A DNA stretch of 64,000 bases from Apus apus (lineage: Eukaryota > Chordata > Aves > Apodiformes > Apodidae): the NCBI RefSeq assembly GCF_020740795.1, contig NC_067282.1:145996858-146060857 (forward strand). Reading direction: 5' to 3'. Below, piece by piece: positions 1 to 64,000 of this stretch; position 1 is the stretch's first letter; each line of letters opens with the position of its first letter. Both the position numbers and the translations under genes were made by a program. The notes beneath the pieces were generated by a model. The model saw nothing but the letters and a program-made list of their open reading frames with translations, had not been told where the DNA came from and did no database searches.

Positions 1-3000
1 CAGAGAAACCGATGTATTCAATTTATTTACATTTTTTAATTGCTGTAAAATTAGTCTGTGGGAAAAGTAGGCTGAAAGGTCTCATGCCAAATACTGTGTG
101 AACTGTGAAATGTTTTCAGGCTGAGCCAAAAAAATGCATCTAACAAGTGTACAGCAAGTGAAATACTTTGTCTTATCCATCTTTAGAATGAACATTGAGT
201 GTTTTTTAAGGACTGGTCAATCCAAAGCTTGGCAGCAGAAAAGGAAAGAATTTGGTTTGTTAGTTTTGGGGTGTTTGTTTTTTTTCCCCTCAGTTGCTAT
301 GGAAACTGGAGTATACATTGCCTCACAACCCAGGAAAATTACTTTGTTAAAACTATGTTGATCTGTGTAGTCTTCTCTCGCTTTTGTTCACTCCTGCACT
401 GTAAACATTGCAACACCAGAGCTGCTTTTGTTTCCAAGTGATGCTCCCTGGCATGCAGTTTGAGGCACTGGAGACCAATGTTTTAGGAGGCCTCTTCCAG
501 ATGAAAGTGGCCTGATTTCACAAGGTGCCTAGAGCTGGGCAGTTTTTACTGGCCTGTTGGGGAGATGTGTTAGAGTCAGAGGGCTTTTTAAATCAGGAAA
601 ACTTAATATGGGCTTAAAATCAAGGCACCCTTTTTCCAAATCGCCTTAAAAGCCTGTTGTGGAACTGACCAACTTGAGCAATTGTCTCTCTCCCTGCCAG
701 AAACCACAGCTGTGTCAACAACACAAAGTAGGCATTGCTATCAAAGGCAGATCTGAAAGAATTAGAGTAGACACTTTAAATGTGGTCATCCCCAGAAAAG
801 GTTATTAATCATCAAAAAGAAGCCTTTTCCGTGTGCTACAAAAATAGCCTGATCTCGGCAAATGCCGGCCTCCCAGATTTCTCCTTTTCGTATTGTGGTT
901 AAGGAGAAAAAAGAAAGCCCAGGATGAAGTCTGGATGTCAGACAACAGCCTTGTTTCTTCAGAGCACCTTAACACTTTGCTTCTTCACCCGCACTAATCT
1001 GTCAGATCGGTGGGAGGCAGCGACGGTCCCTGCAGCTGCTGGAACCTGGCATCGTCCTGGCGGGATTTGCAGCAATGCTGTGCAAAGTCACAGGGCAAAA
1101 TCTGGAACCTTCTGTGCCTGTTAAATGTTGTAAAGCAGATCTGTGATCCATCATAAGTTAATCCAGATGTGACACAGTGTCAGAAATCCGAAGGTGTTAG
1201 TAAAAGGAATCCTACTGTAGCACAGCTTATAAAAAAGAAAAGAAGAAAAAAGCATGTAATCAAACCATGTTAAGTTGCCCAATGCTAGTGTATTTTCAGC
1301 AGTTTGTTTTATGCTGGGAGCAAAGGATTTTCTGGCAGTAAACTCCAAAATGCTGGTTGATTCAATACTGTGGAAAACCAGTCTGAAGTCTGGGAGTAAA
1401 ACAACCAGTCTGAGCAGCCAGTATCCTTCCTTAGAAGCTGCTGCAAGTTGTCACGGTGTCTTTTTTAGGGCATGTCAAGCTAGTCTTGGAGCAAGTTTTG
1501 CCAGGAAAAGAAGTAGAGTTTCTAAGTAGTTGCGCCTGTTTTGTGCAGATTCTGTATTGGCTGACTCTGTTCAAGGTGACTACCACGAAGCAGCAGCTGC
1601 CTAGGTGTGATTGGTTTTTTGCATAGGATGCTGTGTGGTGAGAAAGCCTGCTGTTGGGGCAAATGAATGTCACCAATTGCTGCAAAATCATTGTTCTGGC
1701 CAAGGGAGTGCTCAGCCAGACATCTGTGTGTCAGTCTATCCAAATCAGCCCTTCAGGGAGGGATCTGACACAGCTCTTTGTGTACATCAATACTTTCCAG
1801 CCTCTGTACTAGCAATATCTCAGTCTTTCCTGCAAGCTCCTGTGCAGGTGACATCAGAGATGCTGCTCAGCCATGCTCCCTACAGGAGGCTGAATGAAAA
1901 TGTGCTTGGGATCTTGAAAGTTGTTCTGTCTGCAACCTTAAAGACTTGAAGGATTTTAAGAGTTAGCTGTTGAAACCAAAAGCCTTAAAAAGTGGTATCT
2001 GTGTTCCATTTGAACAGCTGGCATTGAACTTGTGTGGCCTGGTGGTGATGCATGGCACTCCTCAGAGCACACTGCAATTACACTGGGTAGACCTCTTGAT
2101 TTCTAGTGGCATCCAGAGTGCACCAAGCAAATCACAGCACCCTGGGTCAGTATTATTTCAGTGGTGGCAGCTGTCATAGTTGCGGCACTTACGTCCTGGG
2201 ATATCAGGATTTCAGCAGAGACACTGGCTGTAGCTACCCAAAGGCATTGGCTGCCTGTTTGGTATAAGAGCCCTCACAGGTCTGAGAGACACTGAAATAA
2301 ATTGTGCTTTGAGAGTGCATTAAACTGTTCTGCTTGTGCTGTGCACAACAACTCTGGTTGATTCTGTGGACATCTCACAGCAAGAGGCGTCCAGCTTGAG
2401 CAGTCCACAGAACTTCAGTGGCCATATTCACCTTCCACACAGAGGGGTACCTGCTGTATTACAGCTGAGGTGTAGTTTGGGCACTTTCCCCTGTCACTAC
2501 TGCCTGAAGAGCACACGGTCACACAGATGGCATAAGAGGAATTTATCATAGAGGATTATTTTGCAAGGCTCAGCAGCTGTGGTGTGAATCAGCAGTCCTT
2601 TATTGCTTGTTGCAGTGCTGCATTCAAGAGAAGGAGGGAGCTTAGGCTGGAGTAATTCCAAAGGACCAGGGCTCTGCTGTAGCTGCCTGAGACTTATCTG
2701 CAGAGAAAGTCTGACTGAATCCCATATGGAAGAGGCACCTCGATGTTACCTCCTCTGTGTCCATCTCTGAACTGCTCTGCCTTCAAAGGAAGCTCACAGA
2801 CCTCAACCCCCTGTCAGTATTGTTCCCTGGAAATGTCTTCCACAATATAAAATACTTCAGAGCAGAATCACTAGGATTTATCCTGGGGGTGATGAGGCAT
2901 TCACAGATGGGAAGGTGGAATGGGAAGCTTTCTTTTTTGCTTCCCACTGTATGGTGCCTACAATTTCAGACTTTCACCGCTCTGTCTGCAACTTCCGCTA

Positions 3001-5892
3001 ACTGGACCTCAGCCATCTTTCCTCCCACTTAATCTCTCACGTACCATGTGTGCTCGCTGGGACTGGAGAGCAGGGTTGAGGGAAGAACAAGCCACCATAA
3101 ATACAGCAGGATACAGCATGTTGTAATATCTCACCAGTCCATAAATAACCATGTACTTCAGCTGCTCACTGTTCCCTCTTTGGAGCTACCTGGAATCGTG
3201 TAGATCCTTTCCCTTGGTTTTCAAGTACTGTCTATAAAGGCAGTTCCTACCTTTAGGCAGGAAAGTTGGATGTGCCTTCAAGATTGTGGATTTGTCACAA
3301 AGGTGGAACTTCTAATAGTTCCATCTTCAACTTCTCTTCAAAGAAGAGGAAGTCCAGTGGTGGTGGTCTAAGAGCAATGCCTCAGTGCTGCACACAGATG
3401 ATGAAAGGACTTATTTCAGCTTTCACCATAATGATGCTGTTGTTGTTACTGGACCTATTATCAGTCAGAAATTAAGGAGTGGAAAATATGCTCTGTGGTA
3501 ATGGAGGGAAACAGAAGCCCCTACCTTTGCATCTGCTAACACAGCCTGAAATGTATGGGTGTACAAGTAACACTGCCTCAAAGGAGACAGTTTTAAAAGG
3601 ATGTCATTAACTTGGAGTGCACTTGTGAGATGGCACATTCACTTTTGTTGGAGTTCCTTTCAAGATTGGCTTGTATGAAAGATACAAGAGAAATAATCTA
3701 CTCTGATATTCTTCTTGCACTTTTTCTGGGTGTATTTTGTTTTTTTGGTGTTGTTTTGGTTTGTTTTTTTGTTAAATGATCCTGTTTCTTACTAGCTCTG
3801 TGTTTTCTCATTATTTTCATTTTATTTCTCTCAGATTTGTTCTCTGCCTTGCCTGTGTGGTAGACACAGCAAGACATGGGCTTGCTGATGAGGGCAGACA
3901 CAGCTTGAGAGAAGCAACAGAGGGACAGCCAGCAGGAGTGATGTGGAGGAGGAAGGGGGATACTCATAAGACCTTCCTGGTCAAGGTTTAACACTGGGCT
4001 TCCAGTTAAACATTCCTGAACAAGAAGAATATGTAACTGAGAGGTTTTTCCCATGTAAAGGCTTAAAGCCACTAGTCTGTGACACGGCTGTTGAAGGGTT
4101 TTCCTCTGTTTTTATAGAGAAGAGACAAGCTTCTGTGAGTGCAGGGAGAGGAAGCTGGTCCTATCTTGTGAAAAGCCTTTCTCAGCATGTACATCCCAGT
4201 TGTCCCTCTCAAGCGCCTGTTCCCTACCTATTGCAGTCCTAGATAAAATTCTCAGGTTAAGCAGATTCCAGCCTCTCCCCTGGGCTTTACTTATCTTCAA
4301 AAAGCATCATGTGTTTAACCATGTTTTCTGTTTGATTTATTCCTATGGTCATGCTGATATCCCAGCAAACCACAATTCTGTTCTGCTAAAGCAAACTGGT
4401 CTGGTGAAAGCCAGCCAGCTGTGGCCCAGCCACCACACTCTGCGCTGCACGTGTTAGTGGTTGCAGCACAGGGATTCCAACCCACCATTCTTAGCTGGAG
4501 CTAGGGGTGGGGGAAGAAAGCAGGCTTTGCTTTTCAGAGTGAGGTGGAGTCCATGCCCCTCAAGCCCTACCCCTCTCGAGTCATCAATAAACTGCCAGAT
4601 CCAGGTTGCTGAGTGTAAGTTCCCCTGTGGAGTTTAACAGGAGCCAGCCGGGCGCCCTTCCCTGGCGACATGACTCCTCTGGCTGCACCAGCCTCCTTTC
4701 CCTCCTCCAGTCTGTTGAGATCTGAATGCTAGTAAAACAAAATTATGTTATATATGGGTTTATAATGGCAAGCCTTCCCCTTTGCTTGATGCATACAAAT
4801 GCTTCCAGATCCAGAATGGATGAGTAACTGGTGCCCTGCAGCAAGTTCTGCTCTGTTAGACTGCAGCCCCTGCCTGTCTCCTGCCAGAGAGTTGATGGGG
4901 TTTCTGGATGGACCTTCTTGGAAGTTGTCAGCAAAGGCACTTATAGCCAAGCTGCTGATGACATATGAAGGGGAAAGAAGGAAAGCTGCAGTCCTGTGAG
5001 CTGTGGGCAGCATCCCATAGAGGCTGGCTGTGTGCTCACCTCCAGGGATTTCACTCTTCCATGGTTCTGAGTAGCCTTGGCAAGCTCCACAGGCAGCAGG
5101 GTGCCTGGATAGCCTCTGGCTGGAGACCACTGCCTTTCTCCTTCCCCCATGCTCTGGCATGGCTGCTAGGACCTATCGGAATGATTGAGACCTATAGAAA
5201 AGCACACCATTGGCATGTGACTGCTCCTGCTACGGGTTACCCAAAGGCATGCTGTACAGGTAGCAAGGCAAGGGGCAGGATCATGGCTAGAATGGCCTGC
5301 AGGAACACCTGGGGACCTTGTGGCTGTAGGTTGTGCCTGGGGCTTTGCCAGGGGGTCCAAGCTGCACATCCAGCTGCACTGACAAGGCCAGGAGGATGAC
5401 CAGCAGGTAAGTGGCCCACCATGCAGCCCAGCAAAGAGCTGCTGTAGTAGTGGAACCGTGCTCTGCACCCCACAGTTGTGTCCTGTCTTTGCTGGACAGT
5501 GTAGCCCCTGTGCATTCAGAGCTGTGGCTTTCCCATGGGAACAGCCACAGAGGCATGCTGTGAGAGAATTAACTCATTTATCTAATGAGAGGCAGTGGCA
5601 TGAAAGATCTTATGTCTGTGGTATTTCCCACTGGGGCACTGAAGGACCAGCTCCCGGATTCAGTGGGACCCATCTCTTGTTCCATGCACATGTGCCAGGA
5701 TAGTCTCTTGTAACCTGGGCTCCTGTCTCCAATCATTGCTCCCACGCCTGAAAATTTGGGTCAGAAATTGGGAAAGCCCCTAGTAATTACAGAGATCAAT
5801 CAGGGAACAACTGAGAGCGCCGTGGTTTCTAGGAAGCACCACTCACCTCCTGACTGACCAGCCATTCCTCTTGTTTGTGTTTCATCTTCCAG
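1..5892 (+). other. DENND2A: DENND2A intron (3' part), no exon seen
   Basis: This stretch lies upstream of the first recognisable DENND2A exon and should be intron. The next upstream coding exon would have to encode the segment ending in FVADKL and stop in phase 2 before a GT donor. I searched for it on the + strand and did not find it, so it probably lies before the window. I see no other gene, RNA gene or clear transposon here. Confidence 0.6.
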
Positions 5893-8800
5893 CACTCTCT
5901 CCAAGTGCTGCCATGCCACGGTGGCCCTCCTGTACCCCTTCACCTGGCAGCACACCTACATCCCTGTGCTGCCACCTTCCATGATCGACATTGTGTGCTC
6001 GCCCACCCCCTTCCTCATCGGCCTGCTCTCCAGCTCCCTGCCCCGCCTGAAGGAGCTCCCAGTGGAGGAGGTGAGCCCTGCACCCCCTCCATGTCCGTGC
6101 TCTTGGTTGCTTCCAGTGGGCCCAGTTGTCATCTGTCCCAGAAAGGCTGTCCTTGAGAATCTGCCTTGGCAGATGGAGGAGCTGAGGGTCTCAACCTCTG
6201 GCTCCTGCAGGCGCGGGGTGAGGGAGGAGGTGGACATCCCCTGAGGAGGCAGAGGGCTGCGTGCTTCCTTGTTTGCAGCTTGGGAAGGTGGGGGGCTGGG
6301 ATCTCCCACCCTGGAGCTGCTGTGGGTAGGAGATGATGTTGTTCAAGTTTCTGCATAGCACTGTCCAGGGACTAAGCACAAAATCCACCAGGCTTGAAGT
6401 ATGATTGCTACTCATTGGCCAGGATACCTGTCCCTCTATTTAACACAGGTGCCTAATGAAAGGAATCAAGAATTAAGAACCAGATTCAGGGTGCCCAAGG
6501 GTGAAGGCAGCAAGGCGGAATGTGACTGAGGAGGCATTTTCTTCACTGCCCACCCAGGGGACAGCGGTGCAGTGCACAGGGAGAAAAGACAGAGCTCTGA
6601 CCCTGACACGGTGGTGGGGAGCAGTGGGCCTGGCTTGGAGAACTGCTTCCTGCTGTCCAGGCTGTTCTGTGGCAAGGTGGTTAGAAAACTGCAACAAGGC
6701 TCAGCTCTTGGCTCACGCTGGGTGCCTGCTCCGGCTGCAGTGGTGGGTAGGAGGAACAGGGGCAGGGCCAAAGCATTTCTTCCAGAGCAGTTACAGGTTA
6801 AGATAAACTCTGATGATGGAAATAATTATTTCCCCTTTTTATTCTTGCTCTCTCATTCTTAGGTCCTCGTTGTTGACCTTGTAAATAACCGGTTTCTGAG
6901 ACAGGTGAGCAGAGCTGTTTTGTATCTTTCACCTTCTGTCCCCTTCTTCCTCCACACCTTATCTCCATCCATGTTTGCTGACCGCCCTGGCTGGCTGGAT
7001 TGTTTACTCCCCACACAAACTGAGGCAGGATTTGTGCATGGCAGTGTTACAGTGGTTGCTGTGTACACATATATGCAATATGATAGTCCCAAACCACAGC
7101 ATTGAGGACTGAATCATTGTTTATTCTCTCTCTTATTTTTTTAAAGAGGGTTAGTGGCAGCACTTGAGCACTGCAGGTCCTTAAGTGTCAGCCTGTAAGG
7201 CTGAGGACAGAGCTAGAAAACCTCAACTTAGCACTGTCTGCTGGGGAGCAACAGGGGCTGTTCCAGCCTGTGTCTGTCAGTCCATCTTCTATTGCATACC
7301 TGGCCCTGAGTGGTGAAGGGGGCCTTGGTGATTTCTTCAAACCCCTTCCTGCCCAAGGAGTTTGTGATTCCTTGCTCCTTGCAGGAAGCCAGCACATGGG
7401 AGTCTGCCTGTATGTTGCTTTGCAGATGAGAGATTGCCTGCTGATTTTTACTTCCCTTTGTTGTGAAGAGAAAGAATGGGATAACGAAGGGGCGAGGATA
7501 GATGTGTAAACATGCTCCTGGCCGGGAAGCTAGTTTTACCCCCCGGGCTTTTCAGCAGATCTCTGAGCACTGCTGGCTGCTTCAGTCTCAGCCGTGCCTC
7601 AGGACCCACAGGTAGGATGGGACAAGTGCACCTCCCGCTGCAGGGAGCAGCGTGTGGGTGAAGGCCACTCCTTTGAGCAGCTCTGGCTCGGCTGCCTGAG
7701 CTGCAAGGGAAGCGCTTCACCTTGCACCTCCTCTGCAAGGCTGAAGTCAAATCATGGTGTCTCAGCCAGGGCTGGTGGGAGCTTGCACACAGTCACCAAG
7801 CAGTTCCTTGGTCTGCGGGAGCTTCTTCCGCCTCTGTGACGGGATCAGCGCCAGGGCAGAGCTGAGCAGGGGGTTGTGCTCACCTGGCTGCACGCCGGCT
7901 GCGTCCCCGCTGTGGCGGTGGGAGCGCCCACGGGGGGCTGTGGGGCCACGGGTGGGCACTGTCTGGCAGCCTCTCGGGTCAGGCACCTGAAGTTCTTGCA
8001 GAACAGGAGAATATTTGGGGCAGGACACCCCCTTTTTCTCTCTTGTGCTCCTTGATAGTCCTGCACTGGGAGGTGCTGGGAAAGGGCCAAGTGTATTGCG
8101 AGTTCTCCCTCTCCTCGTGGTTCGTTTTTAGTGCTCCCCCTGCTGTGCTGGGGACAGGATCGGAGCTGGTGAGAAGGGCAGGGGCTGGCCATGGCCCAGG
8201 CCCTGAGGGGGTGGCTCTGTTTTGCAGATGGAAGATGAGGACTCCATCCTTCCCCGCAAGCTGCAGGCCGCCCTGGAGCACATCTTGGAGCAGAGGAACG
8301 AGCTGGCAAGCGACAAAGAGGAGGGCCCTGTCAATGGCAAGCAGGGTAAAGCTCGGTGCCTTTCAGCTTAAAACCACGTCTCTGCCTGCCTCTTTTTCTC
8401 CTGTCGCTTCTTAGGGGAGAACTAGGCTTGTATTAATTTAACACCACAGAAGCTGGAGGTAGGTGAGGATTTTGGTTGCAGCTCTGTTAAATATTCCTTT
8501 GCACCGGTTTCAGTTCTCTTTGTGTGAAGAGAAACAGTGCTTACCCTTTCCTGACTGTGCTTTCCTTAGGGCTCCAGGGAACACCTGTATTCCTTTTGGA
8601 GTGGGGGATCCCACAGGCCCCTCTCTGCTGCTCGCCTGAGTGATGCAGGCTCCTCTGGGCAACAGTCCGCCTGGAGAGCTGCAGTCTCAGAGGCAACTGT
8701 GTGGCTCACAGGCACCTGGGCTGAGACAGGTCTTTGGGGGCACTATGGGCAACTCCTCATTGCAGGGGAGCCAAGGCAAAACATGGTGGCTTTCAAAATA

Positions 8801-11218
8801 GAAGCAGCCCAGTGCTATTCCATGGCAAGCACTTCCTAGGATGCTGTCTCCCTTGAGCAGCTTTTTCTACTCAGCCTAGGTCTTCAAAAAGCCAGGGAGT
8901 TTGTGACCAGGGCTTTTCCTGGCACATCCTTACAGCATTATCCTCACCGCTGCCACTTTCTTTTCTCCTCAGAGACCAGCCCTTTGAATGAGGTGGTGTC
9001 CGAGGCCTTTGTGCGTTTCTTTGTGGAGATTGTGGGCCACTACTCCCTCTTCCTGACCCCGACCGAGCGAGAGGAGCGGACCCTGCAGCGTGAAGCTTTC
9101 CGCAAGTCTGTCTCCTCCAAGAGCCTCCGACGCTTCCTCGAGGTCTTCATGGAGACGCAGATGTTTGGGGGTTTCATTCAGGAGCGGGAGCTGCGGAAGC
9201 AGGGGATCAGAGGTGAGGGGCTCTGCCTGGGCTCTGCAGTCATGAAAACTCTGATGTTGCTCCCAAGAGAGCCAGGAGATGCTCACCAGTTGCCAGCTCC
9301 ATCCTCAAACCCGTGGCTGGAGGCTGCAGTGTCTGTGCAGGGACACCAGGAGGGAGATGGTAGGGAAGGGCTAACACAGGCTGATGGTTTGTTCTGACAG
9401 CCCTGTGCAGCCTTCCAGAAGTCACTCAGGGATTTTTTTGTCTCTCCTTATATTCCCAAAGGGGAGCCTGGCCTCACAGGAGCGTGGTGGGACATAGTGT
9501 TTGCACAGGGCATGGGAACTGGCTGCTGTAGAACAGGGGCTTTTTGTGCGTGATCTGGTAGTTTCTTGTTGAGGTTGGGGTCACAGACACCCTTCTCCAC
9601 TACAGTAAGGGACATAAGTGGTATCCCCCATGTGTGTACCTCTTCGTTCCATGTTGAATTCCCATCAGGACCATCACTGAAGGTATACACTGCTGGAACA
9701 ATGTGCACTCTTGTCCACTTCCCTTACCTAGAGGAAGATCTGGCTGGATTGGTTGTGGCTGTTTTGGCTAGTAGAAAATGTGGATGCTCATGTCCTTTCC
9801 AGGGCTGCTCCTGTTGTTTCACTGCTGTTATCCCACAGTCCTGAGGGCTCTACTGGCAGCTGGATTTTCCCCTCCATGCTGTTGCTTAGTGCTGGCCTAG
9901 CAGTTTCCTCCCAAGCACTAGTGAGCAGAGGACACTTGACTAGGTGGCTGCATGAAAGAGGTTTTGCAGCATGGTAAATCCTGTGTGGCAATTCCCCAGA
10001 TGATCTCACTTTCTAGACTTAGCCATGGTCAAGCAGAGCAAACAGAGGTTTTGTCTCTCCCTGTGCAAGGTACAAAAGCTTGGCATAGTGGGGGAGCAGG
10101 TGGTAGCTGGGATTCTTTGCTGGGAGCCCTACAAACACAGACCGAAGCTCCCACTCCAGATCCAGACTCAGCTGATGGAGGAGGTGGGGTGAGTTGTTTG
10201 TTCTCATGTGCAACAGTTTCTTGGTAAGCCAGGACAGTGTTCTTCCAGGTGGGCGTTCTCTCTTTTTTTTATAGGGAAGCAAAAGAGAAGTTGCTGACTT
10301 CTTTCTTTCTGCAGGTCTGTTTGAGGTACGGGCTCAGGAGTACCTGGAAACTCTTCCCAGTGGGGAGCAGAGTGGAGTCAATAGGTTCCTGAAAGGCCTT
10401 GGTAAGGAACCAGCAAAGCCCTTGTCTTCTCAAAAGGCTTGGGCTTCTTGTTGCCTTCAGGTTTGGCAGCAAAGAAGCTGCTGAAGGGTGGCAGGACTTG
10501 GCTGGTGGCTGCGTGTGGCTTCTTGCAGGGCACTGCTCTAAACCTTGAGTGATCAGTGCCTGACCATGTGTCTGTGCTTGGCACACTGTATCCCTGCTCT
10601 GGCACACTGTTGGCTCTGCCCCCTGGTCTGCCAGTTGTCTGGAAGTTGGTGGGGAACCAAAATTTGGGCCATGAGCTATGTCTGTATCTTCCGAAGGTTA
10701 TGGGATTGTCTGAAGAGGCGATAGAGCAACCAGGGGTGGTGGATGCAGTTCCTGATGGGCAGAGTGACACAGTCTTCATGGCCTTGAAATTTGCCCATAG
10801 GGATCAGCTGTGGGAATTGTCCAGGAGTATCCTAAGACCGAAACAATTTTCCACTGTGAGTGAGGCTAGACAAGAGCTCCAGACTGCTGTTAAAAGTCCT
10901 TGATATAGTCCTTGAAAAGTCCATTGGACATCATGGCTAAGGAAGTTTGATCATGTGCTTGGGGCTTGCAGGGTCCCGATTTGCAGTGCTGCTCCCAGGG
11001 GGTGGACAGAGCTATGACCTGCTCTGCAGGCACCTACTTGAGCTTTGCAGAGCAGGTGACTGTGGATAAGGACCCAGGGCTGGCAGAAGAGGCAATTCTC
11101 TGCATAGACTTGCTCAGCTGATAGTGGTAGGAACAGTGACACTTGTTTTGCCTGATAAATCCATTTTCTTTTCTCCGTCTCTCCAGGCAGCAAAATGAAA
11201 TTCCTCCACAAAAAGTAG
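5893..11218 (+). CDS. DENND2A: DENND2A, C-terminal six coding exons (Rab GEF, DENN domain)
   Basis: Partial gene; the visible part encodes the last 231 residues of a family member of about 1000. DENN-domain proteins of the DENND2 group are guanine-nucleotide exchange factors for Rab GTPases (Rab9 for DENND2A) in endosome-to-Golgi traffic. Coding exons: 5893-6070, 6863-6904, 8228-8345, 8973-9212, 10315-10401 and 11187-11218. All are bounded by AG and GT, and all phases agree. The first exon holds the conserved cDENN core (YPFTWQHTYIPVLPPSMID, then SPTPFLIGLL). The second begins VLVVDLVNNRFLRQ. The fourth holds the dDENN segment (LNEVVSEAFVRFFVEIVGHY, FLEVFMETQMF). The fifth encodes GLFEVRAQEYLETLPSGE and the last ends KMKFLHKK before TAG, as I recall for human DENND2A rather than 2C or 2D. 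Position next to MKRN1 supports the assignment. I see no frameshift or stop inside the exons. Confidence 0.93.
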
Positions 11219-12867
11219 AAGCGAAGCACATCCTTGTTCCATAGAAGAGAATGGCTTTACCATTTAACAGCAATAAATCAGACTATTATCAACCATTCCC
11301 ATTCAGCCTGCTTCCAGGAGCCAACAGCCTTGGGTGTGCTGACCACGTCTGGGATGCACTCCCACTGGTGTCTGGTGCCACAGGAAGATTTGATGGCTGC
11401 TGGGCTGCCAGGACAGACTTCTGGATATCTACAGTACCATGCACTGGACCAAGCACTCTCTGAACTCTGCACTAGCACGTTGCAGGCATCCCAGCAGATT
11501 GGATCTCATAGCTAGTCAACTCTTTGTTTTGTTGTATTTTTCTATTTATATTTGGGTTAGAACAATTATTAACCGATGACTCTTGCCCTGCCTCCTCTCT
11601 CCAATTGGTGCTGCAGGAAGCCAAAGCAGGACTCCCAGGGGACTGAGCAGGAAAAGCTCAGGCACAGAGTAGAGGAGGAACAGAGACGAATGGAAATAGG
11701 TCTGTGCAAAGCGAGGACACTGAGGGCTGCAAGGATAATGTGGACTGACCAGGAGGGACTTCCAAGCAAGGGAGAAGGGTGAGAGGGAACCACTAAATCT
11801 ACTGAGGACTTGATAGGCCAGCCAGCTTCCTGGGTGGCTGTGCCAGGGAGTCCTGGCATGAGGAGAGGCCTTTTTTTACACAGTGTAATTAAAAGTGAGT
11901 GGTGTAAAAAGCGTGCAGACCTTGGTGTGTTGGGTAAAGGGACAAGCTTTGTCTGCCCACCAGCCCACCTGGTGCTGAGCATGAACATCTAGCAGCTGAC
12001 CCCTCAGCTTGGCCAGGCCCTTGGCTTCCCTGTGAGCCTCACAGCCTGGGTGGACTCATTCCCTTGCCTGGCCACTTGCAGGGCAAGCCCGAAGTTTAGG
12101 TGGGCTGTCCTCTTCTACCTGGGGTGTTGCTGCCAAGGAACACAGTAGGAAACGGGCAAGGGGAGAGTGCCTTCTACCACCTTCTGAGTTCCTGGTTAGT
12201 CAGGAGGTAGGACCTCCTGCTTGCCTCTCCTTCCTTTTGGTGGGGAGGTGTCAGGGGAGGCGCATGGAGATTGAGGAGGAGATGAGGGCTCTTTTCCAGC
12301 TGGTACAAAAGCTATTTCCCTTGCACCACTTGTGAGAGCAACTGGTGCATTCTTGGGTTTCCTCTGCTCTTTGGAGAGGAAACCAGGTGCAGCTCTTCTG
12401 TGGCCTGAAGGGAAGTCTCTTCCCCAGCTCCTGGGGATTGCAGGGTGAGAGCTGTATGCAGGTAGCCATGCTACACTGGGCTACACAGGGCTGACAGAGG
12501 TTTTGAAGATGGTCTGGGTGCCCCTGCAGTCATTAGGCTTTCCCAGGGAAGAGAGCCTTGTTGACCAGCAGTGGGGTTCAGAGGATCTCACCTCCCCTTG
12601 GTAATGGAGGTGAAGTTGTGGGTCCAGTGCTGCTCTATGAATCTTTTTGAAGCCTGCTTTACCAAGGTTTCCTACAATGGCAGCCTCTTCCTCTCCCATG
12701 TTTAAGGACAGAGGAAAGGGTTTGTTATGGATGGTGGCAGAAGTGGGCAGCTGGGTGGGTAGAAAGGTGAGTGCTTGGGGAGATAGTGCTTGGCTGGCTC
12801 CCAGTGTAGTGGGGCTTGTCATGACTGTGGCATGTGCTGCTATCTGAGGACCAAATAAACTGGGCAA
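11219..12867 (+). other. DENND2A: DENND2A 3' UTR and flank
   Basis: The sequence after the stop has no supportable coding exon. A canonical AATAAA at 11272-11277, only 54 bases past the stop, could give a very short 3' UTR. Another AATAAA lies near 12855, just before a CR1 fragment. I cannot tell from sequence alone which is used. Confidence 0.4.
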
Positions 12868-12958
12868 ATAGCTCCAGGCGGCACTGCTGGAGCAGGGGGT
12901 TGACCCAGATGACCTCAAAGACGTCCCTTCCCACCTCAACCTCTCTGTGGTTCTATGG
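12868..12958 (+). mobile_element. CR1 LINE 3'-end fragment
   Basis: The text runs gcactgctggagcaggg, then gatgacctcaaagacg, then tcccttcccacctcaacc and ends in a ttctatg-like tail. This is the typical 3' end of an avian CR1 retroposon in sense orientation. It is a short 5'-truncated copy. Confidence 0.8.
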
Positions 12959-14442
12959 TGAGTGCCATAATCACCGAACAGCAGTAGTGCCACGCTGAGC
13001 AGGGGTCAGGAAAGCAGCACCCACAGCTCTATGCTACCCAACTTACACCCCAACTCCCCATGGTCAGGGTCCTGCAGGGGTGACCAGGTAGAGGGTGTGG
13101 AGGGCTGCCCCTCCTGTGTGCTGAGCAAAACTGGCAGTACTTAAAGCCTAGTCTGTCACAGGGGGTGGTGACGGCCCACAAAAGGAAACGGTGATGGAGG
13201 TGAAGGTGAACCAAATGCTGTGTTTTGGTTCTCTTTTTAAAAGGTGTTTTTTAATGGTAGTAAAATGAGCTTATGCAAAACTGGGATACACCCACACATG
13301 CAAAGGTAGGCAGTGTGCCTGCAAAGCTTTGTGGGGTCCTAAATGAAGCTGATCTTGTGGCTCAGGTCAGGCCTCCAGAAGCAGGTGTCATACATGGTTC
13401 TTCGCCGACAAGCCTGTGCCCAGGGGCTTCTCCATCCCCTTCTCAGGAGAAGTTTTCAACAACATGGGACTTTGCCTTCCTCAGTAGGAGCTGTGGTAAG
13501 GAGGTGGGACAGTTTCCTGGAATCCATGATGCACATGGGCTCCTTAGCTGAGCTTGAACGAGCACACGGGCGAGCAGAGATATCATGAGCTTTTACTGCA
13601 ATATCCTAACAGCTCAAATGAAAAAAAGGTTGTGAAATAGCCCAAATGGTCTCATTTGGGGGTTCCACCAGCATGGGGCTCTGTGGCCACTCGGTACCTT
13701 TGTTGGCAGCTCCCAGGAAAGTGGGAATCAAGCCTACACAGAATACAAAATCCAAGGGGGGGGTGTTAAAATACAGCAGCTTGAGACATGCAGTGAAAGA
13801 AACATTTACAGCAGTGTCCTTAGGGATTTAAAATGAAACTTGGACAGAGAGTGTTGGTCTCCAGCTGCAAGATCACCTCTCCAGCTTTATATTGAGCTGT
13901 GGTGCCCTGTGATGAGCAGGATCCTGCGTCCCTCAGGGCTCTGGATGGTTTGGAGGAACCCACCTGTGAAGAAAAGCCGTAAGACTGGCTGTGCTGGGTC
14001 TATCCAGGGTCCACCTGCTTGTCCTTGCCAAGAGCAGATGGCCAGAGAAGGCTATGAACAGAGCACATATGCTGTATATAGACACACATTATACTAATCA
14101 TTATACTTTGCCTATTGTGCAACCCACAACCAGGGGTTTCCTGCACCAGAACCAGTGCCTGTGTTCAGTAGCCTTGGATAAGTTTCTCTTCCCTGACCAT
14201 GTGTGTATGTGGGTGTAGACAAATATGCTAAGGCAAGAAGTCAGTCTGGGGGCAGTATGGATTTACTGAGTGGTACTGGAGAACCAGCACACTCACTCTG
14301 TGAGGTTAAATGTTAAAAGCCACAACCGCTGTTCCCTGATGGTCCTTCATTAATTAAGCAGCTCCCACATGCTTACATGAGCAGCTCTGCAGGGCCTGTG
14401 CTGCCCAGGAGAGCTGCACTTGGCTGACTCCCAAACCACTGG
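12959..14442. other. Intergenic, no gene seen
   Basis: Between the CR1 fragment and the last modelled exon of the minus-strand secreted-protein gene I see only short chance frames. The 3' UTR of that gene should fall here on the minus strand. I find no strong AATAAA in that orientation; a weak AGTAAA sits near 14263. Confidence 0.4.
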
Positions 14443-16384
14443 CTAAACCCCAAGCCCTAAACCCCTCCTTGGCTTCCTCACAGGTCCTGCAAGAGCTCTG
14501 GGTACCAGGGAAATGCCAGCTCTTACGGAAGTGTCCCATTCACTGTACAGTTGCTTTTCAATCACAGATGGTGGCCAGTGGCAGGAGGACAGCCAGCCAG
14601 CTCTGTGCAGGGTAGGTCTGATTGGGGTTTGGAGGGCTATAGCCGAAGGGCTGTGCTTGCGGGTGGCTGTGTGTGGGGGTCCCCAGTGCTGGGGGGCTTG
14701 CAGCCTACCTCTCTGCCTGGAGACAGCTTTCAGGTCGCAGGTGCTGGCAGGCAGCTTGCAGGTGTAGAGCCCCAGGCAGCCGCCGCAGTCAGAGGGCTTC
14801 TGGCAGGGCCGGGACTGGATGCTGTGGCAGGAGCGCTGCAGAGGGAGGGACAGCGATGGCCGCGGTGCTGCTGTGCAGCCTCGCCCACCCCCTGGCCCTG
14901 GCTCCCTGCCCTGGCCCCCCTGCCAGTCACAGCTGTGTCTTCTGCTTTGTGCTCATGCTGCTGAGAGCCCCCAGCCCCGAGGAGCCTGTGCCGTGGTCAG
15001 GCTCAAAGAGATACCTTCTGCACGGGCTTGCGCTGCCTGAGAGCAGCTGCTCGTAAAGCCAGAGGCTTTCCTTTTGGGTGTGTGTGCCCCACAGCCAGTT
15101 AGTTGTTCTGGGGTGACATGAACTGCTCAGCCCCAGGACTGCACTTGCTGGGGGCTGTTGGCTCCAGCACGCTCAAGCTGACAGCAGTGCAAAGCTTGAG
15201 GTGAGATGAGCTCAAAAGATCCCCTTCATCTCCCCCAGACAGGCAGGCTGGAGAGGCTCTCATTAGAAAGGAAGGCCTACTTGCAGGAGATTATATGGTA
15301 TAATGGGATGAGCATTTGCTGCTGGATGCTGGGTTTCCTTTTAAAACAGTAAAATAATGCAGTAAAACCTGCCATAGTGGGACAAGCTGCTCACCAGGCT
15401 ACAGAGCAGAAGCATCACGCAAGGAGCTGGAGAATTTGGGGCTCAGGGAAGCAGTTTCAGGGGCAGCTCATTACTGCTTTTGGCTGAAAGCACATGAAGT
15501 GGCTGCCCATGAAGGGCTGCAGCCTGTGTGGCGCAGGTAGGTGCCCCCAGCCCACCTCCTGGCCATGGTGTTTTGGGACACGCACCTTCCACCTGCGCTC
15601 GTCTCCTGACCCCTGCACCGCCTGCACGCATGGCCAGCAGCTCGCCCGACACCTCGCCAGGTACCCTGGTGGGGTTTTAGGTTTGTCACTGCTGGCTGCC
15701 TGTTATTACAAGCGCCAGGGGCCAGTGATATCCCACCCACCCTGGAGGAACCCACGGAGCTGTGAAGTGGAGGGAAGGACCCATTTCTTTGACCCCACCC
15801 TCTTCCTGAGGTGCTCATAACACCACTATGCATGCCCCCTCCATGCCCTGCAGGTGAGTCAGCCAAAGGGACTCCCTGAGCTGCCTAAACCCGATGGTCA
15901 GGAGTGGGGCTGGCACTTCCCCACACTCCCAGTCCCCCTGCAAACCCTCCATGCAAATCTTCATCCTCACTGGCCGAGGACAGGCTGTGCTTACCGTGTC
16001 AGCGTTGAACTTCCCGTGGCCCTTCAGGTGATGGCTCAGCCTTGGTCTCCCGCTGCGGGAGGGCTGCTGTGGGAGCCTCCAGAGCTTACCAGGTGGGTCC
16101 TGCTCACCACGGCCCAGCACGGATTTGGGCATGGCCTTGCTGGGGGGCCCAGAGCCTGAGCGGACCTCTCCCATCACCTTCCATACACTGGCTGGGGGGC
16201 GGCTCCCCTCCAAGCCTTGCCTTGGCAGGTTGTCCCCTCCATCTCCAGGTGGCCAAGGGTCTTCTCCAGCTCCTGGCTTCCTCCCTGGGTTGTGACCCCA
16301 GTCCCCCAGTGCCTCAGATGGTGCCAGGACTGAGCAGAGCAGCACCAGGAGAACTGCAGGAACCATCAGCATATGGACCTTCAT
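14443..16384 (-). CDS. Candidate small secreted cysteine-rich protein, unrecognised
   Basis: I do not recognise the family. Modelled exons, minus strand: 16384-15995 (130 codons), 15652-15593 (20 codons, tentative), 14835-14709 (42 codons plus one base) and 14486-14443 (tentative, ends TAG), about 206 residues in all. Exon 1 starts MKVHMLMVPAVLLVLLCSVL and continues APSEALG, a textbook signal peptide. A Pro/Gly-rich stretch follows, ending KGHGKFNADT at a good GTAAGC donor. The third exon follows a ctctgcag acceptor. It encodes six cysteines spaced C-x7-C-x5-C-x2-C-x5-C-x6-C (RSCHSIQSRPC, then QKPSDCGGC, then LGLYTCKLPASTC) before a GTAGGC donor. The second exon would add a basic RRRAQ run, a possible processing site just before the cysteine core. 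The upstream TATA box supports a real gene. Exons 1 and 3 are the firm parts; exons 2 and 4 were chosen by phase only and could be wrong. Confidence 0.5.
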
Positions 16385-16484
16385 CCTCAGGGCTCAGGGG
16401 TCCTCCTGCCCAGATAGGACTGTTGGAGGCAGGAGCAGAGGTGGAAGCTGCCTCTCTTCCCTGCTGCTAGATCCAGTCAAAGTC

Positions 16485-16493
16485 ATTTTTATA
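16485..16493 (-). promoter_or_regulatory. TATA box of the secreted-protein gene
   Basis: On the minus strand the sequence reads CTATAAAAATG about 100 bases upstream of the signal-peptide ATG at 16384-16382. A start site about 30 bases downstream, near 16460, would leave a 5' leader of about 75 bases. A strong TATA box in front of a signal-peptide frame is typical of highly regulated secreted-peptide genes. Confidence 0.55.
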
Positions 16494-19384
16494 GTGCAGG
16501 GACCTACCCTGGGGGCACAGCCCTTTTCCCCCGCCCCTGCTGTGTCCCACCTCTCTGCCTGCAAGCAAATCCAGCTGCTTGCTTGGGCCCCCGTTTCCCT
16601 CCCTTGTGCTCCAAACACCCCAACACCCTCCCACCATGGCCAACCAGTCCCTGCTCAGTGATGGGTACATGCGTGCCCGCACTCGGTGTCTCCTACTTCC
16701 AAGCACAGAATCTTTTTAGCTGAACCACACTTGCAGGGAAGGTTTTATTAAAGGGGAGGGGAGGCTAGGGGAGAACGATGCTGTCTGTAAATATTTGTGT
16801 GTGGCAGAGCAGAGGGGATGTGTAAGATTGAAATCAGTCTGCTGTGTCCCTGAAAATGCAGCCATTACATTTTCACTTTGGCTGCCTAAAGGGATAGTGC
16901 TGATGTGATACAGCTTCATCAGCTCTCCAACCCACTTCTGCCTTCTCAGCTCTCTGCCCAGTTTTTAGCCAAATCTAATGAAAAGGCAGCAGACTCAGAG
17001 TTAAGGAGTTGCTGTGAGCCTAAGGAAAGTGGTCTGGGTAGATGAAAGACACCCAATTAATGCCTCTATCCATTGCAGTGGGAGCTCACTTCTTATTAAA
17101 CAGCAGAGCCCACCGTGGAGAGCTGTGTTAGAGGGGCCCTGACCAAGCTTTGGTTGGCTTTCATCCTATGTCAGACACCACTGATCTGCTCCTCAGGCAA
17201 GGGTCCTCACCACTGCATGAAACAGAAGGCAAGTCTGTACTTCTGACTTACTATCAATCAGGTTCAAAAACGAGCCAGCACCAAGACCCAACACCACTGG
17301 AAATTAGCTTTAATGAGTTTCAGTGTTCACTGAACTGTTGGTGCCCACAGTCACATCCTGGGCACATTGCATGCTGGGAGGGGGGGGGAACTTTTCCTCA
17401 TTGCTTCCATGTGTGATGCCCTTCCTCCCTAATACTTGTCCATATTTGGCATCTCTTGTGGTTGGAGAAGGGGTGTCACCCTCCACCAAGTCACAGCCTC
17501 CCTGGCAGCACCCTCTTGGGCAAGAGGCTGTAGTCACAGTCCTGAGTACCAGGACCATCCCCTTACCCTCAGCACCACTTACCAGCAGGAAGGGGGACCC
17601 CCAGTGTCTTTTTCCACTCATTTGTGTCTCCTCATCCACAAAAGAGCAACATTTGCCCATGCTCAGGGCTGGGCAAAGAGATGCTTTTCATTCAAAATTG
17701 TTTTGCCTGCCTGTTGAGGAGGGACTGGCAACAACAGCTTTAGACACAGTGCTTGGGTGCAGGTATGGTGTCCAGCCAGTGGATAGCTCTGAATTGAAGT
17801 GCTGGGCAGCATGGGCAGCAGTTGCACCACCACAGCCTCCACCAGCTCTTCCGGCTCCAAGGCCAGATTTCCAGCGTGAAAAGCATCCATTTGTCCTGAC
17901 TGCTGCACTGCATCCTCCTGGTGGGAGGAAGGACTCTGGAGGGTGTAGTGAGTTGCCAGCCCATCCCCCCCTCTCCTCCCAGGTGTGAGCAAAAGGAAGG
18001 CAGGAAACCATATAGCAGACCAGAGAGATGATCTCTGCACTTCTGCTGCTATTATCTGCTGGATAGACAGTGAAGGTGTCCTAGCAAAAGAGGTGTTTTC
18101 ATGCATAGCTGTTGTGATGACGAATTTGGACACCACAGCTGGTGTAAAGATGTAAGGGAGAGGGAGGCTCTTTCACAGACACTGTACCTGAAGCCTGTGC
18201 TGGACTCTCTCTCATGCTCTCCCCCCAGACATCATTTTGGCATTTGTAAGTGAATGCTGGGCATTCCCTCGTAGATCAGGGGTGAGTTCACATGGTCACT
18301 GGCCTTCTTACCTCTGATGTGGGAATAGTTCAGCAGCCTGAGCCAGCAACCATCCCTGTGAGAGCCACACAGAGGTCTCCTGCTACTCCCTCACTGCCAT
18401 CCCCTGTTGCTCCCCTGTCAACCACCAATGGTCCCGCATAACACCAAAAAAAACCCCAGGCAGAGCTGATGTCTTCCCACCCTCAAGTTTAGTCACTCAG
18501 GGATCAGAAGATACCTAGAAGAGATATCTCCAGGAAATGTTACACAACAGAAGAGTGAGAAGCTGATTTCCATAGCCAAGTTGGCTACATGAGCTAATTT
18601 TCCAAAGGCTGTGGACCAGACTTTATTTGTATAAAATCGATCTAAGTGTAGAATGTCCTTGCTAATAAAGATGCAAAAGGGGTTAAATGCAGAGGGATAA
18701 CCATGCAGCTCTAGCCTGGACAGGGTCAAGGAAGCTCTGCTCTGTTTCTGTCTTTGCTATGGACTCACTGTGAAGTTGGCAGAGTCATTTGAGCTACACA
18801 GCTTAAGAGAAAGGCATACAGAACAAGGGACAGTCATCTTTTAAAGGCCACCAGCGGGCCACGAGCTGCTCCTCTTTGATTAGTCTTGCCTGCTTTCTCC
18901 AGGGGCATTGGACTTCAGAGCAAGAAAGTGCAGTGTTTGCTGGCTGGCTTGGAAGACCGATGAGGTGGTTCTACAGTACCATGCACCTGCCAGATGCACC
19001 TTGCCACAGGTTGTGTGTTCTCTTGGATAGAAACCAAGAGTAAGCAGCAAGAGAGGATGTTGCTGCTGGGCCCACATGAAAAGACAGGGTCCTAAAGATA
19101 CATGACAGAGGAGCTACCATGATAATTGACAACAGTGACACAAGATGGAGAAAGGGAAGATTCCCTCCATAGCAACTCTAGAAGGACTGGAGGTTCAGGG
19201 AAGCAGAAGTTTTGAAAGACCAGAAACCACTTTTTCTTTACAAAGAAGTTCCCCGGGTTTGGGCTTCCTTCTCTGAGGGTTGGCTCAAGTCCAAAACAGA
19301 TGAATGTTCTCTTTAGTGGGGGAGGGGAGATAAACTACCAACAGGCAGTAGACTGAAGAACCAAGCTGTGGTTGCCATGACCCA

Positions 19385-19423
<39 letters not shown>

Positions 19424-19646
19424 GGAGAGGAAACAACAACAGACAAACATAAACATGAACAGTGCAACACAAGTTACCAAATGCACTCCACTGACACTTC
19501 AACTCCCAACAGGTAGTGGGCACTGAAAGTCCAAGTCCTCTGGCCAGCAGCCAGCTTTTGAGCTTGGATCTCAGAACACAGTCCAGTTCCTGGAAACAGC
19601 AATGCTGGGAGTGCAAGGAGGTGCTGGATGAGAAAGCCAGGGTGCC
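16494..19646. other. Intergenic and probable 3' UTR of the minus-strand PsuG-PsuK gene
   Basis: No coding exon is supportable here. The part next to 19647 should be 3' UTR of the glycosidase-kinase gene. A minus-strand AATAAA lies at 18622-18627 (tttatt on +), which would give a 3' UTR of about 1 kb containing the poly(T) tract complementary to 19386-19420. Long open frames occur on both strands near 17,300-18,140, but none shows splice sites or family similarity. Confidence 0.35.
19386..19420. repeat. A35 homopolymer tract
   Basis: An unbroken run of 35 A on the + strand, bounded by cccac and ggggg. It lies about 230 bases beyond the stop codon of the minus-strand PsuG-PsuK gene, so it would be a U35 tract in that mRNA if the 3' UTR extends this far. 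No retroposed body is seen in front of it. Confidence 0.9.
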
Positions 19647-22600
19647 TTAGTCCATCTTCCATACCTTCACCTCTGGCCAGCTCTTGCTCTTGACTTGCTC
19701 CTGGCTGACACTGGAAGTGCTGATTTCTGGGGAAATGGGCGCGTAGGAACGGAGAGACAAGCTTGCTGCAAGCAGACCCATCCGGACACAGGTATCTGTG
19801 TCATGTTTAGCAAGCATCCCTGCAAGGATTCCTGCCATTAAGCTGTGGACAGAAGGAAAGGCAGCTTTTAACACTGGGGGAACAGCTTCGATCTCAGGAA
19901 TCATAGAATAATATAATAGAATGGTTTAAGTTGGAAGGGACCTCAAAGATCACCTGGATCCAACGCCCCTGCATGTGCAGGGACACCTCCCACTAGACCA
20001 GGTTGCTCAAAGTCCCATCCAATCTGGCCTTGAACACTTCCAGGGATGGGGCATCCACAGCTTCCCTGGGCAACCTGTTCCTGTGACTCACCACCCTCCC
20101 AGTGAAAAATTTCTTCCTAATGTCTATCTTAAATCTCCCCTCTTCCAGTTTTAATCCATTACCCCTCGTCCTCTCACTACAAGCCCTTGTAAAAAGGAAC
20201 CTGGCTGTTCAGCTGTAAGAGCATTCATTTGGACCCAAACCAACATTTATAGAAGCAGAATATATCACCGAGGAGGGGTGAGGTTATATTGAAAAGGTTT
20301 TGCTTATTTATTTTGTTTTAATTAAAATAACAACTAATGCTGTTTAATCACATTTTCTTTTCTTCTCATCTGAGAAGCTGAGGTACTTTCCCATTCTACC
20401 ATGTTTTCTATTCTCCCCAGTTTTCCAGATGAGGCAGGAGAAAAGAAAGGAATCTAAGAGGGGCAGAATCTCTTTTTCCCTTGCTCTTTAGTTATTTTGA
20501 AACTTCTCTGCTCCTTGTTAGTGCATTGTTACCATTCCCTCCTTTCCCCAAAGGGGTGGGTGGGAAAAGAGGAATAGAGTTTCCATATATATGTGAGAGG
20601 GGCAACAGGCACAGCTGGAGAAAGAAATCCAAAGCTGAAATGAGATTGTAGATTCAGATTTTAGTAAATTTTTGCTGTGGGTTTTCATTTGAGATATCCC
20701 AGTAAAAGTGACGTGAGTGCTTGGAATAACAACAGTCTCCCACAGGTCCTCACAAAGCACCAAGGAGGCCATTAAGAGAAGGGAATGACTTTGCCACCTG
20801 CCTGGCTTGCAGGGGAAGTCTCTGTTGAGGCACAGATACCTGCAGGGTGGTGATTGTGATCGACTGGGAACAACTGCTGCTTATTCATAGTGAAGTACGG
20901 TAATGAAGCTTGGAAGCTAGGAAAGGACAATCACAAGTGAAAGGAAAGATAATGACATCTGAGAAGAAGAAGCAAGGACAGGAAAATGTGATGGCAGGGA
21001 GGATTAATGAGCAAATCTACTGGGGAAGGGGAAAAAATCTCTTTTTTGTGTGTGCTCTGACTAATTAACTCAACATCTTTTTGTCTATAACAAAGGCCCA
21101 GGAGATTACGAATTCCATAAACTATTCAGTCTCTCGACAGCTCCAGGAGTTGAGGGTAAATATTTAGGGGAGCATCCCCTAGCAATGCCGTGTGCAGGCA
21201 CGTGGTGTTATGTTGTCAGGGCAGCCAGGTGCAAGGCACAAACAGCTGCTGCTCCCTGCACACACACAGGGCCCCTGGGCAGCATCTCTGGAGTTCCAAA
21301 AGCCTCTGGGTGGGAGCGAGGCGTGAGGTGCCCTGGAGCAGTGCAGGGGTTCTTGGGGGCTGAGTTGTGCCTGTGTTACAGCCCTGGGTTTATACCCTGC
21401 TGCATAGTCCCTTGAAATTGCCAACAGCCTGGGCAGCTTTACTCGTGGATATGCTGTGGAGGTGGCACGTGTGTCACTGTGGTGTTCCGGCATTTCCAGC
21501 CTGTTGTTCACTCTGTAGAACAGGGATTGCTGCAGCTCAGTGGAGCAGCCAGGGGTTACCAGGAAGGAAAAGCCTGGACAAACAAGAGGACTATGAAAAT
21601 TTCCACATGGACCTGGGGATTCTGGGGAATGGGATTTCCAGACCAACATGACCTCAGGAGTGGGAGCAGTAATGGGCCCCTAGCTTTCAGCTAGTTTTAA
21701 AAGGAAAAACAAACTTTGACTACTCCTGTGTAACTCAGTGAAGATGTTTGGCAGTGGCACACTTTATCTCACCTTTGCTCTTCCCTTAAATTAAGCTTTT
21801 AAATAGGGAAAGGAAACACTAAAGAAGATATTTGCTTTACATTAGCCTCTAGAAAAAAACTTTTCAGAGGATGTGTCCCTACAGGGGCTGGCAGAGGTTG
21901 GGCAAATCTGCTAGAAGCAGTGAGCAAAGCTGAGCTTTCCGTAGGACAGGCAGACCCCACAAGGTTACTCCCAGCCCCAGTTCCTCTGCTGTTACACTTA
22001 CTGTCCTGAACAACCCTTGGGTCTTCTTTGGAGAAGACCAGCTTGCTGTTGCCATTGACTCATATCAGAGGTGATCTGGGACACAAGGAGTATGTCCCGG
22101 TGTTAAGTGGGTTAGCCAGCTTGGAAAGAAGTTATTGATTGATTCTAACTCAAATATTGAGGATGCTGTAAGTTGGTTTTTTTGTTTGTTTGTTTGTTTG
22201 TTTGTTTAAAAAGACTTGTAATTCTGCCTACCCATAGAAGAAAAAAGATGTGTTGCTATGTTGTTAGTCGGTAAGAGTAGAAAAATAAAAGGACATCTCT
22301 GTCATCTACAGACTTTTGGTCTAGCCTAAGGCAGCATTAGGATAACATCAATTATTGTAGTGTACAAAGCAGAAGAAAAAGAAAAAATAGTGACTTCTAC
22401 AGATAGTTTGACAAGAAGCATAATAAAATATTGCTCTGACAAACTGAGAATTGATCAGTGGGGCTAGGAATAATACCTGTCATTCCCCACTCCTATGCAC
22501 AGCGTTGTGTGAACGGCCGGGCCAATTACACAGCAGCTGCTCCTGAAGCACGAGGCGCTGCCAGAGACAAATGCAGGGCCTGATCAAATGCCCCTACAGG

Positions 22601-25600
22601 GTAATTTCAGCTACTGAGTGGCAGATCGCCCTCCCTTGGAGAAGCGTGGAAGTAAAGTAGTCAGTTAGTAAGACAGCTTTGATGTAAGGTGGTTTACTTT
22701 GCTTTTAGCAGCTCGACCTGGACTAATCCAGAACTACTAGATGGCCATGAAAGATTTGGATCTTGAAGAAAAGCAAAACTAATTATGGCAAGACTGGCTT
22801 CCAAGATGCTTAGGGGGACTTTTTTAGCAAGCTTTGCAAGGAATTGCAATAACCAGCCCTGTTCTTGTGCTCTTACTGTCTGTTCCTCAAGCAGCAGAAC
22901 ATTGTTTGCCTTTGCAGTAGAATTCCGAAGAAATCCAATTATGGCCTTTCCACATTCAGCTGGAGAAGACAAAGTCATGAGCAATGTACCTGTCACCGGC
23001 CCCTGAGACATTGACTATCTCCTCCCTGCTGATGTGGATGGCCGGGTAGTGGATGGCAGAGAGGCTGGCAGCAGCAGTCTGGGAGGGGAGAGAAGGGAAG
23101 TTAGTGGGAATTGCCCGAGCTGATAAGGCCTGGTGTGGCTGATGGCATCCAGACCTGCAAAGATGCCAAAAAAAGAAAAGGGAAAAAAAAAACAACAAAA
23201 ATGCAATAATCTTTTTTTTTTTTTTTTACACTTTGAAAGTGATCAGCTATTTAAATGAAGTTTCCTGAAAGTGAAGCTGGCACTCATGAATATTCACAGT
23301 GAGCACATTTAAAACTAGCTGACTATAAATACTGCTGATAGGAGCCAGCAGTACATGGACAGACAACTTGATTTCCTTCAGAACTGTGTGTTCCACCCCC
23401 AAAAACACACACTTGCCAGCACTGACACCATGTTTCCCAGGACTGCTGCCACGCCACCAGAAATAGCAACAGTGCTGTATGGCTATAGCAGCTGAGAGCT
23501 CAGAGCTTGTTTCCTGTGCCCTTACCTGTTTGTGGGCTCCTGGGTGAAGAGAGATGCTCCCTCCCAGGCTCTTGCCACACAGGAGGACACCGTGAGTGCC
23601 AAGGGTCACCACCACACAGCACAGGTGGGCCAGCAAAGGGCGGGCCAGGGCCATTGCAGTCTGGACAACATCCTCCAACCCAGATGGCAGCTCTTCAGAC
23701 AGCAAGGAGGAAAAACTGTGATGTAACTTTGAAGGTGCTTGACTGGCCTTTTTTATGGGCTGGCAGCCTATTTATGAGCATCCACTACTACTATTTATGA
23801 GCACTTCTGAAATATGGCTGATTTTTTTTTTTCCCTTTAAATCATGAGAAACATGTAATTCTCCAATATTAGAGTTCCCCACTGTACATCTCTCCTATGC
23901 TGAGGAAACCACCCCTCATGGGACTAAACGCGTCTGTAGAGATAAAAAACCTGTCCTGAAGCATTATTTCCTTGTCTTAACGCTGTTGGATTTCCACCTG
24001 CATGTCGTGGGCTATTTTGTTTCTGCAAAGGGTGGTTCTGTTGGGACAGGCCCCCTCAGAGCACCCTGATTCAGAGACACATTTACAAACCAGAGGTCGT
24101 TCCTGTTTAGCTGACAAAGTGAGGCAAGTGGGATCTCTGGTTTTGGACAAGGAGCCATCCAGGCCCACTGTGTTCTCTGACAGTTCATCGGTCCAGCCTG
24201 GGCTGTACAACCCCCTCAGAGATGGCTGCGAGGCAGAAGACACCCAGAGTGCTTACAAATCCCCACTGTGTTATAACCCAATTGGCTTGAAATGGGGGCT
24301 GGAGCAGAAAATACTCTTCTCCAAGATGTAGGTTACCTAAGAGTGTGACTAGCCCTTCTGAGCATGCAATACCTGCTGGCAGAGGGTTCCCGAGGGTCCG
24401 ATTTATTGCTCTTAGCTCTTGCAGGTTGGGGGAAATGTACGTGAGCGCTTTCCAGCTGTCTGAGAGGAAGGGCTTAGAGGCCTTGTTCTCATCTGTGGGC
24501 TCATAGCACACTTCAAAACAAAATTGCAATCGGTTAGTTAATTAATTAATTAGTGGTTCATCTGTACATCAGAACAGGATGCAGTGTAGAAGGCTGAGCG
24601 TGGTCTGCACAACTGGGGTTATACGTATAATCTGTTAGATACTGAAATGCAATTTCCACCCTGCTGGGCACAAGGTCTCCCAGTGTTTCCTTTCTGGTGC
24701 CCAGCAATGACGCCACTGCTTTTGGCTCAGGAGAGATATAATCTGATTTCAGGTTTGTTACTCCTCTTAGCTGGTTTTGGAGCCTCTGCCAGATTTTAAG
24801 AACATTGTCTCCTTTTTCAGGATTTGCTTTTAAAAATAAAGGTATAAGATTTAGGAAGCCTTGTGAAAGGTCCTCAGCATACCAAGAGAAGGGGTTACGT
24901 ATCTTATAGGAAGTGAGAGAGAAATCCTCTAAAACGAGGCTTTAGCACTTATTCTGAGAAGCAAACTGTATGTCTGCTCAAACTGGCAGAAACACACACA
25001 TTTGTGCTTGCCATGAGATTAAAAGCAACGAGAGCAGCTTTCCCTGGCTTTCTGGCAGTGCCTGAGGGCTACGGCACCTACACCACAAGTAATGTAATTT
25101 AGCTGCAGAATGAGAAAAACACTGGGAAAGCAGAAAGCCTTTTTGAGACAGAGCAGTAGAGCATAAAAAGGAGCACTGAGTAACACAGCATGTCAGACAA
25201 TAACTGGGTATCTCCAGCAAGAAACACTGGAGAGAGTTCAGTGTGTGCAGAGTGTCTTGACACACGCACTGTCAGGAGCTACAGGGTCAGGGCTGGGTGA
25301 ATTCTCCTTACCTGCTAGCTGGTGCTCTCTAGCTAGTTGGCAGACATACTGAATAGTGGTAAGAGGCACATTTCCATCAATGCAAACTAGTGGGGCCTGG
25401 CACAGATTCTCCTTGAACTGGGACACCTAATGAGAATCCAGGAGACAGAATAGAGACAGTTTGAGTCATTGCAGAGGGACAAAATGACTGCTGTTCAGAT
25501 TCGGGATGTAGGATTTTCACTCATATTTCAGCCCTTAGGTGCAGGCATAAGCCTTAAAGAGTGATTCCCTAAGGAAAATGCATTTTTCTGGTTTTCTTCC

Positions 25601-28600
25601 CCCCTTCCTCTCCTTCCCTTGCTCCCTGCCATAAAGAACAGAGCTCAACTAACAGGGCCTCTACAGCAGAGAAGGTAGTTGCTGGTCCTCACTAGACTAC
25701 TTTGGTACATGTGGGACAGTCAGAGACCTATAGGGAAAGGAAATTATGCTATTTAATGTCACTGTAGGATTTTCTGTGCTGTGCCTGGCTTCCCTATGCT
25801 ACACATCATTTAGATGTCCCCTGTGCACAATGCCTTCTGAGACTGGTTGTACATCACAGTCTTTTGTGGGTCTTCCTGAATCGTGTACTGATGGGGGACA
25901 ATGGAGCAGTAGACTGGGGAGCTGCTGTTCCCTCCTTCAGCTCTCCAAGGCTGATCAACCTCTTCCTGAACACCAGCCCAGTGCTATAGGCACTCATGCA
26001 TCACCCTTCCACATCTCTGCTAATCCTGGTGGAAAGAAGGGCTGCCAGAATGCACTTTGCAGCAGAAGATTGGTTCAAAGTTTCCACTAGCCACAACTGT
26101 TTTGTAAAGCTCAGGAGAATTAATCTATCATGTAATGGTTTTCTGTGCCAAGGCCTGGGAGAGGCAGGGAGGGGATAGAAGTGGGAGTAATGACCATATT
26201 TTTCCCTAGGAAGTCTACCTCATGGGGATTCCACTGGTGGGTAAATTGCCCTTAACTTCTATGTTGCTGTCAGTCACAAAGCATGAGCTTTTGTTCTGTA
26301 AACAAAAGAATGAGGAGTGTAGTGGTGGGGCTTTCACTGAATCAGTCCTTAATCACTGCTTCCATTAACCTTGATGTTTTGAAGATTTGGATGTGCTGAG
26401 AAGCAGTGCCTGTTGATACAACACAGCATATAGAAACCACAAGGATGGTAGGGAAAGAATGGAACATGGAAACTTGCTTTAACCAGGGTTCTGTCCACTT
26501 TTTTTGATTTTCCCTAAAGGGAGAAATACTATTCCTGCAGATGGGCTGCATTTGTTGCTGGCTTTAAGGTGCCAAAAAGGTTAGCTGAGACTAGTTAGTG
26601 AAGAGGATTCTGACCTACATGTCATGGGATGATAGTAGTGACAATACTGTATGGAGTGGAAACAGAATCTCCATGTGGGTCAGCAGCAACAGCAGGCTCT
26701 GGTACTTTGCCCTCCTGCTATTGGAGTGGCCAATGTGAGGGGGTTAATTTTAGGATTTCCCATGTTCCCTCTGCACACCCATTCCCCCTGGTACAGCTTT
26801 GTCACACATCCACATTCCTTCTCAAAAGAAAAAGCTCACACAGCAGATGGCACGCTTACGTATTGCTCTGTTATCTGGTGGTGGATGTCCATATCTCCCA
26901 AGCCAATGCTGAGATCCCCGGCACCAGTGATCACAGCACAGTAAGTGGCTGTGCTCTTCCCCTCCAGCTGAAGGACAGCACTCATGTCCTAAAATAGGAA
27001 GGACAGTTATTTGATGGAGCTTGTTTCTCTTCCCTGCCACACTCAGCTCATTCTTTCTCTGCTCCCACCTGATCAGTACCCCAGCTTGCTGTTCTCCCTT
27101 CAACCTCCCTTCTACTTTGATACAGGCAACATTTCAGAGGTATGTTGGTCTAGATGATCCTGGTAGATGGCTAGTTTTTATTATTTCCAAAGAAACAGGT
27201 GCCAGGCTAAAGAAATTTTGCTTTTGCAAGTAAGTGTGACAGGTCTCTGCTATGCAGTTCCATAGGTTGCATCTCTGTCGTAACGGACGTCATCCTGAGA
27301 GTGGCTGCAGCGCTGCTTGCTCCAGCCATCCGTTCATCCATTTCCATAGCTCATGGGACACTTCAATGGCTTGCTGAAATGCTGGACATGCTTGGTGGCA
27401 TGCTCCAGCTAGTGTTTACATCAACCCCCTCACTGACTGCACAGCCTGATTTTGAGGGCAGCCTTGGAGCCATTTCTACAGCAGTGTCGCAAACTATGGG
27501 GTGTCCTTCCTCTGTGGGTCTTGTGAATGACCTGTTTAGAGAACTTCTGGCATTTCTTGGAATATACATGAGGACAGAGAAATGCATCATCCCCCCTACC
27601 CCAAGTAGTTCACAGGGAAGCTGAAGGTTTTAAGGAAAGGGTCCTTTCCAACACCAGTGGTAATGCTTTGTTACAGGCAATAATTGCTTGGTAGCTGGCC
27701 AGCTCATCCATTTTCCCTTGGCAGACTGCTCACTTTGATGGCACAAACTGTGCTGTGCTGGGTAGAGGAGGGATCACAGACCTGCTGCCATGAAGCCTTT
27801 ATTAACAAAAAAAGAGTTTTTGTTCATATTACTTAATTTACTGACTTGCTCAGGTAGCCCCATGTGCCCTATTTGGATACCAGGGCCCTGAGGGTACTAA
27901 TAGGCCTTAATGGCCTTGATCTGCCTCACCTGGGGTCTCCACCCACAGCTCTGCCTCTTCACCATGGAGGTGCCTAATGTCTTGTGCTGGGATTGCTCTC
28001 TTGGTCTGATCTGCTTGCTGGTTGGGGCTGGTGATGTCTCTAGTGAACTTCTCCTCCTGGCTTCCTGACTTGGGTGGACAAAGTGCTGCTGAGGTCAGGT
28101 ATGACTCTGGTGTATAGCTGGAAGGGGTCTATGTAGCTGTGTGGAGGATTCTTCTCCTCTGACCCTGGGAGGAATGTAACCTGGGCTCCTAGGGCCAGGT
28201 TTTCTCTGTCTTATGCTTTACCCAAACCAGGCTGATTCTGACATTGCTTTGTTTGTCCTCAGCGTCAGGCTTTGCATATTTCTGGCTGTGCTTAGGCTTT
28301 CCTGGATTTTTTCTTGGTTCCTCCTGATTTACGTCTTTCTCCTTCAAGTGCCACTCCCTGGAGCTGGATTCAGACCTGAAGGTTCAGTCTCCAAACGGTA
28401 CATGCATCTGGACTGTGTTTTGGGAGGGTGGCTCTTTGCCTTCTAAGTGGAACTAAAGCAGCATTGAATTTTTCCTACTTTTCCCTCTGTGCAACATACC
28501 ATGTGGTGACAGTAGTGCAGGATGGACTCTGAATGTTCATCCTTCCCCACAGCTGATAAAAAGAGAGGAATCTGTCCCAGACGGCTTAAACAGTCTAAAA

Positions 28601-31600
28601 GCAAATGGAAGCAAAAGATGTTAATAAACCCACCAGGGTACTGTGAACACAGAGACAGCCTGTGCAGGCTGTGTTAGGTAGCAAAGCCCTTCCATGGAAT
28701 ACTTAATGCCCATTGATCCTAGTCTAGAAGCATGTTTAAGGTGAAACAGCCACAGCTGCTGCAAATGGCTGGCTGGGATTGGGTGGAGTGATTTAAGCTT
28801 GCCTGCTGCACTGGTATTCTCAGTTCTCTAGATTTTTTGGAACATATGGGAGTGAAGGAAAAGAGAAGATGGGGGAAGAAACTTCTGCACTTTCCTGGCA
28901 GGGAACTTCTCCTGTACCATTGCAGGCATGTGGGCTTTCCCACATGGCTTCTATGCACGGCCTTTCCTGCTGCTGGCTTTCCCACACTGCTGTTCCCACC
29001 ACACCATCTTACTAGAATGACTGAATCTGAATGGATTCACAGGAAACCCTTCCTCCTCTCCCTTCAGGTTACCACAAATTATACCTCAGTGGGTGGCATG
29101 GGTGGCTTTTTTTTTGTTTTTTTTTCCCCTCAAACTTCTCCATTTGTGATCTGAGGTGGCAGTAGATGTGTTAGGAAAATTTGAGAAAGGTCAAAAAAAC
29201 AGAATAATCCTAAAAACCATTTTGCCCCTACTAATTTCAATATCTGAAAGCTAGTCTGCTGCTGCTTGTGCTGGAGCACAAGGTACAGTGTGATCCTTTC
29301 CTGTTGCCAAGAACTGTTGCCCTTTCTCTTCTAAAGTAATTCCTGCACATCGGTTCCTCTTGTCTACGGTGCATGGATGATCACCTTTGAATAATCCTAT
29401 TACTTATTACAGTTACTACTTGAATTCTTGCTCAAGACACACTTGTACTGTGACTATAACCTGGCATTTATTGAACACCGAGAGCCAAGCTGTTCAGCAG
29501 TCATTGGAGATAATTCGTGCTTGTTTAACTTTGATTTGGGGTCACTGTGCTATATACTTGCTAACTTCATATTTGCGGACCCTTCTTTTCCTGACCCCAA
29601 CTCCCTGCCCTCTTATTTCTTGGAATAGCCCCTGCCTTTTCCAGGCAGTCTGACCACTTATATACTGCCTAACATGTCCCAGATCTTAACAGAACTCAAG
29701 AGCTCCTGCTACTGAAGGAATACCAAAGGACAGATCACAGCTGGCATGCACGCACAGCCAAACCCATGCACTAGGCACCTGCCAGGTTTCTTCCAACGCC
29801 GCCAAAGGTTCGTCTCACTCTTCCAACATTCGTTTGCCCACCATCCTGGAAGAATGAATTGTTTATTGGCAAAGCTGGGAGGGGTGTTAGGGATAAATGC
29901 TAAGTCTCCATAAGCACGTGAAGTTGATGTTGCTGAAACATAGGTCAGCAATTAGAGGAGCAAAAGGCATCTAGGTACCAGATGGAGGGCAATGCAGACT
30001 TCTACAAGCCATCTACAGACTTCAACCCTGATGCCAAAGGCCTGCTTCTCCCCATGCACTGCTATTTTGGTCTTATTTGCTTAAGAGCTGTTAGGGTAAT
30101 GCAAACGAGTGTTTCAGCTGATACCAGCAGCCCTCCAGAGATACTGCCCCAGACCTGCTGGGCTCTGCAGCTGTCTTCCAGGCTACTTAGCTCCTCCCTT
30201 AAGCAGTCTGGGGTTTGGGGGTTTATTTATTTATTTTCCTCTTTGAAAGTAAAATGAGATTTGTTACCTTTCTCTGTGTTGTCACTGTAACTTTACTCAT
30301 GGAAAGATCTGTTTCAGTGTTTGAATACTTTTTCACTCACTCTTCTCTTCCCGCATCTTTCCCTCATCAAAAATACCCTTGTTCCCCACCTGTGTGGTTA
30401 TCAGCTTCTCTTCTCTTGCCTCTGTCTTCTATTCCTCTGTCCATTAGTCTGTGACAAACAGCCAAATTGTCAGAACACAGGCAGTCCCTCACCCACCTCC
30501 CTCTCCTTCTATTTCTTCTGCTGGAGGAATGACATCTGTGAGTGCTCAGATCGATTTGGGCTTCATCTGACTATCAAATAATTGTAAAGCTCCTGTTTTG
30601 TAAAATCCTGAACCATATTTTGCATTTCTGAAGACTGCTTGCCACTGGCAGCCATAATGAACTTCACAGTTCTAGATAATTCATAGCTTTCAAGAGTATG
30701 GCAAGTGTTTGAGTGGCAAGTGCTGAAGCGTGTGCATGCCCATACACAGCAGCTCCTGGCCCAGCTTCTCTCTGCCCCATGTCAGCCCAGGTGCACCAGA
30801 ATACCCCTGCACGCAGTTTTCTTGCTTGTAAACACCACCATCTATCCTAAGCAAGTAAATGTAGGGCTATTTCACAACAGAAATACTCTGCTTCCAACAC
30901 GCCATTGTTCTTGGACATTCCCAAAACTCATACTGGAGCTCTCCAAGGAGCCTCCCTCCCTCTGTACATCTGTCCTTTGCACACAATGTTCTTTTTTTTT
31001 TTTGCATCCAACCCTATGACTGTAAGAGGCTGCTCTCTCATCTAAAGATGTTCTTTCATTACCCTCTTTTGACCTCCAGGCTGTTTTTGTTTGCCCTGAC
31101 TCTCCCCAGTTCTATAGACAGTAAGACTTGGTGCTAATTCTTCATACCTTTGCTTTTCTGTCTGGTAGTTCTCCAAACCCTGAACGTTTCAGACCACCAG
31201 CATAGAACTGACTGTATGTAAGTAACCTATGGCCTCTGTCCATCTTTTCACTATTTTTCATTCATTAACCCAAATGCCCCACTCATACATTTGTTCATAC
31301 TCCCTGGGAATTGCTAGTGGTACTGCCAGAAATGAGGATGTTCCCATCTGCAAGTGTCTCCTGTTGAGTCTTGCAGATGTTGAAAGCATTGAGCTTGACT
31401 ATTTTAACTCCAAAGCTCACTAGCCATAATAGAGGCTGCCAGGGAGGGAAAAACAAAAACAAAAAAACCCAACAGAACAAAACCACCCTACCCCAAAGTA
31501 AAAAGCAAGGATGCTCATTTAGGCAAGCCAAACAACATGGCTTTGAACTCTAGCCCCTATTTCAATATTAAAAGAGGGTATTAAATGCATCTGTAACGAG

Positions 31601-34047
31601 CACAAACTCCATTCTATGCAGCCACACTCTTTTTCTACACTGATGCTGGCAGGAATGCTGAAAATACTCATGAGCTCATTTTGGTGTCTGGCATGCTGAT
31701 CTTCTCTTTTAGTCCCACACACATTCCAAAGGCAGAGTTTCAGGCTTTTTATGCCAAGCCTTGCCCTAACAGCAGATGTACCAGCCTCCCGCTCAGGGAC
31801 CCAGCTGTGGGTGACCTCTGCTGTTGTACAACCCCACAGGGCCTCAAAGAACTGAAGATGCTAAATCTTTCTTTAAAGTAATAGGTGGGTGCAGTGAGAG
31901 AGAAATTAGCAGCCTGCTTTTGAAGCAAAATAAATGAACAGCTCCTACTGCACCTTGCCAGCTCAGCCTGTATCTCTGAGTGGTACCTGTGTCTCTCTTC
32001 TGTGTTGTGTTCAGGTGGGCCTGGCTGAGAGGAAAGAACTCAGAAGAAAATGGACCTACTGAGATGATTTGAAATAAGACTGAGCTGATGCTTTCTGGCA
32101 GTTTTTCAGGGAAATGAGAGTCTTTGGGATTTTCTTCCATGTCCTAAGAGGTCTGAGATCCTAATGTAAAAATTACTTTCCTCAACTTCTAGGTATCCTG
32201 AGAGAGTTATAATCATAACACTTCTTCCAGCATCTTTCTCTGAGCAAGATTGTGCATTGTCTCTGCAGATCAGAGAAAGCACTTTGTTTCTGGAGAGCCT
32301 TGAAAGTCACAAGGGAATTACAACCAGGAGAGAATACAGCTGCTTTCTTGCTGAGACAGTATGAGGTGTGAGTGATACCCCAGCACTCTGCAACAAATCC
32401 AGCATGCGTAAGGATGTGACCAGCTGGATGCTGAGCCCTTTGAAAAAAACTCTTTAAAAGCCAAAACAAAGGAATGCCACTGAGAGTGCCTTTTCCTCTC
32501 TGCCTAACCACGACAGCTATCAGCAGGAACATTCTGGCTGTCAGTTCCCAAATCCTTCTGCAGCTTGGCTTTGGGGTAGCAGACACCATGGACCATCACC
32601 TCGAGGGCTTGTTGCTATGCAGATGGGCAGCTAATGTCTCTAATGTTGGAATCTCCTTCCTTTTCTCCTGTCAGCTGCTCCCAGCAGGGTCTACAGCTGT
32701 CCTTGGCCCCCCACCACACCATGAGTGGGTCCAGGGATCTGCACTCATGTCTGACACACCAAGGAGTGTCTGCCCACCCTTGGAGAGAGTTTAGTTCCTT
32801 GTCCTGATACCTGAGCATGGGGTACGTATGCTATCAGTTAGATCACAGATGAAGCAGTGAACTTTTAGTTTTGCAAGTCTTCACAGCTGATGCCACAGCA
32901 TGTGTCACCCTTGATCATTATAATACTGTCTGGCCTCTGCTTCTGTATAATCAAATAGCCAACTTCCTTAAGGACAGCTTCCCCTGCAGGCCTTTCCCTG
33001 CCTGACTGAGAGGTCTTCACAAACTGCCCCATCTGACAGCAGGAGTTTCTTCTTCAGCAATCAGCATAGAGTGTTGTGAGAAATGAAACAACTTGTGAGC
33101 AAGCTTCCATCTGTAGTACTTCATTTAGCTCCACAGAAATTGTACATGCCATGCAAATGGTTGTCATTTGCATGAGGAAGTCCCAGGTCTGCTCCACTTC
33201 AGCTTCTTTGATGTTTCTGAGTCAAACCACATTGAGAGGGAGAGGGACTGGTAGAGATGTAAAATGTTCTATCTTTTCAAAGCAATCTTCTTTTTTTTTT
33301 TTTCTTTTTTTTTTTTTTGGTGACTCAAATATCCTTTATGGCTGAGGAAGCTGGCTCTCTTGTTTAGCTGTAACTGTGTCAGTAATATTTTTATCAAAGC
33401 TTTTTACCACTGTGGGTATTCTTCACAGAGACTTTTTCTCCTATTCATGCTGCTTTCCATAGCTAAGACAGTCCCAGGCAGCCAGAGTTGGCTCTTACCT
33501 GGGGATTTCCTTCCCATAGGGTCTGTCCTTGAAGTAGAGATTGTCACAGCACAATGAGGGTCTTTACCCACTGCTGCTAACTCTTTGCATCTACGTTTTG
33601 AGATGCCCTGGGCAGCTCTGCTGCTAAAGCAGCTCTTTGGGTTTATGGCATCAGAGAATAGCCCCAAGGCACCTTAACATAGACAGTAGAGGCCAGAGTC
33701 ATATTGTAGAGACTGCAAGGATGATACACTCAAGACAGAGATAGAGCAATGTCAGGGATAGTGACTTTCAGCATGGGAACAGAATAGGTCATTATGTCCA
33801 TTGCCTACCTAGACAACACACCAACATATATGCTGTACTACACCTCCCAACTTTGTGCGTGTGTGTACAGACATGTGGATGTCATGCATGGATACCACCC
33901 TCCTCCCCACCCTCCTTTGTCTTGACATTCCTGTAAAAGGAGCTGGAAATGGCAGTGGTGCTAAGAAAATGGCTACAGATACAGTACCAGGATGACAGGG
34001 TTCTGCGCCTTTGCTATAAAGTCAACGTTGATACCTCCAATCACCAC
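19647..34047 (-). CDS. PfkB/ribokinase-type pseudouridine kinase part (residues 355-705)
   Basis: Nine exons encode the kinase half. It opens with [13 protein letters not shown] (355 onward), the usual first strand of PfkB kinases. Next comes the N-terminal PfkB signature [18 protein letters not shown] (387-404), then an aspartate-rich segment with [16 protein letters not shown]. The exon at 26988-26860 gives TATYCAVI and [11 protein letters not shown]. The exon at 24510-24373 gives [13 protein letters not shown]. The exon at 23692-23526 gives [12 protein letters not shown]. The anion-hole motif and catalytic base are present as NVSGAGDS, with Asp640. The last exon follows with a Met-Ala-Gly-Ile-Leu helix start and a Lys-rich tail ending KMD and TAA. 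Nothing is broken. The neighbouring glycosidase domain makes pseudouridine the likely substrate. Confidence 0.88.
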
Positions 34048-37000
34048 CTTTAAGAAAGAAGGAGAGAGGTAAAAAGTGATTGGAAGGACTTGAGGAAAAA
34101 AATTCTAAGTCTTCTTTGCTTTTCCTAGTCACTTTTCCCACCCTCTTGAAAACAACCTAATTTACAGTGTGAAGGCCTGTGCTTATTTTGGGTGGCTGGA
34201 CACAGGTCTGTACAATCCTGATGAGAAAGACTCAAAATCCTGTGTGATGTACTCTAGGTGATCTTGCTCTGTCAGGGAGGGTTGGACTAGATGATCTTTC
34301 GAGGTCCTTTCCAACCCCTAAGATTCCGTGATTCTCTTCTATATGTTGCTTTCTGAATTATACCTGTTCATAGCCAGCCCCAGCATGGCAAGTGGGGTGT
34401 TATTGTGTAGACATATGGGTGCTGGTGGTCTCTGTGTGGTGACAGAGTAACATAAGAAGGTGTACAGGTCTGGCCCTGTCAGTGCCCTTGAAGCCATCTC
34501 CCTTGGGACAACTTCTGACATACCAAACCTCAGAAAAATTCAAGCACTGCTCTGTAAAAAAGCAAATAAAATAGGGAAAAACTGGGCAGAAAAATGCAGG
34601 AATTTCTTGCAAGGTCCCAGGAGAAATTGCCATGCCCAGTGACACTGTATGGATCACTGTCTTACAAAGCCAGAAAAAAGCAGCACAGCTCAACAAACAG
34701 GAAGTTTCCAGATTCTTTGGGGACATACAGCTGTTTTTTGTCATTCCATCAAATGCTGTGTTACTGTCTCTGGAGTCACTGCCCTCTTTTATGTTGACAA
34801 ATCCGACTGCAAATGGGTTTTAGAAAATTTTTCAGCTCTCAAAGACTACCTAAAATAGATTTCCTGTGAATTATGCGGCACACACAGAACTCAAGAAAGT
34901 GAATAGAGTATTAGGGTTATAATGGATCTTGTTTGGAATATGCTGTACCAACAAAAATATATATTTATAACACATGTATAGCTCAGCAGCTCAAAATATC
35001 TCCCTCCACCCTCTTCCAGGTCTACTCCTGTAGTCACAAGTTCTCTGGCACTGAGAGCAATACAGTTCAAGTGGTAAGTAAGGGCACAGTAAAAGGTGAA
35101 AAGGTGATTAAATGGATTTGATGGTTTAAGGCTTAATGGAATTACACCAGTGTCAGTATTTATTCCCTGCAAATGTGGATAGGGGGAGGAGGAGAGGATA
35201 TTTATCTGAGAAGAATGGAAAATACCAAAGAGAGAATGTCTACCAGTGTGAAGCAGAAAGATTGGTCTCTGGCTGAGTCACCTTCTACTTTTGGGAATAG
35301 ATATAAAATTAACCTGTGCTGTCATCAGAGAGGCATTATATGGAGGGCAGCAGGGGACTCACAGGCTGAGGTGGGGTTGTGTCCTCTTGCTGAGGCAGGT
35401 TCCCCTTCCTTCTGGCTTTCTGTAGTTTGCTCAGGGCCACTGCAATGCAACTGCCCACTCTGGCATTGTTCTGGATCAGAGCAAGGTCTGTTTGGCATTT
35501 CTTTGAGGAAAAGAAAAAATACCAGCAAGATGGACCTGTCAGAAGGCTATGTAGGAACAGCCTAGAGGAGGAAAGTAGAAAATACGTGCTGTGACAATTA
35601 TAAGGTTTGATCCTCCTAGACCACAATGCTTTGGGAGCACATATACTGGGTTATAATACTGCATGAACACCCTGATTTTTTTTGGTTTTTTTTTTTACCT
35701 TTCACCCCCTGTGTCCATGAAGAGGAAACCTGCCATCTCCATTTGATAGTTATGGAGCAGAAGCAACAGCTTCAGAGAGAAAAGCGTCTAAAAACCTTAG
35801 AGGAACATAGCCAGCCTTTTCAGAAAGAGATGCCTAATTACATTTTTGCCAAGTCTCTATAAGCCTTTTTTTTTTTTTTTTTTTAGCAGTTTCACTGGGA
35901 GCAGAGTGTCAGAGGCTTTGAAAGCCCCACTTTGTAGCTCCACCCAGCTGTAACATCAAAATGCCTTTGCCAACCTGTCCTGACTGACCAGGTCTCCTAT
36001 AGGGCTGGCAGCAGAGCCTGCAGGTGAACCTGGCTCTCCCAGACCTTACACTGGCATCCCAGCCAGTAGGTCTTCTTTCCTCTTGCATGTGCAAGAGGAT
36101 TCTTGCTCACTCAGAGGTGTTTTTCTTCCAAGTTTCTCTTACTTTGCACCCAAATGAAGAGTTGGACAAGGCAGTGTAATGCACAGCACAGTGCTCTGGG
36201 AAGCCCAGGTACCTTCCAGTGTGCAGCCCCACCACAGACAACAGTGCCCTGAGATTCCATCACAGAGCAGGCAAGCTCACAGATCAGATGTGAGGGATCT
36301 CTTTGGGCTCTGGACAACCTGCTACCTGAGCTGGCCTCCAATTTTTAATGGAAAAGTGGATGAGGACACCAAGGATGCTCCTGAAAAAGCAGGATGCTGT
36401 TGCTAAGCTCTCATCTGTTCATTGATTCTGAAGTGTTTGCCCCTTGCTAGACTGTCAATAAAGGGACAGTGTTTTTCACCAAGCACTATCAGAAGAGATA
36501 TGAAGTACACTTGAGTACTTTTTCCCCCCACTCAGTGAAAGGATACTGGAGTCCAGAGATTTCCCATCAGTTAATTCATTGAGCTTCTGTAACATAAAAG
36601 GGGTCAGTTCTTTGCCTGTGATCCCTTTGGACCTGCAAACATGAAAGAAAATGCCTGCAGATGAGAAGGACTGAGCTAAAGCAACATCAGTGGCTAAACA
36701 CTGCTGCTAGCAGATAATTTATCTCCATAACCACATCCTATAAAAAGTTCTGAAAACGAACTTCAGGTTAGATAAAGCTACAGTTGAAAGCATGTTGTGG
36801 GCTCCCATGCCCAAGGTTAAGCTGTGCTACAGCTCCTGCAGCAGCGTCCCCAAAGTTATTTACTTCCCCAAGACCACTGGGTGAGCAAAGGGTAGGGCTT
36901 AGGTTGCTTCTCACCTGGCTTCACTAAGAGCTTGCTGGATGGCCTCTTCGATGGCCTGGCCAGAGGCAGCTCGCTCCTGGGGACAGGGCACTGCTATCAG

Positions 37001-40000
37001 CACCCCGCTGCTCAGGCCTAGCCCCAGAGCACTGGCTGGGAGAGGACAGGCAGATCATTAGCAGTTCTCCTTGGATAAACCAAATGCTGAACGAAGAGGA
37101 CAGAACAGAGTGGGAGCTGGGTGACGGAACCCACAGAGATGGCGTTCCTGTTCTTAGCTGACTTGAGGAACGAGGTCTTTTCCTCTCCAGCTACTGATCA
37201 CTTTATAGCTGCCTATTTCTTTTGAGTCTGTCTGTACAAAAAAAAAGGGGCAAAGAATTTTTCTTTTAAAGAAAACTGGTTCCACTTCTGAGGGTCCAGA
37301 AGCTGTTTTTGTGAACACATTCACATACGTGTTCCCTCCACCAGAGTAAACAAAACATGTACGAGCATGCCAAGGTGGCTGCAGCTGGCTAAAAAACTTG
37401 CTGTAAAGACTGAACTTCCCTGCTACTTCATTTTCAAAGCACGGAAGCAGGAATGGGGAGGTGAGATGGCTTGGTGTTCAGGACAAACTCTTCTCCAAGC
37501 GTAAAAACGGAAGTGCCTCATCCAAGGTGATATTAATGTCATTTTTTCCCAGGGCCCTACACAGGCCTTTCCCTGCTGAAACACACCGATCAGTTCAGCT
37601 GCCTCCTCTTCATCGCGGACATGATATGGTGCCTGGAAGCCACTCTGGCGTGAGAAGAAGGCTGGGAACTCCCTTGACTCCCCAAAGGCAGCCACACAGA
37701 CTCCCTGAGTCTCCTGCAGGAGTGGAGGTGAGACAAGCAGGAAATTAGTGGAGGGAAAGGGGGCCCACTAAAAGAATAAGACTTCTTTCTATTACCCAGC
37801 TAGAAACTGCCTTTCTTCAGCACAGGGTTTGGTTATTTTTATACAACCCATTCTATTCCTTTCTATAACCAATGTTTTTCAAAGCAAAGAGCCAGACATG
37901 GTAACTGGTTAGAGATAATCTGGCTTATTGACAAATAGGAAACATACATGTCCTTTGTTTGGATTTGGAGTTGATCAAAAGCCATGCAGCTGTTGTCAGT
38001 GCAATACTGAGTCCAAGGTAACAACCTGTGAACTGAAGAGAAGTCATGAGTCTACAGGAATATAAATGAGCTCAGTTTGCAATTGAGAAGTATTTACTTT
38101 GGCTGTCACTTGACATGCTGGTCCTGGTGATTTCCAACATACCAAAACTTAAAAAGTTACTCTACTGAAACAATCTTGATTCCCATTTTAATTTGGATTT
38201 TATTGTAGTGGTTGATGGCTCTAGCTTCCCTTATCCATCAGTTCTGGAGTTTTTTCCCAGAAAAACAAGTCTTAAGGCCAGAGAAAGAGGTGTGGCTAGT
38301 GCTGCCTTTTGCCTCATTTGGAACAGATGCTGGAACAGCCCCTTGAGCATGGAAAGATTTACATTAGGGAGCAGCCAAGTGCTTGTACAGACCCACGACT
38401 AGAGAGCTGCAAATATGGCATCACGTTCTTTCCATAGTAATTCTAAAAAAATCTTAGGCTTAATGCCTGCCCCATTGCCAGCGGGCATTCTGCACACAAA
38501 GTACATTATCTGCTTTTGGGCTCAGCAGCCCATGCTACCTACCAGATATTCCAGTGTCCTGCCAATATCAAGGATAGATTTGACTCCTGCAGATACAACA
38601 GCAACCGGAGTTCGTCCCAGCTCTGTCAAGTCAGCACTCACATCCAGAGCTGTGAATGGACAAGCAGCTCTTGTCAGTGACTGTGTCATACTCTAAGCTG
38701 ATGTGATCTGCCCTCTCAAAAAGCTGTACCTGTCTGGGATGCCCTTGCCTCCTTTTGCAACCACTTAGAGCCACAAACAGATATTGCAGGTGTAGATCAC
38801 GCCTTTAGGTGTTGAGATTGAATGGGATATTGACAAAAAAGAAGTCACATGGTTTAGGGCAGAGGTACAACCTTGCCCTGTCTTTGGTCACATTGATAAA
38901 CACCATGTAAAATTTGGTGCAATAGAAAGAAGGTCTTATACAGCAAGGACAAAGGTCAAGGAGATGGAATATAATTTAAGCAGATTTTGATTTTGGTATT
39001 GCCATCACTGACAGAGTAAGTGCCACAGGAGCTTTGCTGACCTCAGGAAACTCCCTGGTTCAGATTTTACATCACATCTGAAAGGGATGGCATCTAGCAG
39101 GGCAGTGCACTTATGCCATGCTAGGAATACATGTGGCTAAGAAGAGAGAATGTATTTAAAGGTCACAAACTACACTGCCAAGGCTGGGCTGTGTTTCAGG
39201 TTTCTGAGAGAGGACAACATGCCTCTAATGCAGACCAGGGCCTGAGTCTCTCCTGGTGAGACTCTTCTCCTCAGCTGAGAGCTGATAAAAACACTGTGCT
39301 TGGCAGCCAGTATCAAGTTATCCAGCCATTATGAAGTGGGAGAAGTACAGTCAGGTCCTGTTGTGCCAGCACACAATCTCCATATCACCCCGTGTAAGCA
39401 AAGGATAAAGAGAAACTCCCACCCTCTTAACAACTGGCCAGTGCTCAAGAGGAATATTTTGAAGCTTCTGGAAATGAGACACCAGGGAGAAAATAATCAT
39501 ATAGTTTGGTCAAGAAGAATGACAGCTTCACTCTTAGCTGACAGTTACTGCAGGACAGACTGGGAAAAAGGAAAAAGATGAAATTAAATAAAACAGTAGC
39601 AATATAGAGAGAAGTGTAATGTATTGATTTTCTTACTGTTCTCTCCTCCACGATGGACACCTCCTATGCCACCTGTCACAAAGACAGGAATTCCTGCTTT
39701 GTGAGCAGCAATCATTGTTCCGGACACAGTAGTGCCACCAGACAAGCCCTGTCAAGGGACAACCAGTCACAGTCAGCAACCACGGTGACACAGAGAATAC
39801 CACATGTGGGTAGCTATGGTTATCTGACACGCAGCAATGTCACAACAGCCTGCTGTCAGCAGCTGACAAGTGAAATTCTGATACAAATATTCTATTAGGC
39901 AAAAACGCAGAGGAATAATTGTCCCTGCTGTGTAAGCCATTCTGCTGCTGATGATAGCAATGGCCTTTGTTCTGCAGGGCTTTCCAACCAGAAAGCTTCA

Positions 40001-42481
40001 CAGGCAGCTAGTGTCACCTTAGGCTCTGGATGGCCTGCTTGCCACATAGTTTACAGGTAATGTGACAATACCTTATCATGCCAATAAGAATATTCTTAGC
40101 CAAACGCCTGTGGCTTCCCAGCCTATCCAGAATAACTTTTCAGGAGCTCTATTTCATGGCTGCTACTGGCTTTCTCTGTTGTATTTTGACTCTAGATAGG
40201 ACCACATTTGAGCTTATCAGTAAGATACCACTTTACATTATATTTTCCAAGCCATCTGGCTTGAAGCTGGAGATGACTACACTATTGCTGTATAGAAAAC
40301 ACCACAGTAGAAAGTCTGCATCCTGTACCTGGCTAAGGACGAAAGGAAGATCTCTCCGAGACACTTTAAGTACATTTTTACTGCTTGCCAAGAACTCAAT
40401 TTCCTCATCTGTGAGTCCCAAGTGGATTCGACCCCTTAAAATACCTACAGTGGCTGGCACTGCTCCATTTGTTTTTACAATTTCTTCTACCTCTCTGGCC
40501 ATGCTAGAAAAAGAAAAGCAAGACAATAATCACAAAATTAGTGAGGCAAACAATCACACAAGCAAACTTCCATGTCTGATGGCCATCATTCCCAGTTTCC
40601 AGTTTTATACAGTTCTTGTGGTTTCAGCTAAGTCTAGTTCCTCTTCTGTATCGTCCTAATGGCAGAAGTCTTTGTACTTGAATTTGCAGATGTGCAGAGC
40701 TCCCATTTCAAGGACAGCAATGTCCAAGCTCTGTGCTTCATTTTTGAGAAAAACACAATTGGTTTACAGGCAAATCTGGTTGTACGATGAACTACTGAAA
40801 ATAGGGATCTTCTCAAAATAGGAGTTTTCCATCCCCATTACCTGTTATTTCTCTGAGAATACAGGCCTTCACAGAAACCCCAACTTCAAGCCCTGCTCAA
40901 ATGACCAGGATATATTTTTCATAATACAAGCAGTTAGATATAGAATAACAGCACTGCCAAAAAGCTGCAGCTTGAGGATACTCTAGGGCAGCAGACTAGG
41001 TCTTTCTAAGTTTTTCAGGTCTTATACTTGATCATTTGTATGCCATCCCTTTTTAAAAGCATTTTCTTCTCCCTTTCTGACCTGTGTGTACATACACGAG
41101 GCAATCTTTAACTGCCTCCCCCCCCCAACTGAATTTTTACATCTTCATTCTAACACAGAATGTCAGGCAAAATAATGGCCAGGTAAAAAGTAAGATGGAA
41201 AATCAATACTGAAACCTTCCAGTGCTTTTTGGAAGCAAGGATGGAGGGGAGAGTGTAATGATTTCTGGCACTGTAACTCAGTGAAACACAAAACTACTGA
41301 ACAGCAGTAAATAAAGGGTAGAGGTGGAGATTTTTCTATGCAGGGCACAGAAGGCAGCAAGAGCTCACAGTAACTGCTCTGAGTGGAGCTAAGGAACAGA
41401 TTTCACTATTGTGTTCCAGTCCTTTTTGCATTACAAAAGACATACCAAAAGAAACTGCTGAGTGTTTTCAATGTCTGTACAAACTGTGCAGCAGAAAAGA
41501 CTGGTAGCTGTCTCTTGGAGCAAGTGATGGCATTATCTGCTGCCACATGTTCAAGGAAGGCAGAAATGTAAGCTCTTGGATAAGGAGATAAACAGGATGC
41601 CCATTTGCATTCTTAGAAGTCCAAAAAAAAATTTTTGACACCAGAGCTCTTAATCTGCATGCCTAACAAACTGACATTTCCATTTGCTCTTAAAAGGGTT
41701 TTGGCTTGACCAAGAATACTGATATCCATCGCCCAGTTATATGCCTTACAGCTTTGTTGAACAAGAAACATCAAAATCCACCACCTCAGATTCTGAGGGT
41801 AGGCCATGCCATGTGTAATGATGGTGCTTTCCAAGGCTACGACTGGTCTCCCCTCCATCAGGGCCTCCTGTACAGAGGGCTGAATTCTGAAATAAGCACC
41901 TGGGGATAAACACAGAAAAGTGAATTGTTTGTGTATTTGCAGTAACTACTGAGCTCTTTTATAAAAGACAAATTGTCATCATCACAACAAATTTATCCCC
42001 TCACTTCAGCTGTTCTTTGGGGTGAATTCACAAACAACTTTATGAAGACTAAAGCTCTGGTTTATGTAAGTGAAATATTTGCAAAATATCTCTACTCTTA
42101 ATATGAATAATAATCTTCCTCATCCTCACTGAGTGCTCCTCTGCCATTATCTTTGCAGCTGGGTTGTCATTGGCTCCAGTAACATTACTATAATGAATAA
42201 GACTGTGAACAAACTGAGCACTGCAACTGTACCCAAAGAAAGATACCACAGTAACTCAATATAATACATGACTATCACGCATGTTGTTCTTTGCTTTGCT
42301 CCCAGAACACTGTTAGTGAGGACCCTGCTGCATTCAGATGACAAAAATATTTTCCACCCAGGAGCTGTTTCAGAATACACTACTCACCATGCAGAAATCT
42401 TCTCACCTGGGTGGTCCCACACACCGCAGCAGACACACGTCTTCCCAGGCTATAGGTTATCTTTCTAATCATCTTGTGCAT
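19647..42481 (-). CDS. Bifunctional pseudouridine-5'-phosphate glycosidase / pseudouridine kinase
   Basis: Complete gene, 18 coding exons, 705 residues. The kinase half should phosphorylate free pseudouridine; the glycosidase half then cleaves the C-C bond of pseudouridine 5'-phosphate to uracil and ribose 5-phosphate. Exons in transcript order: 42481-42388, 41899-41785, 40503-40329, 39748-39637, 38649-38543, 37713-37587, 37035-36915, 36632-36547, 35487-35363, 34047-33988, 29845-29779, 28594-28500, 26988-26860, 25426-25312, 24510-24373, 23692-23526, 23078-22990, 19842-19647. Every junction is GT-AG and every phase matches. Layout: leader 1-36, PsuG about 37-340, linker to 354, PfkB kinase 355-690. 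The length fits a fusion of the two roughly 310-residue E. coli enzymes and resembles the fungal bifunctional protein (S. pombe C1861.05). The largest intron is 29846-33987. The two weakest donors are GTATCC after 36547 and GTGGTG after 41785. I give no gene symbol because I know of no settled vertebrate one. Confidence 0.92.
19900..20216 (-). mobile_element. CR1 LINE 3'-end copy, antisense to +
   Basis: Read on the minus strand this is a CR1 3' end. Its features are the phrase for 'lose/win versus competing group averages' seen on + as ccaggttgctcaaagtcccat, cactagaccaggttgctc, and the terminal repeat tail at 19900-19925. Its 3' end stops only about 60 bases before the acceptor of the last PsuG-PsuK exon, inside the final intron and in the same orientation as the gene. 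Confidence 0.85.
22180..22207. repeat. (GTTT)n microsatellite
   Basis: About six to seven copies of TTTG in a row lie in the last intron of the PsuG-PsuK gene. Likely polymorphic in length. Confidence 0.9.
34232..34335 (+). mobile_element. CR1 LINE 3'-end fragment
   Basis: Contains gttggactagatgatctttc, then gaggtcctttccaacccct and a gattccgtgattct tail, the standard CR1 3' terminus. It lies in the PsuG-PsuK intron between the exons at 34047 and 35363, opposite to the gene. Confidence 0.88.
36547..41899 (-). CDS. Pseudouridine-5'-phosphate glycosidase (PsuG) domain exons
   Basis: Seven exons, 41899-41785 through 36632-36547, encode most of the PsuG fold; the exon at 35487-35363 completes it with [13 protein letters not shown]. 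Aligned by memory to E. coli PsuG (offset 23-24 residues), the known active-site residues are kept. Glu55 lies in [12 protein letters not shown] (E. coli Glu31). Lys116 lies in KVSRRDLPF (Lys93). His is kept in GGVHRG. Asp172 lies in DVSAD (Asp149). Lys189 lies in AGVKSILD (Lys166, the residue that forms the Schiff base with the opened ribose). PAFFSR is also kept. One difference is visible: the E. coli ANPIPE segment reads AVPCPQE here. The domain looks functional and complete. Confidence 0.92.
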
Positions 42482-42491
42482 TTGGATGGTC
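42388..42491 (-). CDS. Start exon with predicted mitochondrial leader
   Basis: This exon follows an acceptor reading ttatctcag (minus strand) and carries 10 bases of leader before the ATG at 42481-42479. It encodes [15 protein letters not shown], then [16 protein letters not shown], and ends in a GTGAGT donor in phase 1. That phase fits the next exon, [14 protein letters not shown]. The first 40 residues hold five Arg and two Lys and no acid until Glu43. RRFLHG matches the R-x-F-x-x-G pattern of octapeptidyl-peptidase sites. The ATG at codon 4 has A at -3 and may be the real start, giving 702 residues. Confidence 0.75.
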
Positions 42492-44298
42492 CTGAGATAA
42501 CAAATGTCAGGTAAAGTGAAAATGAAGTAATTTAGCAATGATGTGACCATGTGAAGCTAAAAGATATAATCTCTTGCCTTGATCTGGGAAGGTAAAAAAT
42601 GCTTGCTCAGGAGATAGCCTGGAGACTCCTGGTGTTTCAAGCATGACTCAGGGTGAAAGCAAAATATTAAGCTGCAGAAATAGAGTTGGAAGAGTTCACC
42701 TGGCCCATTGTCAATGCTGGGCTGAAATCATGGGGGAGCAGAAGAAAGGATGAAGAGTAATGAACTAGAGAGAGTTCAGAAGTAGACAATCTTTTGATTT
42801 CCAAAGCTATTTGCTCATGATAAATTGCAGGCTCAGTCACTGCCACCTCCAACCTGAAAAATCACAAGGAGAAATTACAAGTTGGATGCAGGCAGAGGAA
42901 GACCATAAAGAGATGAACCTTTTTTCTGCCAGTGTCTAGGAGGAAACAAGCAGTTCAGTCAAACAAAGAAAGGAGCCGAGAACTGGTAAACCAGGCTAGC
43001 TACAATGAGGAAAGAGCAGCTTTCCCTAGAGCTGGGAGGGCTTTATGTAGGCTCACATTACATTATCCTTCTTGGTGCAAAGCCTTGGAACCAGAGTGGC
43101 AATTCAGCCCCAGCAACAAACTCCAGAACTCCTCTGGTCTCTTAGCAACTCCTATTCACTTTAATTAAATTCATTTCCAAATAGAGAAGGGGGTGGGGGG
43201 GGGCGGAGAGTTGTGAAGGTTAAGAAACTGGTCTGGCCTGGGCCTCAGGGCAGTTTCACTCAGTGCCTGGCTGCTTCACATACTTTCCCTAGGCATTTGG
43301 CCATCTTTTTCCAGCCTTTCTGTTCCTCACCCCCTCACCAGGTGGAAAGGACTCCTTTCTTCAGTCCCTTGCACCTATTGTTAATGTAGATGGTAAATAA
43401 ATTAGAACCCAGTACTGTGTTTGTGTTGCATTTAGCACAAAATGGCTCTGACCTCAGTCCACTGTGTGACATGACAGCTACACAGAACCACTGTACACTC
43501 AGGAAGAGGTGTTGTGGTTTTTTTTTGCCAAAATCTAAAGACTTTCAGCTATACGGGACAGCCTGGGTTGTATAACACACAAAAAGAGGGAATTGCTCTT
43601 CTAGCCGTCTCCAGCCATCAAGGCAGATGTTTTTATAAGATGCAATAAACACCTGACCAAAACTCTAAGAATTTTTTCCACTTTCCAAATACTTTCAAAG
43701 ACAAAAATCTTAAGTTTATAGAATCATACCTTGATGCAAAAGCTATTATTTTGTGGTTACAACCTCTGCCTGTGCAGTGCTAAGTTCAGCTACCTGAGCA
43801 GTTTGTGCAAATGTTCTGGCTGTGTGTGCGCACACAATCTTCGCTTTCCAGGGCAAAGTTAGCTTTGGAATAAATTCATTAAGCCTAAAGGGTTATGCCA
43901 AGGATCAGTTGAGCAGCTTGAGCTGTGCTCTGAATTTTAACAACCCCCTGAACTCCAAAGCATGACAGCCAGGAGTGCCCAAGCTGTGCTGGCCGGTGGA
44001 TAAAAACCAGCTGGTCTCCACCTGAAACCAAATACGACTTAGCTGGTGTTCACTGGAAACTCAGCCAAGGCTCAGCCCGAGCTGGCTGAAAGAGTTCTGA
44101 AGCTTGGCAAGTTTTGCAGCGAGACCCACCTTGACCTTTCACCTTGTAATGAAACTTGGTAGATTCCTAGTGCAAGTTTCAGGCAGCTCTAGCACAGACT
44201 GGCTTCCCTCCCTCCTCCAAGCCCTCCCTGCTCGCCTCCCCTCCGGATCGATCCGGCACATCCGACCTCCCGGAGCAGTGGCCTGGCATGTCTCTTAC

Positions 44299-44440
44299 CT
44301 CTCTGGGCGTCCCTCTCCGTGGGGAGGCTGGGTGGGTACTGGAGCAGTGCCTGGGCAGTCCCAGGCCGGGGGAGCCGGCAGCAGCTCGGGGTGTGCAGGC
44401 TGTCACTCCTGGCCGAGAGAGCCCATTTATTATTAACCAC
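44299..44440 (-). promoter_or_regulatory. Promoter and noncoding first exon of PsuG-PsuK gene
   Basis: On the minus strand a good GTAAGA donor follows the base at 44299. The GC-rich exon before it contains no ATG, so it should be 5' UTR, joining the acceptor at 42492 about 1.8 kb away. Just upstream, at 44437-44425, the minus strand reads GTTAATAATAAAT. This could serve as a TATA-like element or an HNF1-like half-site. The start site near 44395 is inferred. Confidence 0.5.
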
Positions 44441-47035
44441 AGGCACAGCTGAGCTCTGCAGCTGCTCCCTGCCTGGGGTGCAGGGGCCATCCCACAACGG
44501 GACGAGGGAAGCCTCAATGATTATTTTTGTTCACATGGTGCCAGATTTTTCCCTCACTCTTTAAAAGACTTTTCTCTCATTTTTCAGATTCCTTTGCTGT
44601 TAGATTGTTACTTTTTTTTTTTTTTTTTAATTGGTAAATTCTTTTCTCACTAAAACCGACGCCTCTGCAGACTGAGCCCCTTTGTACTTATTCCTAAAGA
44701 GCAGAGGAATTGCATTCACGCCTCCCCCACGACTTCTCCAAATGCAGCTGTTAAGCTCCTTCTTCTCAGGGTAAGAGCTGTACCCAGCTCTCAGCCTCCC
44801 CAGCAGGGAATGCTGTGGGCCTAAAGCCAGTTGTGGTGATACTCTCTCTGTAGGACGCAGATGCCTGGCTACAGCCAGAACACAAGCTGGGTTCACAAAC
44901 CATCGCGGGCTCCTACTGTAACGACAAGCTATTCTAACAGGTATAGAGTGGCTTTGAATGAGGACTTTGGAACTAATAAATCTTTGTCCCCTTATAAAAA
45001 AGCCCTGATACTTTCAGATCTAACGCACAGATATTATGCATGTTTCGATTTTATATTCTGCAGAAAGTATCAGAGTTCAGAGTTAAATGGCTACCCATGA
45101 AGGAACTGATTTATAGGATAAAAGACAGACATTATTCTCTGCAGCTTCCATGCAGAATGTAAAACTAGCTAAAGTAATTGCTAGTGTATTGCTGAAGTAA
45201 TCGGTGCCAGGGAGCTGATTTTACCGCAATCCATTAATCAGGAAATTGTAAAACATAGGTTGTTAAAGCTGTATTCACACTTTACACTTGTCACTTTCAA
45301 AAGAGGTTTCCTGCAACTTTTGTTTAACTCAGCAGTCACGAATGCAGTCTTATTTTCTACATCCTTCCAATCTTTTCAACTAAACACATTCAAGGAGACT
45401 TCAAACAAAGCTCACCGAGTTACAAAGACAAACCACTTCTGACTTCTGCTATGCTGTCTGCAGGGAATTTAATTGCAGGAATGATAGATTGCATCCTCAG
45501 ACACCATAAATGGATGCTGAAGATTTTAAGAATGGTACCTTTTTCCTGGGGGGATGGGTAGCCAGATGTATTGAAAAGAAAATGTGTACGTAAAATTATA
45601 CTTTTTAAAAATATATGCAAATCAGAAAAACATTATTTTACTTTTAATTAGATCTTTTTGGAAAGAGTCCAATACTGTAGGAACTTGGCTAACATATTTT
45701 TGGCATGCTACAGGACAAGATGATTCAGCAATCAAGCTGGTCATTCAGTTTCCAACTCTAAAGATTGAGGTAAGTCTTGTGCACATCCCAGGTTTTGGAC
45801 TTGGCTTCTGGGTTTATTACAATGAAAATAAGAGCTTATATGAGCACTTTTCAAGAGCTAACCCCACCTTTTGCTCTATTAGAAAAGCCACTGAGACTTG
45901 CTAAACCAGGAAGAGAATGTGCCAGTTTGATACCAAGTAGTCTCTGAGAGGCAGGCTGGCCACATGGCTTCTGGCACACTTCTGAAATGGGGTATATGGT
46001 TGATGATGGTATAGGGGCTAGGGTGACACGGTCACAGTGCATAGGCGACTGGGAGAAGAGAAAGCCCTGGAGAACTGCTGGAGTCAGCTCTTGTAGGAAG
46101 CAGTGTGGGCAGAGTAACTTGCTCCCCTGCTGCTGCAGCTGTTAGCTGACTTTCCAGCCCTGTCTGCCTGCAGAGACCCATGCAACTTGCTGCTGCTGCT
46201 TCCCCCTCCGGGCCTCAGAAGTAGAGGTTAATATTAAACAGGTTGCTGGGTGAAATGGGAGCGGCTGGGTACAAAGTCATCACCATGGCAAATTCCTACT
46301 GCCTGCTGGGAGCTGGGCCCCGGGGCCACCTTGCATTTTAATCTGTGAGTGATTCCTACCAGGAGCTAGTTTGTTACCAGCTCCTCTGAAACATTTTCTC
46401 TCTCAGGGGTGTCCCTACTGAAGGCACTAGGGAAATGAGAAGCTCCATATTAATTTTGTCATACTGGCATGCCTGCCTTGAGACAGTATTTCCCCCTGTA
46501 CCTGATTTCTAAGAATCTGCAGCAGTTCTGTGAGCTGGAACTTGCTTATTGGTGTCTGCTGTGAAGCTTGTTTCTAGGCTGCCAGTATCCAGAAGATGTA
46601 CCAGGGACATGCTGAACATATGGAACACTTTTAGCCTTTTCTTCATTTTACTTTTGTGTGAACTGTGGTGCCTAGAGCTGGTTGTCCTGCCAGGGCTGAT
46701 ACGTAAGCCAACAATCCAACCAACACAAAGGCCTGACAAAGTCACTTTTTCACTGGTCCTTAAAGGCATTCATCCTTGCACTTTTGCCACCTGATTTTTA
46801 TGACCATACCAATGGCTCCAAAACAATCTTCCAGGTGACCTTAATGGCTTGATGATAAAGTTTTTGTTGTTGTTTGTTTGTTTTCCAAACAGGAAGTGTT
46901 TTTTTTCCTCTAGCTGCTTGTAACAGAATGTAAGATTGAACATAAAAACCTGGTGCAGTTTTTGAACGTATGTTTCAGTGTTGAACATTGTATGAAAAGT
47001 GCTCTGAGATGGAATCAGGTGCAGATAATAACTTT
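44441..47035. other. Intergenic between PsuG-PsuK promoter and CR1 cluster
   Basis: No supportable exon on either strand. A poly(T) tract lies at about 44611-44629. The stretch at about 46,140-46,420 has few repeats and a mixed composition that could be a conserved regulatory element, but only a cross-species alignment could show that. Confidence 0.35.
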
Positions 47036-47660
47036 CTGCATATGAAGGAAGTTGGGGGTGTTGATTGACTGGCTGAATATGAGCCAGTAATGTACCCAGG
47101 TGGCCAAGAAAGCCGAGGGCATCCTGGCTTGTATAAGAAATAATGTGGCCAGCAGGACTAGGGAAGTGATTGTCCACCTGTGCTTGGCACTGCTGAGGCT
47201 GCACCTCAGGTACTGTGTTCAGTTTTGGGCCCCGCACTACAAGAAGGTCACTGAGGTGCTGGAGCGAGTCCAGAGGAGAGCAAAGAGCATCTAAGGGAAC
47301 TGAGGTAGTTCCGTATGGAGAAAAGAAGGCTGAGGGGAGACCTTACTGCTCTCTACAATTACCTGAAAGGAGGCTGGAGTGGGAGTTGTTCTCTTCTCCC
47401 AAGTAACAAGCAACAGGATGACAGGAAATGGTCTCAGGTTGTGCCAGGGGAGGCTTAGACTTCTTCACTGAAAGGGTAATTAAATGCAGGAATGGGCTGC
47501 CCAGGGAGCTGGCTGAATCACCATCCCTGGAGGTGTTCAACATATAGATGTGGTGCTTACAAGTATGGCTTAGCACTGGACTCTGTAGATTTAGGTTAAT
47601 GTTTGGACTTGATGATCTTAAATGTCTTTTCCAACCCAAATGATTCCATGACTCTGCAAA
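47036..47660 (+). mobile_element. CR1 LINE copy (about 620 bp)
   Basis: Runs from gttgattgactggctgaata through the CR1 reverse-transcriptase end and 3' UTR: gtgttcagttttgggcc, gaggctgaggggagacctt, ctgcccagggagctggctga. It ends gacttgatgatcttaaatg and attccatgactctg. The open frame is broken by stops, so the copy is dead and 5'-truncated. Confidence 0.9.
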
Positions 47661-48449
47661 CATAAGCTCTTTAAAGAGGTCTTTCTTATTCTTGTGGCTC
47701 AGTTTTCCATTGAACATCCTGGTGTTCTCAAAACAGGGAGTTGTTGAACTGAATTTATGACCTCCCTGGCATTGATCGCTGTGCTGTGTCTCAGGAGGGA
47801 GGCAGCTTCTGCTTTCCACTAGCAATGCTGCATAGAGAACTCGGATCAAGGTCTTCATCTGATGTGAGCTCCTCATCTTGGGTGAAGATTGGTCTTATAC
47901 AACTGACCATGTTTGTTCCCAAGAACTAAATGTTTCTGTGCCTGGACCTCTGTCCCCGAAATGTTGTGAAATTCAGCTTTTGGCAATCCTTTTTTTCTCA
48001 TGCATACCTTTACCTTGGTCTGTTAAAATCTCAGTACTTCACCTTTTTTTACCTTACAGTTTTGTTTGCCCAGGTCTTGTCTCTGCATACTCCAGAAGAT
48101 GCCAGCAAGTGCATTCACATTACCTCATTCCTCAAGTCATTCAAGGGCACTTAAGTCTTGGTTTTAAGGCAACCTAAAAACAGATTTGTCCTACCGTCTA
48201 CATTCAGAACAAAGGGTTAATCACAGCATTTTCTGAAGGGACCGATGGCTTAAGATATGTTTGATTTTTAAATATATTTTCAAACAGATATTCAAAATAT
48301 CAATAACATTGCACTGGTAGACTTCTCCCTTCACTTTCTCCATGTGCCTGCTTGTCATTCTGCCTTCTGGGCCACATCTAGTACGTGGCATAAAGCTCTG
48401 GGTGGCAGGAAGAGGAGGACACTGTGCAGACGAGGCATGTAGCAGTTTA

Positions 48450-48850
48450 GCAGCCAGGATGCTGGAAAGGCTGAGGGAGCTGGGTCTCCTTAGCTTGGAT
48501 GAGACTGAGGGGCGACCTCATCGATGCTTACAAATATGTAAAGGGTGAGTGTCAGGAGGATGGAGCCAGGCTTTTTTCAGTGATGTCTAGTGATAGGACA
48601 AGGGGCAACGGGTGCAAACTGGAGCACAGGGGGTTCCATGTGAATATCAGGAAGAACTTCTTTACTGTGAGAGTGACAGAGCACTGGAACAGGCTGCCCA
48701 GAGAGGCTGTGGAGTCTCCTTCACTGGAGACATTCAAAACCCGCCTGGACACGTTCCTGTGTGATGTGCTCTGGGTGACCCTGCTCTGGCAGGGGGGTTG
48801 GACTGGATGATCTTTCGAGGTCCCTTCCAACCCCTCGGATTCTGTGATTT
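48450..48850 (+). mobile_element. CR1 LINE 3' copy beside the MKRN1 CpG island
   Basis: Starts near aggatgctggaaaggctg and continues with gaactggaacaggctgcc-like text. It ends ttggactggatgatctttcg, aggtcccttccaacccctc, gattctgtgattttta. It is better preserved than the copy at 47036 and abuts the edge of the MKRN1 promoter island. Confidence 0.9.
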
Positions 48851-48889
48851 TTACCGTGGCAAAAAGACGTTTCTCACCCCAAATTAGCA

Positions 48890-50110
48890 CCTCTCAGCTC
48901 TCTGGCGGCCTCGTGCCCGTTTTAGGCCCGGGCTTTCCAAGAGCCACGAGCTCCTTTTCTCTCCCCTCCCCTCCCTCCTCTCCCTCCCCTCCGCCGCCGG
49001 CGCCAGGCTCCCGCTGCGCCTCCTCCCCTCCCTTTCCCGCCGCTGACCAAGCCGGCCCGGGCTGGCAGCTGGGCGCCTGGGAGGGCCGCCCCCGCTCGGG
49101 GGAGCTCCCCGCGGCCGGGCTGCCGGGCGGCCACCCTTCCCCGGCCCCCGCCGGGCTCCGCAGCCGCCATCGCAGGCACCCAGGCCGCGCGGGGACAACG
49201 GCAGCGCCGCGAGCCGGTAACGGCAGCGCCGCGAGCCGGTGACGCCCCCTCCCCCCCTCCGCCAATCGGAGCCGCCTCTCGGCGGGGGGGGCGGTGCCCC
49301 CGCCCCTGTCGCCCCGCCCCCCCAGCCCCCGCCGCTCCCGCCGCCCCGCCCGGCTGCGCCCCGCGCCCCCGGCCGGAAGGATGTGCTCCCGGAAGTTCCG
49401 GTCCTGCCGCTGCCTGGGATAAACAGAGATGGCGGAGGCGGTGGCTCTGGGAACAACGGCGGGCGCCGCGGCCGCCGCCGCCACCGCCACCCTGGGGACA
49501 CCCGCTGCAGCAGCCGCGGGAGCCGCGGCCTTCGACTTCGCGGTGGTGCCGCCGCCCGTCGTGGGGCCGGGAGGAGGCGGCTGGACCAAGCAGGTCACTT
49601 GCAGGTACGCGCTGCCCGCCGCTGGGGGCGTGGGGCGGGGGGAGGGCGGCCCTGCCCGGCCCGGCCCGGCCCGGCCCTGCCCCCACCGCGGCCCTCCCCT
49701 CCCCCCCCGGTCACGTCCGCGCGGCGCGGCCGCAGCGCCCCCTTCCCCCGCACCGCCCCGGGGAGGCCTGCGGCAAATGGCGCAGCGGGCCGCGCCCTGC
49801 GGCGGGACCGGCGGGACCGGGCCGCGGCGGCCCGGCCAGGCCTGGGGGGGCTTGTAGTGCGGCCGCCCGGTGCCGGAAGTACCGGCTGGCGCCGAGCGCG
49901 CTCAGGGCCGGGCCCGCCGGGGGAGCCGGGCCCGCCAGCGGGGGCCGTGCGGCCTACGACCTTCCTCCTGCCCCTGCCCGGGAGGAGGGTGTTCCCTGCG
50001 GCTCCGCTGCGCGCAGGGCGTGTGGCAGCCAGCCCCCCGCCGCCCTGGGGAGGTGGGCAGCGTTGCTGGCTCCTTGTGAGGTGCCCGGGGTCACGTTTCG
50101 TGGGGTGCAG
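48890..50110 (+). promoter_or_regulatory. MKRN1: CpG-island promoter of MKRN1
   Basis: A sharply GC- and CpG-rich block surrounds the MKRN1 start codon and ends within about 500 bases of intron 1. ETS-type sites lie just upstream of the ATG: GGCCGGAAGG near 49371 and the palindrome CCGGAAGTTCCGG at 49389-49401. A further CCGGAAGTACCGG lies at about 49870-49882 in intron 1. GC boxes (cccgcccc) are frequent around 49300-49350. No TATA box is seen. The start site should lie shortly upstream of 49429, perhaps near the ETS sites. Confidence 0.75.
49199..49242 (+). repeat. 22-bp tandem duplication in MKRN1 promoter
   Basis: Two adjacent 22-base units (49199-49220 and 49221-49242) beginning cggcagcgccgcgagccggt differ at a single base (taa versus tga). 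They lie about 190 bases upstream of the MKRN1 start codon. Confidence 0.9.
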
Positions 50111-53100
50111 ATACGCCCGCAGGGATGGGTGTGAAGGAGGCTGTCGGATAAAAGTGCTGTAACCCCCTTCCAGAAAATGCGAGAAAGCAGGAACTGCAGA
50201 CTGCTTTCGAGTCCTTGTCCCTTTGAATAGAAACAATACAATGGAAACTAAGTAGTGATCCATCCAGCAAGAATTCTTTTTTAAATCAGGGAATGGGCAT
50301 AAGTCACGATAGGCTGCAAAATTTAAGGAATGCTGTGACTTTGTTAATATTCTGTATGCTGCGTCATTTTCTGTTTGTATCTTCCTCTAAACTGTATTTC
50401 TGAGAAATCTTTTATATGGGATTATGCAAATCATACTGCAGGTCGTAAAGCATGCCAGGTGGGCTATTTTTAAACTTACACTGCTGGCCTGTACGCAGGC
50501 TGAAAGGAGTATAAACCCGTTTTTGTGAATACAGAAGTACATTAGCTTATGTTAAAGTAAGTGGTAAGCCAAATTTGGCATCAGGAAGCATCTCCTGATT
50601 ATTTTTTTAATCGATTATTTTAAATTTTTATTTTAATAAAATTGTAAATTGCATTTAACCCAAATATGTTTCTTTGCAAATACATTACAAGTCACTTGGA
50701 AGCAAAAAGGAACGTGCCTTGGGCGGAAAGGAGGAGACTTTAGATCTTGATCTGGTGTCTATATCTTTTCTGCATTTTTTTCCCATTTGTGCCGATTGCA
50801 GCTTCAAATAGCAGTATTAAGAATAGCTGCTTGACTTTCCCAGGGAGCATGCTTGCTGTGTCTCTCTTGTGCTGTTAAATATGCCGTGCAGTATTTAAAG
50901 CATTCCTGGTAACCCTTGGTCACTGTTTATTTTGGTTAATGCACACTATTAAGGTGACCATTTGAGAAGCACTGTTTCCCAGCTCTTTCTGAGCACTTCT
51001 GCACACAAAAAATGTTGCCTGTGAATAACTGGGTTAGTATTTGACAGTTAAACCTAGGCCAGGGATGAGGAAATGCCCAGGAATGATGCTTAGCTCAGCT
51101 TTTAAGTGAGCTGCAAAGGTACAGGTTAGTGCTTCTGTATAGATTGCCTCATTTTTTCTTCAGATTGAAAAGCCCAATTAGGTGAAGTTGATCGGTGGGA
51201 GGTACATATACATATCTTTTCTCAGGTGACAAATGCAGTCAGTAAATTTATTGAAGACAGTAACTGCTGGAGTACAGAAGCAGTCAAGTTCATCAGTGCC
51301 ATGCACTGCAGTGGGTCTGTTCAATGTATCGTGCAGTTAGTCTGTCTAATGAATATATTTACAAGCACTCGGGACTAGTGGGAAGTTAAAGCTACTCTTT
51401 TGTAATGGTTAATGTGCTTTAATGTGAGCTTAAGCAAAAATGAGATCTCAGCTTTGGATCTAATGAACCTCCCCATTGTTTGTTCTTTATGACTAATCCT
51501 CCCAGCTACTTCATTGCTTGCTTGCTTATTTCCTTGTTTATTTTTAGTGGGCCTTTCAAGTTGTAGATAAACAAGCTTTCTGCGGACTTTAAAGTGAAAT
51601 TAACAATTTTGACTTGAGCTTCTGGGAATGTGTGATAAGAATTTTGTTTTTCTAAATTTGGTTTCAATAGGTTGTATTAATATTCAAGAAAAACTGTTTC
51701 TTACTATAAAATCTTATTTTACCTTTGTAAAAGAGCTTGAGGATTTAACTGTGAAATGGAGAGGCTGAATTTTGAAAAGCAGATTTTTAATATTGTAGGT
51801 AGGGCAGTTTTTGTTTTGAGTAGCACTGCACAATTCTATTTTTTTTTTATAGGCTTTATTGACTTGAATCATTATATGGCTTACAGTAAATGCTTCCTGA
51901 AAAACTTATGGGGGATAGTAGTCCTTGCACTTCATGGCTGGTGAAGGAATATTGCTGTTTTATCAGAACTGTAAGTTTTAGAATTGGCAGAATAAGTTCT
52001 TGCTGCTCCTTTGAATACCTGATGTGATAAATTGGTTGGCTAATGAGTTTATTATGCCAGTGTGGTATCTCTAGGATGGATTATTGATACCTTGGAGTTC
52101 GAGACACAATGACTAAGATGAAGGACTTTGATTTCTCATCAACGTCTAGTTTTGCAGATGTTATCCTTCTTTTCTTGCAGTTCAAGTTTAGAACCCATAG
52201 GGCAAAATGTGGGAATTCATCATGTTCATTAAGATATGATGAAAAGTGATTTTCTTACATTGGTTTTGTGGTGTTTGATAATTTATAATATTTTAATCCA
52301 AAATAAAGTGCAGGGGAGTTAAGCTATAACTGCTTTTTTGATATTCTGATCCTTTTGTTATTGCTGTCATTGAAATAAGAAAATGGTGGTCATTACCAGG
52401 CTTCTCTGTCCTTCTGGTTTCAGATGGATACATGGTTTCATTGAGCAGTGGTATAGCCAAGATTTTTTTTCCGAAGACTTGACACTGATACTTGTGTTTT
52501 CTAGATGTCATGCAATAATAGTTAAGGTCACCAAGCTGACCTAAGTAGATTACATTTCACTTGTTTGTTTAACAGCTGAACATAAATAAAACCCTTGGTA
52601 AGTACTTGATGTATTTTGAGGATTGTGTACATGTTTGTATCTTTGCTGCTCTTTCTGAAAACTCGGATCAGGTGTTTATCTGTCTTCTAGTTTGAAGAAT
52701 TTGAATTGGTAAAGTGTGTCTCCTTAGTTCAGTGCAACACTAGTGGTAAGATGTGGAGCACAAACCTTTAACAGCCTACTTGTATTGCCGTTTTCTTAGC
52801 TCTGTTCTGGATCCCCACTAGTTTTGTGCTGAAGGAGGTTATGGAGGACAAGGGAAAATGAAATAAATGCTCTTTTTCTGTTTTATGTGAGGTTGCTAAC
52901 TCATGTAGAATTTCACCAGCCACTCACAGGGCTGAATGTCCATGTGCTGTGCTAGAACAGCATGCCTGGCCTCTTCTCCACTAACCTGTGTCCTGGGAGT
53001 TCTTAGTCTCTGTTTGGCATCTGAAGAATGTAATTAATGCAGTTGGCTGTTATCTTGAGGTTCCCTGTCTGCCAGTCATGGCAACGTTTCAATTTTTTAG

Positions 53101-56100
53101 GGAGTTTGTTTCCAGATGTGACATTCTAATTCAGCAAAACTGCTAATTTGATAAACAAAATGGAGTTACCTGAAAGCAGAATTAAGTGGACCTGAAGTGA
53201 AAATTGAACTACACCTGAATAAGCAAATTCTGCATGCTTCAAAAGCTATGGAAAGAAATATTGCATGTTGATTTCACTAATAGGATTACAGAGGTAAAGA
53301 CTTAATATATAGAAGGAAGCATCTGAAGGAAGCTGATACATGTTCAGGATTTTAGACTGCAGTTCTGTGCATTTGACACTGCCTTGTCTGATAAAGGCAT
53401 TGCAAATCGTTTTTCTCCAACTTACGGCAAGTAATAGAAATAATATTCTAGCAGTAGAAAACAAAATCTTCTGTAGATTATTGTACTTTAAAGCATCATG
53501 GAAATCAAGACCATTGAAACCTGGATAAAATTGAAAAAATTCAAGTATTCTAGTGAATTAATTGTACAACTTGTAACAGCTGACCTCTTGACAGTGGTTG
53601 GGCTTCCAGGGAGTTGAAGGCATGATTAGCTTTATGGCCTTGGACAAGTGTTTTCTCTGTAAACATTTCCAAAAAATGCTCCCTGGACCTTGTCTACAAC
53701 TTGAGGCTTCAGGGAGTGCAAAGCCTGATTTCTGTTACCTCTTTTTAAGTACCCTGTGAAAGTGAGCATATGCTATTTTGATCAAGGCATCCATAATTAG
53801 ACATGAGTTGAAAAGTTTTCCAGTGATAAAATCCCAGTGCAAGCAGTTATTATGTCTGGATGTTTTTTCTCTGTTGGTTTTACTCGCATTTTGTACAGTC
53901 ATGTAATGAACCAAATGGGGGAGATGATCTGGGCTTTGACCCCAGGGTTTTGTGGTCTGGTTATCCATGCAACCTCACCAAATTATGCTAGTATGTCTGA
54001 ATATGAAAGACAGACAGCACTGCTGCCAGAATAAGAGCTTTTTAGATTACAGCATCACAGACACCCAGAGAAAATCCAGTTACATACTTGTCTTGATCTA
54101 GTTTTACTTTTTCAGATGCAATTATAGGTGTTCTCTGAGTACTTGACAGAACTCAAATTTCAGATATTCTTCTATGTGTCACTGAGTGGAGCAGGTAACT
54201 CATGTATTTTTGAGTTTTAAGGATCCTATTTTCCTGCAGAGGCTTGTATTGCTCTTGTGTAGAGTTAAAAGTTTAAAATAATGCACTCTGGTTTTGACAT
54301 GACCAGAGCATATTTTTAGCCAAATGCCGCAATTTCATATGTAAAAAGTTAAATTATTTGTGACCTTAAAGTAAAAAAATCTCTCCTTTTCGTAAGGGAA
54401 GAGGGTGAAAAGGGGGAGAAGGAGGAAGTTGGTGTAATCCCTAAAGAAGTACACTTTTTATCTCCTCCCACCCCAGCCTTCTCTTTCAAATGATGTTGAG
54501 TTTGCTGCGTGGGATTGCAGACCTTTAAAAGTGATGTGTGAATTAAATTGAGCTTATGAGTGTTTCAGACTTGGTTTTTTTTGTAGGATTTTTTTTTTCC
54601 CTTTATAGCCTACCATCTTGATATAATGAATTGTGACTACTTGCAGAATTATACAGAATCTGTATTTGCAGAGGACTTTCTAATGTAAGCTGGGGAAGAA
54701 GGACAGGGATTTGGAGCTCTGTGTCCCCTAACAAGTTGTGGAAAGGCCTGGTTTTGAGGCTTACGTATTTAGGATGTTACGTTGACTTTTAACAGAAGTC
54801 CTTGTTTCAGGCTGGTGCCTTTCTCTTAGTCACTTGTTTCAGCTGTAATGGTGTCTCAACACTGTATTGGCTTAAGCAGCAGTGTGGCTGTTCTGTGGGG
54901 CTGAGTAGGGATCTGATCTAGATTTAAAATAACCATGGGGGCAGCAAAAGGAATGTCAAGTTACATCTGAAGCCATTTACTGATGTGAGTCAGCAGGTGG
55001 CTATGACATTGCATGCCCCAACGCATGGGGGAAGCAATGCTGTGTTGAAATAAGCAAAGGGTGGAGATAACAGTTGTGGAAGAACAAACATTTAACAACC
55101 TGAATAATTTTTTACCCTATTGGTGTGACTCCCATTTATTTAAAGCAAGCCAGAAAATCCAGTTGTGTTCTAGTTCCACAGGTTCGTGGGTTGTTGGCTT
55201 TTTAAACTTTGAGGTGGGTTGGTTTGTGGGTGGGTTGTAGTGTTGGGTTGGGGTGTGTGTGAGTGGTAGGTTTTTTGGTGTGTGGTTTGGTTTTGTTTTT
55301 TTTTGTTCACAGTGAAGAATGCTGGCTATAGAGTGTTGGGGGATTGTTTTCTTTTTGCAGCACTGTTCCTGGTGGGTGCTGGCATAGCTGTTTGTGCAGC
55401 CATCTGGCAAACCTGACTAGGATACTCATTTCTGAGGAGAATATCCTGCAGATTCTCATCTTGGACTTAAAGCACTTTTTTTTATGTAGGACCACATTTC
55501 TTGCCTGGTTACTATGTGCCTGCGGTGTACAGACAGGTGATTGTTTTGAGTGTGAATTGCATCCTGGTGGCAAGCATCAGCTCCTGGTTTATAAACCCAT
55601 TATAGTTGTTTTTTTTCCTTAGTGCCTTCAATACACTACTATTTTTTTTTTTCACAAGGAGGTTTATCAGCCCTCTTAAGACTCACCTCAGGTTTTAATA
55701 TATCCCTAGTACTGGATTACAGATGGAGCTCTATTTATGTAATTTAGTGAATTGTTCACTTTGATTTATCTGACTTATTATTAAGAATATAGTAGACTGA
55801 AGTACCTATGCAGAATTTAATGCAATTCAACAGCTTTGCACCTTTTAAGTTTAGGAATATCAACTTGAATGTGCTGTTGTGCAAAGAGCTATCCTAATCT
55901 TAGTTTTGTCTGCTGAAAGGGGACAGCTGTGTGGCTGTCCAGTCAGCTGGTTGGAGGACCTGGTTCTGCTAGTCTGTAGGTGTAGTAATACCAACACAAA
56001 GTCGTGGGGATGTGCAATGAGAGGAGGAAAATAGGCTACCCCTTTCAGCAGCAAGATGGGCTTAGAAAAGGGTATAATCTGCTTCTTAGTCTTCCCTTAA

Positions 56101-59100
56101 GCAGTGTTTTGTATGAGACCTAAACCTTAACAAACTTTCTTGTTTACCAGGTCTTGGTATTTCCAGTGAGTTCAGAGTTTGCAGCTTACTTAGTATCTGA
56201 GGATCAGTGCTTCTGTCTCTAAACTGAAGTGTTGGTAAACATCTTGATGGGTTCAGTTCTTACATAGGTTTGGGGTTTTTTAGGGTGTTTTGTTCTTTTT
56301 TCTTAGCTAATACTTCTATGTGGATTGGGAAATATGTACTTAGACTTCTGTTTTCAGTTGTTGTTTTGATATTAATGTATTCAATCTGAGTAGTTATAGT
56401 GCCACGACTTTAAATATAATTTTGTTTCTTCTAGGTTAAAAATCCAAACAAATTAAAAACTACTCCAGTTTTCTTAAACCTGAAATCGAGGAAGCTTAAT
56501 TAAACTTGCCTTACTCAACATGCTAAAATTTAGTAAACTGTCCTTAAAAGCTTTTAAACTGCACAATTATTTCAAGACAGTATCGAAGCAGGGTGTTTCT
56601 ACCAATTATTTGTCTCCTGTGGCAAAAACAATTGTGTATGTAATTATCCATCACAAACATCTTGGAAAGGAAATTACTTTTGATTGAATTATTTACAAAT
56701 TCAGAATATACTTAAGTCCTTGGTTCTTGGATTCAGTAGTGGGCTTCTCTAAATACCACCATCCTGGAGACATGAAAAAAATGTGCAGATGTGGTACTTA
56801 GGGACATGGTGGACTTGGTCGTCCTAGGTTAAGGGTTGGACTTGATGATCTTAATTGTTTTGGTTGGAAGAGACCTTTCTATGAGTCTGAGGTTTCTGCT
56901 GGGGTCAGAACATAGGAGCTACAAGTAAAACTTTGTCCACATCTACTTTGTCCAAGGCTCTTTCCCCTCTGTGTCAGTGCTCAGGGTAAGGTTTTGCTTT
57001 GCAGGTTTTTTTCAGGCTTTTGGTAAGCCTAAGTCCCTCAATGTGCAGTGCAATTTGCTGGAATAGCTGAGGCATGGTCCCATTAGTGGTGTTCTGAATT
57101 CAGCAGTACCTTGATTTATAGAGTAACTTATAATCAGAATACTTTGTTTACAGCTTCAGGCCTTCTCCTTAACTCAGTAATCTTCTGTTTTACAGATATT
57201 TCATGCATGGAGTCTGCAAGGAAGGAGAGAACTGTCGCTACTCCCATGACCTCTCCACTAGTCAGTCTGCCATGGTGTGCAGGTATTATCAGCGAGGATG
57301 CTGTGCTTACGGAGATCTTTGCAGGTAAAGAAATAACATTTCTTTACATCTCTCCCTGAGGAGAGAGTTCATAGAGAGGTAATAAATCTTAAAAATGTTT
57401 TTGACTTTCATTGTAACTTTAGCTGTTTATAAAAATAGCTTCTTTTCACTAACTGTCTTCTCTTGCTAAATACTGTAGTGTTTGCTTTGCCATGCAAATA
57501 AATAAGCAAAGGCAAGGTGACAAGAGAACTAAAGTACTAGTTTTCATGGCGTGGGTTTTATTATTAACGTGAGTAGATGAATTAATTGAAATCTGAGACT
57601 GCATTCAGACTAGCTGAACTGGTGGAACTGAGTTACATTTGGTAAGTGATTGTAAAAGCCTGAACAGGTAAATTTATTTTTTTATTCAGTTTTGTTTCTC
57701 TACAGGAATTGTTGCTCTCGGTACTTGGACTGCCATTTGGGAAAAGTAACTGGAGTGTAGTTGTGTAGATTCTACAATGTTGCCTGTACAACATGGGCCT
57801 ATGTTATGAAAACAGTATGACTTATACTCCTGAAATTATTAAAAAGGAAGAAAAAGAAGTCTGAAGAAAGGAGACAGATACTTTCCTAGTGTAGCAGAGC
57901 TTTACAAGAGCTTAGGAGCATTTCCATCATCTTAAGTTGACTGTATTAAAGCATGTATCAGGAGTTTTTTTTATATTCTATCTTGTTGTGCCTCTCATGC
58001 ATGATTAAATAGTTGCATAATGACTTCATAAGGTAGGTCATAATTAAAGTTTAATATATGGTTACTATGTGTAAAAAAGATACAAAAAATTAGCCTCTTC
58101 CATCTGCTTTTTCGATAATGCAGATCAGCAGTCTCCAAACTTTTTATATCATACCCCACAAGTAAAAAAAATTTTTAGCACCTGATTTTAGCAAACTGAT
58201 TGTTTGAAAGACTTTTAAACAAGTTGAAGAATCTACTTCCAAGTTTAAGTGTACAAGATACGAGAGTTTTTTTCAGCACTTGACAGCTTGCATCATTTTT
58301 GGCAACAAAATTGCATAATGGTGGAAGTGTTTCAGAGCAGCTGTTTTCAGAAGTCTCCATACTACTTGATTCTTTCAAAAAACAGTTACTTGTTCTTAAA
58401 GCATCTTTACCTTGAAGGAACAGATTGAGTGAGATTACTCTTTTGAAAATACTTTCTAAGTAGCATACTATTGTCAGCAACTTGTCATCACAGAAATGTT
58501 CAGCCAATTTGAAGCATTTGTCATTTAGAGAAAGGAAAATGCAAAGCTTATCTTTGACAACTTTTAACTCTTCACCACGAGATATTCAGCAAATATGAGT
58601 GTGGTACAGAAGATACGGTTGCTCTTCCATCTCATCACGAAGTGTTGTAAGGATTTGACTATTTAAAGATGTTTTAAAAATTAACCATGTTGGTGATACT
58701 CTGTAGCACTTAGCCTGTTTCTGGCTCCATCTTTGCTACAATATGTTGCCTATGAACCATGCAGTGAAGGAACTTCTGTTGCTGTGCTACCTCTGTAATC
58801 TTACCTTGGATTAATTTTTTTGTATTCTACTCAAACCGGCAGCTTAAGTGGTTACACTTGCACAGTTTTTTCATAAAACATTGTTTGTCTTGAAGAAGTT
58901 GTACTGTTGATAATACCTCTCTGCAGTATGTCTTTTCTGTAGTAGCTCACAAAAAGTAGTTCTTTCTGTATTTCTTTATTGAAACAGAATCTAGCAGATG
59001 TCATAGGCTGGGACATGTTAATTATCTGTACTTTCATCCAGCTGTACAGCAAACTGCATAAACACACTGCACAACTTGTTCTAATACTTGTTTCTTCAAA

Positions 59101-61410
59101 TCTTCAGCCGTGTTTTCTATGCGTTTCACAGAAGTGTATGCTGACAAAGGAATGTGTTTTACTTTGTTGCCATATGGTTTGCCCTGTGTTATTTCAGTCA
59201 CTTTTACCACAGCAGGAAGAACAAGTGGTCCAGTGGTATATGGCTTTTTTTTTTCTTTCACTGTTACAACATATATTGCGAAGTCTTGTAGAGTACTGGA
59301 TTGAGGATCACATGACTTGAAATATCTGAAAAAAAAACTGTAGAGGTTTGTCTTCATTTTCTGAATGTTTAGATTTTAAATGTCTTGCTAATTGTGATGG
59401 TTTCATACTACCATGAGCTGATATCTCAATGCACAATATACACTGAGAGCAAGGTTTGTTATTAATAGTAGTGGGTGTAAATCTATGTTTGAAGTAGTCT
59501 TCTTGGTAATCTCAATTTATTTATTCCTGCCAAGTTCTTGTCCATTCTTATGAGCTTGGCATCGTCTTTATCTTGTAATGAACAGCTCATAGTAGGGGTA
59601 GAAGTGTTAGATCTAACATTTTCTTATTTTGCTTCTGCTCACATTATCAGTGTTGTTTCCTGTCCTCTGTTTGTTTGCAGGAATCTTTTTAAGCCACTTG
59701 TTTGGTTTCTGTCAGAGTTAGTTTAGGTAAAACAAGATAATGTAATCTGTTGATCCATTTAATTGGGCACGAGCAAATGGCAATGTGTTGAAATATGCTG
59801 AATGTGAAGGAACAAGTGGGGGGTGCCACTGGCAACCCCACTGCATAGTGGAACACATGCTCCTCCTCCAGGACACCTTGTGCATACCATATGTGGGACC
59901 CTCTGACGTATGTACTGAGTGAGGACATTGCTGTCAATCTGTATGTTAAATATTAGTAAAACTTGATTTCTTATATTTTAGGGTAGAAATGACAAGAAGT
60001 TCTAGTATTTTCTTTCTACCCCCCAGCGGGTTTCCTTGTTCACCCTACAGGGTGCATGCATATCACTTTGGAGGCTGCTGATGTAGAGGTCTGCAGGCTT
60101 GACTTTAAAAATTGTTCTTCACAGCTTCCTTATGATTAAAAAGCTGACATTCAGCTGGAAGCATCTCTTTAATATTCAAGAACTGTGACACTTTATTGTT
60201 TTCAATCTGATAGAAGGTAAATGAATCATAGTTGCTTAAAAGTTTAGTATCACCAAAAATTCCCTCCTTTTGTCTTTGAAATTAGTAAGCAAATTTCTAA
60301 GACTTCAAAGACACACCTGTAATTTTTTTTCTGCTCTAGTCTACTAGTTGCTGAAAGACAGATTTTTGAGCGAAATGGTGTGTTCTTGTTATTGAGTGGT
60401 AGGGATCAAAGTGTTCTGAGCATCATTTTCCACAGCAAGTTCAGAGGAGCATTAGAAATAGCTACAAAAATACAGTATAAAATCTGAATGAGGCAAGATG
60501 CTCAGATACAGAATTAGAATAATCCCTGTTGCTGTGGATTTCTGGAGCTGTACTGAAGGCAGAACTAGATTAGGTCAGGTTGCCCAAGGTCAGTCCAGTC
60601 AAGTTTTGATTATCTGCAAGGATGAAGATTGTGCAACCTCTCTGGGCACACGTTCCAGTGTTTGACTACTCTTAAAATTATTTTTTTCTTTATATCTAAT
60701 AGTAACTTCCCATTTTGGACTTGTGTTTGCTGGCTGCCAACCTGTTGCTGCACCTTTGAGAAGACTCTGGTTGCATCTTGCCTGTGGCTTCCCACAAGAT
60801 ACCAGTATCTGGCCATAGTCTTATATTTTAAAGCTAAATGAAGTAATTGATCTCATTCAGTAATACTGCATATGCATAATAGTTACATGACCGGTTTTGA
60901 GCGTAATTAAAGTTCATTCTGTGTAAGTTAAGTAAGAATTGTCCATGCTACTCTATTTCATCCAAAATCATGGGTACCATCTGCTTCCTTAAGTAGTGCT
61001 GACAGCTGACACCAAGTGGAAGTGAGTCTCTATAAAGGGTCATTGGTGGCTTTCTCTTCCAGGCCATTTTTAGATTCTCCTCTGAGTAATGTTTACATCT
61101 TAATCAGTTTATTTTCAGTACTTTGGGCTGTTTTATGGAGCTATTTTTTTTATGAAGAGTTGACATTGTGTTTTAACTTTTAGATATGAACATACCAAGC
61201 CACTGAAAGAGGAAGAAGTGACTGATGTGAATCCAGATGCAAAGATTTATCCCTCAATGTCCTCAGACTTCGCATCACTCCCTGAAACAGTTGAAGAAAT
61301 TATTGCTGAGATAGAAGATGAAAATATAGATCTGGCAGCTGCAGGAGTAGGTGCTGAAGACTGGGTGAATGCTGTAGAGTTTGTCCCTGGGCAGCCATAC
61401 TGTGGACGTG
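49429..61410 (+). CDS. MKRN1: MKRN1, first three coding exons (makorin-1, RING E3 ligase)
   Basis: Makorin-1 is an RNA-binding E3 ubiquitin ligase. The visible part is residues 1-177 of roughly 480. Exons: 49429-49604, 57196-57324 and 61184-61410; phases agree and donors are GTACGC, GTAAAG and GTAAGC. The ATG has G at -3 and G at +4, and TAA lies in frame at 49420-49422, which fixes the start. Residues 1-50 are Ala-rich low complexity. Two CCCH zinc fingers follow with C-x7-C-x5-C-x3-H spacing: Cys58, Cys66, Cys72, His76 ([17 protein letters not shown]), and Cys87, Cys95, Cys101, His105 ([17 protein letters not shown]). Residues 160-174 read [15 protein letters not shown], the PAM2-like poly(A)-binding-protein motif known in makorins. 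The third CCCH finger, RING and last finger should lie beyond the window. The second finger has an extra Cys94 before Cys95, where human has Tyr. Confidence 0.95.
55184..55310 (+). repeat. G/T-rich low-complexity tract
   Basis: About 125 bases made almost only of G and T, with repeated gggtt, ggttgg and gtgtgtg words and no cytosine run. Several GGG blocks are close enough to form a G-quadruplex on the + strand, which is the transcribed RNA of MKRN1 intron 1. Confidence 0.7.
56783..56885 (+). mobile_element. CR1 LINE 3'-end fragment
   Basis: Contains gatgtggtacttagggacat, ggttaagggttggacttgat and gatcttaattgttttggttg, the 3' end of an older CR1 subfamily. A similar word set occurs at 47550-47640. 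Confidence 0.75.
58126..60080 (-). mobile_element. Decayed hAT (Charlie/ZBED-type) DNA transposon
   Basis: A near-2-kb element in MKRN1 intron 2. The left end starts CAGCAGTCTCCAAAC; the right end, read inward on the minus strand, starts CAGCAGCCTCCAAAG. The flanks ATGCAGAT (58118-58125) and ATGTAGAG (60081-60088) match at 6 of 8 bases, as expected for an aged 8-bp hAT target duplication. A broken transposase runs on the minus strand. It begins with a BED finger around 59455-59360 (CILC, then [14 protein letters not shown]). Then comes [14 protein letters not shown] with [12 protein letters not shown] near 59300-59100. Then [13 protein letters not shown] near 58760, and [13 protein letters not shown] with a C-terminal part near 58500-58180. 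Stops and frameshifts are frequent, so it is inactive. The best relatives I recall are SCAND3/ZBED-like hAT transposases. Confidence 0.85.
60555..60800 (-). mobile_element. Old CR1 LINE fragment
   Basis: On + it reads caacctctctgggcacacgt, tccagtgtttgactactct, then gagaagactctggttgcatc. This is the complement of the CR1 segment coding the end of the reverse transcriptase and the start of its 3' UTR. It is diverged. Confidence 0.65.
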
Positions 61411-64000
61411 GTAAGCTGATCATGGGATAACAGTAAATTTCTGTCATGGATCAACAGCTTATATGTAGTGCATTTATTTTAATTCTTTTGGTTTTCTGAA
61501 GTACAGCTATTCATATTTTTTAATCACTTAATACAAACTGCCCTAAACTTATGCTTTAATTTGCTGACGTGAACACTCAGACCGTTCCACATCTGTTAGT
61601 ACTGCTGTCCTGATGTTCTGAAACCAGGCGTACTTAAAGACAGTCTCTGCACAACTGGCTTCTTGTTACGGCTCTGAATGACTTGGAGAATCTCCTTCTT
61701 TGAAATTTAATTTGCATATGTGATGCAAGAAGGAAATACTGATGATGCAATTAATATCACTACTCTGGAAAGCTGATCTGCTGCTTTTGTTTTTTTGGGT
61801 GGGTAGGTTGGCTTGTTTTGGGGTTGTTTTTTTTTTTTTTGAGATCTTTTAAAGATTTTTTCAGTGGAGGTGCAGATTACCATAGAATTAATTGAAGTCT
61901 AATGCTTGCTTTTGTGAATCCTGTGGTGATTTGGAATAGAGGCTGAAAGTCATTTATTCTAGTTACCTTTCTGAGACTTCACTTTCTAATGCTGTGACAG
62001 CTCATGTTGACAGTGAGATTGAAGAAGCTCATCATGTGGGACCAGACTATATGAGTAGCATGTTTTTCATCTTCTTTCTGTGTAGCAAGTACAAAGACTT
62101 AAAATGTAAGTGAAAAGTAGGCTGAACATGTTTACTATAGCATAACTTTTAATATTTGGCTCTCTAAAACTTCACTTTTATGGCCACAAGTAATTATTAT
62201 TTAGGTCCAAAATGGACACCTGATGTCCAGAAGAGTCTGAAGTTTTCATACAGTGCTCAGATTGCACTTCTTTGTCTCCACAGCACTACTCAGATTCTTA
62301 TATCTGAAAAAAGAAATACCTTCTTAAAGTTACAGAGTGCTGCTGGAGCCTGCTTTGATCTGATTTGAGGGAGGACAAAGGAGGAAAGGAATGATCAAGC
62401 AACATGAACATTTTGATAGTGTTACTGAGAAGTTTGATTATGGAATTGTTTGGTGTATCTGTGACTTGGGTATAGTCCAAAGGAGTGAAAACTTTTCTTC
62501 TGACTGTTAATAGGTCATCTTATTGTCATAAAAGATACAGCTGCCATATTCATTGAGACAAAGGATCCCTCTTATTATCTTGCCATTAAAAGATTTAAAA
62601 TATAGATTGGAAGGGACATCTAGATTTCATGTAGATTATTTTCTGCTCAAAGCAGAGACAGCGATGTTGGGTTGCCAGGGGCTTTGTTTGTTTGAATCTC
62701 TATTCTCAGGGATGTTCAAAACACCTTAACAACTGCTGGGCAACCTTTGCAATGTTTGACTTCTTTCTTTCATGAGGAAAAAAACTTTCCTAGTATGTAA
62801 TTGGATTTTTTTTCCCTGCCTCAGCTTGCTTTCTGTCTCTTGTCCTGAGCACCTCTGAGAAGAGTCTGGCTCGGCGGTTTGTTGTTTCCCTTTTCCTTTC
62901 CATTGAGTAGTTGAAGATGGAAAGATCGCTTAAGCTGAACAAGTCCAGTTTCTCTGTCTCTTGTGGGCTTCAGAGGCCTTAATGGCTGGGTGACCTTCCA
63001 CTGGAATCAATTTCTAGATTGAACAGCCAGAGATCTTTTAAATACACGTACTTCTTATAGCAGAGCTGCTACTTTCTCCTAGATTTCTGAAGTATAGGAG
63101 TGTTTCATTATACCATTAACTCAGTTTTCCTGAAGCAGTTTTTCTAGGGGGTAGGGCTTATTTTTAATGGAGACTTGTGGCTGCCACAGATTAAGTTAAA
63201 TAACATTCTCTTCTCTGAATCTTTGTTCCAAATTCTGTTTTGTATCCTTTGAAATTTGATGTATTTTAATGTGCAAACATATTTGGCCGTTTCTGTTGTG
63301 AACAGTGCTATGTGATGCTAATTCCCATGGTGACTTCTTAAGAGCTGTGTTCTAAAAAATTTGCTTTTCTGAAGTTGCTGTCTTTGTCAAGGATGGAAAT
63401 TAAGAACCTTGCTGTAGGGATAAGGAAAATGTGTGCAGTGTGTTCCATAGCTTACAGATTATTCTTGTCAAGTGCCTACAGAAACGTACAGGTACGTGGA
63501 AAGTTGAAAATGGAACCTCTTTCTCAAGATTAGTTAGAAGTCTGCATTTCAGTTCTATTACAAATGCTGAAGATTCAGCTTTGGCATTCTAACCTTGTCT
63601 AGCTTGGGTTAGAATGCTTGTCTTTTACAATGAGGCAAGACATTGCTAATGCACATGATTCTCTGGTCTGGGACCAAACCTGATAGCTTGAAGAGGACCT
63701 CAAGGCCTAATAGAGAAATTACTGATAGTTCTTCAGATACTTGTTTCATGTGTAGACGCACCACATTTCTGCGTTTGTTCTGCTGCTACTGCTGCTAGAT
63801 TTTCTGAAGTAATTGGAAAGTATAAAGGCAGAAATACAGCAAACACTCTCAATTGGGTGGCTGTTTCCTCCTGCTACAAGGTGAACCTGTTTGATTCTAC
63901 AAAGCAGGTGGTGTTTGAATCGAAGGTAGTGAAGTATGAATTTAACCCTGACTGTGAAATGGGCAATGGGAAGATAGGGCTTGAGTCCACCTACTGGAGA
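61411..64000 (+). other. MKRN1: MKRN1 intron 3 (start)
   Basis: From the GTAAGC donor at 61411 to the window end I find no further MKRN1 exon. The expected next exon should begin with two bases completing an Ala or Gly codon and carry the third CCCH finger. A diverged CR1 fragment and short T and G tracts (61795-61841) are the only notable contents. Confidence 0.6.
62660..62890 (-). mobile_element. Old CR1-like fragment
   Basis: On + the words caacctttgcaatgtttgac, ttctgtctcttgtcctgagc and ctctgagaagagtctggctc match the antisense of the same CR1 region as the copy at 60555. It is highly diverged and its ends are uncertain. Confidence 0.6.

Follow-up and report, generated by a model that had tools for sequence, protein, structure and literature searches.

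In E. coli the pseudouridine-degrading glycosidase PsuG (YeiN) and kinase PsuK (YeiC) are specified by two genes, the kinase coming first. The Arabidopsis proteins PUMY and PUKI are also separate; both are peroxisomal, and Chen and Witte are said to have placed the pseudouridine-degrading enzymes of this plant in the peroxisome in 2020. Enzymes of one chain are described in other eukaryotes. According to passages of PMC9247573, the metazoan and fungal PsuKG proteins (zebrafish, fly, nematode and fission yeast) have PsuG first and PfkB second, and an excerpt of PMC12411936 presents PUG1 of Candida albicans as a PsuG-PsuK fusion with PsuG likewise first; a fused form in fungi was also mentioned in an earlier note on this DNA. 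The same passages (PMC9247573, 2022, citing Chen and Witte 2020) state that the fused enzyme is carried by animals and is missing from mammals except the platypus.

The window analysed here, that is, the whole stretch of 64,000 nucleotides from Apus apus, contains a PsuG-PsuK gene which, judged from its sequence, very probably works and specifies a bifunctional pseudouridine-degrading enzyme. As in the animal and fungal proteins, the PsuG domain is N-terminal and the kinase C-terminal in a single chain, as read from the spliced gene model. The bird protein has the catalytic and most contact residues in common with E. coli PsuG and PsuK, but derives from one gene with PsuG first. It is a sound new example of a known enzyme type, not a new kind of gene.

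Gene structure and flanking genes

The gene model was based upon tblastn matches of E. coli PsuG and PsuK together with a reading of the splice sites. The gene lies on the minus strand, its coding sequence running from 42481 to 19647 in 18 coding exons, with 17 introns totalling 20717 bases. All 17 introns are GT-AG with matching phases, which bears out the 18 exons with consistent splice sites read previously. The coding sequence of 2118 nt, stop included, yields 705 residues and possesses a single, terminal stop; since the same exons hold 40 and 25 stops in the frames shifted by one and two bases, the open frame is not due to chance. No second copy was found in the assembly, 17 of 17 matches falling at this locus. 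Exons 2–8 and 11–13 were located by tblastn and the rebuilt model, and exons 9, 10 and 14–18 by splice sites and the rebuilt model.

Three in-frame ATGs are present (42550, 42481 and 42472), of which 42481 was taken as the start; residue numbers match those of the earlier note because the identical codon was chosen there. Coding exon 1 (42388..42481) carries the start codon and a mitochondrial-type presequence of 31 residues. It was selected as the top-scoring phase-1 donor with an ATG start within 41920-46500, and it may begin at 42491, the acceptor before this position being a candidate site for joining a putative 5' untranslated leader exon (minus strand, 44299..44440, upper end uncertain). 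The donor of the latter, AGAG/GTAAGA after 44299, ranks at the 99.6th percentile, and the putative exon contains a 7-codon upstream ORF at 44426. The span of 19647..44440 assigned earlier to the gene is correct at its lower end, but coding starts at 42481 and 44440 marks at most a 5' leader exon. A sequence resembling an HNF1 site lies next to the putative leader exon, at 44425-44437; it was considered as a liver/kidney switch and rejected: the window has four matches against 1.80 expected, and 12 of 100 shuffles reach four, which is near chance.

The donor of exon 8 (CCA/GTATCC, after 36547) is poor, standing at the 46th percentile among all minus-strand GTs of the window, and this counts against a working gene. 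An alternative in-phase donor after 36532 scores slightly higher and would add five residues; these splice scores are rough, and 36547 was retained because the fit to E. coli PsuG is gap-free there. Also on the negative side, neither AATAAA nor ATTAAA occurs within 1 kb of the stop, the first being at 18627.

The gene is flanked by two plus-strand genes. One contains dDENN domain exon(s) (Pfam dDENN, E 1.9e-12; 8840..9394, an open segment whose limits are not exon ends), and its 3' end faces that of the PsuG-PsuK gene (tail to tail). The other, arranged head to head, has a CCCH zinc-finger exon at 57194..57319 (Pfam zf-CCCH_4, E 8.7e-10), a first exon read at 49423, a segment which gave no meaningful Pfam match, and a CpG island at its start (48751-50250). 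From these domains and from sequence motifs we take the two genes to be, probably, DENND2A and MKRN1, and both domains fit the location previously proposed between these two genes. As a separate observation, a search of the HAD_2 family for a pseudouridine-5'-phosphatase, conducted exon by exon only, gave two matches elsewhere.

The glycosidase domain

The PsuG half is specified by coding exons 2 (41785..41899, with Glu55), 3 (40329..40503, Lys116), 4 (39637..39748), 5 (38543..38649, Asp172 and Lys189), 6 (37587..37713), 7 (36915..37035), 8 (36547..36632, followed by the weak donor) and 9 (35363..35487), the last of which comprises the end of PsuG and a linker. Residues 41-330 match Pfam Indigoidine_A (PF04227; E 6.3e-132, 439.7 bits, cut-off 25.2) across positions 2-291 of 291, and hence represent a full-length domain. 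Across 301 aa, this half and E. coli PsuG are 51% identical. Its nearest solved structure is the pseudouridine-5'-phosphate glycosidase 8k05 (E 3.3e-99), whereas AlnA, a PsuG-family relative, matches the same domain far more weakly (E 7.5e-53).

Glu55, Lys116, Asp172 and Lys189, said earlier to be intact, align with E. coli Glu31, Lys93, Asp149 and Lys166, and all four lie in columns invariant across 81 bacterial PsuG proteins (among the matches listed). Active-site roles for the four E. coli residues were reportedly described by Huang et al. in 2012. Among the invariant columns of the same 81 proteins, 59/60 are kept, or 48/49 once the motifs used for finding relatives are set aside. The sole altered column (P40, replaced by A64) counts against a working gene, as do differences at 8 of 43 near-invariant columns.

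Perhaps the gene was recently silenced, the frame still being open while expression or splicing has failed and pseudouridine is excreted as in mammals. The weak exon 8 donor would fit this, and so would the pseudouridine reported in broiler chicken plasma in an excerpt of PMC11294198, which likewise speaks against a working gene; an excerpt of PMC11050574 gives a second broiler table that includes pseudouridine. Set against these are 705 codons in 18 exons without a frame break or stop, and the 48 of 49 invariant columns kept outside the scan motifs. With the frame and columns so preserved, decay would need a very recent onset, and we consider silencing unlikely, the working gene being preferred. 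The plasma report does imply that breakdown in birds, if any, is incomplete. The suggestion that birds may destroy pseudouridine is for this reason weaker than originally stated.

The kinase domain

The kinase half begins in coding exon 10 (33988..34047, with Asn361 and Asp363) and continues through exons 11 (29779..29845, Thr379 and the motif GGVGRN), 12 (28500..28594), 13 (26860..26988, Tyr444 and Met461), 14 (25312..25426, Asn490), 15 (24373..24510, Thr515, Asp516 and Lys519), 16 (23526..23692) and 17 (22990..23078, GAGD with the catalytic Asp640); exon 18 (19647..19842) supplies the C terminus and the stop. The GAGD motif, previously noted as intact, was found at residues 637-640. Pfam PfkB (PF00294) matches residues 355-679 (E 4.6e-33, 115.3 bits, profile 5-298 of 302), so that a single frame with PsuG and PfkB domains bears out the 705-residue glycosidase-kinase fusion claimed before.

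The best solved match is the sequence of Arabidopsis PUKI, 7c1x (E 1.3e-29), which is identical to that of 7c1y, listed as a pseudouridine kinase in a passage of PMC9247573; E. coli PsuK (7vkp, E 3.9e-21) follows. Behind these two come 3kzh, which is probably a sugar kinase (E 4.4e-18), then ribokinase (8.3e-9), and last adenosine kinase (1.1e-4).

The contact and catalytic positions of E. coli PsuK were taken from passages of PMC9247573: N14, D16, G41, V42 and N45 for the ribose, Y97, M114, N143 and K170 for the base, S30 for N1, and the catalytic D256. Within this core set 10/11 are identical in the bird, the exception being S30, which is Thr; the passages give Ser or Thr here among the species compared, and the change was accepted as equivalent. 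When all 13 published positions are considered, 10 are identical, one is this equivalent, and two differ: V166, of the hydrophobic clamp, is T515, and S167, which makes a water-mediated O2 contact, is D516. Both count against a working gene, the two positions being V/I/A and S in 72/72 aligned bacterial kinases (from the best 80 of at least 591 relatives); 7c1x, from the plant, has V and S there. We do not treat them as defining because the same source counts a fly protein as a homologue despite its missing K170.

These two replacements, together with an identity to E. coli PsuK of only 24% over 320 aa, might indicate that the fold was kept and the substrate changed, the kinase serving another nucleoside or sugar and the PsuG domain acting elsewhere (cf. 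its relative AlnA). Yet the two closest solved kinases are both pseudouridine kinases, the O2-contacting Lys and the N3/O4-contacting Asn are kept, the N1-contacting residue is Thr, and pseudouridine-phosphate glycosidases match the PsuG half far better than AlnA does. A changed substrate is therefore quite improbable in our estimation, and pseudouridine remains the favoured one.

With pseudouridine as substrate, the C-terminal PfkB domain is predicted to form pseudouridine 5'-phosphate with ATP as donor. The N-terminal PsuG domain, through a pocket comprising Glu55, Lys116, Asp172 and Lys189, would then open the C-C glycosidic bond, releasing uracil and ribose 5-phosphate. Fusion of the two would stop the phosphate intermediate building up.

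Bacterial relatives

A scan of bacterial genomes with the whole protein had returned no relative, probably because the peptide patterns sat in variable stretches; a scan with an alignment gave at least 591, of which the best 80 were retained. None of these 80 loci contains a fused PsuG-PsuK, and in all 72 with a kinase match the kinase gene precedes psuG and shares its strand, the reverse of the bird order. That the locus might be bacterial or fungal contaminant DNA, or a recent gene transfer, is already contradicted by this bacterial arrangement, by the 18 exons and 17 introns, and by its position between vertebrate-looking genes on a contig no shorter than 146 Mb; nothing was found in its favour, and we give it hardly any credence.

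Presequence and predicted location

The first 31 residues include seven K/R and no D/E. When all 559 31-mers of the window that start with ATG are ranked by helical moment, these residues fall at the 99th percentile. Eight of the 559, the presequence included, have at least six K/R and no D/E, and of these the presequence alone reaches its helical moment. The protein ends in WKMD and thus has no PTS1, and no PTS2 was noticed by eye. By this composition, the first ~31 residues are predicted to direct the enzyme to mitochondria, a compartment for pseudouridine breakdown that would differ from the plant peroxisome. The passages on metazoan and fungal PsuKG in PMC9247573 and PMC12411936 make no mention of such a presequence.

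Our tentative proposal, to which we give slightly less than an even chance, is that the fused bird enzyme serves mitochondrial pseudouridine disposal by way of this presequence, and that its encoding by one gene permitted loss in mammals in a single step without a toxic intermediate. If so, pseudouridine derived from the rRNA and tRNA of mitochondria, or imported into the matrix, would yield uracil and ribose 5-phosphate. With kinase and glycosidase in one gene, mammals could have lost the pathway at once, no leftover kinase making toxic pseudouridine 5'-phosphate.

Distribution and significance

The gene model is intact in sequence, with its domains and conserved residues, and is the sole copy found; from it we infer expression, both activities, location and physiological role of the bird enzyme. 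The animal distribution in PMC9247573, at least in its passages on the subject, implies a loss inside mammals, and this agrees with the earlier view that the gene is ancestral and was later lost, mammals being "generally" without it. As that distribution was already published there, novelty is weaker than the earlier note held; its interpretation is partly supported, being mostly right and not new. What the present analysis adds is the predicted mitochondrial presequence and, as read from the gene model, domains that follow each other in the reverse of the order of the bacterial genes. No literature on a PsuG-PsuK gene in birds was found among the matches listed.

A passage of PMC9247573 calls pseudouridine degradation in mammals an open question. 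The apparently intact bird gene offers a vertebrate test of whether pseudouridine can be degraded, where in the cell this takes place, and why mammals stopped. It is also relevant to what becomes of the pseudouridine of mRNA medicines in animals retaining the enzyme.

Gene structure and splicing

tblastn searches of the window with E. coli PsuG and PsuK gave, on the minus strand, a collinear series of matches of exon size that runs from 41888 down to 26854; the plus strand has a single weak, stray match (5432-5512). An exon model was built from the splice sites round these matches and the open segments between them. Its 18 coding exons span 42481 to 19647 and join into 2118 bases coding for 705 residues, with the terminal stop as the sole one; the off-frames across the same exons contain 40 and 25. 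All 17 introns are GT-AG with matching phases. This rebuilt model reproduced the exon count, length, splice sites, phases and named residues (Glu55, Lys116, Asp172, Lys189 and the kinase GAGD) of an earlier note that had claimed a complete fusion gene. Of the span which that note proposed, 19647..44440, the lower end is the coding end, but the upper end is non-coding. After 44299 comes a strong donor, and 10 bases ahead of the start codon, before 42491, an acceptor; position 44440 can lie only within a putative 5' leader exon. This exon contains a seven-codon upstream ORF (MGSLGQE, at 44426), ahead of the main start, which could reduce translation of the fusion gene. An HNF1-like site beside it (44425-44437) was discarded, its frequency being near chance for the window. 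The 1 kb that follows the stop contains neither AATAAA nor ATTAAA, the first being at 18627.

The exon 8 donor scores poorly, at roughly the 46th percentile among all minus-strand GTs in the window, and an in-phase donor 15 bases beyond it, which would insert five residues, scores slightly better. Possible explanations are alternative splicing or early decay. In the exon 8 region (36480-36547), alternative in-phase (phase 1) donors follow 36532, 36511 and 36487.

Flanking genes and repeats

We take the lower-coordinate neighbour, on the plus strand and with a dDENN domain match (8840-9394), to be DENND2A. The upper-side gene, presumably MKRN1, is also on the plus strand, with a CpG island at 48751-50250, a likely first exon at 49423 without a meaningful Pfam match, and a CCCH zinc-finger exon at 57194-57319; its second candidate exon (61233-61409) gave no match in a Pfam search. 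The fusion gene is oriented tail to tail with the former and head to head with the latter. Open segments at 19996-20208 (minus strand) and 48475-48807 (plus strand) have a peptide in common, of the kind RTRGNG-KL...NRLPREAV(D/E)(A/S)PSLE-FK-RLD. They look like a dispersed repeat with coding-frame remnants, and we presume a resemblance to the CR1-type repeats of bird genomes.

Glycosidase and kinase domains

The predicted protein matches Indigoidine_A (439.7 bits) and PfkB (115.3 bits). The searches reported no second copy in the 1.10-Gb assembly: each of the 17 protein-search and five PF04227 matches falls at this locus, with only the best candidates scored (20 and 7), such that a strongly decayed copy could escape.

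Among 81 PsuG sequences, from E. coli and 80 bacterial genes (the best 80 of at least 591), 60 alignment columns are invariant, and the predicted protein keeps 59, the sole change being P40 to A64. Since the 80 were found through two short motifs, shared by construction, we recounted without the motif positions, and 48 of 49 columns are kept. A further 43 columns are at least 95% conserved, with 35 kept. The nearest solved structures are pseudouridine-5'-phosphate glycosidases. In the alignments, the counterpart of Lys189 is present in 8k05 but is Ala in the PDB variant 8k06, a substitution suggesting that other workers had mutated the residue for its catalytic role.

The kinase half was aligned with E. 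coli PsuK (EcPsuK) and 71 bacterial neighbours at 13 pseudouridine-contact or catalytic positions taken from PMC9247573, and 10 are identical. At the S30 position it has Thr, and the species compared in PMC9247573 have Ser or Thr. K170, the lysine reading the base, is kept as Lys519; it is replaced in the fly protein (PMC9247573). In place of V166 and S167 the kinase half has Thr515 and Asp516. Plant 7c1x keeps Val and Ser there, as bacteria do, which makes it slightly more likely that the enzyme retained its fold and switched substrate, and a pseudouridine-degrading role slightly less so. The nearest solved structures are 7c1x, its sequence common to pseudouridine kinase entry 7c1y (PMC9247573), and E. 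coli PsuK (7vkp), next a probable sugar kinase; ribokinase and adenosine kinase are more distant. We consider a substrate switch quite improbable, and hold with considerable confidence that this is a working gene for a bifunctional pseudouridine-degrading enzyme.

Proposed function and location

The kinase domain would convert pseudouridine and ATP to pseudouridine 5'-phosphate, and the glycosidase domain would cleave the latter to uracil and ribose 5-phosphate. By the title of Chen and Witte's 2020 study, the plant pair reportedly prevents pseudouridine 5'-phosphate from accumulating to toxic effect, a need that a fused enzyme would suit. PMC9247573 describes the two reactions for the E. coli pair and for Arabidopsis.

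Residues 1-31 include seven basic and no acidic residues, with an amphipathic stretch and a helical moment at the 99th percentile. Among the 559 ATG-started 31-mers in the window, this presequence included, eight combine six or more basic residues with no acidic ones, and it alone of these attains its own helical moment. Given this N terminus and a C terminus that lacks a peroxisomal signal, import into mitochondria is our best guess.

Origin and significance

A PsuK-related kinase gene was found at 72 of the 80 bacterial psuG loci, which represent the top-scoring relatives of a single query (of at least 591) rather than a survey of bacteria. At all 72 it precedes psuG on the same strand, and at none is it fused to psuG; the other eight gave no kinase match within the locus DNA examined. 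The kinase gene comes first at such loci, whereas the glycosidase domain leads in the bird protein, as reported for fungi and other animals. Read-through of such an operon would therefore not yield the animal protein. According to PMC9247573, after Chen and Witte 2020, metazoa, amoebozoa and fungi carry both enzymes on one chain, and mammals generally lack both, platypus excepted. The proposal that an ancestral gene was lost towards human agrees with this distribution. The alignment in PMC9247573 includes zebrafish, fly, nematode and yeast members, whose function the paper calls in need of further investigation; among the literature matches listed, none studies the bird gene.

A list of metabolites from broiler plasma includes pseudouridine (PMC11294198), and so does another broiler metabolite table (PMC11050574). 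Its listing in plasma argues against a strong form of the suggestion that birds may destroy pseudouridine.

The fusion gene is real and, judged by its sequence, apparently functional. Its interest lies not in a new system but in a testable vertebrate question and a predicted mitochondrial address.
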